A DNA stretch of 64,000 nt from Mesostigma viride (lineage: Eukaryota; Streptophyta; Mesostigmatophyceae; Mesostigmatales; Mesostigmataceae). The translations under genes were made by a program, and so were the position numbers. Below the pieces are notes generated by a model. It was not told the origin of the DNA. It was given only the letters and a program-made list of their open reading frames with translations, and searched no databases. The stretch is taken from contig RPFO01001017.1 in assembly GCA_009746045.1 (NCBI GenBank), positions 62,001 through 126,000 on the forward strand. The letters run 5' to 3'. Positions 1 through 64,000 of the stretch are shown in pieces; position 1 is the stretch's first letter, and the number at the start of each line of letters is the position of its first letter.

Positions 1-504
1 GTTCCAGGTGCAATCGCTCCAACAAGGGAAGTCGAACCTTCATTCCTTCCTGCAAATCAGGTCGCGCAAGCTTTCGGTGGTCTTGCTCGACATCCCTTAA
101 GTTAGACCTACAATGAGCATGGTGGGGCAGCAGAGGCGGACATCCCGCCGGCTATCAAAGTTTACTTCGGCCGGGACTTTCTACCAGTTTTAAGATGGCG
201 CACCATGGCTAGGCGCAAACTAGCACAGTTATGGGAAATGGGCAGACTAATTGCGTGAACAGGATCGTTTACAGAATTTGATATTTACGATTTGGTACTC
301 GCAATGGTCACCGCTTGACATCGAAATGGCGAACGTGCAAATAGCCTGGCAAGACGTGTGTGACGACACTAATTGTGACGAAGTGTGGTGCCCGGCGTCA
401 CGTGCCTCTTCGATTCCCGGCAAATTGGCAACTCGCGCCAGGGTGACAGCAGCCCGAATATACTGTAAGACGGGCCGGGTGCGGTTTCTCGGCGCGCGCG
501 GTGG
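1..504. other. No recognisable gene at the left edge
   Basis: I see no coding exon, RNA gene or long repeat here. Short open frames on both strands have no recognisable domain. Given what follows, it may be older retrotransposon sequence, but only the part from about 505 onward can be tied to a LINE. Confidence 0.5.
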
Positions 505-646
505 CTGCGAGTTGAGAATCCTGCAACCTGGTGAGTTTCCCGCCATCCTGATCTAATCTCTAGGGAGAGAAGTAGTAGCCCCCATGCTGACACAGGATCA
601 AGATTGCCCTGTCGGTTCACCGGCGCGGGAATAAACTCAACTCAAC
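505..646 (+). mobile_element. 3' relic of an RTE/Craft-like LINE with AACTC-repeat tail
   Basis: Plus-strand translation near 515-556 contains LQPGEFPAILI, matching LQPGEFPAVLI in the reverse transcriptase relic at 19279-20750 just before its catalytic block. After it comes a stop codon and a non-coding stretch ending in AATAAACTCAACTCAAC. The pentamer repeat looks like a LINE microsatellite tail. The next element is inserted in this tail, and more of the pentamer resumes at about 5520. Confidence 0.6.
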
Positions 647-650
647 TTTT
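634..650. repeat. Target-site duplication, 3' side of the L1-type LINE
   Basis: The sequence AAACTCAACTCAAC followed by TTTTTT is the minus-strand end of the LINE: an A run, then a 14-bp duplicated target. The partner copy is at about 5519-5541, where the pentamer run is longer. Because the target is itself a pentamer repeat, the exact duplication length is ambiguous. Confidence 0.65.
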
Positions 651-771
651 TTCGGGGAAATGGGTATATTTTATTAGCCAATTATGGACCAAAGAGGTGA
701 GAGGGGAAATGAGTATCAGCGAATCCTAATGAAGGTGGGCACGCACACGTGTGGCGGTGACAGGTGAAAGG

Positions 772-1758
772 CTAATAGGGCGCGTTATTAGACCAGGGAA
801 GCCATTGGACCTGAGTGATGTCGCCATGAGGCATACTGGTGAATACCTGATTACGGCCCAGTAGATCATGAAAAAGCTGGAGCGGGCTGGGCTTGTCGTT
901 ATTGGGCCCTGGGTCCCACACCCTGTGTTGTTCCTGAGCTAACAGCCAGTAGCGGCGCATAGCCGCATTCCATAGGTATATAAAGCGCCGGACTACGCCG
1001 CCGCGGGTATACTCCTCGCGGACCTTAAAGACTGTCTCGTTGCGTATGGTCCAGATCGCGTATAGCATAGTAGTGCGTAGCCATATCCATTCTGCTTGGG
1101 AAACTGAAAGCTCGGACCCTGGTGTGCCAGCAATACCGAAAATGATGGTACGCACGCTGATTGGGAGAGTGGGTGGCGATGCCGTCCATGCGGCCCAGAT
1201 GTTAATGAGCCACGTCCAAACCCCAGGGAGATTACAGTAAAGAAACCTGTGCTCAATGGTTTCACTAGGGTGCGTGCACAGGCATGATGCATCATGACCA
1301 AAACGCTCGTGGAGCATGGCGCAGACCCCTATCGCCCTATGCATCAAAAGGTGTTGTACATCAGTGGCCCTGCGGTCCACGAGAGGGTGGTCTACCGCCA
1401 GGGTAATCATCTTAACCCAAGTGTAGCCCGGCCAATGTATTCCCCAGCGGGCTCGGCCCGGGTGGGGCTGATGGTACATATGCAACAAGATATCATAACC
1501 CCAATCTGCGGTGTACTCAAAGATACATTTGCTGGTTCTGATGTCCCCCTTGGTTAAGACCCATCCAAATTCAACCGGGTCCAGATGTAGTAGATCGAGC
1601 CGTGTGTTGCCCACGTGTAGCCATGTAATGCTCTCAACCGGGGATAATGGGTCCGGCTGGATCATGCAGATCTTGGCACAGACCATGGGACTACGCGTAT
1701 GCGGTGACACTGGGAAGCTGGCGTGTACGCATATAAGGTGGATAGTTGATACAGACAC
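772..1758 (-). CDS. LINE ORF2 C-terminal region with zf-RVT-like zinc-binding motif
   Basis: This is the distal part of the same LINE protein, displaced by one frameshift. The motif CLCTHPSETIEHRFLYC followed by LPGVW has the Cys/His spacing of the zinc-binding domain that closes many plant and algal LINE ORF2 proteins, and downstream WxxW-rich sequence also fits. The in-frame methionine at 1758 is probably not a true start. The stop at 772 is followed by about 120 nt of 3' UTR and the A run. Confidence 0.8.
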   Translation of the reverse strand: MSVSTIHLICVHASFPVSPHTRSPMVCAKICMIQPDPLSPVESITWLHVGNTRLDLLHLDPVEFGWVLTKGDIRTSKCIFEYTADWGYDILLHMYHQPHPGRARWGIHWPGYTWVKMITLAVDHPLVDRRATDVQHLLMHRAIGVCAMLHERFGHDASCLCTHPSETIEHRFLYCNLPGVWTWLINIWAAWTASPPTLPISVRTIIFGIAGTPGSELSVSQAEWIWLRTTMLYAIWTIRNETVFKVREEYTRGGVVRRFIYLWNAAMRRYWLLAQEQHRVWDPGPNNDKPSPLQLFHDLLGRNQVFTSMPHGDITQVQWLPWSNNAPY

Positions 1759-4700
1759 CCATTGTGGCCAGAAATAGCGTCCAGCAGTTGTAGTTGGAGC
1801 CCCTCAGGTGGCAGAACCGTCACGACTAAACCCTTGCACGCAGGCGTGACTCCGTCGGCGTAGAAGCTAACCCAGTCGCCGGTTATAATTGGCTTGCGTG
1901 GGGCAGTCATCAATGCATGCCACGCCGCTGGTATCGCACTTATAAGAGTTTGCCACGCTTGCAGGGAGGGCATGTGGGAGACCCAAGTGCTGACCTCGTC
2001 GTAGCTGAGCCGTCGGTACGCAGCGCCGTGCCCCAGGTAGAGGTCCAGCACCCTGACAATCGGCGGTGACGCGCGCAGAAAGCCATCATACGGGTTGTGT
2101 CCGTGGAGAGTGCCCAGGGGCTTGTTAGTAGCGTCTGTGATTAAGTCATTAAAAAAGAGTGGCTGCCGTGCCACCTCCTCTCTAGTAGTAGGAAAGACTA
2201 GGCGACCCGGCTTGAGCTTATTGTAACCTGTCCATATGCGCTGCCAATACCATGGGAGTCCTTTGTACGAAATAAGGGTGCTGCCCAGTATGCCCGCCCC
2301 CAGTTGCCACGAGGTGCCACTAGCATGGGTGGAAAGAGAGGCTAGCGTTTCACGTGCAAGCATGCAGCCAGGGTGTGTGTTAACGCCCATAAAAACGGAT
2401 ATCACTTGTTTAGCATACAGCGACCACAGACGCCATTGTATGTTGTGGAGCCCGAGGCCCCCGTGCACCCATGACATGAAGGACATCTCTCTGTTGATCC
2501 ATCCGTGGACCGTGTGGGAGATTAAGCCTTTCTGTTTCCAGACAAAATTGCTGCCAAGGCGTTGGATGAGCTGTGTGGTGGCATCATTGGGTGGGTGTGC
2601 TTGGCAATAATACAAGACCTTAGAGAACAACAGTTGGTTGACGATCAGGGTTCGCCCTCGTAGGCTCATGCGGTGGACGGCCCCCCAGCGCCCTGCGGTA
2701 AGGAGAACGCCTGCAAGCTTGCCCACGTGGTTGGTTTCATCATACATGAAAGAACGTTGTTCAGCCAAGCGTCCCTCGGGTGTGCAGCCGATGGGACAAT
2801 TGTGCAAAAGGTGGTGATCCCCCGGCTTGACCCAGGTCACAGCCAGGTTGGGGAGGGCGTAGCGTAGGGTGTTGGTTTTGCCGATATGCAGTCCCGTGGA
2901 CTTGAGCACATTGCATCGTTGTTGTGTGGCAACAGAATAGGTAGTGATATTATCCATGACAGCATGCACTTCAGGCAGAGAGATACAAACATTTGTTGTG
3001 TCATCCACATAAGCCGTTTGGAATATACCTTTACCGTTACCTGTCGGGAAGCCCCGAATGCGAGGATCGTTCTGGTGTAGCCAGTAGAGTCCTGCGTGGG
3101 CCAAGAGAAATAGAATAGGGGACATGCAATCTCCTTGTGGTAGCGATCGTGAGCTAGCGCCGGTCGCTGACTTGTGTCCGTCTATTAGTAAATACCAAGC
3201 CAGGGATTTGATCATACCCATAATGACGGTCATGAGTTGTGGGCCAAATCCTAGTGCGGTTAGAATGTGTTCTAGGTATTCCCAGCACATACGGTCAAAG
3301 GCTTTTTCAAAATCCCAAAACAATATGAAACCCTCTATATCGTCGCGCCAGGCTTTTTCCACAATGTCCATGATGAGGGTAATGCTGTCGTTGATGTGGA
3401 GATTGGCCCTAAAGCCCACTTGCTCCGGACCAATGAGGAAGTCTAGGACGGTGTATAAGCGTCGTTGGATTATTTTACTGATGATTTTGTACGCTACCGT
3501 AAGGAGACGGATTGGGCGGTAGTTTTTCCATAGAGTCTTGTCTCCTTTTTTGTACAGTAAGATAAGCGCAGATTCAGCCCATCTGCCGCTCACCTTACCG
3601 TGCCGCCAAATTTCAAGAATACATTCGTAGAAATCTATGTGTAGAAGGGACCAGAACGTTTTCCAGAATTCAATAGGCAGACCGTCGACCCCGGGGGCGC
3701 TACCGGTTTTGATGTGTTCCATAGCTGTTGTGGCCTCTTCCATGGAGGGGATTTGATCGAGTTCCTGCTGTTGAGCTGGTGTAAGGCGACGGGGAATGGC
3801 ATGTAGGATTTTTTGCATGGCTGCAGATGAGTCAGGATGGGGTTCGTTTAGAAAGAGAGCTGAGTAGTAACGGTGACCACTCTGTAGTATGGAGGTGATG
3901 TCTCGGTGGCTGCCGTGTTCGTCTTGGATTTCCGTGATAGAGGAGTGAGCTTTAGGGGTAGGAATCAGAGCAAAGAACTCTTTGGTCATTCTTTCTCCTA
4001 CCTGGTGCCACCACAGATTTTCTGAGTCTAGTGCTAATGTGTGACGCTCGAAACGTAGTTTGTCAAGTTCGGTCTGAGCTCTTTGAAGTTTTGTTAGTTC
4101 CGATTGATACAGGGTAGGCTTCGCTTGGAGTTTATTCACTATGCGTTGGTAGTACCGATAGTCCTGTCCTTTCTGGCGGCGGATATTTTGTGAATACAGT
4201 TGGGAAAATTCTAGAATGTTAGCTAGGCCCTCCTGCATCCAGCTGCAGCAGTCTGTGTAGCTACCCTTGCTGGCTCTCCACGACTGCCAGCGTGTCATGA
4301 TCTCAAGGTAGTACTTATCGTCCGCGAGTAGGTGTTTGTTTAAGCGGGGAATGCCGGGGCCCCGGGCGGAGTTGGTGTGATGGGCAAGGGTAACGATGAG
4401 TGGGTAGTGATCAGAAAAATTAACAGAACGGTCGACCGATGCGTAGCAAACTAGGTCCGCCCATGCGGGTGTGATGTAGATTTTATCAAGACGACGAGTA
4501 GTGCGTACATTTAAACGTGTGGCCAGCCAAGTGGGCCCGTGGTCTCGTGAGCGGATGACATCCTGTAAGTTCAGGTCCATGATCTGTTTACTGAAGGCCG
4601 CTGTGCGTATAGGGGGGTGTTCATCCAGGTCTATATTGAAATCGCCCATCAACGCAATTTCGAACCCCTGTGAGATAAGGTCAGCGGCCATTTTGAAGAG

Positions 4701-5279
4701 GGAAGGGTAGAATGAGGCTTGATCCGTTGGCTCGGTTGGGGCATATACACTAATAATGTATCCCTTATTTCCTGCCCATGTAATGGACTGCCGCGTCCAA
4801 CGGCCCTGCCATCTAGCCTCCGCTGTGTCGGTAGCTATAGCCCAGTCCTGGCATGTCAGCGTAGGGTTGGGAGGTTTACGGTATTGAATGAGGGCAGTGC
4901 CCCCTTGTGTACCGCGTGCCCATGCCCAACGGTGAACTGTCCTAGGTGCAAGTGCTCTAGCAGCTCTAAGGGCGGTGCGTGTGGCAGCTTCTTGGATTTT
5001 ATGTTCCTGCAGTCCTATCCAAATTTCATGCGAGGGGCCCACGTAGCGCTCGAGCAAGTTGTGTAATGCATTTGCTAATTCTCGTGTGCGAGGTATTCGC
5101 TGTCCCTGCCCTGGTGTGTGTGACCCGTATGTGTTCAGCCCCCTGACATTCCACGATACCAGTGTTAGTTGACTCATGTCATTGCAGGGCTCCAGCGGAC
5201 CAGGCCGGGTAGGTTCCGTGTAGGTCCCCATGGCGTGGTGAGATTGGACCTGCGAAAGGTGAAAGACACGGCACAACAT
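1662..5279 (-). CDS. LINE ORF2: apurinic endonuclease plus reverse transcriptase (frameshifted copy)
   Basis: This frame encodes the replication enzyme of a non-LTR retrotransposon, which nicks genomic DNA and primes cDNA synthesis there. The N-terminal endonuclease/exonuclease/phosphatase domain shows LVSWNVRGLN, the metal-binding GLQEHK, MGDFNID, and a C-terminal SDHYPL. The reverse transcriptase follows with RPIRLLTVAYKIISKII, GPEQVGFRANLHINDS, the catalytic FWDFEKAFD, SLPQGDCMSPILF, and the active-site box AYVDD where most LINEs have ADD. The frame gives up to 1205 residues; homology begins near MSQLTLVSW, about 35 residues in, so the exact start is uncertain. It stops at 1662 but the protein evidently continues in the overlapping frame 772-1758, so a frameshift lies in the overlap. 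Confidence 0.93.
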   Translation of the reverse strand: MLCRVFHLSQVQSHHAMGTYTEPTRPGPLEPCNDMSQLTLVSWNVRGLNTYGSHTPGQGQRIPRTRELANALHNLLERYVGPSHEIWIGLQEHKIQEAATRTALRAARALAPRTVHRWAWARGTQGGTALIQYRKPPNPTLTCQDWAIATDTAEARWQGRWTRQSITWAGNKGYIISVYAPTEPTDQASFYPSLFKMAADLISQGFEIALMGDFNIDLDEHPPIRTAAFSKQIMDLNLQDVIRSRDHGPTWLATRLNVRTTRRLDKIYITPAWADLVCYASVDRSVNFSDHYPLIVTLAHHTNSARGPGIPRLNKHLLADDKYYLEIMTRWQSWRASKGSYTDCCSWMQEGLANILEFSQLYSQNIRRQKGQDYRYYQRIVNKLQAKPTLYQSELTKLQRAQTELDKLRFERHTLALDSENLWWHQVGERMTKEFFALIPTPKAHSSITEIQDEHGSHRDITSILQSGHRYYSALFLNEPHPDSSAAMQKILHAIPRRLTPAQQQELDQIPSMEEATTAMEHIKTGSAPGVDGLPIEFWKTFWSLLHIDFYECILEIWRHGKVSGRWAESALILLYKKGDKTLWKNYRPIRLLTVAYKIISKIIQRRLYTVLDFLIGPEQVGFRANLHINDSITLIMDIVEKAWRDDIEGFILFWDFEKAFDRMCWEYLEHILTALGFGPQLMTVIMGMIKSLAWYLLIDGHKSATGASSRSLPQGDCMSPILFLLAHAGLYWLHQNDPRIRGFPTGNGKGIFQTAYVDDTTNVCISLPEVHAVMDNITTYSVATQQRCNVLKSTGLHIGKTNTLRYALPNLAVTWVKPGDHHLLHNCPIGCTPEGRLAEQRSFMYDETNHVGKLAGVLLTAGRWGAVHRMSLRGRTLIVNQLLFSKVLYYCQAHPPNDATTQLIQRLGSNFVWKQKGLISHTVHGWINREMSFMSWVHGGLGLHNIQWRLWSLYAKQVISVFMGVNTHPGCMLARETLASLSTHASGTSWQLGAGILGSTLISYKGLPWYWQRIWTGYNKLKPGRLVFPTTREEVARQPLFFNDLITDATNKPLGTLHGHNPYDGFLRASPPIVRVLDLYLGHGAAYRRLSYDEVSTWVSHMPSLQAWQTLISAIPAAWHALMTAPRKPIITGDWVSFYADGVTPACKGLVVTVLPPEGLQLQLLDAISGHNGCLYQLSTLYAYTPASQCHRIRVVPWSVPRSA

Positions 5280-5518
5280 GCACAGGGCGTGGGCGTGAGA
5301 TAGTCATTAAAAGAGAGACCTACTGTGCAGTGTGCTGTGAGCAGAACCAAAGCGATTGGAAAGGCTGCATTACACCCACGTTTGGGTAATGGCAGCAGGT
5401 ATTGAGAAAAGTCGTTATGGAGGTGTCTTGGTGATAGCGGATCACCTGGTGTGGCGATAACTATTCCATAGTCATTGCGCCTGTGAAAGGGTAACCGAGG
5501 GTACAGGAGGTCACGCTC

Positions 5519-5541
5519 CAAACTCAACTCAACTCAACTCA
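5519..5541. repeat. AACTC pentamer run, 5' side duplication of the L1-type LINE
   Basis: The pentamer AACTC is repeated more than four times. It is the 5' flank of the minus-strand LINE and the continuation of the host LINE tail seen at 630-646. Confidence 0.7.
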
Positions 5542-5545
5542 ACAG

Positions 5546-5600
5546 GATTGCCAGCCACTTGGCTCAGTTGGCTGGCACTTGTCCCACGCTGGGGACAAGC
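5546..5600 (+). mobile_element. Possible tRNA-like SINE head
   Basis: TGGCTCAGTTGG at about 5561 matches the A-box promoter consensus of RNA polymerase III genes. It lies in a small foldback (GCCAGCCA...TGGCTGGC), and GTCCC/GGGAC can pair just downstream. I find no clear B box at the expected distance, so a SINE fragment is only a possibility. Confidence 0.25.
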
Positions 5601-5627
5601 CAAGAAAACACTCAACCTGCTGCAGAA

Positions 5628-5760
5628 TCATGAAGCTGTAACTAATTAATTTAGTAACATAACTCCGTTGGGAGTACACGTAGCACATATCCCGGAGAAG
5701 GGGCATATGGCTTTTTTTTAAATGCATTCTGGGCTACTTCCTGCAAGGGGCATGAAGCTG
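5628..5760 (-). mobile_element. LINE 3'-tail family copy with ACTCC-GGAGT hairpin
   Basis: This copy has the short stem-loop ACTCCGTTGGGAGT, then CACATATCCC..GAGAAGGGGCATATGG and GGGCTACTTCCTGCAAGG. Matching copies lie at 18765-18925, 18953-19111, 22505-22690, 40500-40740 and 40903-41060. The edge beside the hairpin has TTAATTAA units, the 3' microsatellite tail of the family; here it is short and degraded. Confidence 0.7.
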
Positions 5761-6564
5761 TATGAGAACAAGATGCAAATAGCGGATGAGCTGAACGAGG
5801 TGAACCCACCTCTGACGGCAGTCACGGCACTCCCTGTAGGAATACCGAATAATTCCTTCTAGCGGCTAGCCTTACAGTACTAAAGAATTTCGATATTTAG
5901 AGAACCAGAGTCTGATATGTGTGCCAGATTGTGTGGGGACGTAGGAATAACGTATGTGTGCTCCAGTTGCCACCAAAATTCCAACAAGTAGGAGGCCGCC
6001 ACCGATTCGAATTTGAGAATTTGTGATATGGTGGGCGCGCGGCAGTTGACATCCACCGTGCACATGAGGGCGGCCGCGAATTGGGAGAACATGAGTAGGC
6101 AAGCCTGAGGTTTCCGGCAGGGCTCACCCAAATAGCAAGCTATTTGGAGCGGGTCTACTGTAACATCCGTTTCGTGATGGTCAATGTGCTGGTGCGCATG
6201 CGTTAAGGGCAGCCGCATTATCGAAATTACGCTTGCCTTCGAGGCATTACAAATGCGATGTAACTTTGAGAGCCGGAAAACCCGCTTACCGATAGATAGC
6301 TGAATGCCGGCTGATCATTTGACAAACTTATTCGCATTGATATATGTCGGCGGGTGGCCATAGGTGAATGTCGGGTCTACTGCAGACTTAGTACGAGCAC
6401 GTGCTTTCCGCCATCCGTCTACTTTCCAGTTCGCTTACTGGGCAAGTAAGTACGCATAACTTCCGATTTGGCCGAGTCCGATTGCGAGGCTGCTAGGCTT
6501 CGCGATAGCGACCCCTCCCCAGGGGATCGGATGGGCCGAATCTAGTGCGGGCCTCCTAGGGCTC
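5761..6564. other. Upstream region of the dioxygenase gene; no gene seen
   Basis: There is no convincing exon or repeat. The stretch presumably holds the promoter and 5' UTR of the gene starting at 6565, but I could not pick out a TATA box or other fixed element. Confidence 0.4.
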
Positions 6565-9500
6565 ATGGTGCGAAGCTTTCAAAGGCCCCACGTGCCTGGC
6601 CGGCAGCGGCTGCGCAAATTGCTTCTCTTTGCGGTTGCCATCCTGGCCTGCCGTGCTGTCGTCGGCCCGTTCGTCCTTGACTGGCGTCGACCACCTCTCG
6701 ACGAACCCGTGGATGCGTGCGACCTCGCACAATGTATCGCCGCCCCCACCGCCAAGTACTTTATGTATGAAGGCCGCTTCAGCGCGTGGATGAATGAGCA
6801 GCTGAGCCCTGCGTGCCGGGAACAGTGCTGGATCGGCAACCACCGGGTCCTGTGCGAGAATTGCAGCGACATCGACGTGCCGGGGAATGAGGTGAAGCGG
6901 CGGATATGTGGCGCGTTCTGCAACGTCCACGGGTCATGCCCCATGTCCAGCGCCGTGGAGAAGCCGCACCCGGTTTGCCCGGTGCGTGTTTGCATTGGTC
7001 AGCATAGACAGACATGTAACACGTGGGTGGCTAGCGTTGGGGCCACACCTCACATGACTTTCATGCATGCTCCCACTTGCATATATACTACCCGGCGACG
7101 TCGGGCACCATCGTGTGGTGCCCTTTGTCCTGGAGGAGTTTGGGGCCATGGGGCCCCTGACCTCCGCCTTCTTCAAGGAGTGTTGCCGGCTCCGGGAGGA
7201 CCGGCTGGACCTGGAGGGCCAGCGGGCCCCATGGTCGGCGCGGACCTGGACGTCATATTGGCGTCAGCGCTTGTCGGTGGCGCTGACTCGGGCCATGGCT
7301 GACATCATGCTCCGCCGTACGCGGGCTGATTTTGCGGTGCAGCAGGGCTATTAGGTTCCTCCCGTTAGGCGTTTCCATTGGTCTTATCGTAGTATAGAGC
7401 TTTGACATGGCTCTGTATATAGGTTTATAGCTGGGCGTTTGCTTTGGTTTGAGTGATTTCACTCTGCTGTAAGTAATTATATTTTTAATATATATATACT
7501 ACCCGTGTGAACTGGCCTGCGATGATTAGAAAACACTGCCACAGGCCACTGTGTGTGGGCTGCTGGCCCTTACATGGGCTGGCTAGCCTACTAGTGTCTA
7601 TAGAGTGGTTGAGCGACGAGCGCATGTGGTGCCTGTTCCTTAGTCAAAAGGGGGGCTCAGGGGATGCGAGGGCCCAGGCCACTGTGAGGGCTTCCGCAGC
7701 GGTGAATGGTGCCCAATGAAAAGAATTGAATGGCATGAACTGTCCTTTCTGCACCTCCTCATCCTCCATGTGGCCCGTTGGCACGGCCGGATCCGTGCGC
7801 GCGCCGGCGCCAAGTGTGTCCTTTCCCTTGGTGTGAACATCAGCCAACACTGGCGTGGATGAGACAAACTGCGCAGGTGTGCCCGCCTCACCCCACGCAC
7901 AAGGCTGCCTTACCACGCGCACAAGCCTGCCTTAGCGCATGCACAAGCCTGCCCTCCCCCCCGCACAAGCCTGCCTTACTGCGCGCACAAGACTGCCTGA
8001 GCGCAGGCACAAGTCGTGAGTCACTGTACGACAGTGTAGTCACTGTACGACAGTGTGCCAGTAGTTCATTCTCGTCACTGATCAGTCGTCCATTCTTGTT
8101 GATACTGAGCAGTAGTCCATTCTGATTACTGAGCTAGAAAGGTGAGGGTCCACATTAAGCCATGGACCGTCAAACGCTGGAAGTTTCGGTTGTCATTCCC
8201 CCAGCTAGGCCTCGCGAGGGTGGCACCGTCCATAAGGGGTCGCCTGGCCCAGTTCTGGTTCTATATGCTACTCCACATCCAGCGCTAGGCCACCCCTATA
8301 GTTCGGGGTCGCCTGGCCCAGTCCTGGTTCTATATGCTACTCCACATCCAGCGCTAGGCCACCCCTATAGTACGGGGTCGCCTGGCCCAGTTCTGGTTCT
8401 ATATGCTACTTCACATCCAGCGCTAGGCCACCCCTATAGTACGAGGTCGCCTGGCCCAGTTCTGGTTCTATATGCTACTCCACATCCAGCGCTAGGCCAC
8501 CCCTATAGTTCGGGGTCGCCTGGCCCAGTTCTGGTTCTATATGCTACTCCACATCCAGCGCTAGGCCACCCCTATAGTACGGGGTCGCCTGGCCCAGTTC
8601 TTGTTCTATATGCTACTCCACATCCAGCGCTAGGCCACCCCTATAGTATGGGGTCGCCTGGCCCAGTTCTGGTTCTATATGCTACTCCACATCCAGCGCT
8701 AGGCCACCCCTATAGTACGGGGTCGCCTGGCCCAGGTCTGGTTCTATATGCTACTCCACATCCAGCGCTAGGCCACCCCTATAGTACGGGGTCGCCTGGC
8801 CCAGGTCTGGTTCTATATGCTACTCCACATCCAGCGCTAGGCCACCCCTATAGTACGGGGTCGCCTGGCCCAGTTCTGGTTCTATATGCTACTTCACATC
8901 CAGCGCTAGGCCACCCCTATAGTTCGGGGTCGCCTGGCCCAGTTCTGGTTCTATATGCTACTCCACATCCAGCGCTAGGCCACCCCTATAGTATGGGGTC
9001 GCCTGGCCCAGTTCTGGTTCTATATGCTACTCCACATCCAGCGCTAGGCCACCCCTATAGTACGGGGTCGCCTGGCCCAGTTCTGGTTCTATATGCTACT
9101 CCACATCCAGCGCTACCTAGGCCACCCCTATAGTACGGGGTCGCCTGGCCCAGTTCTGGAGTAGGAGAGTGTCACAAAAATTCTAAAGTGAGGATGCAAC
9201 GCGGGCCGCGTATCGTTCATCCCAGATTTTAACTAGGCCAAAACCGAGGTTATTTCAAGGTGCTTGAGTCTTCATTGAATGCTCCCTTTTTCGCGGAGTG
9301 CCTGGCTCTGTTGCGACTGCCAGCCTCATGATGCGTTCCTCTTTGTGCTTCCATTGCACATGGGGGCCATGGGGGCCTCTGCCTTCTTCCCCTTTGCGCC
9401 TCTGCCTTCTTCGCCTTGTCCCCATGGTTGCCCGCAGGCATACGACCCCTCCCTGAGGGATAACCGGGTGGCGCTTTTGAAGTCCCTGGGGGCCACCGTC

Positions 9501-12500
9501 CAACCGGGCGCGGTCCACGGTATCGAGGTGCGCCACTTTGACGGTGTTGAGGTGCCTGCATGGCATGCATGGCTCCTTACATTAACCCCGCAACCAAAGG
9601 GCTGCAAACGCACCCAAGGGCTGCGCGGTTGTCCAGATGGGGAGGGAGGCCACAGGGACGCCCCATAGCATCGACGTCAGCCAGCTGTACGCGGCACCCT
9701 GCAGATGCCAGCACTGTCCATTGCAGAGGCCATGGCGTGTCTGTAACGTGCTCTAGATCTACGCTAGGTGGGTTATGCGCCGGATTCACGTGCGCCCGCT
9801 CAGCTGGCATTCTGGCTGATGTGGCATGCTGGTGCACGCGGCATGACGTGCTGTCGCATGCGTCTATTCTAGTGATCCGAAACACGGGCAACATGCAGAT
9901 ACTGGTGTTAGGCTCCCGCACAGTACCATGAACAGGTACGCTGGCAGGTGTCCACAACGTGCCGCGCGCTGGCAGGTGTCCGCAATGCCTCACACCATCC
10001 GATGGCTTGAAGTACTGTGCAGCGATTCGAATTGGCATAATCTTCTTTAAGTGTTTTAGATATATTTCTGAGGCATTTGCTCATATGGTATCGTGGGATT
10101 GTGTGGCATGCTTTGTTGTTTTCAAAGAGAGACAAATGAGGGAGACCGGAGGGGAATGGTGGAGTGGAATGGCCGGCATTCCCATGTTGCCCATCGTTGA
10201 TTTCCCACCAGGATCACTTGCAACGATTATCCTCTCATCTGCCCCCCATCTTATCATCGGTGCTGTCCTAATTGTCGTATCAGCATCCCACTACGCCCAT
10301 GCAAATAAGGCCCCATCGGTTGTCGCTCCTTTTAAATTCGAAGTCTCGCTCCCTGGTTGCAGCTCCACAAGCCGGCTACGGCTTCCAGGGGCTGTATGAT
10401 TGTGAAGATGTTGTGAAGTGGCACCACTTTGCAACTCCACAAGCCATTGCAGGTCCTGTCGGTGTAGCTTGCTCAGGCACCAATTTGCCCACCCACAACT
10501 CGATGCAAATGGAATGGTCATGTCCATAACTTGCTCACTGGACGCCCCCCCCTGGCTCTCCCCCCGCAGGTGCACGGCATCAGCATCAGGGAGCCCTGGG
10601 TGCTGGCCCACAGTGAACTGCAGTGCGCCATCAAGCACCTCACTCAGGACTACGTGATTGTCAACTTCAAGGGGCAGGTGTGGGTGGCAGAATACCATCA
10701 CAGCTGCTTCCCATACGAGGTGGTGGCCTTGCCAGCTGCAGCAAACAAGCACAGACTGGCACAGGGACATGGCACAGTCGGCATGTAGCAGCAGTGATGC
10801 AAGTGCGACTGCACATTTCCGCCTCCCTGCATTTCCATGATCATAACGACTCGACAAACGCAGATAAGATAACAGCTGGCTCAAGCTACCACGGTCCGGA
10901 TGCTTCCACATTTCTGGCCTGCGCTGGTTGTCTCCTTGATATGCCACTTTGAGCCACGCACAGACTTGCATCACCTCGGACGTCCTCACGCAGGTAGGAG
11001 CCCAGCTAGCTTGATGTGGAAGCATCACATGGTCGCAGCAGCGGTGCAGACAGCGGCTGGTTGTCTCGTTGATGTCACCGGAGGGCTGACCCTTTGATAG
11101 CCTGGGTAATCCCCAAGTGTTTCTGAGCGCTTTGTCGCTCCCTGTCAGGTTACCCATGGCTTAGGGAGCTTGTCACCCCTTCCTGTCCCTTCCTTCCCAT
11201 CGCTATATATCCGAGGGGGGTATCCCTTCCTTCCCATCGCTATATATCCGAGGGGGCTATCCCTTCCTTCCCACCGCTATATATCCGAGGGGGCTATCCC
11301 TTCCTTCCCACCGCTATATATCCGAGGGGGCTATCCCTTCCTTCCCATCGCTATATATCCGAGGGGGCTATCCCTTCCTTCCCATCGCTATATATCCGAG
11401 GGGGTATCCCTTCCTTCCCACCGCTATATATCCGAGGGGGCTATCCCTTCCTTCCCACCGCTATATATCCGAGGGGGCTATCCCTTCCTTCCCATCGCTA
11501 TATATCCGAGGGGGCTATCCCTTCCTTCCCACCGCTATATATCCGAGGGGGCTATCCCTTCCTTCCCACCGCTATATATCCGAGGGGGCTATCCCTTCCT
11601 TCCCATCGCTATATATCCGAGGGGGCTATCCCTTCCTTCCCATCGCTATATATCCGAGGGGGCTATCCCTTCCTTCCCATCGCTATATATCCGAGGGGGC
11701 TATCCCTTCCTTCCCACCGCTATATATCCGAGGGGGCTATCCCTTCCTTCCCATCGCTATATATCCGAGGGGGGTATCCCTTCCTTCCCATCGCTATATA
11801 TCCGAGGGGGGTATCCCTTCCTTCCCATCGCTATATATCCGAGGGGGGTATCCCTTCCTTCCCATCGCTATATATCCGAGGGGGGTGTCCCCCCAAAGTA
11901 ACCCCCTCCAAAACCACCTTGGACCTTTCCCGCCCTGCAGCTTCGGACACTATAATTCTTTTCCCCCTATATAATCCCCTCCTATTGCCCTGGCATGCCC
12001 TGGCCCGCAGGTTGGGACCAGCTGCGAGCTGGACGAAGACCTGTGCTACTCGCTGGGCCCGGCGCATCAGGCCACCAACTTGAACCGATCGGGGCCGCGT
12101 GTCAATGTCATGTCCAACCACCCGCTGCTGGGCACCTACAACCTGATGGCCGAAGGTACGCGCGCGGCGGCATGCCCTCCTCGCTAACCAGGATCGTTCG
12201 CGGGGTGACATGTGCGCATCGACGAAGGTGTTTTGCCCAAAACGTACCCCCTGCATCGACAAAGGTGTTTTGCCCAAAACGTACCCCCTGCATCGACAAA
12301 GGTGTTTTGCCCAAAACGTACCCCCTGCATCGACAAAGGTGTTTTGCCCAAAACGTACCCCCTGCATCGACAAAGGTGTTTTGCCCAAAACGTACCCCCT
12401 GCATCGACAAAGGTGTTTTGCCCAAAACGTACCCCCGGCATCGACAAAGGTGTTTTGCCCATAACGTACCCCCTGCATCGACAAAGGTGTTTTGCCCAAA

Positions 12501-15500
12501 ACGTACCCCCTGCATCGACAAAGGTGTTTTGCCCCAAACGTACCCCCGCCGTGGCTCTATCCTGCACCTGCGGTACCAAGCGCATTATGTGCGTGCGTTG
12601 TGCCCCTGTTCCCAGTCACGCGCGCGACCCTTTCTCGTTCCCCTACGGTTGCCTGACCGACCAGTTGAGGGCGTCTGGAGCCTTCAGGTCCTTAATAGCC
12701 TCTAAATCTCCTTCGCCCATGAAAGCCTTTGAAGCCTCTAAAGCCCTTTCGGCCTCTAAAGCCTTTAAGGCCAGAAAGCCCCCAGGCGGAGGTTGTAATG
12801 TGTTGGTTAGGTACTTTCTGGGGTCTCAGTTTTCAGCCTGACGTGCTATGTATCCTGTCGTCCTCACTATATGCTGTCGTTATCCTGGTTTGCCTATTTC
12901 TCATGTTTAGCATGCGCTCCTTGTGTCATAAACTTGATCTATCTAGCCGTGCCTGCATGCCTGCTCTTCTCTGTGTGGGTGTGGGTAACTGCAAACAATG
13001 CTGCTTGTAAATGCTCTGACCAATGATCCATGATGCTCATGCCGATTAACGTTGTTATGGGTTTGACCTTGTGCCGGGTGGTCCATCGGGTCATTGGAAC
13101 ACTTGGCATCCACTGGGGCGCCATGCACCGACTGGGGATGCCCCGGCTTCGAACGGACGGAAATAACAACCCTCCAGGATGGCACATGGATGGCACCGGA
13201 GAGGTGCGTCCTTATGTATGAATGCCTAGTATCTACACTACTATTACTATGGAAATAGATACAGGTATTCAAGGCGCTTGTAAATAACAACCCTCCAGGA
13301 TGGCACACGGATGACGTCAGAGAGGTGCGCCTCCCTTTGCATCCGTTTTATACGTGTCCAAGTTGCTAGTTGGGTTGTGTAGCTGTCCCTTGTTACTAGG
13401 ACTCCTAGTTCACACTTCACTTGTTGCGGTCTCATAACTTCATACTACTATAAGATATTTATTCTGATTGAAATAATCATACCAAAACGTTTCCGCGTGC
13501 CTTTTGTCACCATCTGGTCACGCACACCACTACTACCACCGCCGTTGCACTGGCCGCGCTGCCACCAGACAGTTAATTAATATGCTGGTAATCATGCCAC
13601 CAGACAGTTAATTACTATGCTAGTAATCATGCCACCAGACAGTGAATTAATATGCTAGTAATCATGCCACCAGACAGTTAATTAATATGCTAGTAATCAT
13701 GCCACCAGACAGTTAATTAATATGCTGGCAATCATCACAAGTTTTACTAGCTTTTCTACTATACAGCTTTCCTACCACCATCTTTCTACTGGTATAGATG
13801 CTGCTGGGGTGTCATTTACTGCGATATCTGGATCATTTGTTTTTGGTTTATCCCTGATTAATTTCACCGCTAACGAGGACACCTTCCTCCCGTGACTAAC
13901 ACAGCTGCACCACTGCATTGGGATAGCGTTGTTTGCCCCCATCCAGGCGTGCACTCACGGCATTTTTGACGTGGTGCAGGCGCAGCCACCCCGCGGGAAC
14001 ACCGGGTTCAGCATCGCGCGAGAGGTTATAAATAGCCTGCCCAAGGAGAGGCTGGACTACTGGAAGAGGTGAGCTGTGCTGTATGCCCTTCTCAAGTGCG
14101 CGTGCTGCCCTTTGGGCTCACTGGTTGCGAGCGCTCATAAGGTTTCGGCATGAGTGACACGTTCGAGCATAAGGTTTGGGCATGAGTGACACGTTCAAGC
14201 ATAAGGCGTGGGCATGAATGACACGTTCGAGCATAAGATTTGGGCATGAGTGACACGTTCGAGCATAAGGTTTGGGCATGAGTGACACGTTGGAGCATGG
14301 AACTATCGAGCAGCTCAAAATCTCGTGTGTGTTTTTACAACGCACGCAGCGATCATGATCCACTGAATAATGATTACATCTGCGAGGCAGACCCACTGCA
14401 GATGATGCGCAGAGGATAAGGGCATGGCACACGCAGCCCGTGCCGTTGCTTACTTTGCTGTCCATGACAAAACGCCATGCTCAAGCCGCAGTTCATACAC
14501 ATACGCACATACACACATACATACATACGGCCTGCGCTCGTTGTCTCCTTGATATATACGGCCACCCGCCCGCCCGCCCACACGTCCGTCCGTCCGTCCG
14601 TCCGTCCGTCCACGTGTCCATTCGTCCATCCATCAACGTATTTAATTGAACAATTGCGGGAAAGCAGTTGGGCTGGACAGTGCGCCTTGGTTCTATGTGG
14701 CATGGTTTAAAAAACATGCACAACACCTCCGCAGCATGGTGTTGTGCATGTGCCGTCATGCATGGCGATGCCAAGTTGTTTCACTTTCGCTCCGATGCCT
14801 CCGTGTACGATGTTCTTTCTAGTCCGCTTTATGTTATGGTAGCATACGTTGCCTTGCTCGACACTAGAGTTTTAGTCAAGGTTGGTATGGAACCACCTAG
14901 CCTTCAAACCAGCATTGCTGGTCTCCCCTCTTAGCTATGAAAGAAAGTGGTACCATATCGCCACATGCACAATGACCTGGCGTCCACCCCAAGGGGGCCG
15001 ATGGGTGGGGTGCTGCCTGGGGGGTTGCAAAGCTGAGGGTGACTCTGGGTGTGGATTGCAGCTGGATATGCAGCGTAGATTGTAACATAAGGATCGATCG
15101 GGTGACATCCTTTTACACGCCTTAGGCTCTGCATGCCTGACACATGCCAGTATTAGTCAAATCGCTTAAACTTGATAGCGAAACAAAGCTTAATTGTAGA
15201 GAGGGTGAGGGATAATGGGAGGGAGTAGAGGGGCACGTGTGGTTTACATGCGGTTTGAATGCATTGTATATTGTCCTTAAGAAAGTTGGTAATCTCCGTA
15301 CAGCCAATTCGATCGGTACATGTGTTAAAATCCACTCGGGTATGATTCTGGCTAGCTTGCCTACATTCAAATGACGGCCTGACCAAAGTTGAAGCTTCTA
15401 CTGGCAGCCGTTGCCCCTGCCGCCCGGTGCTTGCTACTTACACGTCCTCTTCATTTCTGTCGTGGCTTATGCATGTGTATGGCAGGATCTGGTGGCAATC

Positions 15501-15879
15501 AACCGCATACGACAAGCTGAAGAACGTCACCTTCCCCCTCATCGTGGAGCATCCGATCACAGGGGAGCTCATAATTTATGTGCACAACTATGTAGTTTTT
15601 GGCATCGATATGGATACACCTTCGGGGCGGATGTTTGAACCTGGGGAGAGCAAGGGGTTTCAGAACGAGCTGGACACGTCCCTCACCGCACATTCTTTCA
15701 ACATGTCCTGGGAGACGGGCGATGTTGCCTTTGTGGATAACTTCTTCCTGTTGCACAAGTCCTGGCCACAAAGTGCAGAGAGCCCCGATTTAGGGCTTCG
15801 GGTGGTACGTAAAACAACATGCAATTGCCTTCTTCCACCTTTCTTGCCACATAATGTGCAGGTTGGTGGCGGACAGTAA
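6565..15879 (+). CDS. Membrane-anchored TauD/TfdA-like Fe(II)/2-oxoglutarate dioxygenase (multi-exon)
   Basis: Model exons: 6565-6981, about 7136-7336, 9438-9551, 10570-10677, 12011-12155, 13178-13203 (or the twin 13299-13324), 13947-14068 and 15486-15879. All phases agree, giving about 508 residues. Residues 1-35 hold a basic stretch then a hydrophobic signal-anchor (LLLFAVAILACRAVVGPFVL). Residues 50-139 are cysteine-rich and unrecognised. The catalytic region starts near residue 245 (VHGISIREP, then VIVNFKGQ) and continues with the iron ligands H331-x-D333 (WHMDG), the PPRGNTGF loop, EHPITGELIIYV, DNFFLLHKS (H468, third ligand) and LRVVRKTT (2-oxoglutarate arginine R483 or R486). These match the TauD/TfdA/clavaminate-synthase-like fold; the substrate cannot be inferred. 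The anchor suggests an ER/Golgi or surface enzyme. The exon 1/2 and 2/3 borders are least sure. A TGTAA motif at 15892 may be the polyadenylation signal. Confidence 0.78.
8239..9163 (+). repeat. 69-bp minisatellite, about 13 copies, in intron 2 of the dioxygenase gene
   Basis: The unit begins GGGGTCGCCTGGCCCAG and ends CCACCCCTATAGTAC, and copies are nearly identical. Sixty-nine is divisible by three, so the array reads as a 23-residue repeat (GSPGPVLVLYATPHPALGHP...), but it sits between exons and has no sign of coding constraint. One copy near the end carries a 4-bp insertion. Confidence 0.95.
10838..10960 (+). mobile_element. Dispersed repeat ending in GTTGTCTCCTTGATAT, copy 1
   Basis: It shares GATAACAGCTGGCTCAAGCT-like sequence, ACGGTCCGGAT, and TCTGGCCTGCGCTGGTTGTC with the copy at 29505-29625. 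Shorter pieces of the same family lie at about 14523-14556, 40448-40497, 43617-43640 and, reversed, near 21115-21140. No coding capacity is visible, so it is probably a non-autonomous element or a LINE 3' end. Confidence 0.6.
11185..11890 (+). repeat. 37-bp minisatellite, about 19 copies, in intron 4 of the dioxygenase gene
   Basis: The unit is CCTTCCTTCCCATCGCTATA then TATCCGAGGGGGCTATC, with C/T variation at CCATCG/CCACCG and G-run length changes. The unit has no stop codon in the plus frames, so a 243-codon open frame runs through it although 37 is not a multiple of three. This is an artefact of composition. Confidence 0.95.
12212..12545 (+). repeat. 37-bp minisatellite, about 9 copies, in intron 5 of the dioxygenase gene
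   Basis: The unit is CATCGACAAAGGTGTTTTGC then CCAAAACGTACCCCCTG. The first copy has CGACGAAG before GGTG, which resembles the exon 5 end (GCCGAAG before GTACGC) about 60 bp upstream, so it may have been seeded from that junction, though weakly. The period equals that of the preceding intron's array, but the sequences are unrelated. Confidence 0.95.
13178..13203 (+). CDS. Micro-exon 6a of the dioxygenase gene: WHMDGTGE
   Basis: It is preceded by CCCTCCAG and followed by GTGCGTCC. Entered in phase 1 from exon 5, it encodes the split G, then WHMDGTGE, and leaves in phase 0, exactly what exon 7 needs. It supplies the HxD iron ligands that no other exon of the model contains. Confidence 0.75.
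13299..13324 (+). CDS. Micro-exon 6b, duplicate of 6a: WHTDDVRE
   Basis: This second 26-nt block has the same flanks (AATAACAACCCTCCAG before, GTGCG after) and the same phases, and encodes WHTDDVRE. Its WHTD is the commonest form of the TauD family ligand motif. Including both blocks would shift the frame, so the pair would have to be mutually exclusive, unless one copy is a relic. Confidence 0.65.
13561..13735 (+). repeat. 35-bp tandem repeat, 5 copies
   Basis: The unit starts GCCACCAGACAGTTAATTAA and ends GCTAGTAATCAT. It lies in the intron between the twin micro-exons and exon 7. Confidence 0.95.
14133..14300 (+). repeat. 32-bp tandem repeat, 5 copies
   Basis: The unit is GAGCATAAGGTTTGGGCATG followed by AGTGACACGTTC. 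It lies just inside the last intron of the dioxygenase gene. Downstream at 14573-14612 is a CCGT/CCGC simple repeat. Confidence 0.93.
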
Positions 15880-16244
15880 CTGGATGCTAGTTGTAAGAAC
15901 ACCCAAGAGCCAATGTCTGTTGGTACAAGCATCTACCTATAAATATATTCAGAAGAGACTGGGTAATTAATTTTACTGCCGCTTTAAATTTCAAGATCTA
16001 CGATAATCCTGACAGACACGATGTGTTTCTTCAGGATGAATGTAGTCACGTGCAGTAGATGAACAAGTACAAAATCGTTCTGATGTGTGGTTCTAAAGCG
16101 ACGAAGGGTGTCAGTGCAAGGGCAAGTGGTATTCTCTGCACTTTTCGATGCCGTCAACCTTGAAATAGTTGATGCTATCACAAAGTGCAGGTACAATTTT
16201 GAAATAATAATGTAGATCATCCTGTAACAATATCAAGTCAGACA
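15880..16244. other. 3' flank of the dioxygenase gene
   Basis: The stretch is AT-rich. Apart from TGTAA at 15892-15896 I see no gene or repeat. Confidence 0.4.
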
Positions 16245-16395
16245 GTTTGTAATATTATATATTCATTAAGAATGATAAATTGCGGTGGTGAGATTGGCAA
16301 TCAACATAAGGAAAACCCCCGAAAAGAAGAAGAACCCTGAAGAAATAGTAATCTGACACGGACATCCAAGGATCACGCCAGCTGCATAAGGTACA
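16245..16395 (+). mobile_element. Single copy of the unit that forms the foldback at 52600-52862
   Basis: It contains GAATGATAAATTGCGGTGG, GAGATTGGCA, ACATAAGGAAAACCC, GAACCCTGAAGAAAT and then CTGACACGGACATCCAAGG. The same order appears on the minus strand of 52862-52715. It has no coding capacity. Confidence 0.75.
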
Positions 16396-16405
16396 ACTAA
16401 CTACA

Positions 16406-16830
16406 TCACAAAACTACGACACGCAGCCACATCGCTGCCGGCCCACCATGCAGGCCTGGGAGGGATCTATAGGCCTGGCAAGGGGGAAGCCGGTATACTG
16501 GAGGGGGGCGGTCATCCACGTTGACCACAAGCCCTGGCAGGCCCCTCCTGCCACCTAGACTAGGGAATATATACCAGTAGTGTAGATTAGTCATGCAGGC
16601 TTAGCCTAGCATGTGGCCCACGCGCATGTGCGCCCATAATGGCCCCCATTGATGATGCCTTCAGCATTTAGCCAAGCCATGCCTATAATGGGACCCCCAT
16701 GGATTTTGCATTAAGAATTTAGCCATGCTTTGCCTATGCAGAGAGATGCTAGCTCTCTGTTGAGAAGCCATGCCCTAGCTCTTGTATAGCCATGATGATC
16801 TTCCCCCACATGACATGCTCCCCCTGATGG
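16406..16830 (+). pseudogene. LINE ORF1 3' end fragment and 3' UTR
   Basis: The plus strand encodes VYWRGAVIHVDHKPWQAPPA then a stop at 16556, matching the C-terminus of the ORF1 relic ending at 18471. After the stop, the GAGAGATGCTAGCTCTCTG stem and TTGTATAGCCATGATGATCT match its 3' UTR. The rest of ORF1 is missing from this copy. Confidence 0.75.
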
Positions 16831-17052
16831 ACGGAGGCCAGCCACGAGCCACGAGCTGCGAGCCACGAGCCATGAGCCACGAGGTAGCCATGGCTGACGG
16901 TGGAGCTCATAACTTTCACGTTTCAGCACCGAATTTAGCCGTGAATATCACAATCGACGCGTCTTTCTACGGCGCACATGCTGATATAATTTTCCACATC
17001 TGATATAATAATCAGAAGAAATCAGAATTCTGCAGCTATTACGCAATATACG

Positions 17053-18471
17053 ATGAGCAAACGCCCATCGACGCAACGCAGCCTGACGGCTGCGCTCGGC
17101 AATGAAAATACGTCTGCAGCTCCGGCTGCAGCTTCGCCCTCAAGCCCGGCAGGCAGCGGTGACACTAGTCGCGCACTGGTGGTCGCCCAGCACCCTCCCG
17201 GGCTTCATGCCTCGCCCTCAGCCTCGCCTGAGCCCAAAGGCGCAGCCGCCCAACCGAACCGAGCTGGTCTGAGCGCGACTTTGACGTCGACGGGTTATTT
17301 TCCAACTTCGACGACGCCAGACCCAGCTATTTCGACATGCCACCCATCAGGTTACTGGAGCTCGTGTTTTATGGGTTACACGCCTCCATTTTCGACCTGT
17401 GCCAACGCCTTCAAAGCCTTAGTCGCCTCCGCACTGGACCAAGCTGACGGCAGGTTTTCTCACCGACCTGAGAACCTGACCCACTGGTCTCGCCCCCGTC
17501 TTCAGCTCGCCGCCCTCTTTTCCCTCCTTCAGCGCTCTGCCGCGGACCTCTGGGCCCCCTCCCCCCGCTTGACCGAATCCACCTTCCTCCTCCACCTCCA
17601 AGAAGCCATCTCACAGCACGTGACGCCCCTAACTGCAGATGTGGCAGCTGTGGGTCGCACGCTGGCTGCTGAGCTCCCCACCATCCCCACCACCACCGCC
17701 ACCCTCCTCGCCTCCACCCCCCCCCGCGCCCTCCGCCTCCACCGACTCCATCACCGCCCAGCTCCGCGACATCGACCAGCGTCTTAAGGATAATGCCATC
17801 GCTATCGAGGTCCTGCAGAACACCGCAGGCCTCACCGCCCAAGCGGTGAAGGACATTGCCGCCAAGCCAGCCCCGGCTGCCAGGCCTGCATGGCCGGCGA
17901 TGCTCCTCCCATCACGACCTGGGCGGATATGCTTAAGCAGCACACCACCTCCACCACCTCGATCCGCCGTCGCAGCCCAGCTCCAGCGGCAGACACTTGA
18001 CCTCCGCGAGGAGGCCGAGCTTGCCAAGCGCAGCCTAAACGTCATTGTCAGGAACTTCGACATGGAGGAAGGTGAGAATTCCGAAAAGCTTACCCGTGCG
18101 TTTGAGAGAGAAATCCTTGGTCGCATGGGCCTGAATGGATCGAGCTGGTCGCCCACCGCCTTCCCCGCGCGCGGGGTAAGGCCGGGGCGCCCCCGCTCCT
18201 TCTCACCTTTCAGAACCCGGCGGACAAGATTTCTTTCCTCGGCAGACGCCGCAAGCAGCTCGAGAAGACTCACTTCACCCTTGACGACGACTTGACCCTG
18301 GCGCAGCAACAACGTACGGCGACGGGAGCTATGGCCGACCTACCTCAAGCTCCGGCAGACCAAGGCGGGCCCGGGCAGCCGGTGTACTGGAAGGGGGCGG
18401 CCATCTACGTCGGCCACAAGCCCTGGCATGCGACCCCCGCGGCCCCAACGACTCCAGACGCCCCAGCTTAG
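17053..18471 (+). pseudogene. LINE ORF1 (L1-like RNA-binding protein), two frameshifts
   Basis: Three overlapping frames read as one protein of about 470 residues: 17053 to about 17740, then to about 18170, then to the stop at 18471. It has a low-complexity Ala/Pro/Ser N-terminus, a helical stretch (STDSITAQLRDIDQRLKDNA) that may be the coiled coil, then TLDLREEAELAKRSLNVIV and THFTLDDDLTLAQQQR, ending PVYWKGAAIYVGHKPW. The RxxxL..TLDDDLT..QQ order is the RRM-CTD pattern of L1-type ORF1 proteins, which coat LINE RNA. Four more copies in the window (16406, 21518, 22946, 24200) support the alignment. Confidence 0.75.
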
Positions 18472-18764
18472 TAGGGGAACACAGCAGTAGTAGTGTAGAA
18501 TAGATAGACCGTGGCCATGTACATGTACGCCTCCTCCTACAGGCACTACACCAGCTGACTCACGAGCATTTATTAACCATGTACATGTGTGCCTATGATG
18601 TGCCACACCCCAGATGCTGCCTAGCTTTATTTAGTTCAGCTGTGCCCATGCAGAGAGCTGCTCTCTCGGCTGAGAGCCACGCTTTAGCTTTTGTATAGCA
18701 ACGATGATCTTCCCCACCTATGACGGGCTCCCCTTCGCTGGGAGTTGCCCGAGACTCTGGGTGG

Positions 18765-18925
18765 TGCAGGTGCCCTAGTGCACCTAGAGCAAGTGTTGTT
18801 TAGATTCCCACCCTTGCAGGAAGTAGCTCAGAATGTATTATAGGCCATATGCCCCTTCTCAAGGGCTGTGTGCTACAGATACTCCCAACAGAGTTATGTT
18901 CCTAATTAATTAATGCTCCCCCTTA
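18765..18925 (+). mobile_element. LINE 3'-tail family copy (+)
   Basis: It reads GGTGCAGGTGCCCTAGTGCA, then CCACCCTTGCAGGAAGTAGC, GGCCATATGCCCCTTCTCA and ACTCCCAACAGAGT, ending in AATTAATTAA. Confidence 0.75.
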
Positions 18926-18952
18926 GCTGGGCATAGCGTGATAGATAATGAG

Positions 18953-19111
18953 GGTGCAGGTGCCCTGGTGCACCTAGAGCACGGGTAGCTTACATTCCCA
19001 CCCTTGCAGGATGTAGCCCAGAATGTATTAAAAGCCATATGCCCCTTCTCAGGGATATGTGCTACATGTACTCCCAACCGGAAGTTATGTTCCTAATTAA
19101 TTAATTAATAG
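18953..19111 (+). mobile_element. LINE 3'-tail family copy (+), immediately repeated
   Basis: This second copy follows the one ending at 18925 in the same orientation and ends in a longer TTAA run. Confidence 0.75.
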
Positions 19112-19126
19112 GCCTGGGAGGGATTA

Positions 19127-19260
19127 TATATTAAAAATTATAATTACTTACAGAAAAGTGAAGGCACCCAAACATAAGGGATTATTAATTAATTAATTAA
19201 TAGACACGTGACTGCGTCACGTGAGCATAAGCCCTCAGTGGGAGCGGAACATGGGATGGA
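19127..19260. repeat. AT-rich repeat shared with 7455-7500 and 52880-52930
   Basis: On the minus strand it reads GGGTGCCTTCACTTTTCTGT, then AAGTAATTATAATTTTTAAT. The same block occurs on the plus strand near 52885 (GGGTGCCTTTACTCTGCTGT) and, shorter, near 7470. It is bounded by TTAATTAA runs. Confidence 0.55.
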
Positions 19261-19278
19261 ATGGATGGTATAAGCTAT

Positions 19279-20750
19279 CTAGGTCCTAGTTACAGGGGTG
19301 TGGGCACCGCGGCCCGAATCGCTATGAATGCCATACTTGGTCACACGCGGAGCCCCCACAGGCTTGGGGGTGGTCTCCTTCATCACTACTTGCCATCTAT
19401 CCTTGCGCACCATCTGCCTCCATATTACAGACAAACCAGGAGGCTGCCCGGGGGTGAGCCCGTCACGTCTAGTGTAGCACATGTCCATGCCGAGTCTATC
19501 ACGAAAAGTCCACGGGTGGCGGCCCTGCCGCGCGCGGCCGGGGGCACGCCAGGTGAGGACATATCGCCCAGGCTGGGCGGGCTTGGTGCCAGCTAGTCTA
19601 TCTGATGTATCTACCTGATCTGTGCGGGCCAGGTGCCCGGCTAGGCCCAGGCGCCTGTGCCTAATAATGTGGGAAACATAGGGCAAATCAGCGTACAAAT
19701 CCTCATTACTAATGTGCAAACCAAAGGGGATGTTAAGGGCCTTGCGCAGCATCTTGGTGACGGCGCCGTCGAGTCGTTGCTCCAGCTCCTGCATCAGTGT
19801 CCACGTCTCGGCGCCGTAGGTCAGGATCGTCAGAATGACGACCTTGAAGAGGTCACGCTTGACGATCCGGGGTAGGGCGGGGTTGCTCCACCAGCGGCGG
19901 TGGTCATGGAGGTGCGCCCACGCCATGCCGATCCGTGTCGTCATGTCGTCCTCGCAGTCGGGAAGCCAACTGCCGAGCAGCTTGAAGCGGCCTGAAGTAG
20001 GGTAGTTGACCTCGGCATCGTCTAAGAGGCGGAGTGTGGGTGGGGGCCCTGCCATGCCGAGGGCCAGGGCCTCCGTTTTGGGGCTGATTTCTAGACCAAC
20101 CGCCCGAGCCTCGAGCGCCAGGCAGTCCAGCCAAAGTTGGGCAGACTCCGGCTTCTCGATGAGCGTGATGTCGTCGGCATAAATGAGGTCAGCTAGTAAA
20201 TTCTGCTTGTTAGTCGGCCCCCTTCCCCAAGCTCGTTCGTGATCGCTAGGCCAGGGGCACGGCCTGCAATGCTAGCAAAGCGAGCACGTGCCTGGCGCAT
20301 AACATAATCCACTACAATAATAAACAGGTACGGCGACAGGACGCAACCCTGCCAGACGCCGGTCTGCAGTGGGCAGGGCGGGGTAATGCCGTGTTGAGTG
20401 CGCACCGAAGTGGTCGACCCCTCATACAGCGTGCGGATGACGGTAATCAGGGGAGTGGGGACGCGAGCGCGAGCAAGTACAGCCCATAGAGCGTCCCAGA
20501 GGACAGAATCAAAAGCCTTGATGAAGTCGACGAAGATCAGGACGGCGGGAAACTCACCAGGTTGCAGGAGAGCGATTTCCTCGAAGAGGCGACGCGCGAC
20601 GAAGATGGCCATGACGGTGTTGCGCCCAGGACGGAAGCCCATTTGACTTTCCCCAAGGTGACAGTCGAGAGCAGAACGAAGGCGGTTGAGGATCATGCGC
20701 ATGAACAACTTAAGTGCGGCGCTCTGGATGCAGACTCCTCTATAAGGGAT
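19279..20750 (-). pseudogene. RTE/Craft-like LINE reverse transcriptase, 5' truncated and frameshifted
   Basis: The minus strand encodes RGVCIQSAALKLFMRMILNR, FRPGRNTVMAIF, FVDFIKAFDSVLWDALW and GVWQGCVLSPYLF up to about 20193. In another frame it continues with the catalytic IYADDITLIEKPES, FKLLGSWLPDCEDDM and ILTYGAETWTL. The last block is the LGSW..YGAETW region typical of RTE/Craft LINEs. The endonuclease domain is absent. The 3' frame runs to about 19279. Confidence 0.88.
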
Positions 20751-20837
20751 TATATATGGTAGTATTGTAGTATGTATATGGTAGTATTGTAGTGAGCTAG
20801 TATTGTAGTGAGTATAATGGTAGGATTGTTTGCACCC

Positions 20838-20950
20838 ATCCATCCATCCATCCATCCATCCATCGGGGTTAATGCTCCGTGACTCCCCAACGGGAGCACG
20901 AGTCTATTTAATTAATTAATTAATTAATTAATTAATTAATTAATTAATTG
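20838..20950 (+). repeat. CCAT microsatellite, GCTCC hairpin and TTAA microsatellite
   Basis: A CCAT run (20838-20864) is followed by TGCTCCGTGACTCCCCAACG then GGAGCACGAG, an inverted GTGCTCC/GGAGCAC-type motif, and about ten TTAA units (20909-20950). The hairpin motif recurs at 25010-25040, inverted at 22128-22160, and partly at 21085. It is a tail signature of one LINE group. Confidence 0.7.
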
Positions 20951-21227
20951 TAGTGAGATAATATTACATGTGTCAAAGTTTCCTAAATTTGATGCATGGT
21001 TGCCATCCATGCAGAGACAGGCCGGAAGTTTGCAGTTCTAGGAGCGAATTAAAAGTTTGTGTAATCTGCGTCTACATATTAATTAATCAATTCGTGCTCC
21101 CGTTGGGGGTTTATCAGAGCGACAACCAGCGCAGGCTAGTTTATATATGCATCAACCACGCGACGCAATTTACGTGTTTATTTATCATTAATGCATGAAC
21201 CCATCACGGGCATCATATTCAGGATTT

Positions 21228-21290
21228 ATGCTTTTGATTCTGTCCTCTGGGCCGCTCTATGGGCTGTCCTTGCCCGCGCTCGCGTCGGCC
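21228..21290 (+). pseudogene. LINE reverse transcriptase fragment (AFDSVLW motif)
   Basis: A 60-bp plus-strand piece encodes AFDSVLWAALWAVLARARV, matching the KAFDSVLWDALW block at 19279-20750 with one clear substitution. It ends abruptly in unrelated sequence. Confidence 0.7.
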
Positions 21291-21517
21291 ACAATTCCAC
21301 AATTGCCATTCGATCCTCCGCGGATACAAGTTTGTGACGTGTAACGGATTGCTAGGACTCACCAAGCAGCGTTCAGCGCGGGTGTGTCTGATGATGCAAC
21401 AGTCCACGTCACAGTACCCTAGTACCATCCGATATACTAAATAAATATCGGCCCTCGGCCACTGACTACAGACTCTCGATCTGCTGCCCATGTGCGGCTT
21501 GGGATACAACTAAGTAA

Positions 21518-22104
21518 CTAATCTGGGGTTGCTGGGGTTGCTGGGGCGGCAGGGGTCGCCTGCCAGGGCTTGTGGTCAACGTAGATGATCGCCCTCCTCC
21601 AGTATACCGGCGCTTCTTCGACCTGCTGTCTGCCGGAGCTGGAGGTAGGTCGGCCATAGCTCCCGTCGCCGTTGTTGCTGCGCCAGGGTCAAGTCGTCGT
21701 CCAGCGTGTAGGAGGTCCCATCAAGCCGCATGCGACGCTTGAGGAACTCCATCTTATCAGCCACAGCCGTCAAAGGTGAGGAGCACCGACTGGGGATGGG
21801 CCAGCCTTACACTGTACCCCGCGAGCTGGGAAGGCGGGTCACCCCCGGCTTGCCCTCACCAGTGAGAGCCATCATTGGGGTCGACAAGGATTTTGTTCTC
21901 AAACGCCTGGGCAAGGGTCGTGGAGGTCTCATCCTGCGGCTGGTTGAAGTGCTTGACGATGACTTTGCACGGCTGCGCTTGTCGAGCTCGGCCCGTCGTG
22001 TTATAAAGGGCCTCCTCGTGGAGGTCCAGCGTCTGCTGCTTGAGCTTGGCGGCGATATGGCGGAGGTGGTGGTGGTGGTTTGCATGCATGCATGGTTGGG
22101 GCAT
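21518..22104 (-). pseudogene. LINE ORF1 3' part, degraded
   Basis: The minus strand contains KVIVKHFNQPQDETSTTLAQ, then MEFLKRRMRLDGTSYTLDDD and LTLAQQQRRRELWPTYLQLR, in two frames. It ends in a proline/alanine repeat with a stop at 21518-21520. Confidence 0.8.
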
Positions 22105-22299
22105 TAAGAATAATTAAATAATTATTTAAACGCGTGCTCCCTTTGGGGAGTCACGGAGTACCTAAGTGATTTTAATCCCTGAGTGTGCACAGGGGGTAGT
22201 AGGGGGGCAGAGACCCCCCCTTCCCTCACGCCACAGGCATGCCACTAGGGTGCTCAATATAATTATACGATCCGGCCGGCTGGGGCATGATGCAGACGA

Positions 22300-22440
22300 T
22301 ATTTGTATAACAACTTAATTTGTGTAATTATCTGGAAGACAACCATTAATTTGTGTTATAATGTTTCTAATGAGATTAGCATAGTACCCCGTGGCATGCC
22401 TATGCGCATGACACGCATGCAAGTACTTGCGGAGCTGAGG
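22300..22440 (+). mobile_element. Dispersed element, copy 1 (other copy 41275-41390, minus)
   Basis: It shares TTTCTAATGAGATTAGCATA, then GTACCCCGTGGCATGCCTAT and GACACGCATGCAAGTACTTG with the opposite strand at 41275-41370. It encodes no protein I recognise. Confidence 0.6.
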
Positions 22441-22504
22441 CCTGATCAAGGTACCGACCTGGCCCCAGACTTTGAGGGCCATCACGTGACCATCTAGAGA
22501 CTCA

Positions 22505-22830
22505 TTAATTGATTAATTAATTAAGAACATAGCTCCGTGGGGAGCATATATGTAACGCATAGCCCTGAGAAAGGGGCATCTATGGGTTTGTAATACAATC
22601 AGGGCGACAACCTGCAGGTGTAGGATGTACAACTATCACCTGCTCTGGGTGCACAAGGTGCACCTGCACCGCCATGATGGTTCATGCCTCCTAATTGAGC
22701 TCACACAGGGCGGCTTGGGGAGAGGGCCTAGAAGGCCTGCATGACAACATGGGGTGGAAGGTATATATGGCGAGGCTATAGCTGGTGTACACATGGGATC
22801 TCAGCAGAGAGTAACTCGGCCTGCATGGGC
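22505..22830 (-). mobile_element. LINE 3' UTR and tail (-)
   Basis: A TTAA run is followed by GAACATAGCTCCGTGGGGAG, GAGAAAGGGGCATCTATGGG and the GTGCACAAGGTGCACCTGCA block, then GGGGTGGAAGGTATATATGG and CTCAGCAGAGAGTAACTC. It belongs to the ORF1 copy just to the right on the same strand. Confidence 0.75.
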
Positions 22831-22945
22831 AAAGCATGACTCGACATTGCTACGGCTATTGCAAGGGCTGGCGTGGGCCCATCACGTAGGCATACATGGC
22901 CACATCACTAAGCTTTCTAGTCTACACTAGTCTGCCATACATTCC

Positions 22946-23990
22946 CTAGGCTGGGGTGGCTGGGGTGGCTGGGGTGGCTGGGGCGGCAGGGGTCGCCTGC
23001 CAGGGCTTGTGCGGGGCGACGTAGATGTCCGCCCCCTTCCAGTATACCGGCTTCTGCCCCGCCGTCTGCCGGAGCTGGAGGTAGGTCGGCCAGAGCTCCC
23101 GCCGCCGTTGTTGCTGCGTCAAGGTCAAGTCGTCGTCCAGCGTGTAGGAGGTCCCCCCAAGCCGCTTGCGACGCTTGAGGAACTCCATCTTATCCGCCAT
23201 GGTGTCAAAAAAGGTGAGGAGCAAGGGGGAGGGGCCGGCCTTACCCCGCGAGCGGGGAAGGCGGGTCATCCCCCGTGGCTTGCCCTTACCAGTGAGAGCC
23301 ATGGGGACAAGGATTTTGCTCTCAAACGCCAGGGCAAGGGTCTTGGAGGTCTCGTCCTGCAGCGGGTCGAAGTGCTTGACTATGACGTTAAGGCTGCGCT
23401 TGTCGAGCTCGGCCTCCTCGCGGAGGTCCAGCGTCTGCTGCTTAGCTGAGCCGGGCGGCGATGGCGGACAGTGGTGGTGGTGGTGTGGTTCATCAGCATG
23501 GCTGCCCAGGTCTGGGTGGGAGGGGCATCGCCGGCAGGGCCAGCAGGGGCTGGCCGGGCGGCGATGTCCTTCACCGCCTGGGCAGTGATGCCTGCGGTGT
23601 TTTGCAAGCATTCGATGGCTATGGCATTGTCCTGCAGGCGCTTGTCGATGGCGAGGAGCTGGGCGGTGAGGGCGTCGGTGGTGGTGGAGGTGGAGGCGAG
23701 GAGCTTGGAGGTGGCGGTGGTGGTGGAGGAGAGGAGGGGAAGCTCGGCAGCCAGCGTGCCGCCCATGGCCGCCACATCATCTGCGGCGAGGGGTGTCACG
23801 TGCTGCACGAGGGCCTGGTTGATGATCAGTGGAGCGGATTTCGGAGGTGGAATGCATGGAAGTGGGAGCCCAGATCTCGGTGACAGCGCCCGAGGAGGGA
23901 GCAGAGGGCGAGGAGCTGAAGGCGGGGGCGGGGGTAGCTGGACAGATTCGGAGCGAAAGTACCGACCACGCGGCCAGGCGGCGTGAGGCG
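22946..23990 (-). pseudogene. LINE ORF1, degraded copy on the minus strand
   Basis: The minus strand encodes QQTLDLREEAELDKRSLNVI, KHFDPLQDETSKTLALAFES, MEFLKRRKRLGGTSYTLDDD, RRRELWPTYLQLRQTAGQKP and VYWKGADIYVAPHKPW, ending in four PAT units and a stop at 22946. The N-terminal part (23990-23600) is in other frames. It is the best preserved C-terminal half of this ORF1 family here. Confidence 0.8.
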
Positions 23991-24199
23991 ACCGAGGACG
24001 TCAAGGTGCTGGCTAGAGACTCATGGATTTGAAACTTGACAGCTATAAGAAGTCCTTGCGTCGGCATCAGATATCTGCATGACATGCATGAGTAAAACAC
24101 AATGGCCGGTACAAGTCATCAACTGGATGCACTTGGAATGGGACAACATGCATTATTGCACGTCTTGGCATATTAAAGCATATTATAGCTCTGGAGGAC

Positions 24200-24656
24200 C
24201 ACCGCCAGGCCCAGCAACGGGAGGTCACCGACCGCGCTCGCCGCGAGTGCCGAGTGATGCTGCGTCGTTTCCCCCAGAAGCCAGGTGAGACGTCAACCTC
24301 CCTTGCTGACGAGCTCAAGGACCAGCTCCTTACCCTCATGGGCCTGGTAGGTGAGGTAGAACTGCGAGGGTGCCACCGGCCGCCTTTGACCCACTCACGG
24401 GACAAGGCGGCTCCCCCACCAGTCCTGCTCACCTTCCCCTCCCCTGAGGACAAGCAGCGGTTCCTCTCTCGTCGCAAGAGGTTGCACGACCTCACCTTGA
24501 CGCTGGACGACGACCTGACCCCCGCTCAGCAGCAGCAGCGACACGACCTGTGGCCTCAATACCTCCCCCACAAGCAGGACCCCCAGAAGCCCAAGGTGTA
24601 CTGGAGGGGCGGGGACCTGATGATCAACCACAAGATGCGGTCGCCCCCTGCGGGCT
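24200..24656 (+). pseudogene. Divergent LINE ORF1 3' part
   Basis: It encodes FPQKPGETSTSLADELKDQL, then FPSPEDKQRFLSRRKRLHDL, TLTLDDDLTPAQQQQRHDLW and KVYWRGGDLMINHKM, with a stop at 24656. It is more diverged than the other copies, so it probably comes from a sister family. Confidence 0.75.
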
Positions 24657-25249
24657 AGAATAGCCCTAGCTTGAACCATTATGAGTCACCGCGGCAGCGA
24701 TGCCTAGAATGTTTGCCTAGCCGAGCCCCCATACCTAGTCACGTGCCCCGCTCACGCACAGCACACAACCATCCATAGCCTTAGCTTAGCTTTTGTACAG
24801 CCATGCTACGTCCTGGCTATGATCAGGTTACTTGCCCACGCTCATTGTTATGATATGCTCACATGGGTCTTATTGCACCCACAGAACTTGCCGGATCGTA
24901 TACCGTGTCCGATCGCTACTGTGGCATGCCTCTGGCATGAAGGAGAAAGGGGTCTCTGCCCTTTCTTCCTGTTGTGCACATGCAGGGTTTAAAAGCACTC
25001 CGGTGCTCCGTGACTCCCCAACGGGAGCACGAGTAACCGCGTAATTCATTAATTAATATTATAGTTCTAGCTGTTTAGATTCAGGCATGTATGTGATGGC
25101 ATTTTCAGCCATAGCTCATTCTGGCCGTTCGCTAGTGCCTTAGCCAAATTCTTGAGCCCACCTCACCTTACAAGCTATGCGCCAGCCTACTTATTAAGTG
25201 AGACAACTAACTATACCTGGACGCGTGGCAACCCAACGCGCCGGGGAAA

Positions 25250-25935
25250 AAAAATTAAATTATAACATGACTCCGTTGGGAGATCATGTAGGACATATTC
25301 CCGTGGATGGATGGAGGGGGGGGCAAAGCCGCGAAACCGAGCTAATCTAACTCTAAGCTAATCTAATCTGGAAAACCCTACCTATTCTACTCAGCAAAGC
25401 GCCCCTTCCGCTTGGGGGGAGGGGGCTTGCCCACAGGGGCGGGCGTATGAGCCTGGACAATGGTCTTCCACCTCTGCTTGTCCTGCATAGCAGTCCACGC
25501 AAGAGAGAGGGAGTGAATGCGATGTGCAAACTGCGCTGGGACCACTAGGTCAGCCATCAACTGCTGTCGGTAGGTCATGACATGTTTGCCTACCTTCTTA
25601 GGAATGTCCTTGGGGCCAGGCCAGGTCAGGATATGCCGTCCTGGCTGGGGGCCGGCCAGGCCGAGGGCGGTGTCTACCTGGCTGGTGCGAGCAAGATGTC
25701 CTACGAATGCTATCCTACGCTGTCTAATCTCGTCCGAAATGCGAGGCATGCCCTGGTACAAAGATTCTAGAGACCTATGCGTGGAGAGCCCGAAATTCAG
25801 GGCCTGACGGAGCATCCTGGTTACCGTGCCGTTTAGCTTGGCCGCCAGCGTGTCCGTGAGCGTCCATGCCTCGGCGCCATACGTGAGCACCGTGAGGACC
25901 AGGACCTTGAGGAGCATGCGCTTGCGGTGCTCGCC
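25250..25935 (-). pseudogene. RTE-like LINE 3' end (RT C-terminus, 3' UTR, tail)
   Basis: The minus-strand frame 25917-25387 encodes LKVLVLTVLTYGAEAWTL, TRMLRQALNFGLS, AFVGHLARTSQVDTALGLAG and finally APVGKPPPPKRKGRFAE before the stop. About 120 nt of UTR leads to the ACTCCGTTGGGAGA-type hairpin and an A/T-rich end near 25250. The copy is 5' truncated at about 25935. Confidence 0.85.
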
Positions 25936-27415
25936 AAGGAACGCCGGGGAAGGACTTATGGTACTGCATGGTTATATTGCACCCGCAGTGTTGCGCCCGG
26001 GCACCCTGCTGTGGAGAGAGCGCTCTGTGGCCTGCCCATGTACTTGTGGCAGTGAAAGAAGCTCGGGCGACCCCCCTCCTTCTCATTGTGTAAAGGGGTA
26101 AATAGGTGTGTATAGGGACCGTTGAAGCTTCCTTTACTCTGTATTGGCACCGACGTGACGCAGTCACGTGTTAATTCATTAATGCATGCAAGGTGCACTC
26201 TTTCCCCCTAACATATAACTGGGCAGCTTTCTTTCGTTAACTCAAATCTTTTCAATATGAGCCCCCCAAAATTACCTTATAAGGTTTTCCATCTCAATCA
26301 CACAGGAACTTTGGTAACCCCTACACGATTTTGAATAACTCCGTGTGTCACCCCAGCGGCAGCTCATGATGAATGTCCTGCAGAATCACCATCACTTCAG
26401 AAAGGCTCGATGGATGCATGAAAGTTCTATATTGCACGCAATGCCCAGGCAGCAGACCCACATCCCATCCTCTTGCTGCACCGCCACGCTCCAGCTGCTT
26501 CAGTCGATTACTTCCCACTGCAAAATGGTAACACAGGAGCATGTTTTTTATGCGCAAACATCCAACAGAACGCTCAGGCAGTGACACGTGCAAGCCCGCT
26601 CTTGTTGGCTCACCGGGGCCATGCAGGCGCGTTACTTAAGACAATTAATGCACTCGGATCCAGCATGCACAGCAAATGGACGTTGGCGGGTTGACAACAT
26701 GACGCGCACAACAAGGTTGGTTGGTTGTATGTTGTTGTGAATGGACAATCGAACACGTCAAGGGGCGGGCCAGTATCTGGCTGCATGGCTGCACATTCCA
26801 ATCTTCACCGTCTTTGCAATGAGGGCCACCTCAGGACACCAACACAGCGGGGATGACATACTGTGGCATGCTAGGTTGGTAGCATGGAGCTGGCAGGCTT
26901 CTAGCACTTAAATCGCTTGAACCTGACTGTGCCTGAACGATGAAGCCCACGATGTAAGGCTGCTGGTAAGCTTCCTTCACCATACACCCGGTAAGGTGCT
27001 GCCAAGGTTCCCACACTTTACACCAGGGAGAACATATTTGGGGCTAGGAACAACCAACTCCCCCAAAACTGGCTTCCATGACCCCGCCTCCCTCACCCCA
27101 GAGCTTCCTCATCCCTGCCAGATGGATCTCATAAAATTGTTGTAAAATTCAGTGCATACCGACCTCCAGGAAAGCACCACGCGACCACAGCAAGGGACCA
27201 AACATGTCATCAGAGAGTGTCAACGAAGATGGTTTCATGGGCACTTGCCCCAAGCCCCCGCCCTCCTCCCTCCCTTGTGCTATGGCTGAGCCCTAAACCC
27301 TAAACGGGCATCACTTTGTGAACCCCCGGGAAAGCTACTCCAGGAACGACCCTTCCGCCATGAACTGCAGGCGATCAACTAGCAATGGACTCTGTACAAT
27401 ACAAATCGAACCTCG
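25936..27415. other. Intergenic; nothing recognised
   Basis: There is no recognisable exon on either strand and no long tandem repeat. A single CCCTAAACCCTAAA occurs near 27291 and is far too short to be a telomere tract. Confidence 0.4.
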
Positions 27416-30400
27416 TCACCTTAGGCCTGACTGGGTGGAGCAGCTTCGTAGCCAACTCAAATACTGCAATAGGATGAAGATGGGTTGAGCAATGAGCATT
27501 TTCATAACCAAAGCTCTTATTGTAACCGGGCCTATGTGGGTTCAACCACCTCGAACCAACGGCATTATTCATTGTTTTCATGGTGTATCTAACACTCAAG
27601 GGCAGCTTCCTTATGACCCCCTTATCCCTCACCTGCAGGCTGGCCAGCGCGCGCTCGGCGGTCGCCTTGGCCTCCGGGTACCTCGCCAGCTGGCACAGCT
27701 CCAGCAGGTGCTGCGCGGCGCCGTAGCGCAGTATGGTGTCGCGGTTCTCCTCGTTGTGGTAGGCCAGGCACGACAACGCGCGCGCCGCCTTCACCTTGGC
27801 AGCCAGCACCGAGGAGGAGGGGGATGAAGAAGAAGAGGGGAGTGTGCCATTGCTGCTGGTGCCGTCACCGTTCGAGGATCGTCCACCGTGGCTGAGGCGG
27901 AGGACGGAAATGAGGGCGGGGATGCCACCTGTTGGCGGGCGCAGGAGAGTACTTTAAGATGTCAGTATTAACCAAAGAGCATGGAGAGCTACAGGCATCC
28001 AGCAGATGTCACGGTGTCGACACGATGCCCTTCTGTGCCCTACCTGCATGACAATGGAGCCGAATAGCGACCGCAGTAACAACAACTCTTGCCCCCTACT
28101 TGCATGACAAATGAAACTAACCAGCCAACGCACCGACGGCATTTTATCTTCTACCTGCATGCATAATGCCACCAACCAACCGCCGATTCACCATCCTGCC
28201 CCGTACCTACATGATGAATGAAACCTGACAAACACAATGACCTCAAACCATCCTGCCCCCTACCTGCATGATGAATGAAACCTGACAAACACAATGACCT
28301 CAAACCGTCCTGCCCCCTACCTGCATGATGAATGAAACCTGACAAACACAATGACGTCAAACCATCCTGCCCCGTACCTACATGATGAATGAAACCTGAC
28401 AAACACAATGACGTCAAACCATCCTGCCCCGTACCTACATGATGAATGAAACCTGACAAACACAATGACGTCAAACCATCCTGCCCCCTACCTGCATGAT
28501 GAATGAAACCTGACAAACACAATGACGTCAAACCATCCTGCCCCCTACCTGCATGATGAATGAAACCTGACAAACACAATGACGTCAAACCATCCTGCCC
28601 CCTACCTACATGATGAATGAAACCTGACAAACACAATGACGTCAAACCATCCTGCCCCCTACCTACATGATGAATGAAACCTGACAATTCCAATGACGCC
28701 AAGCCCGCCTGCCCTGTTCCTGTGTGGCGGATGGCACCGACCAGCTGTCATGATGCCGACGCCATCATCCCCCCACCCACCTGCACGCCCTCATCCAGCG
28801 CCACGGGCAAGGGCACCGACCCGCCGTGGCGACAACCGTAGTAAGGCAGGGGGATACCGACAGGAGTCAAGCACCCACCTGCGTGCCGGATGGCGGACCG
28901 CGTGCCCTCGTCCAACGCCAGGTTGCCCAGGGCGCCTGCTGCCTTGGCCTGGCCGTCCGGCGTGCCAGAGACCAGCAGCGAGACTAGCGCGGGCACCGCC
29001 CCCGCGCGCGCCAACCGCGGCCGGTGCTTCGCGTCCAGCGCCAGGTTCCACAACACGGCGGCCGCGCTCGGGCGGCACTCGGCGGGCCCCCGCGCCACCA
29101 GCAGCACCAAGTCCTCCACGCAGCGCTGGCGGCGGCAGCAACAGGGTGGAACAAGGATCAGAATTGGCGGCGGCAGCAACGGGGGAGGGAGGGAGGAATT
29201 AGGAGGAACGGGGTGAGTCAGGGTGGCCAAAGGGGGAGGAGCGGGATGGGTGGTGCTGGCAGTGAAGCGGGGTGAAGATGGGGGAGCATGGGGTTGGATA
29301 GGGGTTGGAGCGGGGTGGTCAGGGAAGAAGTGAGTGATGAAGGGGGGGCGATACAGCTGGCCAAGCAAAGGGAGAGGGGGGGGAGGGGGGACATATGCTC
29401 TGATCAAGCAAGCTGTTTCCGGCCCCACCGTCTAGGGCATCTAGTCGCTCTACACGTAAGCCAGCCATAATTTCAATGCACAAGGCTACACATTTCCATC
29501 ACCATTCATATTCATCATCCTGAACGACTCGAACACGCGGACACGATAACGGCAGGCTCGAGCTACCATGGTCCGGATTCTTCCGATTTCTGGCCTGCGC
29601 TGGTTGTCTCCTTGATATGCGGAAGCCAGGCTTGTAGGGGAAGAGGGTGGGAGCCGAGATGGTGTTGGTGGTGGTGGGGGGGCGGAAAAGGGAAGGATGC
29701 AGGTGCCAAAAGAGGACCAGGACGGCACACTCAGCCAATGAGTGACAAGTAGGTGATGGATCTCCAGAACACGATCATGGTGAGCCAGGTGGAGTCTCCA
29801 TCAGTGTGCCCACGAACAGGCTCTATGGACACACTGGATGACAGGACATGGGAACCGACTGCTGTGCACAGTGAGATGGTTGGTGGCATCCGTCACATGC
29901 TGTTATTGGGTACTCAAGTGCCTCTATCCCAGGTCACTGTAGCACTACTGTCCCAGGTCACTCTACCAGTTGTATCCTGACGTCACCTGTAAGCACTTGA
30001 AGGCCCCAGCTCCCTCTATCAGACACTCACATGCGACCCCGCGATGTGCTATCCCAGATCACTCTAGCCCTTCTATTCCAGGTCCCTCTACCAGACAAAC
30101 GAGCGCACGCTCACATGCGACCCCGCGATGTGCTATCCCAGATCACTCTAGCACTTCTATTCCAGGTCCCTCTACCAGACCAACGAGCGCACGCTCACAT
30201 GCGACCCCGCGATGTGCTATCCCAGATCACTCTAGCACTTCTATTCCAGGTCCCTCTACCCGACAAACGAGCGCACGCTCCCATGCGACCCCACAATGTG
30301 CTATCCCAGATCACTCTAGCCCTTCTATTCCAGGTCCCTCCACCAGACAAACGAGCGCACGCTCCCATGCGACCCCGCGATGTGCTATCCCAGATCACTC

Positions 30401-33400
30401 TAGCCCTTCTATTCCAGGTCCCTCCACCAGACCAACGAGCGCACGCTCCCATGCGACCCCACAATGTGCTATCCCAGATCACTCTAGCCCTTCTATTCCA
30501 GGTCCCTCCACCAGACAAACGAGCGCACGCTCCCATGCGACCCCGCGATGTGCTATCCCAGATCACTCTAGCCCTTCTATTCCAGGTCCCTCTACCCGAC
30601 AAACGAGCGCACGCTCACATGCGACCCCGCGATGCGCTATCCCAGATCACTCTAGCACTTCTATTCCAGGTCCCTCTACCGCTGAGACCAACGAGCGCAC
30701 GCTCACATGCGACCCCGCGATGTGCTATCCCAGATCACTCTAGCACTTCTATTCCAGGTCCCTCTACCAGACAAACGAGCGCACGCTCCCATGCGACCCC
30801 GCGATGTGCTATCCCAGATCACTCTAGCCCTTCTATTCCAGGTCCCTCTACCAGACCAACGAGCGCACGCTCCCATGCGACCCCGCGATGTGCTATCCCA
30901 GATCACTCTAGCCCTTCTATTCCAGGTCCCTCCACCAGACCAACGAGCGCACGCTCACATGCGACCCCGCGATGTGCTATCCCAGATCACTCTAGCCCTT
31001 CTATTCCAGGTCCCTCTACCCGACCAACGAGCGCACGCTCCCATGCGACCCCACAATGTGCTATCCCAGATCACTCTAGCACTTCTATTCCAGGTCCCTC
31101 TACCCGACCAACGAGCGCACGCTCACATGCGACCCCGCGATGTGCTATCCCAGATCACTCTAGCCCTTCTATTCCAGGTCCCTCTACCAGACCAACGAGC
31201 GCACGCTCACATGCGACCCCGCGATGCGCTATCCCAGATCACTCTAGCCCTTCTATTCCAGGTCCCTCCACCAGACAAACGAGCGCACGCTCACATGCGA
31301 CCCCACGATGTGCTATCCCAGATCACTCTAGCCCTTCTATTCCAGGTCCCTCCACCAGACCAACGAGCGCACGCTCCCATGCGACCCCACAATGTGCTAT
31401 CCCAGATCACTCTAGCCCTTCTATTCCAGGTCCCTCTACCAGACAAACGAGCGCACGCTCACATGCGACCCCGCGATGTGCTATCCCAGATCACTCTAGC
31501 CCTTCTATTCCAGGTCCCTCCACCAGACAAACGAGCGCACGCTCCCATGCGACCCCGCGATGTGCTATCCCAGATCACTCTAGCCCTTCTATTCCAGGTC
31601 CCTCCACCAGACAAACGAGCGCACGCTCCCATGCGACCCCACAATGTGCTATCCCAGATCACTCTAGCCCTTCTATTCCAGGTCCCTCTACCAGACCAAC
31701 GAGCGCACGCTCACATGCGACCCCGCGATGTGCTATCCCAGATCACTCTAGCCCTTCTATTCCAGGTCCCTCCACCAGACAAACGAGCGCACGCTCACAT
31801 GCGACCCCACAATGTGCTATCCCAGATCACTCTAGCCCTTCTATTCCAGGTCCCTCTACCAGACAAACGAGCGCACGCTCCCATGCGACCCCGCGATGTG
31901 CTATCCCAGATCACTCTAGCCCTTCTATTCCAGGTCCCTCCACCAGACAAACGAGCGCACGCTCACATGCGACCCCGCGATGTGCTATCCCAGATCACTC
32001 TAGCCCTTCTATTCCAGGTCCCTCCACCAGACAAACGAGCGCACGCTCACATGCGACCCCGCGATGTGCTATCCCAGATCACTCTAGCCCTTCTATTCCA
32101 GGTCCCTCTACCCGACAAACGAGCGCACGCTCACATGCGACCCCGCGATGTGCTATCCCAGATCACTCTAGCCCTTCTATTCCAGGTCCCTCTACCAGAC
32201 AAACGAGCGCACGCTCCCATGCGACCCCGCGATGTGCTATCCCAGATCACTCTAGCCCTTCTATTCCAGGTCCCTCTACCAGACCAACGAGCGCACGCTC
32301 CCATGCGACCCCACGATGTGCTATCCCAGATCACTCTAGCCCTTCTATTCCAGGTCCCTCTACCAGACAAACGAGCGCACGCTCCCATGCGACCCCGCGA
32401 TGTGCTATCCCAGATCACTCTAGCACTTCTATTCCAGGTCCCTCCACCGCTGAGACCAACGAGCGCACGCTCACATGCGACCCCACGATGTGCTATCCCA
32501 GATCACTCTAGCCCTTCTATTCCAGGTCCCTCTACCAGACAAACGAGCGCACGCTCCCATGCGACCCCGCGATGTGCTATCCCAGATCACTCTAGCCCTT
32601 CTATTCCAGGTCCCTCCACCAGACAAACGAGCGCACGCTCCCATGCGACCCCGCGATGTGCTATCCCAGATCACTCTAGCACTTCTATTCCAGGTCCCTC
32701 CACCCGACAAACGAGCGCACGCTCCCATGCGACCCCACGTTGTGCTATCCCAGATCACTCTAGCCCTTCTATTCCAGGTCCCTCTACCGCTGAGACCAAC
32801 GAGCGCACGCTCACATGCGACCCCACAATGTGCTATCCCAGATCACTCTAGCCCTTCTATTCCAGGTCCCTCCACCAGACAAACGAGCGCACGCTCACAT
32901 GCGACCCCACGTTGTGCTATCCCAGATCACTCTAGCCCTTCTATTCCAGGTCCCTCTACCGCTGAGACCAACGAGCGCACGCTCCCATGCGACCCCACGA
33001 TGTGCTATCCCAGATCACTCTAGCCCTTCTATTCCAGGTCCCTCCACCAGACAAACGAGCGCACGCTCCCATGCGACCCCACGATGTGCTATCCCAGATC
33101 ACTCTAGCCCTTCTATTCCAGGTCCCTCTACCGCTGAGACAAACGAGCGCACGCTCCCATGCGACCCCGCGATGTGCTATCCCAGATCACTCTAGCCCTT
33201 CTATTCCAGGTCCCTCCACCAGACCAACGAGCGCACGCTCCCATGCGACCCCACGATGCGCTATCCCAGATCACTCTAGCACTTCTATTCCAGGTCCCTC
33301 TACCGCTGAGACCAACGAGCGCACGCTCCCATGCGACCCCACGATGTGCTATCCCAGATCACTCTAGCACTTCTATTCCAGGTCCCTCCACCAGACAAAC

Positions 33401-36400
33401 GAGCGCACGCTCCCATGCGACCCCGCGATGTGCTATCCCAGATCACTCTAGCCCTTCTATTCCAGGTCCCTCCACCAGACAAACGAGCGCACGCTCCCAT
33501 GCGACCCCGCGATGTGCTATCCCAGATCACTCTAGCCCTTCTATTCCAGGTCCCTCCACCCGACAAACGAGCGCACGCTCACATGCGACCCCACGATGTG
33601 CTATCCCAGATCACTCTAGCACTTCTATTCCAGGTCCCTCCACCAGACAAACGAGCGCACGCTCCCATGCGACCCCGCGATGTGCTATCCCAGATCACTC
33701 TAGCCCTTCTATTCCAGGTCCCTCCACCCGACAAACGAGCGCACGCTCACATGCGACCCCGCGATGTGCTATCCCAGATCACTCTAGCACTTCTATTCCA
33801 GGTCCCTCTACCAGACAAACGAGCGCACGCTCACATGCGACCCCGCGATGTGCTATCCCAGATCACTCTAGCACTTCTATTCCAGGTCCCTCTACCCGAC
33901 AAACGAGCGCACGCTCACATGCGACCCCGCGATGCGCACGCGGTTGCCCTCCGACAGCGACAGCGACCACAGCGCGGCGCTGGCGTTGGTCACCGCGTCG
34001 CCCCAGTGGAGGCAGGGGGGCGACGAAGGCAGGTCCGAAGAAGGAGCAGAACCAGGAGGTGGGTAAGGGCTGAGATGACCCGCTGCGCCCTTGCTGCCGC
34101 CGTTGCTTGAACTGTGCTGACTGCTGATGCACGCGCCACACGCGCAGGCGACACTCGCGCCCACCGCCGCCCTCCCGTCCTGGTCCTCCCGCCCACTGGC
34201 AGCATTAGCAACCCCCTGTTTGTGGGCGGTGGAGGCCTCCCTGCGGCAGCTGGCATCCGCGCCAACCGGCCTCAACGGCGTGGGCGTGGGCGAGCACTGT
34301 GGCACGCGGGGGGTGGCCGGTGATGGGCACCCGGGCGTGCGGTGGTGGCGCCGCTCCGTGTCCCCAGGACTGGAACCCGCAACGTCCACAGGGGACCGGT
34401 GCGCCCGTTGCGGCCCTGCCTGGGCACCCCCGCTGGGGCTGGCCGCCCCCCCCCTACCACTGGCCAGTGCCAGGGCGGCCACCCCCTCCCCCAGTAGCGC
34501 CATGAGGGGTTTGATTGCGCCCGCTTGCGCGATGGCGGCCTTGCAGCGCCCGCTCTTGCTGCACAGGTTGGCCAGCACGCGCGCCGCCATGCTGCGCTGA
34601 AACAGGGGCAGGCCTCCGTCGACAGACAAGGAAGGGGCGTTGCCAGATGCACCCGCTGCCCCACCCTGGCCGGCACCCTCAGACCTGAACGAAGGCACAG
34701 CGCCCGTGTGGCCGTGCCCACCGCGCGTGTTGCGGAGGAGAGCCACTAGCGCCGCCGCGCCTCCCGCGTGCACAATGGCCAGCTTGTGACGTTCATCAGT
34801 GGCACCTGCGCCCTCCCCGGATGCGGCCGTGCTGCCATCCGCCCCCATCGTTGCCCTCACACACACGCCATCCCCCTCGGGCTGCTGCAGCAACACCACC
34901 AGCGCATCGGGGGCAGCCGGCAGGCCCTTGGTGGGGGCGGGAGAGGCATCTGGTGTGGGCGCGGCCCCTGGCGTCCCTGGTGCGCCGGCGCCCAGCACCA
35001 GGTCGTCCCAGGACAGGGAGCGCGACGCCGCGGTGACGTCTGCCAGTGTTACCTGGTGGCGGCACGATGCCATGAGGCGCGAGCACAACGCATGACGATG
35101 AGGGCGCGAGAACTGGGTTCAATAGAGCAAAGCACCCACCATGTGTGCAGGCAAGGTTCCACGCAGGAGGGCAGCACCGACAAGTGCGTGCCATTCGGGT
35201 GGCTGTGCATCCTACTAGAGCGGAGTAGATGGGACAACGGATTCCCCCATTTGCCTGTAACGAGCAGCTGCCCTTGCCATGTGGCACCATGTGGCGCAGT
35301 GAATTGGGGGCATGGGCAACAATCAAGGGGCATGAGGGGCATGGGACCGTACGGCTGTAGTTGAACCAAAAGCGCAAGCCAATGCGAGAGAGCCCACGCC
35401 CCCCGTGCCCCCCATGCCACCCCGTACCCCCAGCATGACAGCATGCACGCAAGGGGCCACAGCGAGCATGACAGTGTGGGCCAGACATCGCAGACATCGC
35501 AGCGATGGCATGACACGCAGAATGGCCCACCACCGCGCGCGTTGGGCCCTCTACACAACAGTAGAGCCTCCATATTAAAGCTCACAGGTGAGAACACTGA
35601 AGGGGCCACGCACCACCGCGCGCGTCCGGTCCTCTGCGCACGCGCTGCCCAGCTGCGTCACCAGCGACGTCACGCGCTCCGCTTTCGCCACCGCCACCAA
35701 GCGAGCATGCCACCGCTGGCTCTGCTCCAGCTCGCACCGTGCAGACGCCAGCTCAGCGCGCAGGTCGGTCAGCGCCGCGCCGGCCTGGCGCAGGATGGCG
35801 TGTGCGGGGCCGTGCCAGACGCAAGAGACATGGTGGCGGGGCTGAGTCGACCCCACTTGCGGCCGACCTGGTGCCGGGGCCGTGACGCCGGCACAGCCAC
35901 ATGCCTCGCCTCCAGCATCGCTGTCATTATGATGACCGTGATCAGCATCACCATGGGGGTTCCCATCACCCCCGGGCGTTGATGCCACGGGACGGTTCGT
36001 GCTGCGAGCGGACCCCGGCGTTGCTTGCGGGAACAACTCCTGGCCCCACGACTGCACCACGGTCATCAGCTCCATCTCCCGCTGCTCGGCGCGCTGCCGG
36101 CGGTCCACCTGCACCCGCAGCTCGCCCTCCAGCCGGCCCTTCTCCTCGTGGACCCGCTTGGCCGCCTCCGCCAGCGCGGACACCTCCGCCAGCTGGCCGC
36201 GCAGCTGCAGCCGCTCTTTCTCTAGGAAGCGGATGTAGGCGCGCTGGAACGCCGACGTGGCCTCCAATTTGGTCTGGTCCGCCGATACCTTGTGGCATAG
36301 TGCCGATACCTTGGACAACCGCTTGCTGAAGTCGAATTGGGGCTCTGGGGATGATGGGGCATGTTCGGTGGTATCGTTGAATAGGTCGGAGAAGGGAGCC

Positions 36401-36711
36401 TGAGCGTTGGCGGGTAGGCTGCTGTCAGGAACGGTGAATTGCGGGCCGCGTTTCTTAGACGGCGTGAGGATGGACTTGAGCTTTATCCCCAGAGGCGACC
36501 CGCTCGCTATCTCTGCTTTTATCCGTGACTTCTTCTCAGGCGTCGTCATTTTCCACAGTCCGCTTCCGGCATTGCTTTCATTCGTCACTTCGCTGAGTGC
36601 GTGCCGGTTCTCACGTCCGACGGCCGGGGACTTCGGATCTAGTGACCTGCGTACCTCGTTGACCATGTGAAGACCCCATTTCTCGCTATCAATTCTGCTT
36701 GGACATGACAT
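27416..36711 (-). CDS. Coiled-coil and armadillo-repeat protein (multi-exon)
   Basis: Exons in order: 36711-35614, 35052-33919, 29125-28879, 27928-27633 and tentatively 27463-27416. Phases are 0, 0, 1, 0 and all joins stay open, giving about 940 residues. The N-terminal third is basic and polar (TPEKKSRIKAEIASGSPLG). A coiled coil follows at about residues 130-235 (IRFLEKERLQLRGQLAEVSA, LEGELRVQVDRRQRAEQREM). Exons 2-4 hold armadillo repeats: AIVHAGGAAALVALL, ARVLANLCSK, ASAALWSLSLSEGNRVRIAG, SAAAVLWNLALDAKHRPRLA, GALGNLALDEGTRSAIRHAG joined to GIPALISVL, and ARALSCLAYHNEENRDTILR. Long Pro/Ala/Gly insertions interrupt them. Such proteins are usually binding scaffolds; no partner can be named. 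Exon 1 could belong to a separate gene, and the last 15-codon exon rests only on a good acceptor and phase. Confidence 0.72.
27960..28700 (-). repeat. 57-bp minisatellite seeded by the end of ARM exon 3
   Basis: About nine good copies (28195-28690) and a few degraded ones lie in the intron after exon 28879. On the minus strand each unit carries CATCATGCAG or CATCATGTAG followed by GTAGGGGGCAG. Between the exon and the array are intermediate copies (GCCATCCGCCACACAG near 28725; GATGAGGGCGTGCAG then GTGGGTGG near 28780) that clearly resemble the exon end GCCATCCGGCACGCAG then GTGGGT. Confidence 0.9.
29125..29500 (-). other. 3' part of the large ARM intron, G-rich on the plus strand
   Basis: This is purine-rich GGGGTGG-type sequence next to the exon 3 acceptor. 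On the coding strand it is a long pyrimidine tract, suited to splice-acceptor function. I see no other feature. Confidence 0.4.
29505..29640 (+). mobile_element. Dispersed repeat ending in GTTGTCTCCTTGATAT, copy 2
   Basis: It contains GAACGACTCGAACACGCGGA, GATAACGGCAGGCTCGAGCT, CATGGTCCGGATTCTTCC and TGGCCTGCGCTGGTTGTCTC, matching 10838-10960. It lies inside the large ARM-gene intron. Confidence 0.6.
30020..33940. repeat. 84-bp minisatellite, about 46 copies, containing the ARM exon 2 splice donor
   Basis: The unit on the plus strand runs GATGTGCTATCCCAGATCAC ... GAGCGCACGCTCACATGCGA CCCCGC, 84 bp, with occasional 88-bp units carrying an extra GCTG. The array abuts ARM exon 2. On the gene's strand each unit has CATCGCGGGGTCGCAT then GTGAGC, identical to the last 16 nt of the exon plus its donor. 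Roughly half the units by eye have GGGAGC instead, which destroys the GT. Because 84 is 28 codons, very long but meaningless open frames appear on both strands. Confidence 0.95.
35523..35556 (-). repeat. Echo of ARM exon 1 end
   Basis: Plus-strand CCCACCACCGCGCGCGTTGG here matches CGCACCACCGCGCGCGTCCG at 35608-35628, the true donor region of exon 1. The spacing is about 88 bp into the intron. Confidence 0.65.
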
Positions 36712-38016
36712 TCTTAACGACCCTTTATATGGTGGAAACACCTGTGGTTAACCCGTACGTCTTGCTTTTACTACTTCTCTTGGCCGGTACAAATATGCAA
36801 GGAACTATAAGGAGTCGTCAACAACTCCGCCATGCAGGTGGGTCGTCCCGCATTGCGCTAATTTGCATTTTTAGCGTGCGAAAGCCGGCCCCGGGAATAT
36901 GACTAGCATACGTGTTCCTCTTGCCATGTTAAAAAGATTCAGGAGCCGCCCAAACTTGCGATTTGGAGAATTGCATGCAGGCCAATCGTCCTGCAAACTT
37001 ATTGCAGCCTAATTCCTGCTGTGGCTAGTTTTGGAGCCGTTGGCTGTGAATAATTGACCGTCTAACGGTAACGAGCCACGTGCGTGCGTATACAAATTCT
37101 TTGTACTGTACCCCTGCTGTACCACTCAGCTGCCAGACGCACCGAGGCGGGTCCGGCCGCCGCGCCGCGGCCCGGCGTTGCAGGCAAACAACAGTCGAGT
37201 AGAGTCGAGTGCCCCTCAGGCCTCAGCCCTCAAGGCCTCAACGTTGTTGTTGCCCACGCCGCACATGGGCAGCAGAGATTTGGAAACGGCCCTTATGCCG
37301 TAACCTTGACCTTATGAACCTAGCGTAGTGTCCTAGTCAACACTCAACAGTCAACAACAACAAAGGCAGCAACTACGGTGAGATCTTCTCTGTCGGATGA
37401 TAAAAGATTCATGACGTCCGAGTAGCGACCGTTTCAGCTTGCGCGAACGCTCCCATTCGTACTTGGTGGTTACCACCTACATTGTAGTACTGCCCATTTG
37501 CGGCGTGGGAAACAACAACAACAACAACAACAGTGTAGTACTAGCGAGCAGTCCGCGTTGCGGCCTTGCTGGCGTGTAGGAAATCAACCGTTGGGTCCGC
37601 GCGCATGTCAACTGCCAACTCACACGAGTCACATCACGCGTCAAGGTCACTGGTCAAGGGGGTGCCCGCCTTTGTGGGTGACAGAGTTGGCGAGCTGGAT
37701 GCGTATATAGAACGTCCGTTGCTCGCAAGCCGGGGCATAACAATCCATCCTCGGCATTGTAGCCGTAATACATCATCGCTGATGTAGGTTGGTGTATCTA
37801 TTCTTGTCTGGAAAGCACGGTTTTGCTTTTCTCATAGTCCTTCCCGTGCTTGTCGGTATCGATATTTCCGGTCGGTACACTAATATGGGCTGTGTTGCCT
37901 AGTATTGGGTTCGATTCCATTTCATCAAATCTCTCTGCTCTTGCTGGACCTAGAAGAGGCGTACGAGAACTTTTGAACAACTCATCACAAATCTCAGCCC
38001 AGCCACGCCTGTAGAA
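36712..38016. promoter_or_regulatory. Divergent intergenic region between the ARM and LIM genes
   Basis: Two genes start away from each other here (minus from 36711, plus from 38017), so both promoters should lie inside. A TATAAAGG sequence on the minus strand ends about 12 nt before the proposed ATG of the ARM gene, unusually close for a TATA box. A short CAA run lies at 37509-37530. I see no exon. Confidence 0.45.
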
Positions 38017-39198
38017 ATGTCCGCCTACTCGGATCCTAGTGTCCAAACCGCGATCATTAAGTCCACCTTGGAGTTGTTGACCAATGCCATGACCGAGCGA
38101 GCAAGGCTGCTGTCCAACTGGGAGCTGGACAAGCATCGGCAGCAGCAAAAGCTTCAGGTAAATGCCACTCGCCCCTTCGGCGGTCTCATAGCAGCTGGTC
38201 TTCGGACGCTGGGCGCAGGTGAAGGTCGCGCGTGCCCACTGCATGCAAATTGATTCTATCTCTTTCCCCGGCTCCGCCATGCTGCTCTGCAGGCAAACCT
38301 GTTGAAGAAGAAAGCCAAGAAGGAGAGCGAGAACGCGTCGGCGTCGCCCGTGATCACGCCGTCCTCGCCGCGGACGGTCGCGTCCCCGCGCGCGAAGGAC
38401 GAGCCGGCCAAGGACGAGGCGGGGAAGGAGGAACACGATCTGCGGCCGTCCGAGAGCACGTGCGTTAGCTGCAACCTGCCGATGGCGAGCCAGGCGGGGT
38501 TCGCCGTGCGTGGCGATGTCTGGCACGCACAGTGCTTTGTCTGTGAGGCGTGCAAAAAGCCCTTCCCCGACAACGTGTTTGTGCCGCGCGAGGTGCCCCC
38601 TGAGGAGTCCGGCGGCGAGCATAAGGAGAAGTTCTACTGCTTGCCCTGCCACATCGACCTGTTTGCGGCGCGCTGCGTCGGCTGCGGGGAGGTCATCCGC
38701 GACAGCACATACCTGACAGCGTTGGGTGGCGGATGGCACGAACGCTGCTTCGTGTGCACCCACTGCAAGAAGCCGTTTCCGGACAGCTCATTCATGACGC
38801 GCGATGACAAGGCCTACTGCGCGGCCGACTTCAACGAGCTATTTGCACCGCGCTGCACTGCGTGCCACAAGCCCATTTTGGTCGACGAGGACGTGATCCA
38901 CTACAAGGACAACATGCTGCACCCGGCCTGCTTCCGCTGCGCCATCTGTGCGTGCCTGCTCACCGACAAGTTCCACGAGAAGGGTGGCGCCACGTTCTGC
39001 TCCAAGTGCTACGACGACCGCTTTGGGATGCACTGCCTCAAGTGCACGGCGATCATATCGGGCAGCGCGCTCAAGGCGCTGGGCGGGCTGTGGCACCCTG
39101 AGTGCCTCACCTGCACCAAGTGTGACGTCCAGTTGACGGGGATCATGAAGGACATTCAGGGGAAGCCCTACTGCAAGGAGTGCGCGGCAACCATGTAG
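38017..39198 (+). CDS. Four-LIM-domain protein (paxillin-like LIM array)
   Basis: Two exons, 38017-38157 and 38293-39198, join in phase 0 across a 135-bp intron (CAG then GTAAAT; CTCTGCAG acceptor), giving 348 residues. Residues 1-50 are helical and charged (LLSNWELDKHRQQQKLQ). Residues 51-100 are a Lys/Ser/Pro-rich linker. Four LIM zinc-finger domains follow at about 104-166, 170-227, 229-286 and 288-345, beginning CVSC, CVGC, CTAC and CLKC, each with the W/L-H-x2-C and closing C-x2-C/D pattern (VWHAQCFVCEAC, GWHERCFVCTHC, MLHPACFRCAIC, LWHPECLTCTKC). LIM1 is slightly enlarged by a PPEESGGEHKEK insertion. LIM arrays bind proteins, often at actin structures; the four-domain C-terminal array resembles paxillin, but no LD motif is evident. 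The start codon gives an open first exon with no upstream in-frame alternative considered better. Confidence 0.92.
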
Positions 39199-39420
39199 GG
39201 GTGGAGGGGGGGGGGGGGGTGGCGGGGGGCTACTGCAGCAAGAGCGAAGCTGCCCTGTATGGAGGTTGTTGGGGGGTTGGTCTACTGCAAGGACTTTGCC
39301 GCGACCATCGAGGGGGGCCATGTTCAACATACTCGCAAAACAATCCCCAAAGCCGTAGTTAGGGGAGGCCCGAACGCAAGGAGCTTGCCGCCAGCGCATG
39401 GATGAAGGGGGCCATGGACT
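39199..39420 (+). repeat. Degraded echoes of the LIM gene's last codons in its 3' flank
   Basis: The true end reads TACTGCAAGGAGTGCGCGGC then AACCATGTAG. After a G-run come GGCTACTGCAGCAAGAGCGA (39225), GTCTACTGCAAGGACTTTGC then CGCGACCATCGAGG (39280) and CGCAAGGAGCTTGCCGCCAG (39376). Each is followed by a GGGGG-rich segment like that after the stop. Confidence 0.7.
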
Positions 39421-40440
39421 GCAAGTGGATCTGATTGTGCAGAGTTGGTGCTGGGTGCATGTAACCGAGTTGAGGTGCCCGGCCAACGGCAAATTCTGCG
39501 TTGGCTGCTACCAGGGGGCATCATGGCGCCGTGGTTGATATTACCATGATTTTTGGTTGTTGTTGAAATTACCGCAATGGCAACTGATTGGCAGTGAACG
39601 GATTTCCCACACAAAGTGGTAGCTCACGCTCCCCTGCATGGCTCTCCTTTGGCTGGTTGGTACAGCGAGCCAGCGATCCTCAGCCAGGAGTGTTGGGCTG
39701 TGCCACTTTGATACCTGTGGCATCATTGGCATTTGATTGGGCCTGTTTATGCATGGAATGATTGCGTAGTTTGGGCCACATGTCGCTTTTCATGTAGCTT
39801 TGCTGTCCTTTCGAAGTGGGGTGGCCAGTCTTGCTGGAAGGGTTATTTGAACTTCTGGGCCAGCTATGTGCAAGAAACTCAAGGCATTATTCGCAGCTGC
39901 CACAATGTATTTTGAGAATTGACGTAAACTGCGTAGGAAGCCACCGCTGAGGCGCAGTACATTACTAATGCCATCTCAGCAGGATGTGGAATCGGTGCCC
40001 ATTCGTGACTATTTTTCAGCTCTTGAAGGTCATTGCTCATTTTGCTCTGACATGGTATTAGCATTGATAAGCAATGGCTATATACTACGGCTGGCCTTCA
40101 GTGCATGTTCACGCACTTACTTATGGCTGGCCGTTCCATTCCCATTTCATCGAGGATTTCTGCTCACGTGACGCATTAATGCGTTAATTGTAGTGCTACG
40201 TTGTCTCGTGCTTAGCATCAATGATAATTATAACATATTGTTGGCCATTGCGGATGTGCTTGAAAGATTTGTACCCTATTCATTCATTCGTTCATGCATT
40301 CACGTGCCTCCGTTGGGATTGAGAGTCACGGGGTCAACTTTTTCAGTACGTACCTTTGTCCTTTCATCCCTGTTTGATGCCCAGCAAGAAGGGGGCATGG
40401 GACCCCCCCCCGCCCCCCTTCTCTCGTTGCGTTGAACCAT
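39421..40440. other. Intergenic; nothing recognised
   Basis: No exon, RNA gene or tandem repeat is visible. A TGTAA at about 39458 could serve as the polyadenylation signal of the LIM gene. Confidence 0.4.
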
Positions 40441-40499
40441 GTCATAAGAGAACAGCAGACAAACACCGAAAAGATAACAGCAGGCTCGAGCTACCATTA

Positions 40500-40895
40500 A
40501 TCAATTAATTAATTAGTTAGGAACATAACTCCGTTGGGGGTACATGTAGCACATATCCCTGAGAAGGGGCATATTCTGATCAGGCACTCCGCAAAGGTGA
40601 AAACCATTTGCGTTCAGTGCCGGGCCATATGAAGCAGAGAAGGGGCATATGGAGCTTTGTACATTCTGGGCTACTTCCTGCAAGGGTAGGGTGTAAACTA
40701 CACCTGCTCTAGGTGCACCAAGTGCACCTGCACCACCATGATGTATCATGCACAGCTTTTCTCGTGTCGGAAAGGCCGGGCATGGGGTGGAAGATCATCA
40801 TGGGTATACAAAGGCTAGGGCATGGCTTCTCAGCAGAGAGTGACTCTCTGCATAGGCAGAGCTTGGCTGAATTCTTAACCCGTGTTTTTTTTAAT
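40500..40895 (-). mobile_element. LINE 3' UTR and tail (-)
   Basis: A TTAA run is followed by GAACATAACTCCGTTGGGGG, GAGAAGGGGCATAT, GGCTACTTCCTGCAAGGGTA and GTGCACCAAGTGCACCTGCA, then GGGGTGGAAGATCATCATGG and TCTCAGCAGAGAGTGACTCT. The order is the same as 22505-22830. The GGGGCATAT block occurs twice, so there is an internal duplication. Confidence 0.75.
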
Positions 40896-41070
40896 TAGAA
40901 CGCGATATAGCCCTGGTGCACCTAGAGCAAGGGTCCTTTACATTCCCACCCTTGCAGGAAGTAGCTTAGAATGTATGATAGGCCATATGCCCCTTCTCTG
41001 GGCTATGTGCTACATATACTCCCAACGGAGTTATGTTCCTAATTAATTAATTAATTAATATCGCGTTGTA
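40896..41070 (+). mobile_element. LINE tail copy flanked by inverted AACGCGATAT termini
   Basis: A tail-family copy (CCTGGTGCACCTAGAGCAAG ... ACTCCCAACGGAGT, TTAA run) is bounded on the left by AGAACGCGATATAG and on the right by AATATCGCGTTGTA. The inverted 10-mer AACGCGATAT also forms palindromes at 43240-43290. Confidence 0.65.
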
Positions 41071-41261
41071 AGCTTTTTTTAGAACGCATATAGCACCTAA
41101 GGAAAAATTTTTTTCATGGTCATGTATATACTTTCCTGAAAGCCCATAAATCAAAGGATTTTTTGAGCTACACAGACCTACAAAATGCTAAGTCATTAGA
41201 GAGATACACTGGTTTGAATACAGGGGGGTCTGACCATGACCGCAATTTCTTGACCCTAGGT

Positions 41262-41794
41262 CACAAGTAAGTAAGTAAGTAAGTAAGTACTTGCGTGTCA
41301 TGCGCAAAGGCATGCCACGGAGTACTATGCTAATCTCATTAGAAAAATAATTACACAAAAGTTTAAACAAATATCGTCTGCATCATCCCCCAACCGTTAA
41401 GCACTAGATGGGGATGTAATCCTCATCCGAGCTGTCCTCTACTGTAATAGGTCACAAGTACAGATGTTGCTGGACAACCTAGTCCCAGCCCAGTTTGAAT
41501 ACCGCATCCACTCTCTCTCCCTTCTTTGGACTGCCATGCAGAACAAGACGCGGTGGCAGAAGATTGTCAAGGCTCACACGCTCGACCCTGTGGGCAAGCC
41601 CCCTCCCCCCAAGAGGAGGAGGCGTTTTGACGAGTAGGTCAGTTAGGATTTTTCTAGACTAGATTAGCGTTAGGATAGTTAGATTACGCGGCTGTCCCCT
41701 TTCCACCACCCCTCAAGGAATATGTGCTACATGATCTCCCAACGGAGGCATGTTATAATTAAATTTTTTTAATTTTTAATTTAGGTCACAAGTC
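41262..41794. mobile_element. Two LINE pieces separated and flanked by three copies of AGGTCACAAGT
   Basis: AGGTCACAAGT occurs at about 41263, 41449 and 41784. Between the first two is a minus-strand element with a TAAG microsatellite tail (other copy at 22300-22440). Between the second and third is a plus-strand RTE-like LINE 3' end encoding PAQFEYRIHSLSLLWTAMQN, then PVGKPPPPKRRRRFDE and a stop at about 41637, with UTR, hairpin and A/T tail. Confidence 0.75.
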
Positions 41795-43867
41795 ATGTGC
41801 TTATTCACAAATGGTTCATGAAAAAAATCTGGCTTCTTGCACGAGCTATGGGCAACATATGCAGGCTCTGTGAAACAAAACTCAGGCCGGCCCATTGGGC
41901 CACTGGAGCTATTTTTCATTAGCATCACAATTACAACGCAGTACAACGCAGTGGGAAAAATGAGAGCCCTTCACGACATGACGCAACGACACGAGCCCCA
42001 TAAACGGGGCCATAGTGAGCTTGGAGGGTCAAAACGTTGAAAATAGGTGTTGTATAAGTTATACAGCATCAAACATGCATCAAACATCATGACTGGATGA
42101 CTGAATCAGGCAGCCATAGCCAAAGCATCATCCACTCTCACAACGTGTTGAGCACATGCCTCGTGGGAACGGAGGTGCTGGGTTTTCATTCCATAACGCG
42201 TGCAATACTGAAAGAAAGAGGCACGTGTAATGCAAGGCTTGGATAGGTTGAGTGATCCATGAGCTTACATGCAGGCAAAGATGACGCTGAAATGCATGCT
42301 AGCAAATGGTGGCAAGATGCTAACAACACATGATTATACACCATGATTATGGGCACCCAGCTGATCTTCTTGCACAATCAACGCAGTATAAACCATCAAC
42401 ATCCAATCCTCACGATATATGCACGGCTTGACGACGTATGCAGCACCTAAATACTGCACAACTGCAACCTGCTATTCTGATCCCCTGCTATGGCTGACAT
42501 GCAAGCAACGTCGAGTAGGATGGCGGTCTTAGAGAGGCTGGGCAGAGGTCGGTAGAAATAAGTGGAAAACTGGCAGAAACTAGGTAGAAACACGATATAC
42601 TTACGCCTGCAAGCACTATTGAGCCGGTGGCAGAGGCCATTTCCAGGAAAATACAGCATACCGTAGCAATAGCCACGGTCACGCCTTACGCTATTTGCAG
42701 GCACCATCATGCCCGGAGCTACCCAATAAAAGTCTGCACAAATCTCGGTTTAGCCGAGAGTCCGGGCGTTCGGAATGAATAAACATGTGTTAAGAAGTCG
42801 AAACACCATGGAAATACCAAGCATGGTGCCGCAGCAGACCCGAGTCTTGACGTAATAATATGTATGCCGGTTTCCAGGGTTTCCGCATGAAAGTTGGGTG
42901 AGAAACTGGAAAAAACTACGTTTCCTTTGCCCCAGTACTTCAACAAACTCGTAGAAACCTAATTATCAACCTTTGAACGCATCATCATGGTCGTGCTACC
43001 CAACAGCCACTGAAATTCGCGCGAAAACTGGCGAGATCTACTTGTCGCCATCGCCGTCGTCTTCACCTTCGTCCCGCGAAAATGCCTGATTTCAGTGGTA
43101 CATATTTGTTAGCAGCTGTCACCAAAAAAATACCAAAAATACCAGGATTTTTTCTTGAATTCTATGAGATGTTTCTGACCTATGTTGAAAGTTTCAGACC
43201 AAAAATCGCATGTTTAATAGGTTTGCCACGTGTCAGATTACAACGCGATACATCGCGTTCTAACCCTACAACGCGATGTATCGCGTTGTAAAAAAACACG
43301 GTTTATGCCATACCAGTTGTTTCCAGAAAACAGCGGGAAGCTGGTTGGTTTGTCAATACAAGTCATAACAAGGACACATGTGTGCCATATGCTTTACCTA
43401 CCCCTGCGTTTTCTTGTAGAAAAACATGGCCGGGACCATCCCCCTGAACCAACATCTCACTTGATGTGATGGGGAGCGGCACGCAAGACCAGTGCTCACT
43501 TGGCAGAGGCAAGCGTTTGATGTAACGTTCCGTGCAAGGCAGATCTCACCTGCTCTGAATGGCCCCAGTGGCCACTTTGCTTATTTGGTCTCACTCCAGC
43601 TGGCTACTCTAAAAGTTATACGTTGTCTCATTGATATATCACAGCTACCCTGAGACAAGTACAGAAATTGGACCGTCATAAACCACGATAGCCAGTTAGA
43701 CATAAAGAGGACTCTGACTCGCAAGCCGGTCGAGCCAGCAATCAGTGGTAACTGAAAAGTCTATCAGTAGTAGGAGAAGGGCCTCGCCTTCCCTAATTCC
43801 ACAAGGCGGTTGAGCAAGCAATCAGTGGTACGAGAAAAGTCCCACATTCTCTTATTCACAAGAGCAA
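41795..43867. other. Intergenic, low complexity of features
   Basis: No exon is recognised. At 43240-43290 are two nearby palindromes (CAACGCGATACATCGCGTT and CAACGCGATGTATCGCGTTG). Repeats in 43730-43870 echo the end of the kinase gene and are described separately. Confidence 0.4.
43735..43867 (-). repeat. Echoes of the CDK11 last exon beyond its stop codon
   Basis: The coding end reads CTCTTCTCCTACCACTGATT. Downstream on the minus strand come CTTTTCTCGTACCACTGATT, CCCTTCTCCTACTACTGATA and CTTTTCAGTTACCACTGATT, each preceded by GGGAC-, GGCC- or similar sequence. At least three degraded copies of the terminal segment lie in the 3' flank. Confidence 0.75.
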
Positions 43868-46800
43868 TCAGTGGTAGGAGAAGAGCCCCGCGTTCCCTTC
43901 CAGGCCAGCCCGGTGGTCCAAGTTGGGGTTGGGGCTGCGCGCCGTCTTCTTCCTGCAGTCACAAGCAGTAAATACCCACGCAGTGTCATGGATCGCAAGC
44001 ACACAGCACGCCATGGGGGGGTGGCCGGCCGTACAGGCCATGGGAGGGGAAGCAAACATAGGAGAACGCACGTGCACAAACCGTAGCTGGGGCGCACACT
44101 ATTGTTAACACTACTTCTACAAGGGGTACAATGGCACCTACGTGTGTGAATGTGTGTTAGCCTTTTCGTACCTTGTAATAATGATCTGTGTAGATACATG
44201 TTATTTCTACTCACATAGACAGTGGCAGGTTTACATCTCAATGTAGCTCCTGCCACCTGGCCAAGAAAAACTGGCCAAAGCTTTGGCCAAGACTGATCCG
44301 GATCAGGCCGCACCGGCCTCAAAAGGTATGTCACGTGAACCCTATGACCTAGCTATAGCGGCTACCCTTCCATCTCACTATAGAAACTATGTTCAGAGAA
44401 CCACGATTCTACCCACCCACAACAAAAACCCACCCACAACCCACCCCACCCACAGCAAAACCCCACCCACAACCCACCCCACCAACAACTAAACGCCACC
44501 CACAACCCACCCCACCCACAACTAACCGCCACCCACAACCCACCCCACCCACAACAAAACCCCAAGCACTACCCACCCCACCCACAACAAAACCCCACCC
44601 ACTACCCAACCCACCAACAACTAAACGCCACCCACAACCCACCCCACCCACAACAAAACCCCACCCACAACCCACCCCACCCACAACAAAACCCCAAGCA
44701 CTACCCACCCCACCCACAACAAAACCCCACCCACTACCCACCCCACCCACAACTAACCGCCACCCACAACCCACCCCACCCACAACAAAACCCCAAGCAC
44801 TACCCACCCCACCCACAACAAATCCCCACCCACTACCCAACCCACCCACAACTAACCCCCAACCACTACCCACCCCACCCACAACTACCCCCACCCACAA
44901 TCATCCCATGTTACCAAACGAATGCTTTGGGTTCATGACTGCTGTCGTTGTCCCCTACCACCCCCCTTCAACCAACCTCTCACCCATCATCTCTAATTCT
45001 TGCACGTCGGGCACGCCGGCATAAGCTCCTTTCCCTCACCATTTCCTATCTACCTACGATCTCAAACCCCTGTCCTATCACCTCGTAGGCAATGCTCCCC
45101 TTTCCTATCTACCTATGATCTCAAACCCCTGTCCAATCACCTCGTAGGCAATGCTCCCCCTACACCCCGCACATCTCACCCGTCGTCTTGCGCGAAAGGT
45201 ACGTGAGCATGAGCTCCTCAACACACGCCTGATCCCAAAATCCAGCTTATCGAGCATTTTAGCCAATCGAGCTTTCTAGCCGACGTGGGAGCCTTCCCCA
45301 CCTCTCGCCCGTCATCTTGCGCGTCGGGTACGTCGGCATGAGCTCCTTCTCCTTGGGCGGCGGCTGCTCCCGGAACCATGAGTGCTGTAACGCCTCGGCC
45401 GCGCTGATGCGCTTTGTCGGATCGTACGTGAGCAGGCGGTTGAGCAGGTCGAAGCCGGCGTCCGACAGAGTGGGCTTGCCGGCAAAGGAGGTCGCAGGGA
45501 ACTTGTCCCGCAGGTGGCTGTAGGGGTGCTGCGTGAAGTTGGCCTTGCGGGACAGCTCCGCAAAGCCGGGCCAAATCTTGTCGTTGGGGGTGCCCAGCAT
45601 CTTGAAGATCTGCCAGGGGGGGGGGGGGGGGGGGCAGGGGGTGAAGGGAGGGAGAGTGGGACATCGGCAGGAGGAAGCCGCATTGGGGTTAGTGGAAGAG
45701 GTGATGTGATACTCACGCATGGCACAAAAGCGGTGCACAAACTGCTTCATACGCGTGACATCGGCAGATGGGAAGTGGACAATGACGCCTGCCTACCCCT
45801 TCTCCTGACAAACCGCTCGTTACCGGCCCCACACACACACCTGATTCCGCTTTCATAGACCTTCACACTGTCACCTGGTCGATCTGGTGCAGCTTGCCTT
45901 AACACCCTCTTATCAACCCCTCATCTCGCATTAACTTAGAACCGCCCCTTACCTGGTCGATCTGGTCTAGCTTGCCTTAACAACCTCTTATCAACCTCTC
46001 ATCTCGTATTAACTTAGTACCGCCCCTCATCTGGTCGACCTGGTCCAGCTTGCCTTACCACCCTCTCATCGACCTCTCATCTCTTGTTAACTTAGAACCG
46101 CCAATCACCTGGTCGATCTGGTCCAGCTCGCGCTTGCCCTGGAAGAGCGGCTCCTTTGCCAGCAGCTCCGCAAATATGCACCCGACCGACCACATGTCGA
46201 TGGCTGTCGAGTACGTCTTCGTGCCCAGGAGCAGCTCAGGGGCGCTGTTGTGGTTGTTGGTGGTGGGTGGGTGGGTGGGTGGGTGGGTGGGTGGGTGGGT
46301 GGGTGGGTGGGTGGGTGGGTGGGTGGGTGGGTGGGTGGGTGGGTGGGTGGGTGGGTGGGTGGGTGGGTGGGTGGGTGGGTGGGTGGGTGGGTGGGTGGGT
46401 GGGTGGGTGGGTGTGGGTAGGGTGTGGGAAGGGGGGGATGGACGGAGGGGCATTAAGTCAGAGGTAGAGGATTGGGAACAGACCGTCAGCATTTGGGCAC
46501 TTGGCAGCAGCTCAGGCGCTTGAGGGTGGGGGGCAGCCTGACGATGTGTGTGTGTGCATGTGTGCGTGTGTGTGCTTGTGTGTGCATGTGTGCGTGTGGA
46601 CGGGTGGGCGGGTGGGCGGGTGGGCGGGCGGGCGTGTGTGTGCGCGTGTGTGTGCGTGTGTGTGCGCGCGCGCGTGTGTGGGTGTGTGGGTGTGTGGGTG
46701 GGCGGGCGGGCGGGCGGGCGGGCGTATGTGTGTGTGTGTGCGCGCGTGGGGGAGGGGGCGGGCGGGCGGGCGTGTCTGTGTGTGTGTGTGTGTGCATGTG

Positions 46801-49800
46801 TGCACATGTGTGTAAAGAGGGACGTCTTACAACTCTCTGTTAATGCTTTCTTATATTCCGTGCGGCCTAGCACACATGATTACTAGTACCCGATGGCTCT
46901 GATTGCGCGATGTTCTCACGAATAGCGACATGGGGGTTCTCACGAATAGCGACATGGGGGTTCTCACGAATAGCACTCACCGGTACCAGAGCGTGACGAC
47001 CATGTGCGTGTAAGGCTTTAGCGGGGACCCGTACTGCCGCGCGAGGCCAAAGTCACAGATCTTCAGCTCCCCCTTGTGGTTGAACAGCAGGTTGGACGTC
47101 TTGAGGTCGCGGTGGAGAACCCAGTGCTCGTGCAGGAAGGCGACGCCCTCCAGCAACTGCTGCATGAGGCACTTGACCTCGGACGTGGAGAAGCGCTGGC
47201 TCATCTCGCCCATGAGGGACTTGACGTCGTGGTCCATGAACTCCATGACCATGAAGATGCTGCAAGTTCCGAAATTTGAGCAGCAAGCCATCACAGTGTG
47301 GTGGCATCGTGAGCGGGGGTATGCCCATGAACTCCATCACCACCAAGATGCTGCGGGTGGGGGACACAGGATATAAATAGCACAGGATATCAACAGGATA
47401 TAAATAGCTCGCCGATCAGCCATGAAACAGCTAGGTAGGGGGGCGGTCCCTGGGGGGGATCCCTTGAGCTCCGTCACTCAGGCGTGCTCTGATCACATAA
47501 GCTCCATCACCATGCGCAGAACATCCGGCAGTGGTGCATGGCCATTCTGTCGTCTTCTGATAGAAAGGGTAGCGGAGCGTGGTCCACGAACACCATCAAC
47601 ATGAGCATGCGCCATGCTGTGGGTGGACAGGTTGCCATGCAAAGCAGTCGCGACAAGGAAGCAATAGCGACAACAACTAGCGCCGCTGCGCCACGCTGTA
47701 GTTCCCACACCACCAGACAGCACGCTCTCCTGCCCAGGCACTTGCCCCTCACCACCTGCCCTGCGTCACGCTACCGTACCTATGCTACCGCTTCCATGAC
47801 ACGGGCTCACCTGACCAGGCCCTTGGCCACCACCAACTGCCCGACATCACGCGACGTGCCTAAGCGACCGCTCCTAAATCGTGCTCACCTGTCCAGACTC
47901 TTGCCCACCACCACCTCCTTGACGTCCACGATGCACGGGTGGTGGAAGGAGAGCAGGATGTTGATCTCCCTCAGCGCGGTCTGGGGGAAACCCTCCTTCT
48001 CCTTCTCCATCTTCACCTTCTTCAGCGCGACGATCTCGCCCGTGGCCTGCGCGCCACCACATAGGTGAGGACCAACCGCAAAGTTGACCAAACAATAAAA
48101 CCAAATCATATGAGCTCGACAATCTCGCCCGTGGCCTGCAACCGCCGGTTAACCAACGGTTGGTTAGAAGCGATGAAAAGGGCACATAAATGTACCCATA
48201 AATGTACAGAACCCATGAATGTACAGTGAGAACTAACAAATCAATTAACACGTGGCACTGAGTATGCACAGGGAGGAGAAACAGGGAGGGCTAACTAATG
48301 AATTAACACGTGGCGGTAAGGATAAAAAGTTAGAATCAACAGGTCCAAGTTAAGGATGAACACGGAGGATGAACAGTAAGGCTCCGGTCGGACGAAACAA
48401 CAACAACAAAGACGGCCCATTATCCCTATCGGTCCCTGGGATCCTGCCAGACTGCCCTCCTCCCACCTGCCTGCACATTTGCTTACCAGCCAGCTGGGCG
48501 AGCAGTTACCAACTTTTTTGGCAACTGGCCCACTGACCCAACCCGACCCGCACCAATCAACCCGCCCGCCCGCCCGCCCGCCCGCCCGCCCGCCCGCCCG
48601 CCCGCCCGCCCGCCCGCCCGCCCGCCCACCCACCCACCCACCCACCCACCCACCCACCCACCCACCCACCCACCTTGTTGCGGGCGCGGTACACCACCCC
48701 GTACGTTCCCTCGTCGATGCGGTTGAGGCGCTCGTACTCGTCCACGTGGCGGCAGCTCTGCAACATGCTGATGTGGCGGCGGGGGTCCTCAGGCCGGTCA
48801 TCCCCACTCGTATCCTTGCCCCCGCCACCATCGTCGTCGTCCTCGTCATCATCCTGGGGGAGAGCAATGGGCACACATGGCGGGAGAAGTGGGCACACAT
48901 GGCGGGAGAAGTGGGCGCACATGAGCAGGGAGTGGCTGAACAGGGTGGACGAGGGTGGGGGCACGGGGGAGCAAGAAGAGGAAGGGGGGAGAAGGGGGCC
49001 AGGGGGGCAGTAGGGGCAAGGGGGGGCAAGGGGGGGCAAAAGGGGCAAGAGACATGACACTTTTCTGTAGCACCTTGCGCATGGCTGCGGGTGTAGGGCA
49101 CGCAAGACTCCATAATTGCATCAGTTTATGACCATTCGATGATAATGTCCTCCCTAATTGATTGTGGCTGGACCACCAAAGTGTTTCCACCTTCTTACAG
49201 GACCACACATCACCTCCTCCACCAACACACGCCGCAACAAGGCCAAATATAATCGGTGTCACCTACACCCAGACCCGACACCAGACCACACGGCGCACCC
49301 CCTCATCACACACGCGCCGCGACAAGGCCAAGCAGGATAAACCTAATCCTTGAACACGGTTAGAAAAGTCCCCTTCCACGCCTCACCTCCTCATCCGACA
49401 GCGCGGGCGGCCGCCCCACCAGCTCGTCGTCGCTGTCGTCGTTCTCGATATCCGCCCGCTCCCGCGCGTTCAGCTCCCGCTCGTAGTCCGACTCAGTGCC
49501 CCTCCAGCTCTTGCGGCGCGGTAGCGCCCCCTTGCCGCCCCCCTCCTGCTGCCGCGCCGCCTGCTCCTCCTTCTCCTGCTCTAGCTCTTGCTGCCGCCAC
49601 CCAACTACGCCATCCACATAGTCATTGTCCTCATCGCTGCCGCTACTGCTGCTGCTGTCACGGATGTCACGGCCCCGACGCGCGCCACCTGAGGGGTCCC
49701 TGGCCCCTCGCCGCCTCTTCCTGCTGCCGCTGCCAGAATCGTTGCCCGAAGCTGAGCCCGACCGGCTGCGGCTGCCTCGGCCGTCCGCGTCCCGCCGGCC

Positions 49801-50454
49801 TTTAGACTGGCGTCCGGAGTCATAGTCCCTGTGGGATGTTGACCGGGGGAGGGCGCCACTGGAGCGGGGGGCGTCATCCCATGCTACAGGGGAGTAACGG
49901 GAACGCTTTTGACCAGGGGCCGCCGGCTCGGCGTCCGCGTCGCCGCCGCGGTCGTATTCCGCGGGGCCGGCGTCGTCACCCGAGCGGCTATCGCCACTGT
50001 CCGCCGGGCTGGCATCCTGCCGGCTGCCGCCTCGGCTCCTATGGCGCGCCCTGCCTTGGGAATTGGAGGCCCCAAGGTCGTCGTCGCTGCCTCTGTCTCC
50101 GCCAGACGTCATCCCATCTCCATCGGACGCGCTTCTACGGCCGTAGGAAAGAGGTTGTCCCGCGGAGCCGTCTCTTCTGTCGTAGTCTCGACCGCCCCTG
50201 TCCCCCTGTTTGCCACGGTAACGATACGTTTCCCGGTCGCTATCTCCCCGATGCCTGTCCCGATCGCCTGGGTAAGCTACCCTCTCATCTTCCCGAAACC
50301 GCACCCGGTCTTTCTCTCCCTTCCGATCCCTCCTGTCATCGCGGTTTCTGTCGCTATATTCACCTCTACGATAATCGCGGCCGTCACCACCGCGCCCGAC
50401 ATCCCTCCTGGCTTCACTTCCCAGGTTGCTCTTACGAGCACCTTTCGGGTCCAT
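43868..50454 (-). CDS. CDK11: CDK11/CDKG (PITSLRE-type) cyclin-dependent kinase, seven exons
   Basis: Exons: 50454-49387, 48853-48674, 48046-47889, 47259-46981, 46244-46109, 45609-45302 and 43952-43868. All phases agree, giving 737 residues. Residues 1-356 are an Arg/Asp/Ser/Gly-rich, RS-like extension typical of CDK11 and plant CDKG kinases. The kinase domain starts near residue 395: glycine loop [13 protein letters not shown], catalytic K425 ([10 protein letters not shown]), cyclin-binding helix PQTALREIN where CDK11 has PITSLRE or [20 protein letters not shown], catalytic [10 protein letters not shown] (D520), [16 protein letters not shown] (D538), [26 protein letters not shown] and [15 protein letters not shown]. 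The last exon encodes a short Lys/Ser/Pro tail ending GLFSYH, like the SPxP..GLF end of plant CDKG. The family phosphorylates splicing and transcription factors with cyclin L in the nucleus. Every catalytic residue is present. The start is the first ATG of the open exon. Confidence 0.93.
44405..44905 (-). repeat. CCCACCCACAAC minisatellite in the last CDK11 intron
   Basis: Variable units built from ACCCACCCCACCCACAAC with AAAACCCC, TAACCGCC or TAAACGCC endings form about 500 bp of pure A/C-rich sequence on the plus strand, so the coding strand is G/T-rich. Open frames through it are compositional. Confidence 0.9.
44975..45222 (-). repeat. Two echoes of CDK11 exon 6 end, plus a 66-bp duplication
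   Basis: The exon end reads AAGGAGCTCATGCCGACGTA then CCCGACGCGCAAGATGACGG. One echo at 45222-45169 reads GAGGAGCTCATGCTCACGTA then CCTTTCGCGCAAGACGACGG. A second at 45032-44975 reads AAGGAGCTTATGCCGGCGTG then CCCGACGTGCAAGA. Between them a segment of about 66 bp (CCTATCTACCTACGATCTCA...) is present twice. Confidence 0.8.
45610..45636 (-). repeat. Poly-C tract at the acceptor of CDK11 exon 6
   Basis: About twenty C residues on the coding strand lie directly before TGGCAG, the acceptor of exon 45609-45302. It acts as an extreme pyrimidine tract and is likely length-variable. Confidence 0.8.
45871..46138 (-). repeat. 78-bp tandem echoes of CDK11 exon 5 end and donor
   Basis: The junction CTGGACCAGATCGACCAG then GTGATT (exon end 46109) is repeated at exact 78-bp steps, with plus-strand ACCTGG/ATCTGG anchors at 46107, 46029, 45951 and 45873. 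The echo donors read ATGAGG (lost), GTAAGG (intact, closer to consensus than the real one) and GTGACA (intact). Confidence 0.9.
46259..46419 (-). repeat. GGGT/ACCC tetranucleotide microsatellite at the acceptor of CDK11 exon 5
   Basis: About 38 GGGT units on the plus strand, ending 13 nt from the acceptor. On the coding strand it is a CCCA run before ACCAACAACCACAACAG. Confidence 0.95.
46540..46812 (-). repeat. GT-rich and GGGC-rich simple-sequence block in CDK11 intron 4
   Basis: Interspersed GTGTGT, GTGC and GGGCGGGC runs. Both strands are open over long stretches only because of composition. Confidence 0.85.
46918..46985 (-). repeat. 24-bp triplicate starting at the donor of CDK11 exon 4
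   Basis: The donor GTGAGTGCTATTC is followed by GTGAGAACCCCCATGTCG-CTATTC units, so the GTGAG motif recurs three times within 65 bp of the true donor at 46980. Confidence 0.75.
47325..47620 (-). repeat. Echoes of CDK11 exon 4 start and acceptor
   Basis: The exon starts after TTGCAG with CATCTTCATGGTCATGGAGT. Upstream on the same strand are CATCTTGGTGGTGATGGAGT (47350, with CCCGCAG before it), GCGCATGGTGATGGAGCTTA (47516) and CATGTTGATGGTGTTCGTGG (47602). Confidence 0.75.
47720..47840 (-). repeat. Two echoes of CDK11 exon 3 end and donor
   Basis: The exon ends GTGGTGGGCAAGAGTCTGGA then CAG and GTGAGC at 47889. Copies read GTGGTGGCCAAGGGCCTGGT then CAG and GTGAGC, ending at 47811 (78 bp away), and GTGAGGGGCAAGTGCCTGGG then CAG and GAGAGC, ending at 47730 (donor lost). 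Confidence 0.85.
48113..48142 (-). repeat. Echo of CDK11 exon 3 acceptor and first codons
   Basis: The real exon starts CGCAG then GCCACGGGCGAGATCGTCGC at 48046. The echo reads TGCAG then GCCACGGGCGAGATTGTCGA, starting at 48135, 89 nt upstream, with the acceptor intact. Confidence 0.85.
48565..48674 (-). repeat. GGGT/GGGC microsatellite growing from the donor of CDK11 exon 2
   Basis: The donor GTGGGT at 48673 is the first unit of a run of GTGG units that changes to GCGG units, about 105 bp in all, on the coding strand. Confidence 0.9.
49196..49386 (-). repeat. Degraded echoes of CDK11 exon 1 donor
   Basis: The exon ends GATGAGGAG then GTGAGGCGTGG. Within the intron are GATGAGGGGGTGCGCCGTGTGG and GGTGGAGGAGGTGATGTGTGG-type copies (each shorter than the whole unit), both preceded by TTGGCCTTGTYGCGGCG. 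Confidence 0.6.
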
Positions 50455-51441
50455 GGCCGTAATCCCCTTAACGCGAGGACATTCCTAACAAGCTCCCATG
50501 CGGGGTCTACTCTTTCGTGGTCCTAGAAAGTTCCACATGCTTAAAATCCCGATAGCGCCACAAATTGAATAGCCTTTGGATATGAAGGATTTAAAGCACG
50601 TTAATCACGTCAGTGCGCTGCCATTCTCCCAAACTGCCCGGAATTCTGGCAATGTCCTTGTAGTTGTGCAGCGAAGTGGCTGTTGCACACACCCCTGTTT
50701 TTTCACGTTTTGGTTTCACGTTAACGGTGAGTCATGCTTGCGTGCGTCTCATCAGAGACTGAACGCAGCCTGGCAGCCTGGAAGGACTCTCAGGAGTGTG
50801 CAGCCTTTACGGATACTGTTGTGTAGAACTACCCCTGTACGTCCGTGTAGGTTTATGCTCGTGTTCATTGGCCAATACTAGAAAAGGGTCCGGCGCGCCA
50901 GTGCCCCGGCAAAGCCTATTTAGTATCTACCTCTAGATACCTCCCTTAGCAACTTACCGTCTTGCATTCGTCCCTCACTGGCAAAGCCACAACGAACAAC
51001 GCTGGTATGCGTCCAGCTCAGCTCGCTTGTGCCCATTTCCGTGGCAGGGCAGCTGTGGCCATGCCCGTGCGTTCCGCTGCTGCCATCTGGCTTGTGGCTC
51101 CCCGTTTCAGCAGCTTCTCGACATATATTGACACGACATAAATATTAGCCTTTCCTACTATCCTGATTTAGTATAGGCGAAAAACGAGGATTGAGTAGGC
51201 AGTTCGCTCTACGAAGCCGGGCCCTGATTGTTTTATTGCTGCATTTTTGAACTGAGGACGAAGTCGGTTTGCAAACAAGTTCGTGTCATTACAACTAGAG
51301 AAGAGACTGTGGGCTTTAGAGTTGGCAGCAGCCAAAGAGCAGCATTTTCCAGATTGATGGGATTGTCCGAGGGAAAGGCGCTGCTGTAAGAGGACATTTG
51401 TACACAAGATCCTGCTATTCTATACTTCCTCCTCAATCAAA
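50455..51441. promoter_or_regulatory. Divergent intergenic region between CDK11 and the DUF445-like gene
   Basis: The kinase starts leftward at 50454 and the next gene rightward at 51442, so about 1 kb should contain both promoters. I see no exon, TATA box or repeat I would stand behind. Confidence 0.4.
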
Positions 51442-54400
51442 ATGAACTCTGCAAGGGAAAGAATGCTCTCTGAAGGGAAAGAAATGTCCAGGATGGTTGA
51501 CTCGTCCGAGGCAGATCCTGAGAATCCCACAGAGTTATCCAGATTCAGCACGGATGCGATTCCAACGTCCTCTAATTAGTAAGCACATACACGACGTCTT
51601 ATCACGCACGCCTATATTTGTCGTGATACATTCTGGTTGACTGATTTGTGGTTCCCCACCAGAGGCTCATATTCGATGATAGAGGCATGTCAAAATTGAA
51701 GTTTGCGCTTCCTTCTTTCCATTTGTTGAAATGTGCAAGATACAGTCTTAGGCTTTATGTGTGATAGCCTGAGTTAGGAAGCTGGTCAGACATGACGAGA
51801 AGAAGTGCATCAGCCCCATCGCAGAATGGATGTGTGAAATTGCCCAGCTCTATAGCACGCGTGCAGTACTGGCCTTGATCTATTGCAAGCAACAGAAAAA
51901 TGTTCGTGCTTGACAAGAGGGGCGAATGAGCATGTACTCACAGCTGATCCAAACAAACGCTGGACCAACATAGGGTGTGATGCTGTTGTAATAAAATCAT
52001 GGTACACCAGCATTGGGGTTATAAGGGGTTATAATGTGTCCACAGTATGCCCTTGGAAGCCTCGCTGGGGACTGAATACCACTCACTGGTAGCACCCAGC
52101 CATGTACCACACCCAGTATGGTATCCAATTTTCACAGTCAGGTAGTCCGTAACCGGACCGTGTAGCGGCACACGGGAAGCAATCCAGTGATACAAGTTAG
52201 CAATAGAATCAAGCAACAAGTATGAAAAGGGGGCAGCTGCCTTCTCAATAACTGCCTCTATGTATAGATATACGTTGATGTGCTAATGTGCTGCCCTCGT
52301 GCTGCCACACTCCCCGCTCCGTTTTGTCATATGGCAGCGACAGCTGCCATGTGATGTTCGGATGGGCTGCCCTGCTGCCATCAGGCCCTAGACTTGACAT
52401 TATTATGCCCTGCTCCTGTGCTGCACCCTGCTCCTGTGCACATGCCCTCGCTTTCTGATGAGCCCTGGTCTTGTCATATGCCTGCTTCTGTGGTCCGCCA
52501 GCAACAGCCGTGACGACGCCAGTGACGACGAGGCAACACTGGATGCCATGTGCTTCCAGTACTCCAAGCCGGTGCGTCCCACGTATTTATAATCGTGACA
52601 ATATATATTCGTTGAGAATGATAAATTACGGAGGTGAGATTGGCACGCAACATAAGGAAAACCCCGAAAAGAAGATGAACCCTGAAGAAATTAATAGTAA
52701 TATATATGAATGTATATGTACGGCCTTGTGCAGCTGGCGTGATCCTTGGATGTCCGTGTCAGATTACTTAATTTCTTCAGGGTTCTTCTTCTTTTCGGGG
52801 TTTTCCTTATGTTGCATGCCAATCTCACCTCCGTAATTTATCATTCTCAATGAATATATATGTATACGGTTTGTTTATTTTTACGTGGGTGCCTTTACTC
52901 TGCTGTAAGTAATTATATTTTTAAATATATATACGGATATATACGTACGTACTCATCATTAATGATTGATGAATATGCCGGTAGCTTCTGAGCTTTCTTA
53001 TTTTCTGTGTTCCGCGGAATCTCAGATTTGGGCCGCTAGCGTTTTCACGTTTGTTGCTTTCTGATCTGACGACAATGTACTAGTATATGAATATACTACT
53101 ATGTACTATATACTATATACCATATACTACCATATACTACTATCATTGTATCAAGTCAACATGTGCCTTGATCGGCACAATGGGATGGTACTCCCGAGTC
53201 CTGCCTGCCGGGCAATGTGGGATAACGCACGCCGTGCCCCGCTGCGAGATTCATTCCTAAACATAAAGCTGCAAGTGACACAGCGGCTATGTCACACGCC
53301 TCTGCAACACCGGCATGCTATAGCGACCAGGCACTGCTAGTCCATGCTGGGCGTGCGGTAACGGGCCTGCCCTGGTCTGACATGACAGCTCAGCTCTCCT
53401 TGTGCATGACGGCTCGCCATCTGTTCCAGTAAGTTACTGGTTATGACTCAAATATATCTTTTGTATGGGTGTTGACCGATGCCGGCCCCCCTTTCACGTC
53501 TGTGCACATCATAAATACATATTGTTAGATGACGTCCTCTGTTTGGGCGTCATCCGACCAGCCCGCCTTCGCGTGTGCGTGCCCTTGGCGCGCATGCAGG
53601 CTACCCTGTCGGGTGCAGTGCTAGTCACTTGGTGTCTGTCGATCCTTCCCTGTTGTCCGGTGCTGGCACACATCTTTACTACAGTTGAGGGGTTGTATAC
53701 ACAATCACACGCGCACACACACACACACACACAACAATATACTATACTATACTTTAGTGACCACACAAACAGATGAGCATGTGCATGCTAATGCCAGTTC
53801 CCTCGATTGAATGGTTTACATGACGGGCTGTCTTACCTGCTGTTCGTGGGGTGGACCACATGACGGGTTGTCTCACCTGCTGTTGGTGGGGTGGACCACA
53901 TGACGGGTTGTCTCACCTGCTGTTGGTGGGGTGGACCACGGTGGAACATGACGGGTTGTCTCACATGCTGTTGGTGGGGTGGACCACATGACGGGTTGTC
54001 TCACCTGCTGTTGGTGGGATGGACCACGGTGGAACATGACGGGTTGTCTTACCTGCTGTTGGTGGGATGGACCACGGTGGAACATGACGGGTTGTCTCAC
54101 CTGCTGTTGGTGGGGTGGACCACGGTGGAACATGACGGGTTGTCTCACCTGCTGTTGGTGGGATGGACCACGGTGGAACGTGACGGGTTGTCTCACCTGC
54201 TGTTTGTGGGGTGGACCACGGTGGAACATGACGGGTTGTCTCACCTGCTGTTGGTGGGGTGGACCACGGTGGAACATGACGGGTTGTCTCACCTGCTGTT
54301 GGTGGGGTGGACCACATGACGGGTTGTCTCACCTGCTGTTGGTGGGGTGGACCACGGTGGAACACGACGGGTTGTCTCACCTGCTGTTGGTGGGGTGGAC

Positions 54401-57400
54401 CACGGTGGAACATGACGGGTTGTCTCACCTGCTGTTGGTGGGGTGGACCACGGTGGAACATGACGGGTTGTCTCACCTGCTGTTGGTGGGGTGGACCACG
54501 GTGGAACATGACGGGTTGTCTCACCTGCTGTTGGTGGGGTGGACCACGGTGGACCATGACGGGTTGTCTCACCTGCTGTTGGTGGGGTGGACCACATGAC
54601 GGGTTGTCTCACCTGCTGTTGGTGGGATGGACCACGGTGGAACATGACGGGTTGTCTCACCTGCTGTTGGTGGGGTGGACCACGGTGGAACATGACGGGT
54701 TGTCTCACCTGCTGTTGGTGGGGTGGACCACGGTGGAACATGACGGGTTGTCTCACCTGCTGTTGGTGGGGTGGACCACGGTGGAACATGACGGGTTGTC
54801 TCACCTGCTGTTGGTGGGGTGGACCACGGTGGAACATGACGGGTTGTCTCACCTGCTGTTGGTGGGGTGGACCACGGTGGAACATGACGGGTTGTCTCAC
54901 CTGCTGTTGGTGGGGTGGACCACGGTGGAACATGACGGGTTGTCTCACCTGCTGTTGGTGGGGTGGACCACGGTGGAACATGACGGGTTGTCTCACCTGC
55001 TGTTGGTGGGGTGGACCACGGTGGAACATGACGGGTTGTCTCACCTGCTGTTGGTGGGGTGGACCACGGTGGAACATGACGGGTTGTCTCACCTGCTGTT
55101 GGTGGGGTGGACCACGGTGGAACATGACGGGTTGTCTCACCTGCTGTTGGTGGGGTGGACCACGGTGGAACATGACGGGTTGTCTCACCTGCTGTTGGTG
55201 GGATGGACCACGGTGGAACATGACGGGTTGTCTCACCTGCTGTTGGTGGGGTGGACCACATGACGGGTTGTCTCACCTGCTGTTGGTGGGGTGGACCACG
55301 GTGGAACATGACGGGTTGTCTCACCTGCTGTTGGTGGGGTGGACCACGGTGGAACATGACGGGTTGTCTCACCTGCTGTTGGTGGGGTGGACCACGGTGG
55401 AACACGACGGGTTGTCTCACCTGCTGTTGGTGGGGTGGACCACGGTGGAACACGACGGGTTGTCTCACCTGCTGTTGGTGGGGTGGACCACGGTGGAACA
55501 TGACGGGTTGTCTCACCTGCTGTTGGTGGGGTGGACCACGGTGGAACATGACGGGTTGTCTCACCTGCTGTTGGTGGGGTGGACCACGGTGGAACATGAC
55601 GGGTTGTCTCACCTGCTGTTGGTGGGGTGGACCACGGTGGAACATGACGGGTTGTCTCACCTGCTGTTGGTGGGGTGGACCACGGTGGAACATGACGGGT
55701 TGTCTCACCTGCTGTTGGTGGGGTGGACCACGGTGGAACATGACGGGTTGTCTCACCTGCTGTTGGTGGGGTGGACCACATGACGGGTTGTCTCACCTGC
55801 TGTTGGTGGGGTGGACCACGGTGGAACATGACGGGTTGTCTCACCTGCTGTTGGTGGGGTGGACCACGGTGGAACATGACGGGTTGTCTCACCTGCTGTT
55901 GGTGGGGTGGACCACGGTGGAACATGACGGGTTGTCTCACCTGCTGTTGGTGGGGTGGACCACGGTGGAACATGACGGGTTGTCTCACCTGCTGTTGGTG
56001 GGGTGGACCACGGTGGAACATGACGGGTTGTCTCACCTGCTGTTGGTGGGGTGGACCACGGTGGAACATGACGGGTTGTCTCACCTGCTGTTGGTGGGGT
56101 GGACCACGGTGGAACATGACGGGTTGTCTCACCTGCTGTTGGTGGGGTGGACCACGGTGGAACATGACGGGTTGTCTCACCTGCTGTTGGTGGGGTGGAC
56201 CACGGTGGAACATGACGGGTTGTCTCACCTGCTGTTGGTGGGGTGGACCACGGTGGAACATGACGGGTTGTCTCACCTGCTGTTGGTGGGGTGGACCACA
56301 TGACGGGTTGTCTCACCTGCTGTTGGTGGGGTGGACCACGGTGGAACATGACGGGTTGTCTCACCTGCTGTTGGTGGGGTGGACCACGGTGGAACATGAC
56401 GGGTTGTCTCACCTGCTGTTTGTGGGGTGGACCACGGTGGAACATGACGGGTTGTCTCACCTGCTGTTGGTGGGGTGGACCACGGTGGAACATGACGGGT
56501 TGTCTCACCTGCTGTTGGTGGGGTGGACCACGGTGGAACATGACGGGTTGTCTCACCTGCTGTTGGTGGGGTGGACCACGGTGGAACACGACGGGTTGTC
56601 TCACCTGCTGTTGGTGGGATGGACCACATGACGGGTTGTCTCACCTGCTGTTGGTGGGGTGGACCACGGTGGAACATGACGGGTTGTCTCACCTGCTGTT
56701 GGTGGGGTGGACCACGGTGGAACATGACGGGTTGTCTCACCTGCTGTTGGTGGGGTGGACCACGGTGGAACATGACGGGTTGTCTCACCTGCTGTTGGTG
56801 GGGTGGACCACATGACGGGTTGTCTCACCTGCTGTTGGTGGGGTGGACCACGGTGGAACGTGACGGGTTGTCTCACCTGCTGTTGGTGGGGTGGACCACG
56901 GTGGAACATGACGGGTTGTCTCACCTGCTGCCGTGCGATAGACCACGGTGTGACATGGTTATATGACGGGTTGTCTGACCCAGCATCATGTGGGGACCTT
57001 ATTCTCCTTTCTTGCGTCTGTGTGCGGTCACCGCCGGTGCATGGGAACATCCTTGTGATGTCTGTCGCCCCTGTGACTGGACACTGCTCGCGTTGGCACG
57101 TTGCGGCGGCGGCCAGACTTCCACCATCAGTCTCGGTGACTGGGCCAACATCATCGCGTTCCTCATCATGCTCTGGGGTGGGTGACGCGGGGGGGGGCGG
57201 GGATGGGGTAGGGGATGGGTTAGGGAATGGGGTGGGTGATAAGGCGGGTGATGGGGTAGAGGGTGGCGTAGGGGATGGGGTAGGGGATGGGGTAGGGGAT
57301 GGGGTAGGGGATGGGCTGGGGGAAGGGGTAGGGGATGGGTTATGGAATGGGGTCAGTGATGGGGTGAGTGATGAGGGTGAATGACGGACAGGTTCTGTGA

Positions 57401-60400
57401 GGAAGGGCTGTGGAGAGGGCCACGTGCTTGGGTCCAGTGGATGATCGCCGGTAGTGCGGACGAGCGTATGGAATGATCAGGCATCCCACGGGGTGCGTGC
57501 TGCTCCACTAGCCCCCCATGCTGCGTGCCATACATCCATGAGAGGGGGTGCCCTGTGCCATACCGTGAATCATCTGGCCATACGCGTCACGCCACGACAC
57601 GCCATGCCGCTAGCATGTCATGCTCCGTACTGCACCTTTTTCAAGTGCGCGAGTAACGATTCCTTGCCCCTGCAACGGCTGCTTCTGGCATGGCGGCGCT
57701 ATCGAGGGCATGGCGGCCAGAGTCAGGCCTCGGGGGAGCAGTGGGTACTGGGCGATCATACCCATGTGTGGATGCCTCACCTGCGGCAGGCCTTGCGCAC
57801 TTAACACGCACTGCTGTTACATGGAGATCCTGGTGAGGGGTACTGAGTACCCAGTTGTAGGGGTACCGGACACCTGTTCGAAAGGGACACTTGGCGATTT
57901 GTGGATGTCTCACCTACCCGATGGCACTGCCCACCCCCCATGCCCCCAACCTGGCTCCCTGCAGGTATCTACCTGAGGATGCACTCCACCGATGAGGAGT
58001 GGGCGGGATGTATCCTAAAACTGTCACCTGTCACCTGTCACCTGCCGCTTTTCGCCTGCCGCATGCCTGCCCATCATTATCTACGCCAGTCCTTCCCTAC
58101 GCCATTCCTTGTTGCGGGCACCCTTGCTTTGCCCACCCTTCCTCAGCCAGGTCACACGGATGAAAGCTATTCCTTAACGCAGTATGACATGGCCATTCGG
58201 GCACCCTACCGCGGAGGTAAATGGCCATCTGTGGGCTGATTCCCTGCATGGGGCCAACCGGACATGGGATGGTTCATGGGGCGGTAATGGCGCGCAGGCC
58301 TGATGTGCCGCCTTATTCTGGCGTTCGGGCTGTTTGGCTTTGCGGGCGGCATCACCAACTGGATTGCGGTGAAAATGCTTTTTGACAAGGTGAGGCGTGA
58401 GTGGATATGCTCATGCGGTGTGGTGTGGGGGCCCAGTCATGTGATGCTACCGCTTGCTCTGAAGGGAGATCACTTTTTACGACCAGTAGCCCTAGTAGTA
58501 CTAGTACTGCCAATGGGTCATCATCAAGATGCTCCTTGAGACAAGGTGGGCAGCCATTGGCCAGTTTGGTGACTCGGCAGCGTGGTGTTAGGGAAGACCT
58601 TACAGTAGTACTGACTACTGCTGCTGTACCGTTTTCAAGGTGCACTTTGACAGCGTGACTTTGACAGTGCGATATGCCAGGCTACCAACGCTGCAGGTTG
58701 TTGTTTACCCCAGGACAGACTGTCTGGGCATCCGCGGTCTGCCGTATTTGTCGCCTTGGCATGTCGTCCCTATCGTCATTGTGGCAGGCATCGGTGCACA
58801 CGCCAATGGGTTGCCTGCTTGTTGTGTGTTGTCCCACCGCTCTTGTAGCGCTCTTATGCTGATGCTGGTGCTGCACCGCATGTTGACCTGGTTGCGGGCT
58901 GCTTGTCTATTCAAACTTAATGAATGCTCAGTGTATACTGGGGCTACTGGCAACTGCGCTTCCTTCTTGCTCTACCGTACCCCCTGCTCTGCTTATCATC
59001 GAACCCCTTGCAACTGCGCTTCCTTCTTGCTCTACCGTACGCTCTGCGTCTACCACAGTGTGCATGCGCGTTCGTGTGTGCTTTGACTTCTAAATTATGT
59101 GCCCGTGCTTTGCGGGCGTTATACCTCCGTGAGTGTGCGTGCGTGTGTGTATGTCTGTGCATGCGTGTGTGTCTGTGTGCGTGTGTTTGTGTGTGTTTAT
59201 GTCTGTGTCTGTGTGCATGTTTCTGTGTGCGCGTTTCTGTGAGCGCCACACCTGTGTGTGTGTGCGTGCGGTGGCCGCCAGGTCCCTGGGCTGTACGGCA
59301 GCGGCGTCATCCCTGACAGGTTTCGGGAGATCCGCGCCACCATCAAGGACATGCTGATGGACACATGTGAGTAACGTGGCGATCATGAGCATAAGGAATT
59401 AGGGGAGGGGGGGGACATGTTGATGGACACATGTGTGCATGCTAGCTGAGCATCCTAGTACTACTAGTACTGCTATATAATCATTCAGATGCGCACCAGT
59501 GTGTATCGTTGCCACAGCATTACAAATTAGGCCAGTACACGCTGATAGGCGCATGTGGGTGTGCAAGACCGTTTATCGTGGTCCATGATGACAGGGAGGG
59601 AGGGAGTAAAGGACCCAGGGATGGAGTAACGGACAGCGGGAGAAGGATGACGAATACAATCCTGGTCTGTGCTTCACACGGCAACGACAAACTGCTGCCA
59701 TGCTGCATGCCTATCACAGCAGCCGTGTGCGACCAAGGGGCACTACCTGCAGGAGAAGATAACAGCACGTTGAGACGGCAGATAGGGGTGTCAAGACGGC
59801 AGTATGGGTGTGAACACGGCAGATAGGGGTGTCAAGGCAGCAGATAGGGGTGTGGAGACGGCAGATAAGTATGTCGAGACGGCATATAGGAGCGTCCAGG
59901 CGGCAGATAGGAGTGTTGAGACGCAGATAGGGTTGTTGCGACTCCGACGATGGTAACGCGACATGCTTGCGGAGCATCGCAGCTAGGCGGTAGCTATCAT
60001 AGTAGTATCTGACCTGTCTTTTTCTAGCAAACAGCAGGGCATCCGCTCCGCACGTGAACTCTGCCACCAGCGTTGGGGTTGGTCAAAAGTACTAGCGACG
60101 ATCAAGCACAGCGCAGGCCGTTGCATAGTCGTTGTGTAGGCCAGTTGCTAACAGGAGTCACATGGTCATCTCCCAATTTATGTAGCTTTGTGGAAATGTA
60201 ACCGTCCTGTCCTATCCTATCCTGAGCATTTTGCTGCATTCCAGTTGTAGCTGGGTTCTCAACGGGTTGAGGGAAACATGTGGGTCGGCAGGCATGCACA
60301 ACCTGCGCGACTGTCGTGAGGGAAACACGTGGATCGAGGCATGCACAGCCTGCGCGACTGTCGTGAGGGAAACACGTGGATCGAGGCATGCACAACCTGC

Positions 60401-63400
60401 GCGACTGTCGTGAGGGAAACACGTGGGTCGGCAGGCATGCACAACCTGCGCCACTGTCGTGAGGGAAACACGTGGGTCGGCAGGCATGCACAACCTGCGC
60501 GACTGTCTTGAGGGAAACACGTGGATCGAGGCATGCACAACCTGCGCGACTGTCGTGAGGGAAACACGTGGATCGAGGCATGCACAACCTGCGCGACTGT
60601 CGTGAGGGAAACACGTGGGTCGGCAGGCATGCACAACCTGCGCGACTGTCGTGAGGGAAACACGTGGATCGAGGCATGCACAACCTGCGCGACTGTCGTG
60701 AGGGAAACACGTGGGTCGGCAGGCATGCACAACCTGCGCGACTGTCGTGAGGGAAACACGTGGGTCGGCAGGCATGCACAACCTGCGCGACTGTCTTGAG
60801 GGAAACACGTGGATCGAGGCATGCACAACCTGCGCGACTGTCTTGAGGGAAACACGTGGGTCGGCAGGCATGCACAACCTGCGCGACTGTCGTGAGGGAA
60901 ACATGTGGGTCGGCAGGTGTGCACCATACTACGCTACGCTATTGTCGTATGTGCACGTGCTACTCCTGTTATATCTTGCAATGCCAATCCAATATGCATG
61001 TTTGACCTGGGTTGATTTTTCACTTTTTGTGTGCTGCCTTCGTTGCTTTGCGACAACATCGTTGCCCTCCTGGCTTTGCACATGCTTCTGGCTGTACTCT
61101 CGTGTCAGGCAAGTCGTTGCTCATAGTCTGCCCGCGTAATGCTGGTGCCCATCGGCCACTTCCCTAATACTGCCAACTTCACCTGCCTGGGTCTCCGTTT
61201 CCTTGCCCCACCTCTGCTTTCCGTTGTGGACACTTGGGCAACCTGTCGTCCGCCGCGCCAGTCTTCAACCCGGACTTCATGCGGCACCACATGAGCCGCA
61301 AGATCGACAAGCTGTCTGACTCCTTGGACCTCAGTACGTGTGCTCTAGTCATAGATGGCAGATTCCTTGCGCATGTGACATCATTCCCTGTGCACGTGAC
61401 ATCTTGAGCTGATGTGGTTGGCAAATTTTGTGTAATTGGGAATTCGTCATCGCCCTGTCGTGTGTATGTGTGCGTGTGTGTGTGCTCCACTGGTGGCACG
61501 GCTTGTGCCTTGTATGCGTATGGTGTAATGAGAGTAGTTCCTGCGCCGTCAAAGACACGAGCAAGTGTGGCATCAGGGACGGCCAGGACTGCCCAATCAC
61601 AAGAAAATAAATAATGTCTTGCTAAATTAGTACCCTCCCTTGGAATCCCCCAGTGATTATCGCCAGGTATGTTCCTTCCAACTGTTGATGTGCCTTGTGG
61701 CTTGTTACTTGTTTGTTTTGTGCCTATTCTTAGCATTCAAGTAAATATGAATTACTATTACTTGATAGCCGTGTCGCTATCGATCACAGTAAAGTCACGT
61801 CCCACTTTTTCCTGACCAAATGGGCAATGACGCCATCGCTCCACACTCTCGCTAAGCGAACACCGCATTAAGGCACGCATAGCAAGCTATGTATGAGATG
61901 CTATTTCGCCAAGAAGTTTTCTGTGCTCTCCCTGCTGGACCCCATCCCTACCACACCTTAACATTCCTGGCAATAAAAATTCTAGCTGTAAACCATTACA
62001 AATATTAAGTTTCAAGGTTTACACCCTACCTATGTTATGGTGCGGTAACTGCCCTTTTTGGCATTTTCATATGGAGGAGTAGTGTGAATAAACCAGCTAA
62101 ACTTATTCCCCCTCCTCCCCTCCCCTCCCCCCTTTTCCCCCTTTTGTGTGTGGCCCCACCACCACCTTGCGACCACACCTCGCGACCACCACGCTGCGAC
62201 CACCACCGCCCTCAACATTTGTGCTGGTAGCCGACAAGATCCGTGCCATGATGGAGAGCGATGACGTGGACAAGCTGTTGGACGCCAAACTGTTCGAGAT
62301 GGGCACGCGGCCTGAAGGTATAGTGACTGCTATAGTGACTTATGCATGCCGAGCTATTTGGTAAACGATGGCTTGGACAAGCACCCACTCACAAGCGGCT
62401 GGACGCAAAGCTGTGCGAGAGGCGCACATGGCAGAAGCGCGAGCCCATAAGCATGCAGGCAGCGATGTGGCAGATATTAGGCTGGTCCGCGCATAAGACA
62501 TGTAATAAGATGGAATAAGAATAGCAGACAGCATCCATGAAGTGCTTTATTCACGAGATACTATCAACTATAATTGTTGTTTATTATCATACTAATTAAT
62601 CATTGTTCTATACCAATTGACACGGGCAGGGCACAAACCTCGTTGCGGAAAATATCTGGAAATGATATTAGTTATTACATCATACCAGCTGTCATGGTAA
62701 TTACATGGTACCAATAGTAGTAGTGATTACGTGGTTCCAATAGTAGTAGTGATTACGTGGTTCAAATAGTAATAGTGATTACGTGGTTCCAATAGTAGTA
62801 GTGATTGCGTGGTACCGATGGCAACTGTGATGCTGGAAGAGTGCACCATGCAGCGCAGGCAGTACAAGGTGCTCCACAGAAGAGTCTTGTCCACAGCCCT
62901 GATAGGCACTTGAAACCAAACTGGCGTTTGCTCTGTACAAACTGTCGTTGCTACCATTCTCAGGCTGTCCTGATGCCACCCTGGCGCGCGTGTGTCTGGC
63001 TGACCCCAGTCTTCTGAGTTCGTGGGCTTATTGCTGGCATCCCCTTTTTTTTCTATTGTTTCTTCTCGCGTTGCCCATGCCTGCGATGTTTCCCAGTGCT
63101 TTCTTGCCGTATTCCCTCGGGCATATCCTAGGGTTGACTCCATGTACTAGGTAATGCACTCGGATCATGCGTCCATGAACCTAGCGCAGAAGTGTACTGC
63201 GCTACAGTAGCGTAAAACCTTATCGCTACTATACAGGGGTGATGGCGTGTCCATAGGTCCATGAGGTCCTAACCGGCCTGTTCATTCTGCCGCAACATCT
63301 TTCTACCTACATGTCTTGTTTGTCAAAACCCTACTTCATAACCCTGGGTGCCGACCCAGGCAAGGTATTTGGGACGGCGTCCGCCTGTGTCCCCCTGCCT

Positions 63401-63790
63401 CGTGTGACCGCCCACGCATGATGCTGGGGATGGCATCTGCCTCAATCCCTTTTTCGCATAAAACGACGTCCGTCGATCCTGTGGTACCCCGCCCAGGCGT
63501 GATGTCAGCGATGATGTCGTCCCACATCCCAATCTCGTGGGAACTGGCAGTACCTGTTTGCCGGAGCACTGCCTGCCATTCCTACCCGGTGGTTCAGCGC
63601 CCAGGCATGACGTTCGTCATGATGGGCCGCACCCCCTGTTCGTGCCTCACCCTCTGTTCTCGCCGCACCCCCTCTTCCTGTTGTCTTCTGCCCAGGCATG
63701 ATGTTTGCGATGATGGGCCTGACGCCTGACAAGCTCAAGCCGATCGTCAAGCCCTTCTTCCTGTCGATGAGCAAGGATGTGGGCCCGCTG
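51442..63790 (+). CDS. Membrane protein resembling DUF445, 5' eight exons (continues past the window)
   Basis: Exons: 51442-51578, 52502-52571, 57117-57177, 58298-58389, 59282-59366, 61262-61333, 62231-62317 and 63696-63790. Phases 2,0,1,0,1,1,1,0 all match, so the splice model is strong although each exon is short. The N-terminus is acidic and polar (MVDSSEADPENP). Exons 3 and 4 encode two hydrophobic segments, WANIIAFLIMLWG and LILAFGLFGFAGGITNWIAV. The GGITNWIAVKMLFDK stretch followed by GSGVIPDRFREIRATIKDM resembles the start of DUF445 (YheB-type) proteins, where a G..TNWIAIKMLF helix precedes a GLIP..R....I motif. Later exons are helical and charged (RKIDKLSDSLDL, DDVDKLLDAKLFEMG, LTPDKLKPIVKPFF). 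The biochemical role of the family is unknown. Exon 1 and exon 2 are the least certain. Confidence 0.65.
52600..52862. mobile_element. Foldback element with about 93-bp inverted arms
   Basis: The left arm (52601-52692) and right arm (52771-52860) are near-perfect inverted copies (TTCGTTGAGAATGATAAATT... against its complement) around a spacer of about 78 bp. The right arm plus half the spacer equals the 150-bp unit at 16245-16395. It lies 30 bp after exon 2 of the DUF445-like gene, inside the intron. Confidence 0.85.
53838..56935. repeat. 48-bp minisatellite, about 64 units, with 40-bp variants
   Basis: The unit is GACGGGTTGTCTCACCTGCT, GTTGGTGGGGTGGACCACGG, TGGAACAT. A 40-bp variant lacking CGGTGGAA occurs at intervals, including two successive 520-bp blocks (55258-55778-56298). 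The 48-bp unit is 16 codons and lacks stops in several frames on both strands, creating the long RQPVMFHRGPPHQQQV and GLSHLLLVGWTTVEHD frames. They are not genes. The plus strand has no AG dinucleotide from about 53798 to 56940. Each unit on the minus strand has CAGCAG then GTGAGA. Confidence 0.95.
57178..57400 (+). repeat. GATGGGGTAGGG repeats starting at the donor of exon 3
   Basis: The exon end CTCTGGG and donor GTGGGTGA lead directly into variable 12-18-bp units (GATGGGGTAGGG, AATGGGGTGGGTGAT). Many units restate GGGGTGGGTGA, the exon-donor junction. Confidence 0.8.
58521..58550 (+). repeat. Echo of exon 4 end (DUF445-like gene)
   Basis: The exon ends AAAATGCTTTTTGACAAG then GTGAGG. The echo reads AAGATGCTCCTTGAGACAAG then GTGGGC, with an intact GT. 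Confidence 0.6.
59100..59262 (+). repeat. GTGTCT/GTGTGC simple-sequence tract
   Basis: This TG-rich tract lies directly before the acceptor of exon 5 of the DUF445-like gene. Confidence 0.8.
59413..59440 (+). repeat. Echo of exon 5 end (DUF445-like gene)
   Basis: The exon ends GACATGCTGATGGACACAT then GTGAGT. The echo, 63 bp on, reads GACATGTTGATGGACACAT then GTGTGC. Confidence 0.85.
59752..59945 (+). repeat. About 21-bp tandem repeat, 8-9 degraded copies
   Basis: The unit is GACGGCAGATAGGGGTGTCA with many substitutions. It lies in the intron after exon 5. Confidence 0.85.
60255..60915 (+). repeat. 47/49-bp minisatellite, about 14 copies
   Basis: Units start GTGAGGGAAACACGTGG, then ATCGAGGCATGC or GTCGGCAGGCATGC, then ACAACCTGCGCGACTGTC. 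The two length forms alternate irregularly. It lies in the intron between exons 5 and 6. Each unit begins with a donor-like GTGAGG, and similarity to the exon 5 donor flank is suggestive only. Confidence 0.93.
61334..62230 (+). other. Intron between exons 6 and 7; no further gene
   Basis: A TG-rich stretch and an AT-rich middle are present. A 13-nt piece at about 61652-61664 has both an AG before and GTATGT after it, but its phase does not fit the flanking exons. Confidence 0.4.
62392..62440 (+). repeat. Echo of exon 7 end (DUF445-like gene)
   Basis: The exon reads GACAAGCTGTTGGACGCCAA then ACTGTTCGAGATGGGCACGC. The echo reads CACAAGCGGCTGGACGCAAA then GCTGTGCGAGAGGCGCACAT, but its donor has changed from GTATAG to CGCGAG. 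Confidence 0.8.
62693..62818 (+). repeat. About 30-bp tandem repeat, 4-5 copies
   Basis: The unit reads GTGATTACGTGGTTCCAATA then GTAGTA. It lies in the intron before exon 8. Confidence 0.9.
63345..63695 (+). repeat. Four upstream echoes of exon 8 acceptor (DUF445-like gene)
   Basis: The exon starts CCCAG then GCATGATGTTTGCGATGATG at 63696. Copies upstream read CCCAG GCATGACGTTCGTCATGATG (about 63605), CCCAG GCGTGATGTCAGCGATGATG (about 63497), CCCAC GCATGATGCTGGGGATGGCA (about 63416) and CCCAG GCAAGGTATTTGGGACGGCG (about 63360). Three keep the AG. Confidence 0.85.
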
Positions 63791-64000
63791 GTACGCCAGT
63801 AAACATGTCTTCACCCACCGTGGTACTAGTACCACTATGCCTATGAGAGCAAGGACGGGGGGCCCTTTGTAGATCCCCCCTTTTTCCTGTTCATGAGCAA
63901 GCGCGTGCGTCCGATGGTAGGTGGACATGGCTCCCTCGCCATCCCTCCAGGTACTTGTACATCGATAGGGGCAAGCATGTGGGGCCTTTGGTAGGTGTAT
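63791..64000 (+). repeat. Three downstream echoes of exon 8 end, running to the window edge
   Basis: The exon ends TTCTTCCTGTCGATGAGCAA then GGATGTGGGCCCGCTG and GTACGC. Echoes read GAGAGCAAGGACGGGGGGCC then CTTTGTAGAT (63846), TTTTTCCTGTTCATGAGCAA then GCGCGTGCGTCCGATG and GTAGGT (63890), and AGGGGCAAGCATGTGGGGCC then TTTG and GTAGGT (63967). Confidence 0.85.

Follow-up and report, generated by a model that had tools for sequence, protein, structure and literature searches.

Exon-border echoes in the introns of Mesostigma viride are probably mirage-type minisatellites

Amphioxus genes contain "mirages", minisatellite-like tandem duplications of intron-exon boundaries, which have been described in Adh3, the globins BflGb6 and BflGb9, TnC and PGBD5 (PMC3087553, PMC3902484). 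Within the parts of these reports drawn on here, mirage units measure 10-160 bp, span 5' as well as 3' borders and in many cases carry AG/GT, and both length polymorphism and undisturbed splicing are shown. A second kind of tandem duplication, across or within exons, supplies the splice sites of new introns, as described for Drosophila (PMC2891723), and the potato duplication likewise crosses an intron-exon boundary. Ordinary intronic minisatellites, finally, are tandem arrays of diverged units. Here we describe diverged copies of exon borders, hereafter echoes, in the introns of Mesostigma viride, whose introns are long (mean 1,142 bp in the portion of PMC6947507 used). An earlier note on this DNA knew of no description of such copying as a general mode of intron growth; the repeat type itself is described in the amphioxus reports. 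Like amphioxus mirages, the M. viride echoes derive from boundary-spanning units at 5' and 3' borders, and many of their units carry AG/GT. Unlike them, they occur in a streptophyte alga rather than a cephalochordate, were surveyed with controls over 130 borders, comprise many decayed copies and one 46-unit array, and are known from one assembly alone, whereas polymorphism and splicing were followed in amphioxus.

The window, by which we mean the whole stretch analysed, comprises 64,000 nt of M. viride assembly GCA_009746045.1 (RPFO01001017.1:62,001-126,000, forward strand). An ARM-repeat gene (minus strand; Pfam Arm, 2.1e-14) has exons 1 and 2 at 36711-35614 and 35052-33919, with GT/AG borders, and further exons at 29125-28879, 27928-27633 and 26517-26500. 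Its product matches eukprot jgi/Mesvir1 Mv07790 at 100% identity; because Mv07790 carries one extra residue at the exon 1/2 junction, the donor was set at 35614. The CDK11 exons, placed by alignment with human CDK11B, lie on the minus strand at 50454-49387, 48853-48674, 48046-47889, 47259-46981, 46244-46109 and 45609-45302, and our gene model adds a probable seventh at 43952-43868. On the plus strand, the LIM gene (38017-38157, 38293-39194 and 39515-39566) has a spliced translation identical to P0001, which is eukprot Mesvir1 Mv07791, and the DUF445 gene has nine exons (51493-51578, 52502-52571, 57117-57177, 57965-58009, 58298-58389, 59282-59366, 61262-61333, 62231-62317 and 63696-63790). By eye, the DUF445 translation corresponds to the start of P0009, which is Mesvir1 Mv07793, and homologues align over the later junctions. 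In LIM, ARM and DUF445 the public protein models are spliced at the true junctions; the CDK11 model is our own. The window also contains reverse-transcriptase ORFs.

How often does an exon border recur in its adjoining intron? Each query consisted of the 40 exonic nt at a border, compared with the adjoining intron over at most 500 nt, with low complexity masked and a score of at least 80 required; the 18-nt ARM exon 5 and chains below 40 bits were excluded from the counts. The four genes show a direct-orientation copy at 13/40 borders (10/21 donors and 3/19 acceptors), against 0/40 for the reverse complement; a parallel count over 39 borders yielded the same 13. Queries against other genes' introns scored in 12/1102 cases and exon-interior 40-mers, the comparison that the earlier note had proposed, in only 5/321. 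At a score of at least 90, the corresponding counts are 10/40, 0/40, 2/1102 and 0/321. Varying score scheme and query length (nine settings) left 10-13 of the 40 borders passing, the reverse complement always at 0 and the interior count at 1-5 of 314-332. It is thereby confirmed that border echoes in adjoining introns far exceed chance. For the passing borders, the distance from the true junction to the nearest copy is 66-159 nt, within the 60-190 bp originally claimed. The compared copies have diverged and mostly retain 65-90% identity over ~25-80 aligned columns. Eight start- or stop-codon ends were also queried, including two alternative starts of one gene and an ARM stop query that is partly intron. 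Of these, the CDK11 stop end alone has an echo at p<0.01, and one alternative start reaches p 0.04.

The most extensive case is the ARM exon 2 donor. An 84-bp x 46 array found by TRF (30026..33934, minus strand) accounts for the bulk of a 4.8-kb intron, and its units contain the end of exon 2 together with the donor, GGGTCGCAT/GTGAGC (here and below the slash marks the junction). All 46 are copies of the border unit, the six listed copies fall at 84-nt multiples, and among the 45 units recognised, GTGAGC stands in 20 and GGGAGC in 25. The exon 1 donor (junction 35614) has an echo at 35520..35557, at a distance of 83, which retains GTG/GTG and whose score of 114 exceeds the 99th percentile for swapped introns. 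The exon 3 donor (junction 28879) has an echo at 28762-28695 with an exon-only score of 85 and a border-inclusive score of 92, just below the 99th percentile. This echo grades into a 57-bp x 9 array (28190-28714), and it scores 140 against the 57-mer unit, compared with a maximum of 94 among 500 shuffles.

Similarly, two CDK11 donors (minus strand) lie within short arrays detected by TRF. A 78-bp x 3.3 array (45871..46128) at the exon 5 donor (junction 46109) gives three echoes, at 78, 156 and 234 nt, and an 81-bp x 2.4 array (47724..47913) at the exon 3 donor (junction 47889) gives echoes at 78 and 159 nt, the first retaining CAG/GTGAGC. The exon 6 donor (junction 45302) has two echoes within 44965..45215, at 129 and 325 nt (exon-only score 132). 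Two acceptors have echoes as well: exon 4 (junction 47259) is echoed as CCGCAG/CAT at 47308..47358 (exon-only score 110), with additional copies at 257 and 350 nt, and exon 3 (junction 48046) as TTGCAG/GCC at 48111..48155 (exon-only score 98). The exon 1 donor (junction 49387) has a weak echo at 49289..49335, detected by the border-inclusive query only (score 99); this and the DUF445 exon 2 donor, as single weak echoes, may be chance. The stop-codon end (stop 43868) recurs at 43711..43921 in the 3' flank, among local repeat clusters (score 128, p 0.007). On the plus strand, the LIM exon 2 donor (junction 39194) is echoed 114 nt away at 39269..39317 (exon-only score 101). The DUF445 gene has echoes of the exon 6 donor (junction 59366) at 59415..59439, 66 nt away (81 exon-only, 98 with the border); of the exon 8 donor (junction 62317) at 62400..62437, with the GT lost (score 109); and of the exon 9 donor (junction 63790) as ATG/GTAGGT at 63878..63921, 126 nt away (exon-only score 114), with a second copy at 200 nt. 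The exon 9 acceptor (junction 63696) is echoed as GCCCAG/GCA at 63599..63638 (exon-only score 93), with additional copies at 199 and 280 nt. Two echoes previously assigned to 3' flanks belong elsewhere, that of LIM inside the last intron of the public protein model and that of CDK11 inside an intron of our gene model.

Wherever the junction could be mapped in the copies, the tandem unit includes the exon-intron boundary, and many units retain AG/GT signals. By our own count, which excludes the ARM exon 2 array, 24/35 mapped donor copies (about two thirds) have GT, roughly what we estimate copies of such identity would give. Mismatches between exon and echo fall evenly on codon positions 1, 2 and 3 (36/196, 40/197 and 44/198). 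Two further patterns were considered and rejected. Spacing by multiples of three, noticed post hoc in 9/11 nearest window donor copies (9/12 if the doubtful DUF445 exon 2 donor is counted), was attributed to chance, as all extensions listed contain an in-frame stop and the kinase set described below gave 3/8. An apparent donor bias in the window (10/21 vs 3/19, p 0.046) is not seen in the kinases (5/21 vs 6/21) or overall (17/66 vs 11/64, p 0.29).

Outside the four genes, 15/90 borders are echoed and the reverse complement gives 0/90. Genes on other contigs contribute, namely kinase, actin-related and eIF4A-like ones, with 11/42 in the kinase set, 4/40 in a second set of actin, eIF4A and other kinase genes, and 0/8 in a TauD-like gene whose borders were defined by GT/AG and open frames only. 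Controls for the first two sets gave 32/3948 in swapped introns and 6/532 in exon interiors. The kinase set comprised 13 loci modelled out of 101 matches, chosen for several neighbouring matches or as four strong single ones; 10 loci gave 21 introns and L015, L022 and L043 gave none. The second set comprised 11 loci after same-gene repeats (L050, L051, L060, L062, L064 and L065) and loci without a modelled intron were dropped; the doubtful borders at L040 intron 1 and L053 intron 1 remain in the counts. Registered series of five copies occur at the L039 intron 2 donor and at the L044 intron 4 acceptor, and with all 130 borders pooled, 17/66 donors and 11/64 acceptors are echoed, so that both 5' and 3' borders are affected. 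The statement that almost every exon is echoed therefore does not hold: at least one echoed border is found in 11/24 exons of the window genes (own count), and 15/90 borders elsewhere correspond to ~17%. Border echoing affects a minority of exon edges, and the proposed genome-wide process is borne out as far as several gene families on other contigs go, with most borders, and the whole TauD-like gene, unaffected.

Throughout the non-coding DNA tested, tandem duplications are frequent. Counted by position with arrays included, 1014/4044 (25%) non-coding query sides score at least 80, and 962/1731 intronic positions do so on one side or both. By this measure intronic DNA matches or exceeds the borders, because large arrays fill introns; since arrays thus dominate positions, it was replaced by an outermost-copy measure with one count per duplication's outermost copy. 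The comparison with random intron segments suggested in the earlier note consequently has a divided answer, with borders higher by the second measure: 13/40 vs 4.4% in the window (~7.5x) and 15/90 vs 170/2836 in the validation sets (~2.8x). Neutral simulation gave a border rate 1.05-1.6x the interior outermost-copy rate (1.0-2.1x in a smaller first run of 120 replicates). The validation excess has P 0.004-0.024 if the neutral ratio is 1.3-1.6x and 0.12 if it is 2x; the second set taken by itself (4/40 vs 6.5%) does not exceed the neutral expectation. Window and validation rates differ at p = 0.06, and the value for the window is probably too high, as the finding was selected for the pattern. 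Whether there is a modest border excess over neutral duplication is accordingly uncertain. DUF445 intron 2 also contains a 48-bp x 64 array (53898-56930); comparison of this and four further arrays with exons, made without a null, gave no outstanding source.

What generates the echoes? Since duplications are common in non-coding DNA and decay is even across codon positions, the simplest account is duplication of the minisatellite type in which selection freezes the true border only, and we consider it probable (roughly 80%) that the echoes are mirage-type minisatellites. Short tandem duplications, with units of ~30-160 bp, would arise in M. viride non-coding DNA, presumably by slippage or unequal exchange. 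A unit straddling an exon border would, once duplicated, present exon end and intron start twice (in mirror image at an acceptor). With the exon-proximal site still spliced, as we suppose, the protein would be unchanged and the intron longer by one unit. The true border would be frozen by selection, and the outer copies, presumably neutral, would decay unconstrained or, in some cases, multiply into arrays reaching 46 units. The echoes resemble the ordinary intronic minisatellites common in the window, with the difference that one family member is a conserved exon edge.

Chance, low complexity or misassembly might be suspected in a window rich in low-complexity sequence and arrays. For the echo set as a whole, this is refuted: the masked controls given above hold in all nine settings, misassembly would not yield copies mostly 65-90% identical, and echoes recur on other contigs. 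Insertion of transposable or introner-type elements, which would make the echoes target-site duplications or shared pieces of an element, is just as improbable; reverse-transcriptase ORFs do occur in the window, but every echo is a copy of its own exon (12/1102 in swapped introns) over ~25-80 columns, often repeated in register. A further candidate is intron birth. In the model of Rogers and Hellsten, introns reportedly arise by tandem duplication of an exon piece containing AGGT. Variants of this model, as outlined in the parts of PMC4974935 and PMC2891723 used here, are likewise built on tandem duplication and copied splice sites. Intron birth nevertheless predicts the upstream exon end beside the acceptor and the downstream exon start beside the donor, and in 18 introns no such cross-side copies were found (scores <=66, apart from one 320-nt intron with overlapping windows). 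Copies remain on their own side, and it is existing introns that grow; we therefore regard this origin as very unlikely here.

The remaining alternative is that duplications start or persist preferentially at splice borders, for example because the frozen exon copy and its echoes repeatedly exchange sequence, or because spare splice sites are selected for. The window rate does exceed the neutral simulation (13/39, P ~4e-6 to 3e-3 at assumed rates of 0.077-0.15), as, less strongly, does the validation rate (P 0.004-0.12). Against this stand the second validation set (4/40 vs 6.5%) and the TauD-like gene (0/8); moreover, there is no indication that echo splice sites are specially retained, and one stop-codon end is echoed as well. 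We judge a border hotspot rather unlikely. Still somewhat less likely is the broader proposition that exon borders are preferred sites of birth or retention of tandem duplications, to a degree that a frozen exon copy does not account for, making border mirages one of the principal ways in which introns grow and a lasting supply of alternative splice sites that could be used.

The mirage-type reading upholds the core of the earlier note, namely that border-spanning tandem duplications lengthen introns, with the exon keeping a single true border, and that decoy splice sites arise, here as putative sites. The repeat type itself is known, as mirages that we have found described only in lancelets; its occurrence in a streptophyte alga is new. 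Mirage-type repeats are thereby extended to an alga with long introns from an early branch of the streptophytes, and a mechanism is given by which introns would lengthen from their own exon edges. As each exon is a frozen reference for its own echoes, this intron growth would be datable.

How often are exon borders in Mesostigma viride accompanied by echoes, that is, by diverged copies in the neighbouring intron? We compared the 40 exonic bases at each border with up to 500 nt of the adjoining intron, microsatellites being masked. Among the borders of ARM, CDK11, LIM and DUF445 in the window, 13 of 40 were echoed at a score of at least 80 and 10 of 40 at a score of at least 90. At these two scores, reverse-complement controls gave 0/40 and 0/40, introns swapped in from other genes 12/1102 and 2/1102, and exon interiors 5/321 and 0/321; border copies are thus more frequent than interior matches after masking, as the earlier note had proposed. 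The count stayed at 10-13 of 40 across nine parameter settings, and 29-39% of borders were still echoed whichever single gene was dropped. In L044, a kinase-gene locus on another contig, a copy of the intron 2 donor border (G000:C1106; 64/70 identical) lies 642 nt into the intron, beyond the 500-nt range, and the border counts therefore miss some distant copies.

The spliced LIM model exactly reproduces a public protein (eukprot jgi/Mesvir1 Mv07791; 100% identity over the full query length), the ARM protein matches jgi/Mesvir1 Mv07790 from the same source, likewise at 100% identity, and the DUF445 model reads by eye as the beginning of jgi/Mesvir1 Mv07793. Alignments of homologues span the later DUF445 junctions, and alignment to human CDK11B spans the kinase-domain junctions of CDK11, whose seventh exon was placed by frame and GT/AG alone. 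ARM and LIM exceed the Pfam cut-off; the DUF445 fragment falls slightly short (30.6 vs 33.8). The whole genome containing the window measures 439.9 Mb; the published assembly is described as 441.8 Mb, with a mean intron of 1,142 bp and repeats in 30.1% of intron space (PMC6947507).

Many echoes align through the junction, so that they carry the splice site in register, in agreement with the earlier note. For example, 46 units of 84 bp follow one another at ARM exon 2 and take up ~3.9 kb of an intron 4.8 kb long; at CDK11 exon 5 there are three units of 78 bp, and at ARM exon 3 a chain leads from a diverged echo into a 57-bp array. Acceptor echoes lie upstream of CDK11 exons 3 and 4 and DUF445 exon 9. 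Outside the ARM exon 2 array, 35 donor copies were mapped across the window and the kinase loci, and 24 of them keep GT. Echoes are confined to their own side of the intron, which argues against intron birth by exon duplication. Mismatches between exon and echo are even over codon positions, indicating that echoes decay without coding constraint.

Repeats of another scale also occur at splice sites: the CDK11 exon 2 donor directly abuts a (GTGG)n microsatellite (48561-48671), and (CCCA)38 (46262-46413) stops 18 nt ahead of the CDK11 exon 5 start; both were masked in the tests. DUF445 intron 2 holds an array of 64 units of 48 bp (53898-56930), most of which by eye, uncounted, carry antisense CAG/GTGAGAC; when this array was compared for an exon source, none stood out. 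Further minisatellites (units 37-69 bp) lie early in the window at 8236-9159, 11186-11891 and 12216-12547. The window also contains a LINE-like ORF that encodes an endonuclease and a reverse transcriptase domain (1662-5303, minus strand) and a second reverse-transcriptase region (19279-20903, minus strand). By eye, there is in addition a MITE-like element with inverted repeats (52630-52850), to which a stretch near 16.3 kb (16260-16380) appears to be related.

Echoes recur outside these four genes. Starting from the kinase domain of CDK11, we modelled 21 introns of kinase genes on other contigs, from 10 of the 13 loci submitted to modelling, and 11/42 borders were echoed at a score of at least 80 (reverse complement 0/42, swapped introns 21/1536, interior 3/223). 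These 11 are concentrated in five of the ten loci; L047 intron 2 has one copy identical at 38/40, and L044 intron 4 has five copies of the acceptor in register. A second set of 20 introns from actin-family, eIF4A-like and other kinase genes gave 4/40 (reverse complement 0/40, swapped introns 11/2412, interior 3/309). Within the window, a probable TauD-like dioxygenase gene (9438-15870 on the plus strand; one ORF matches Pfam TauD, and the remaining exons are guesses) showed no echo at its eight candidate borders. Altogether 28/130 borders are echoed, 15/90 in the pooled validation sets. The phenomenon is real and extends beyond a single locus, and its frequency differs from gene to gene. The proportion of echoed borders falls well below the "almost every exon" of the earlier note.

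Mirages, minisatellite-like duplications of intron-exon boundaries, were reportedly first described in a paper on amphioxus Adh, and a human study is said to have treated internal tandem repeats that alter gene structure. Amphioxus mirages are a structure of the same kind as the echoes of M. viride and are already on record (PMC3087553, PMC3902484). The nearest plant case is in potato, where one duplication across an intron-exon boundary produced a new intron (PMC4974935). None of the matches listed in open-licence literature described mirage-type arrays from an alga.

What could produce this anatomy? The non-coding DNA of the window is rich in tandem duplications of many different spacings, and 4.4% of the query sides tested there represent the outermost member of a tandem repeat. 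The corresponding outermost-copy rates are 83/1502 in the kinase set and 87/1334 in the second set, and the pooled validation borders stand at ~2.8 times the outermost-copy rate. We simulated evenly placed duplications, with exons frozen except at third positions and intron DNA loss equal to gain; the simulated border rate was 1.05-1.6 times the interior outermost-copy rate (1.0-2.1 times in a smaller first run). The observed border excess, strong in the window, becomes modest when all validation borders are pooled (P 0.004-0.12, depending on the null rate) and is absent in the second set. An extra preference of duplications for exon borders is possible. Ordinary tandem duplication, acting together with selection on the true border, would give rise to echoes of the form observed, and we propose that it explains their anatomy.
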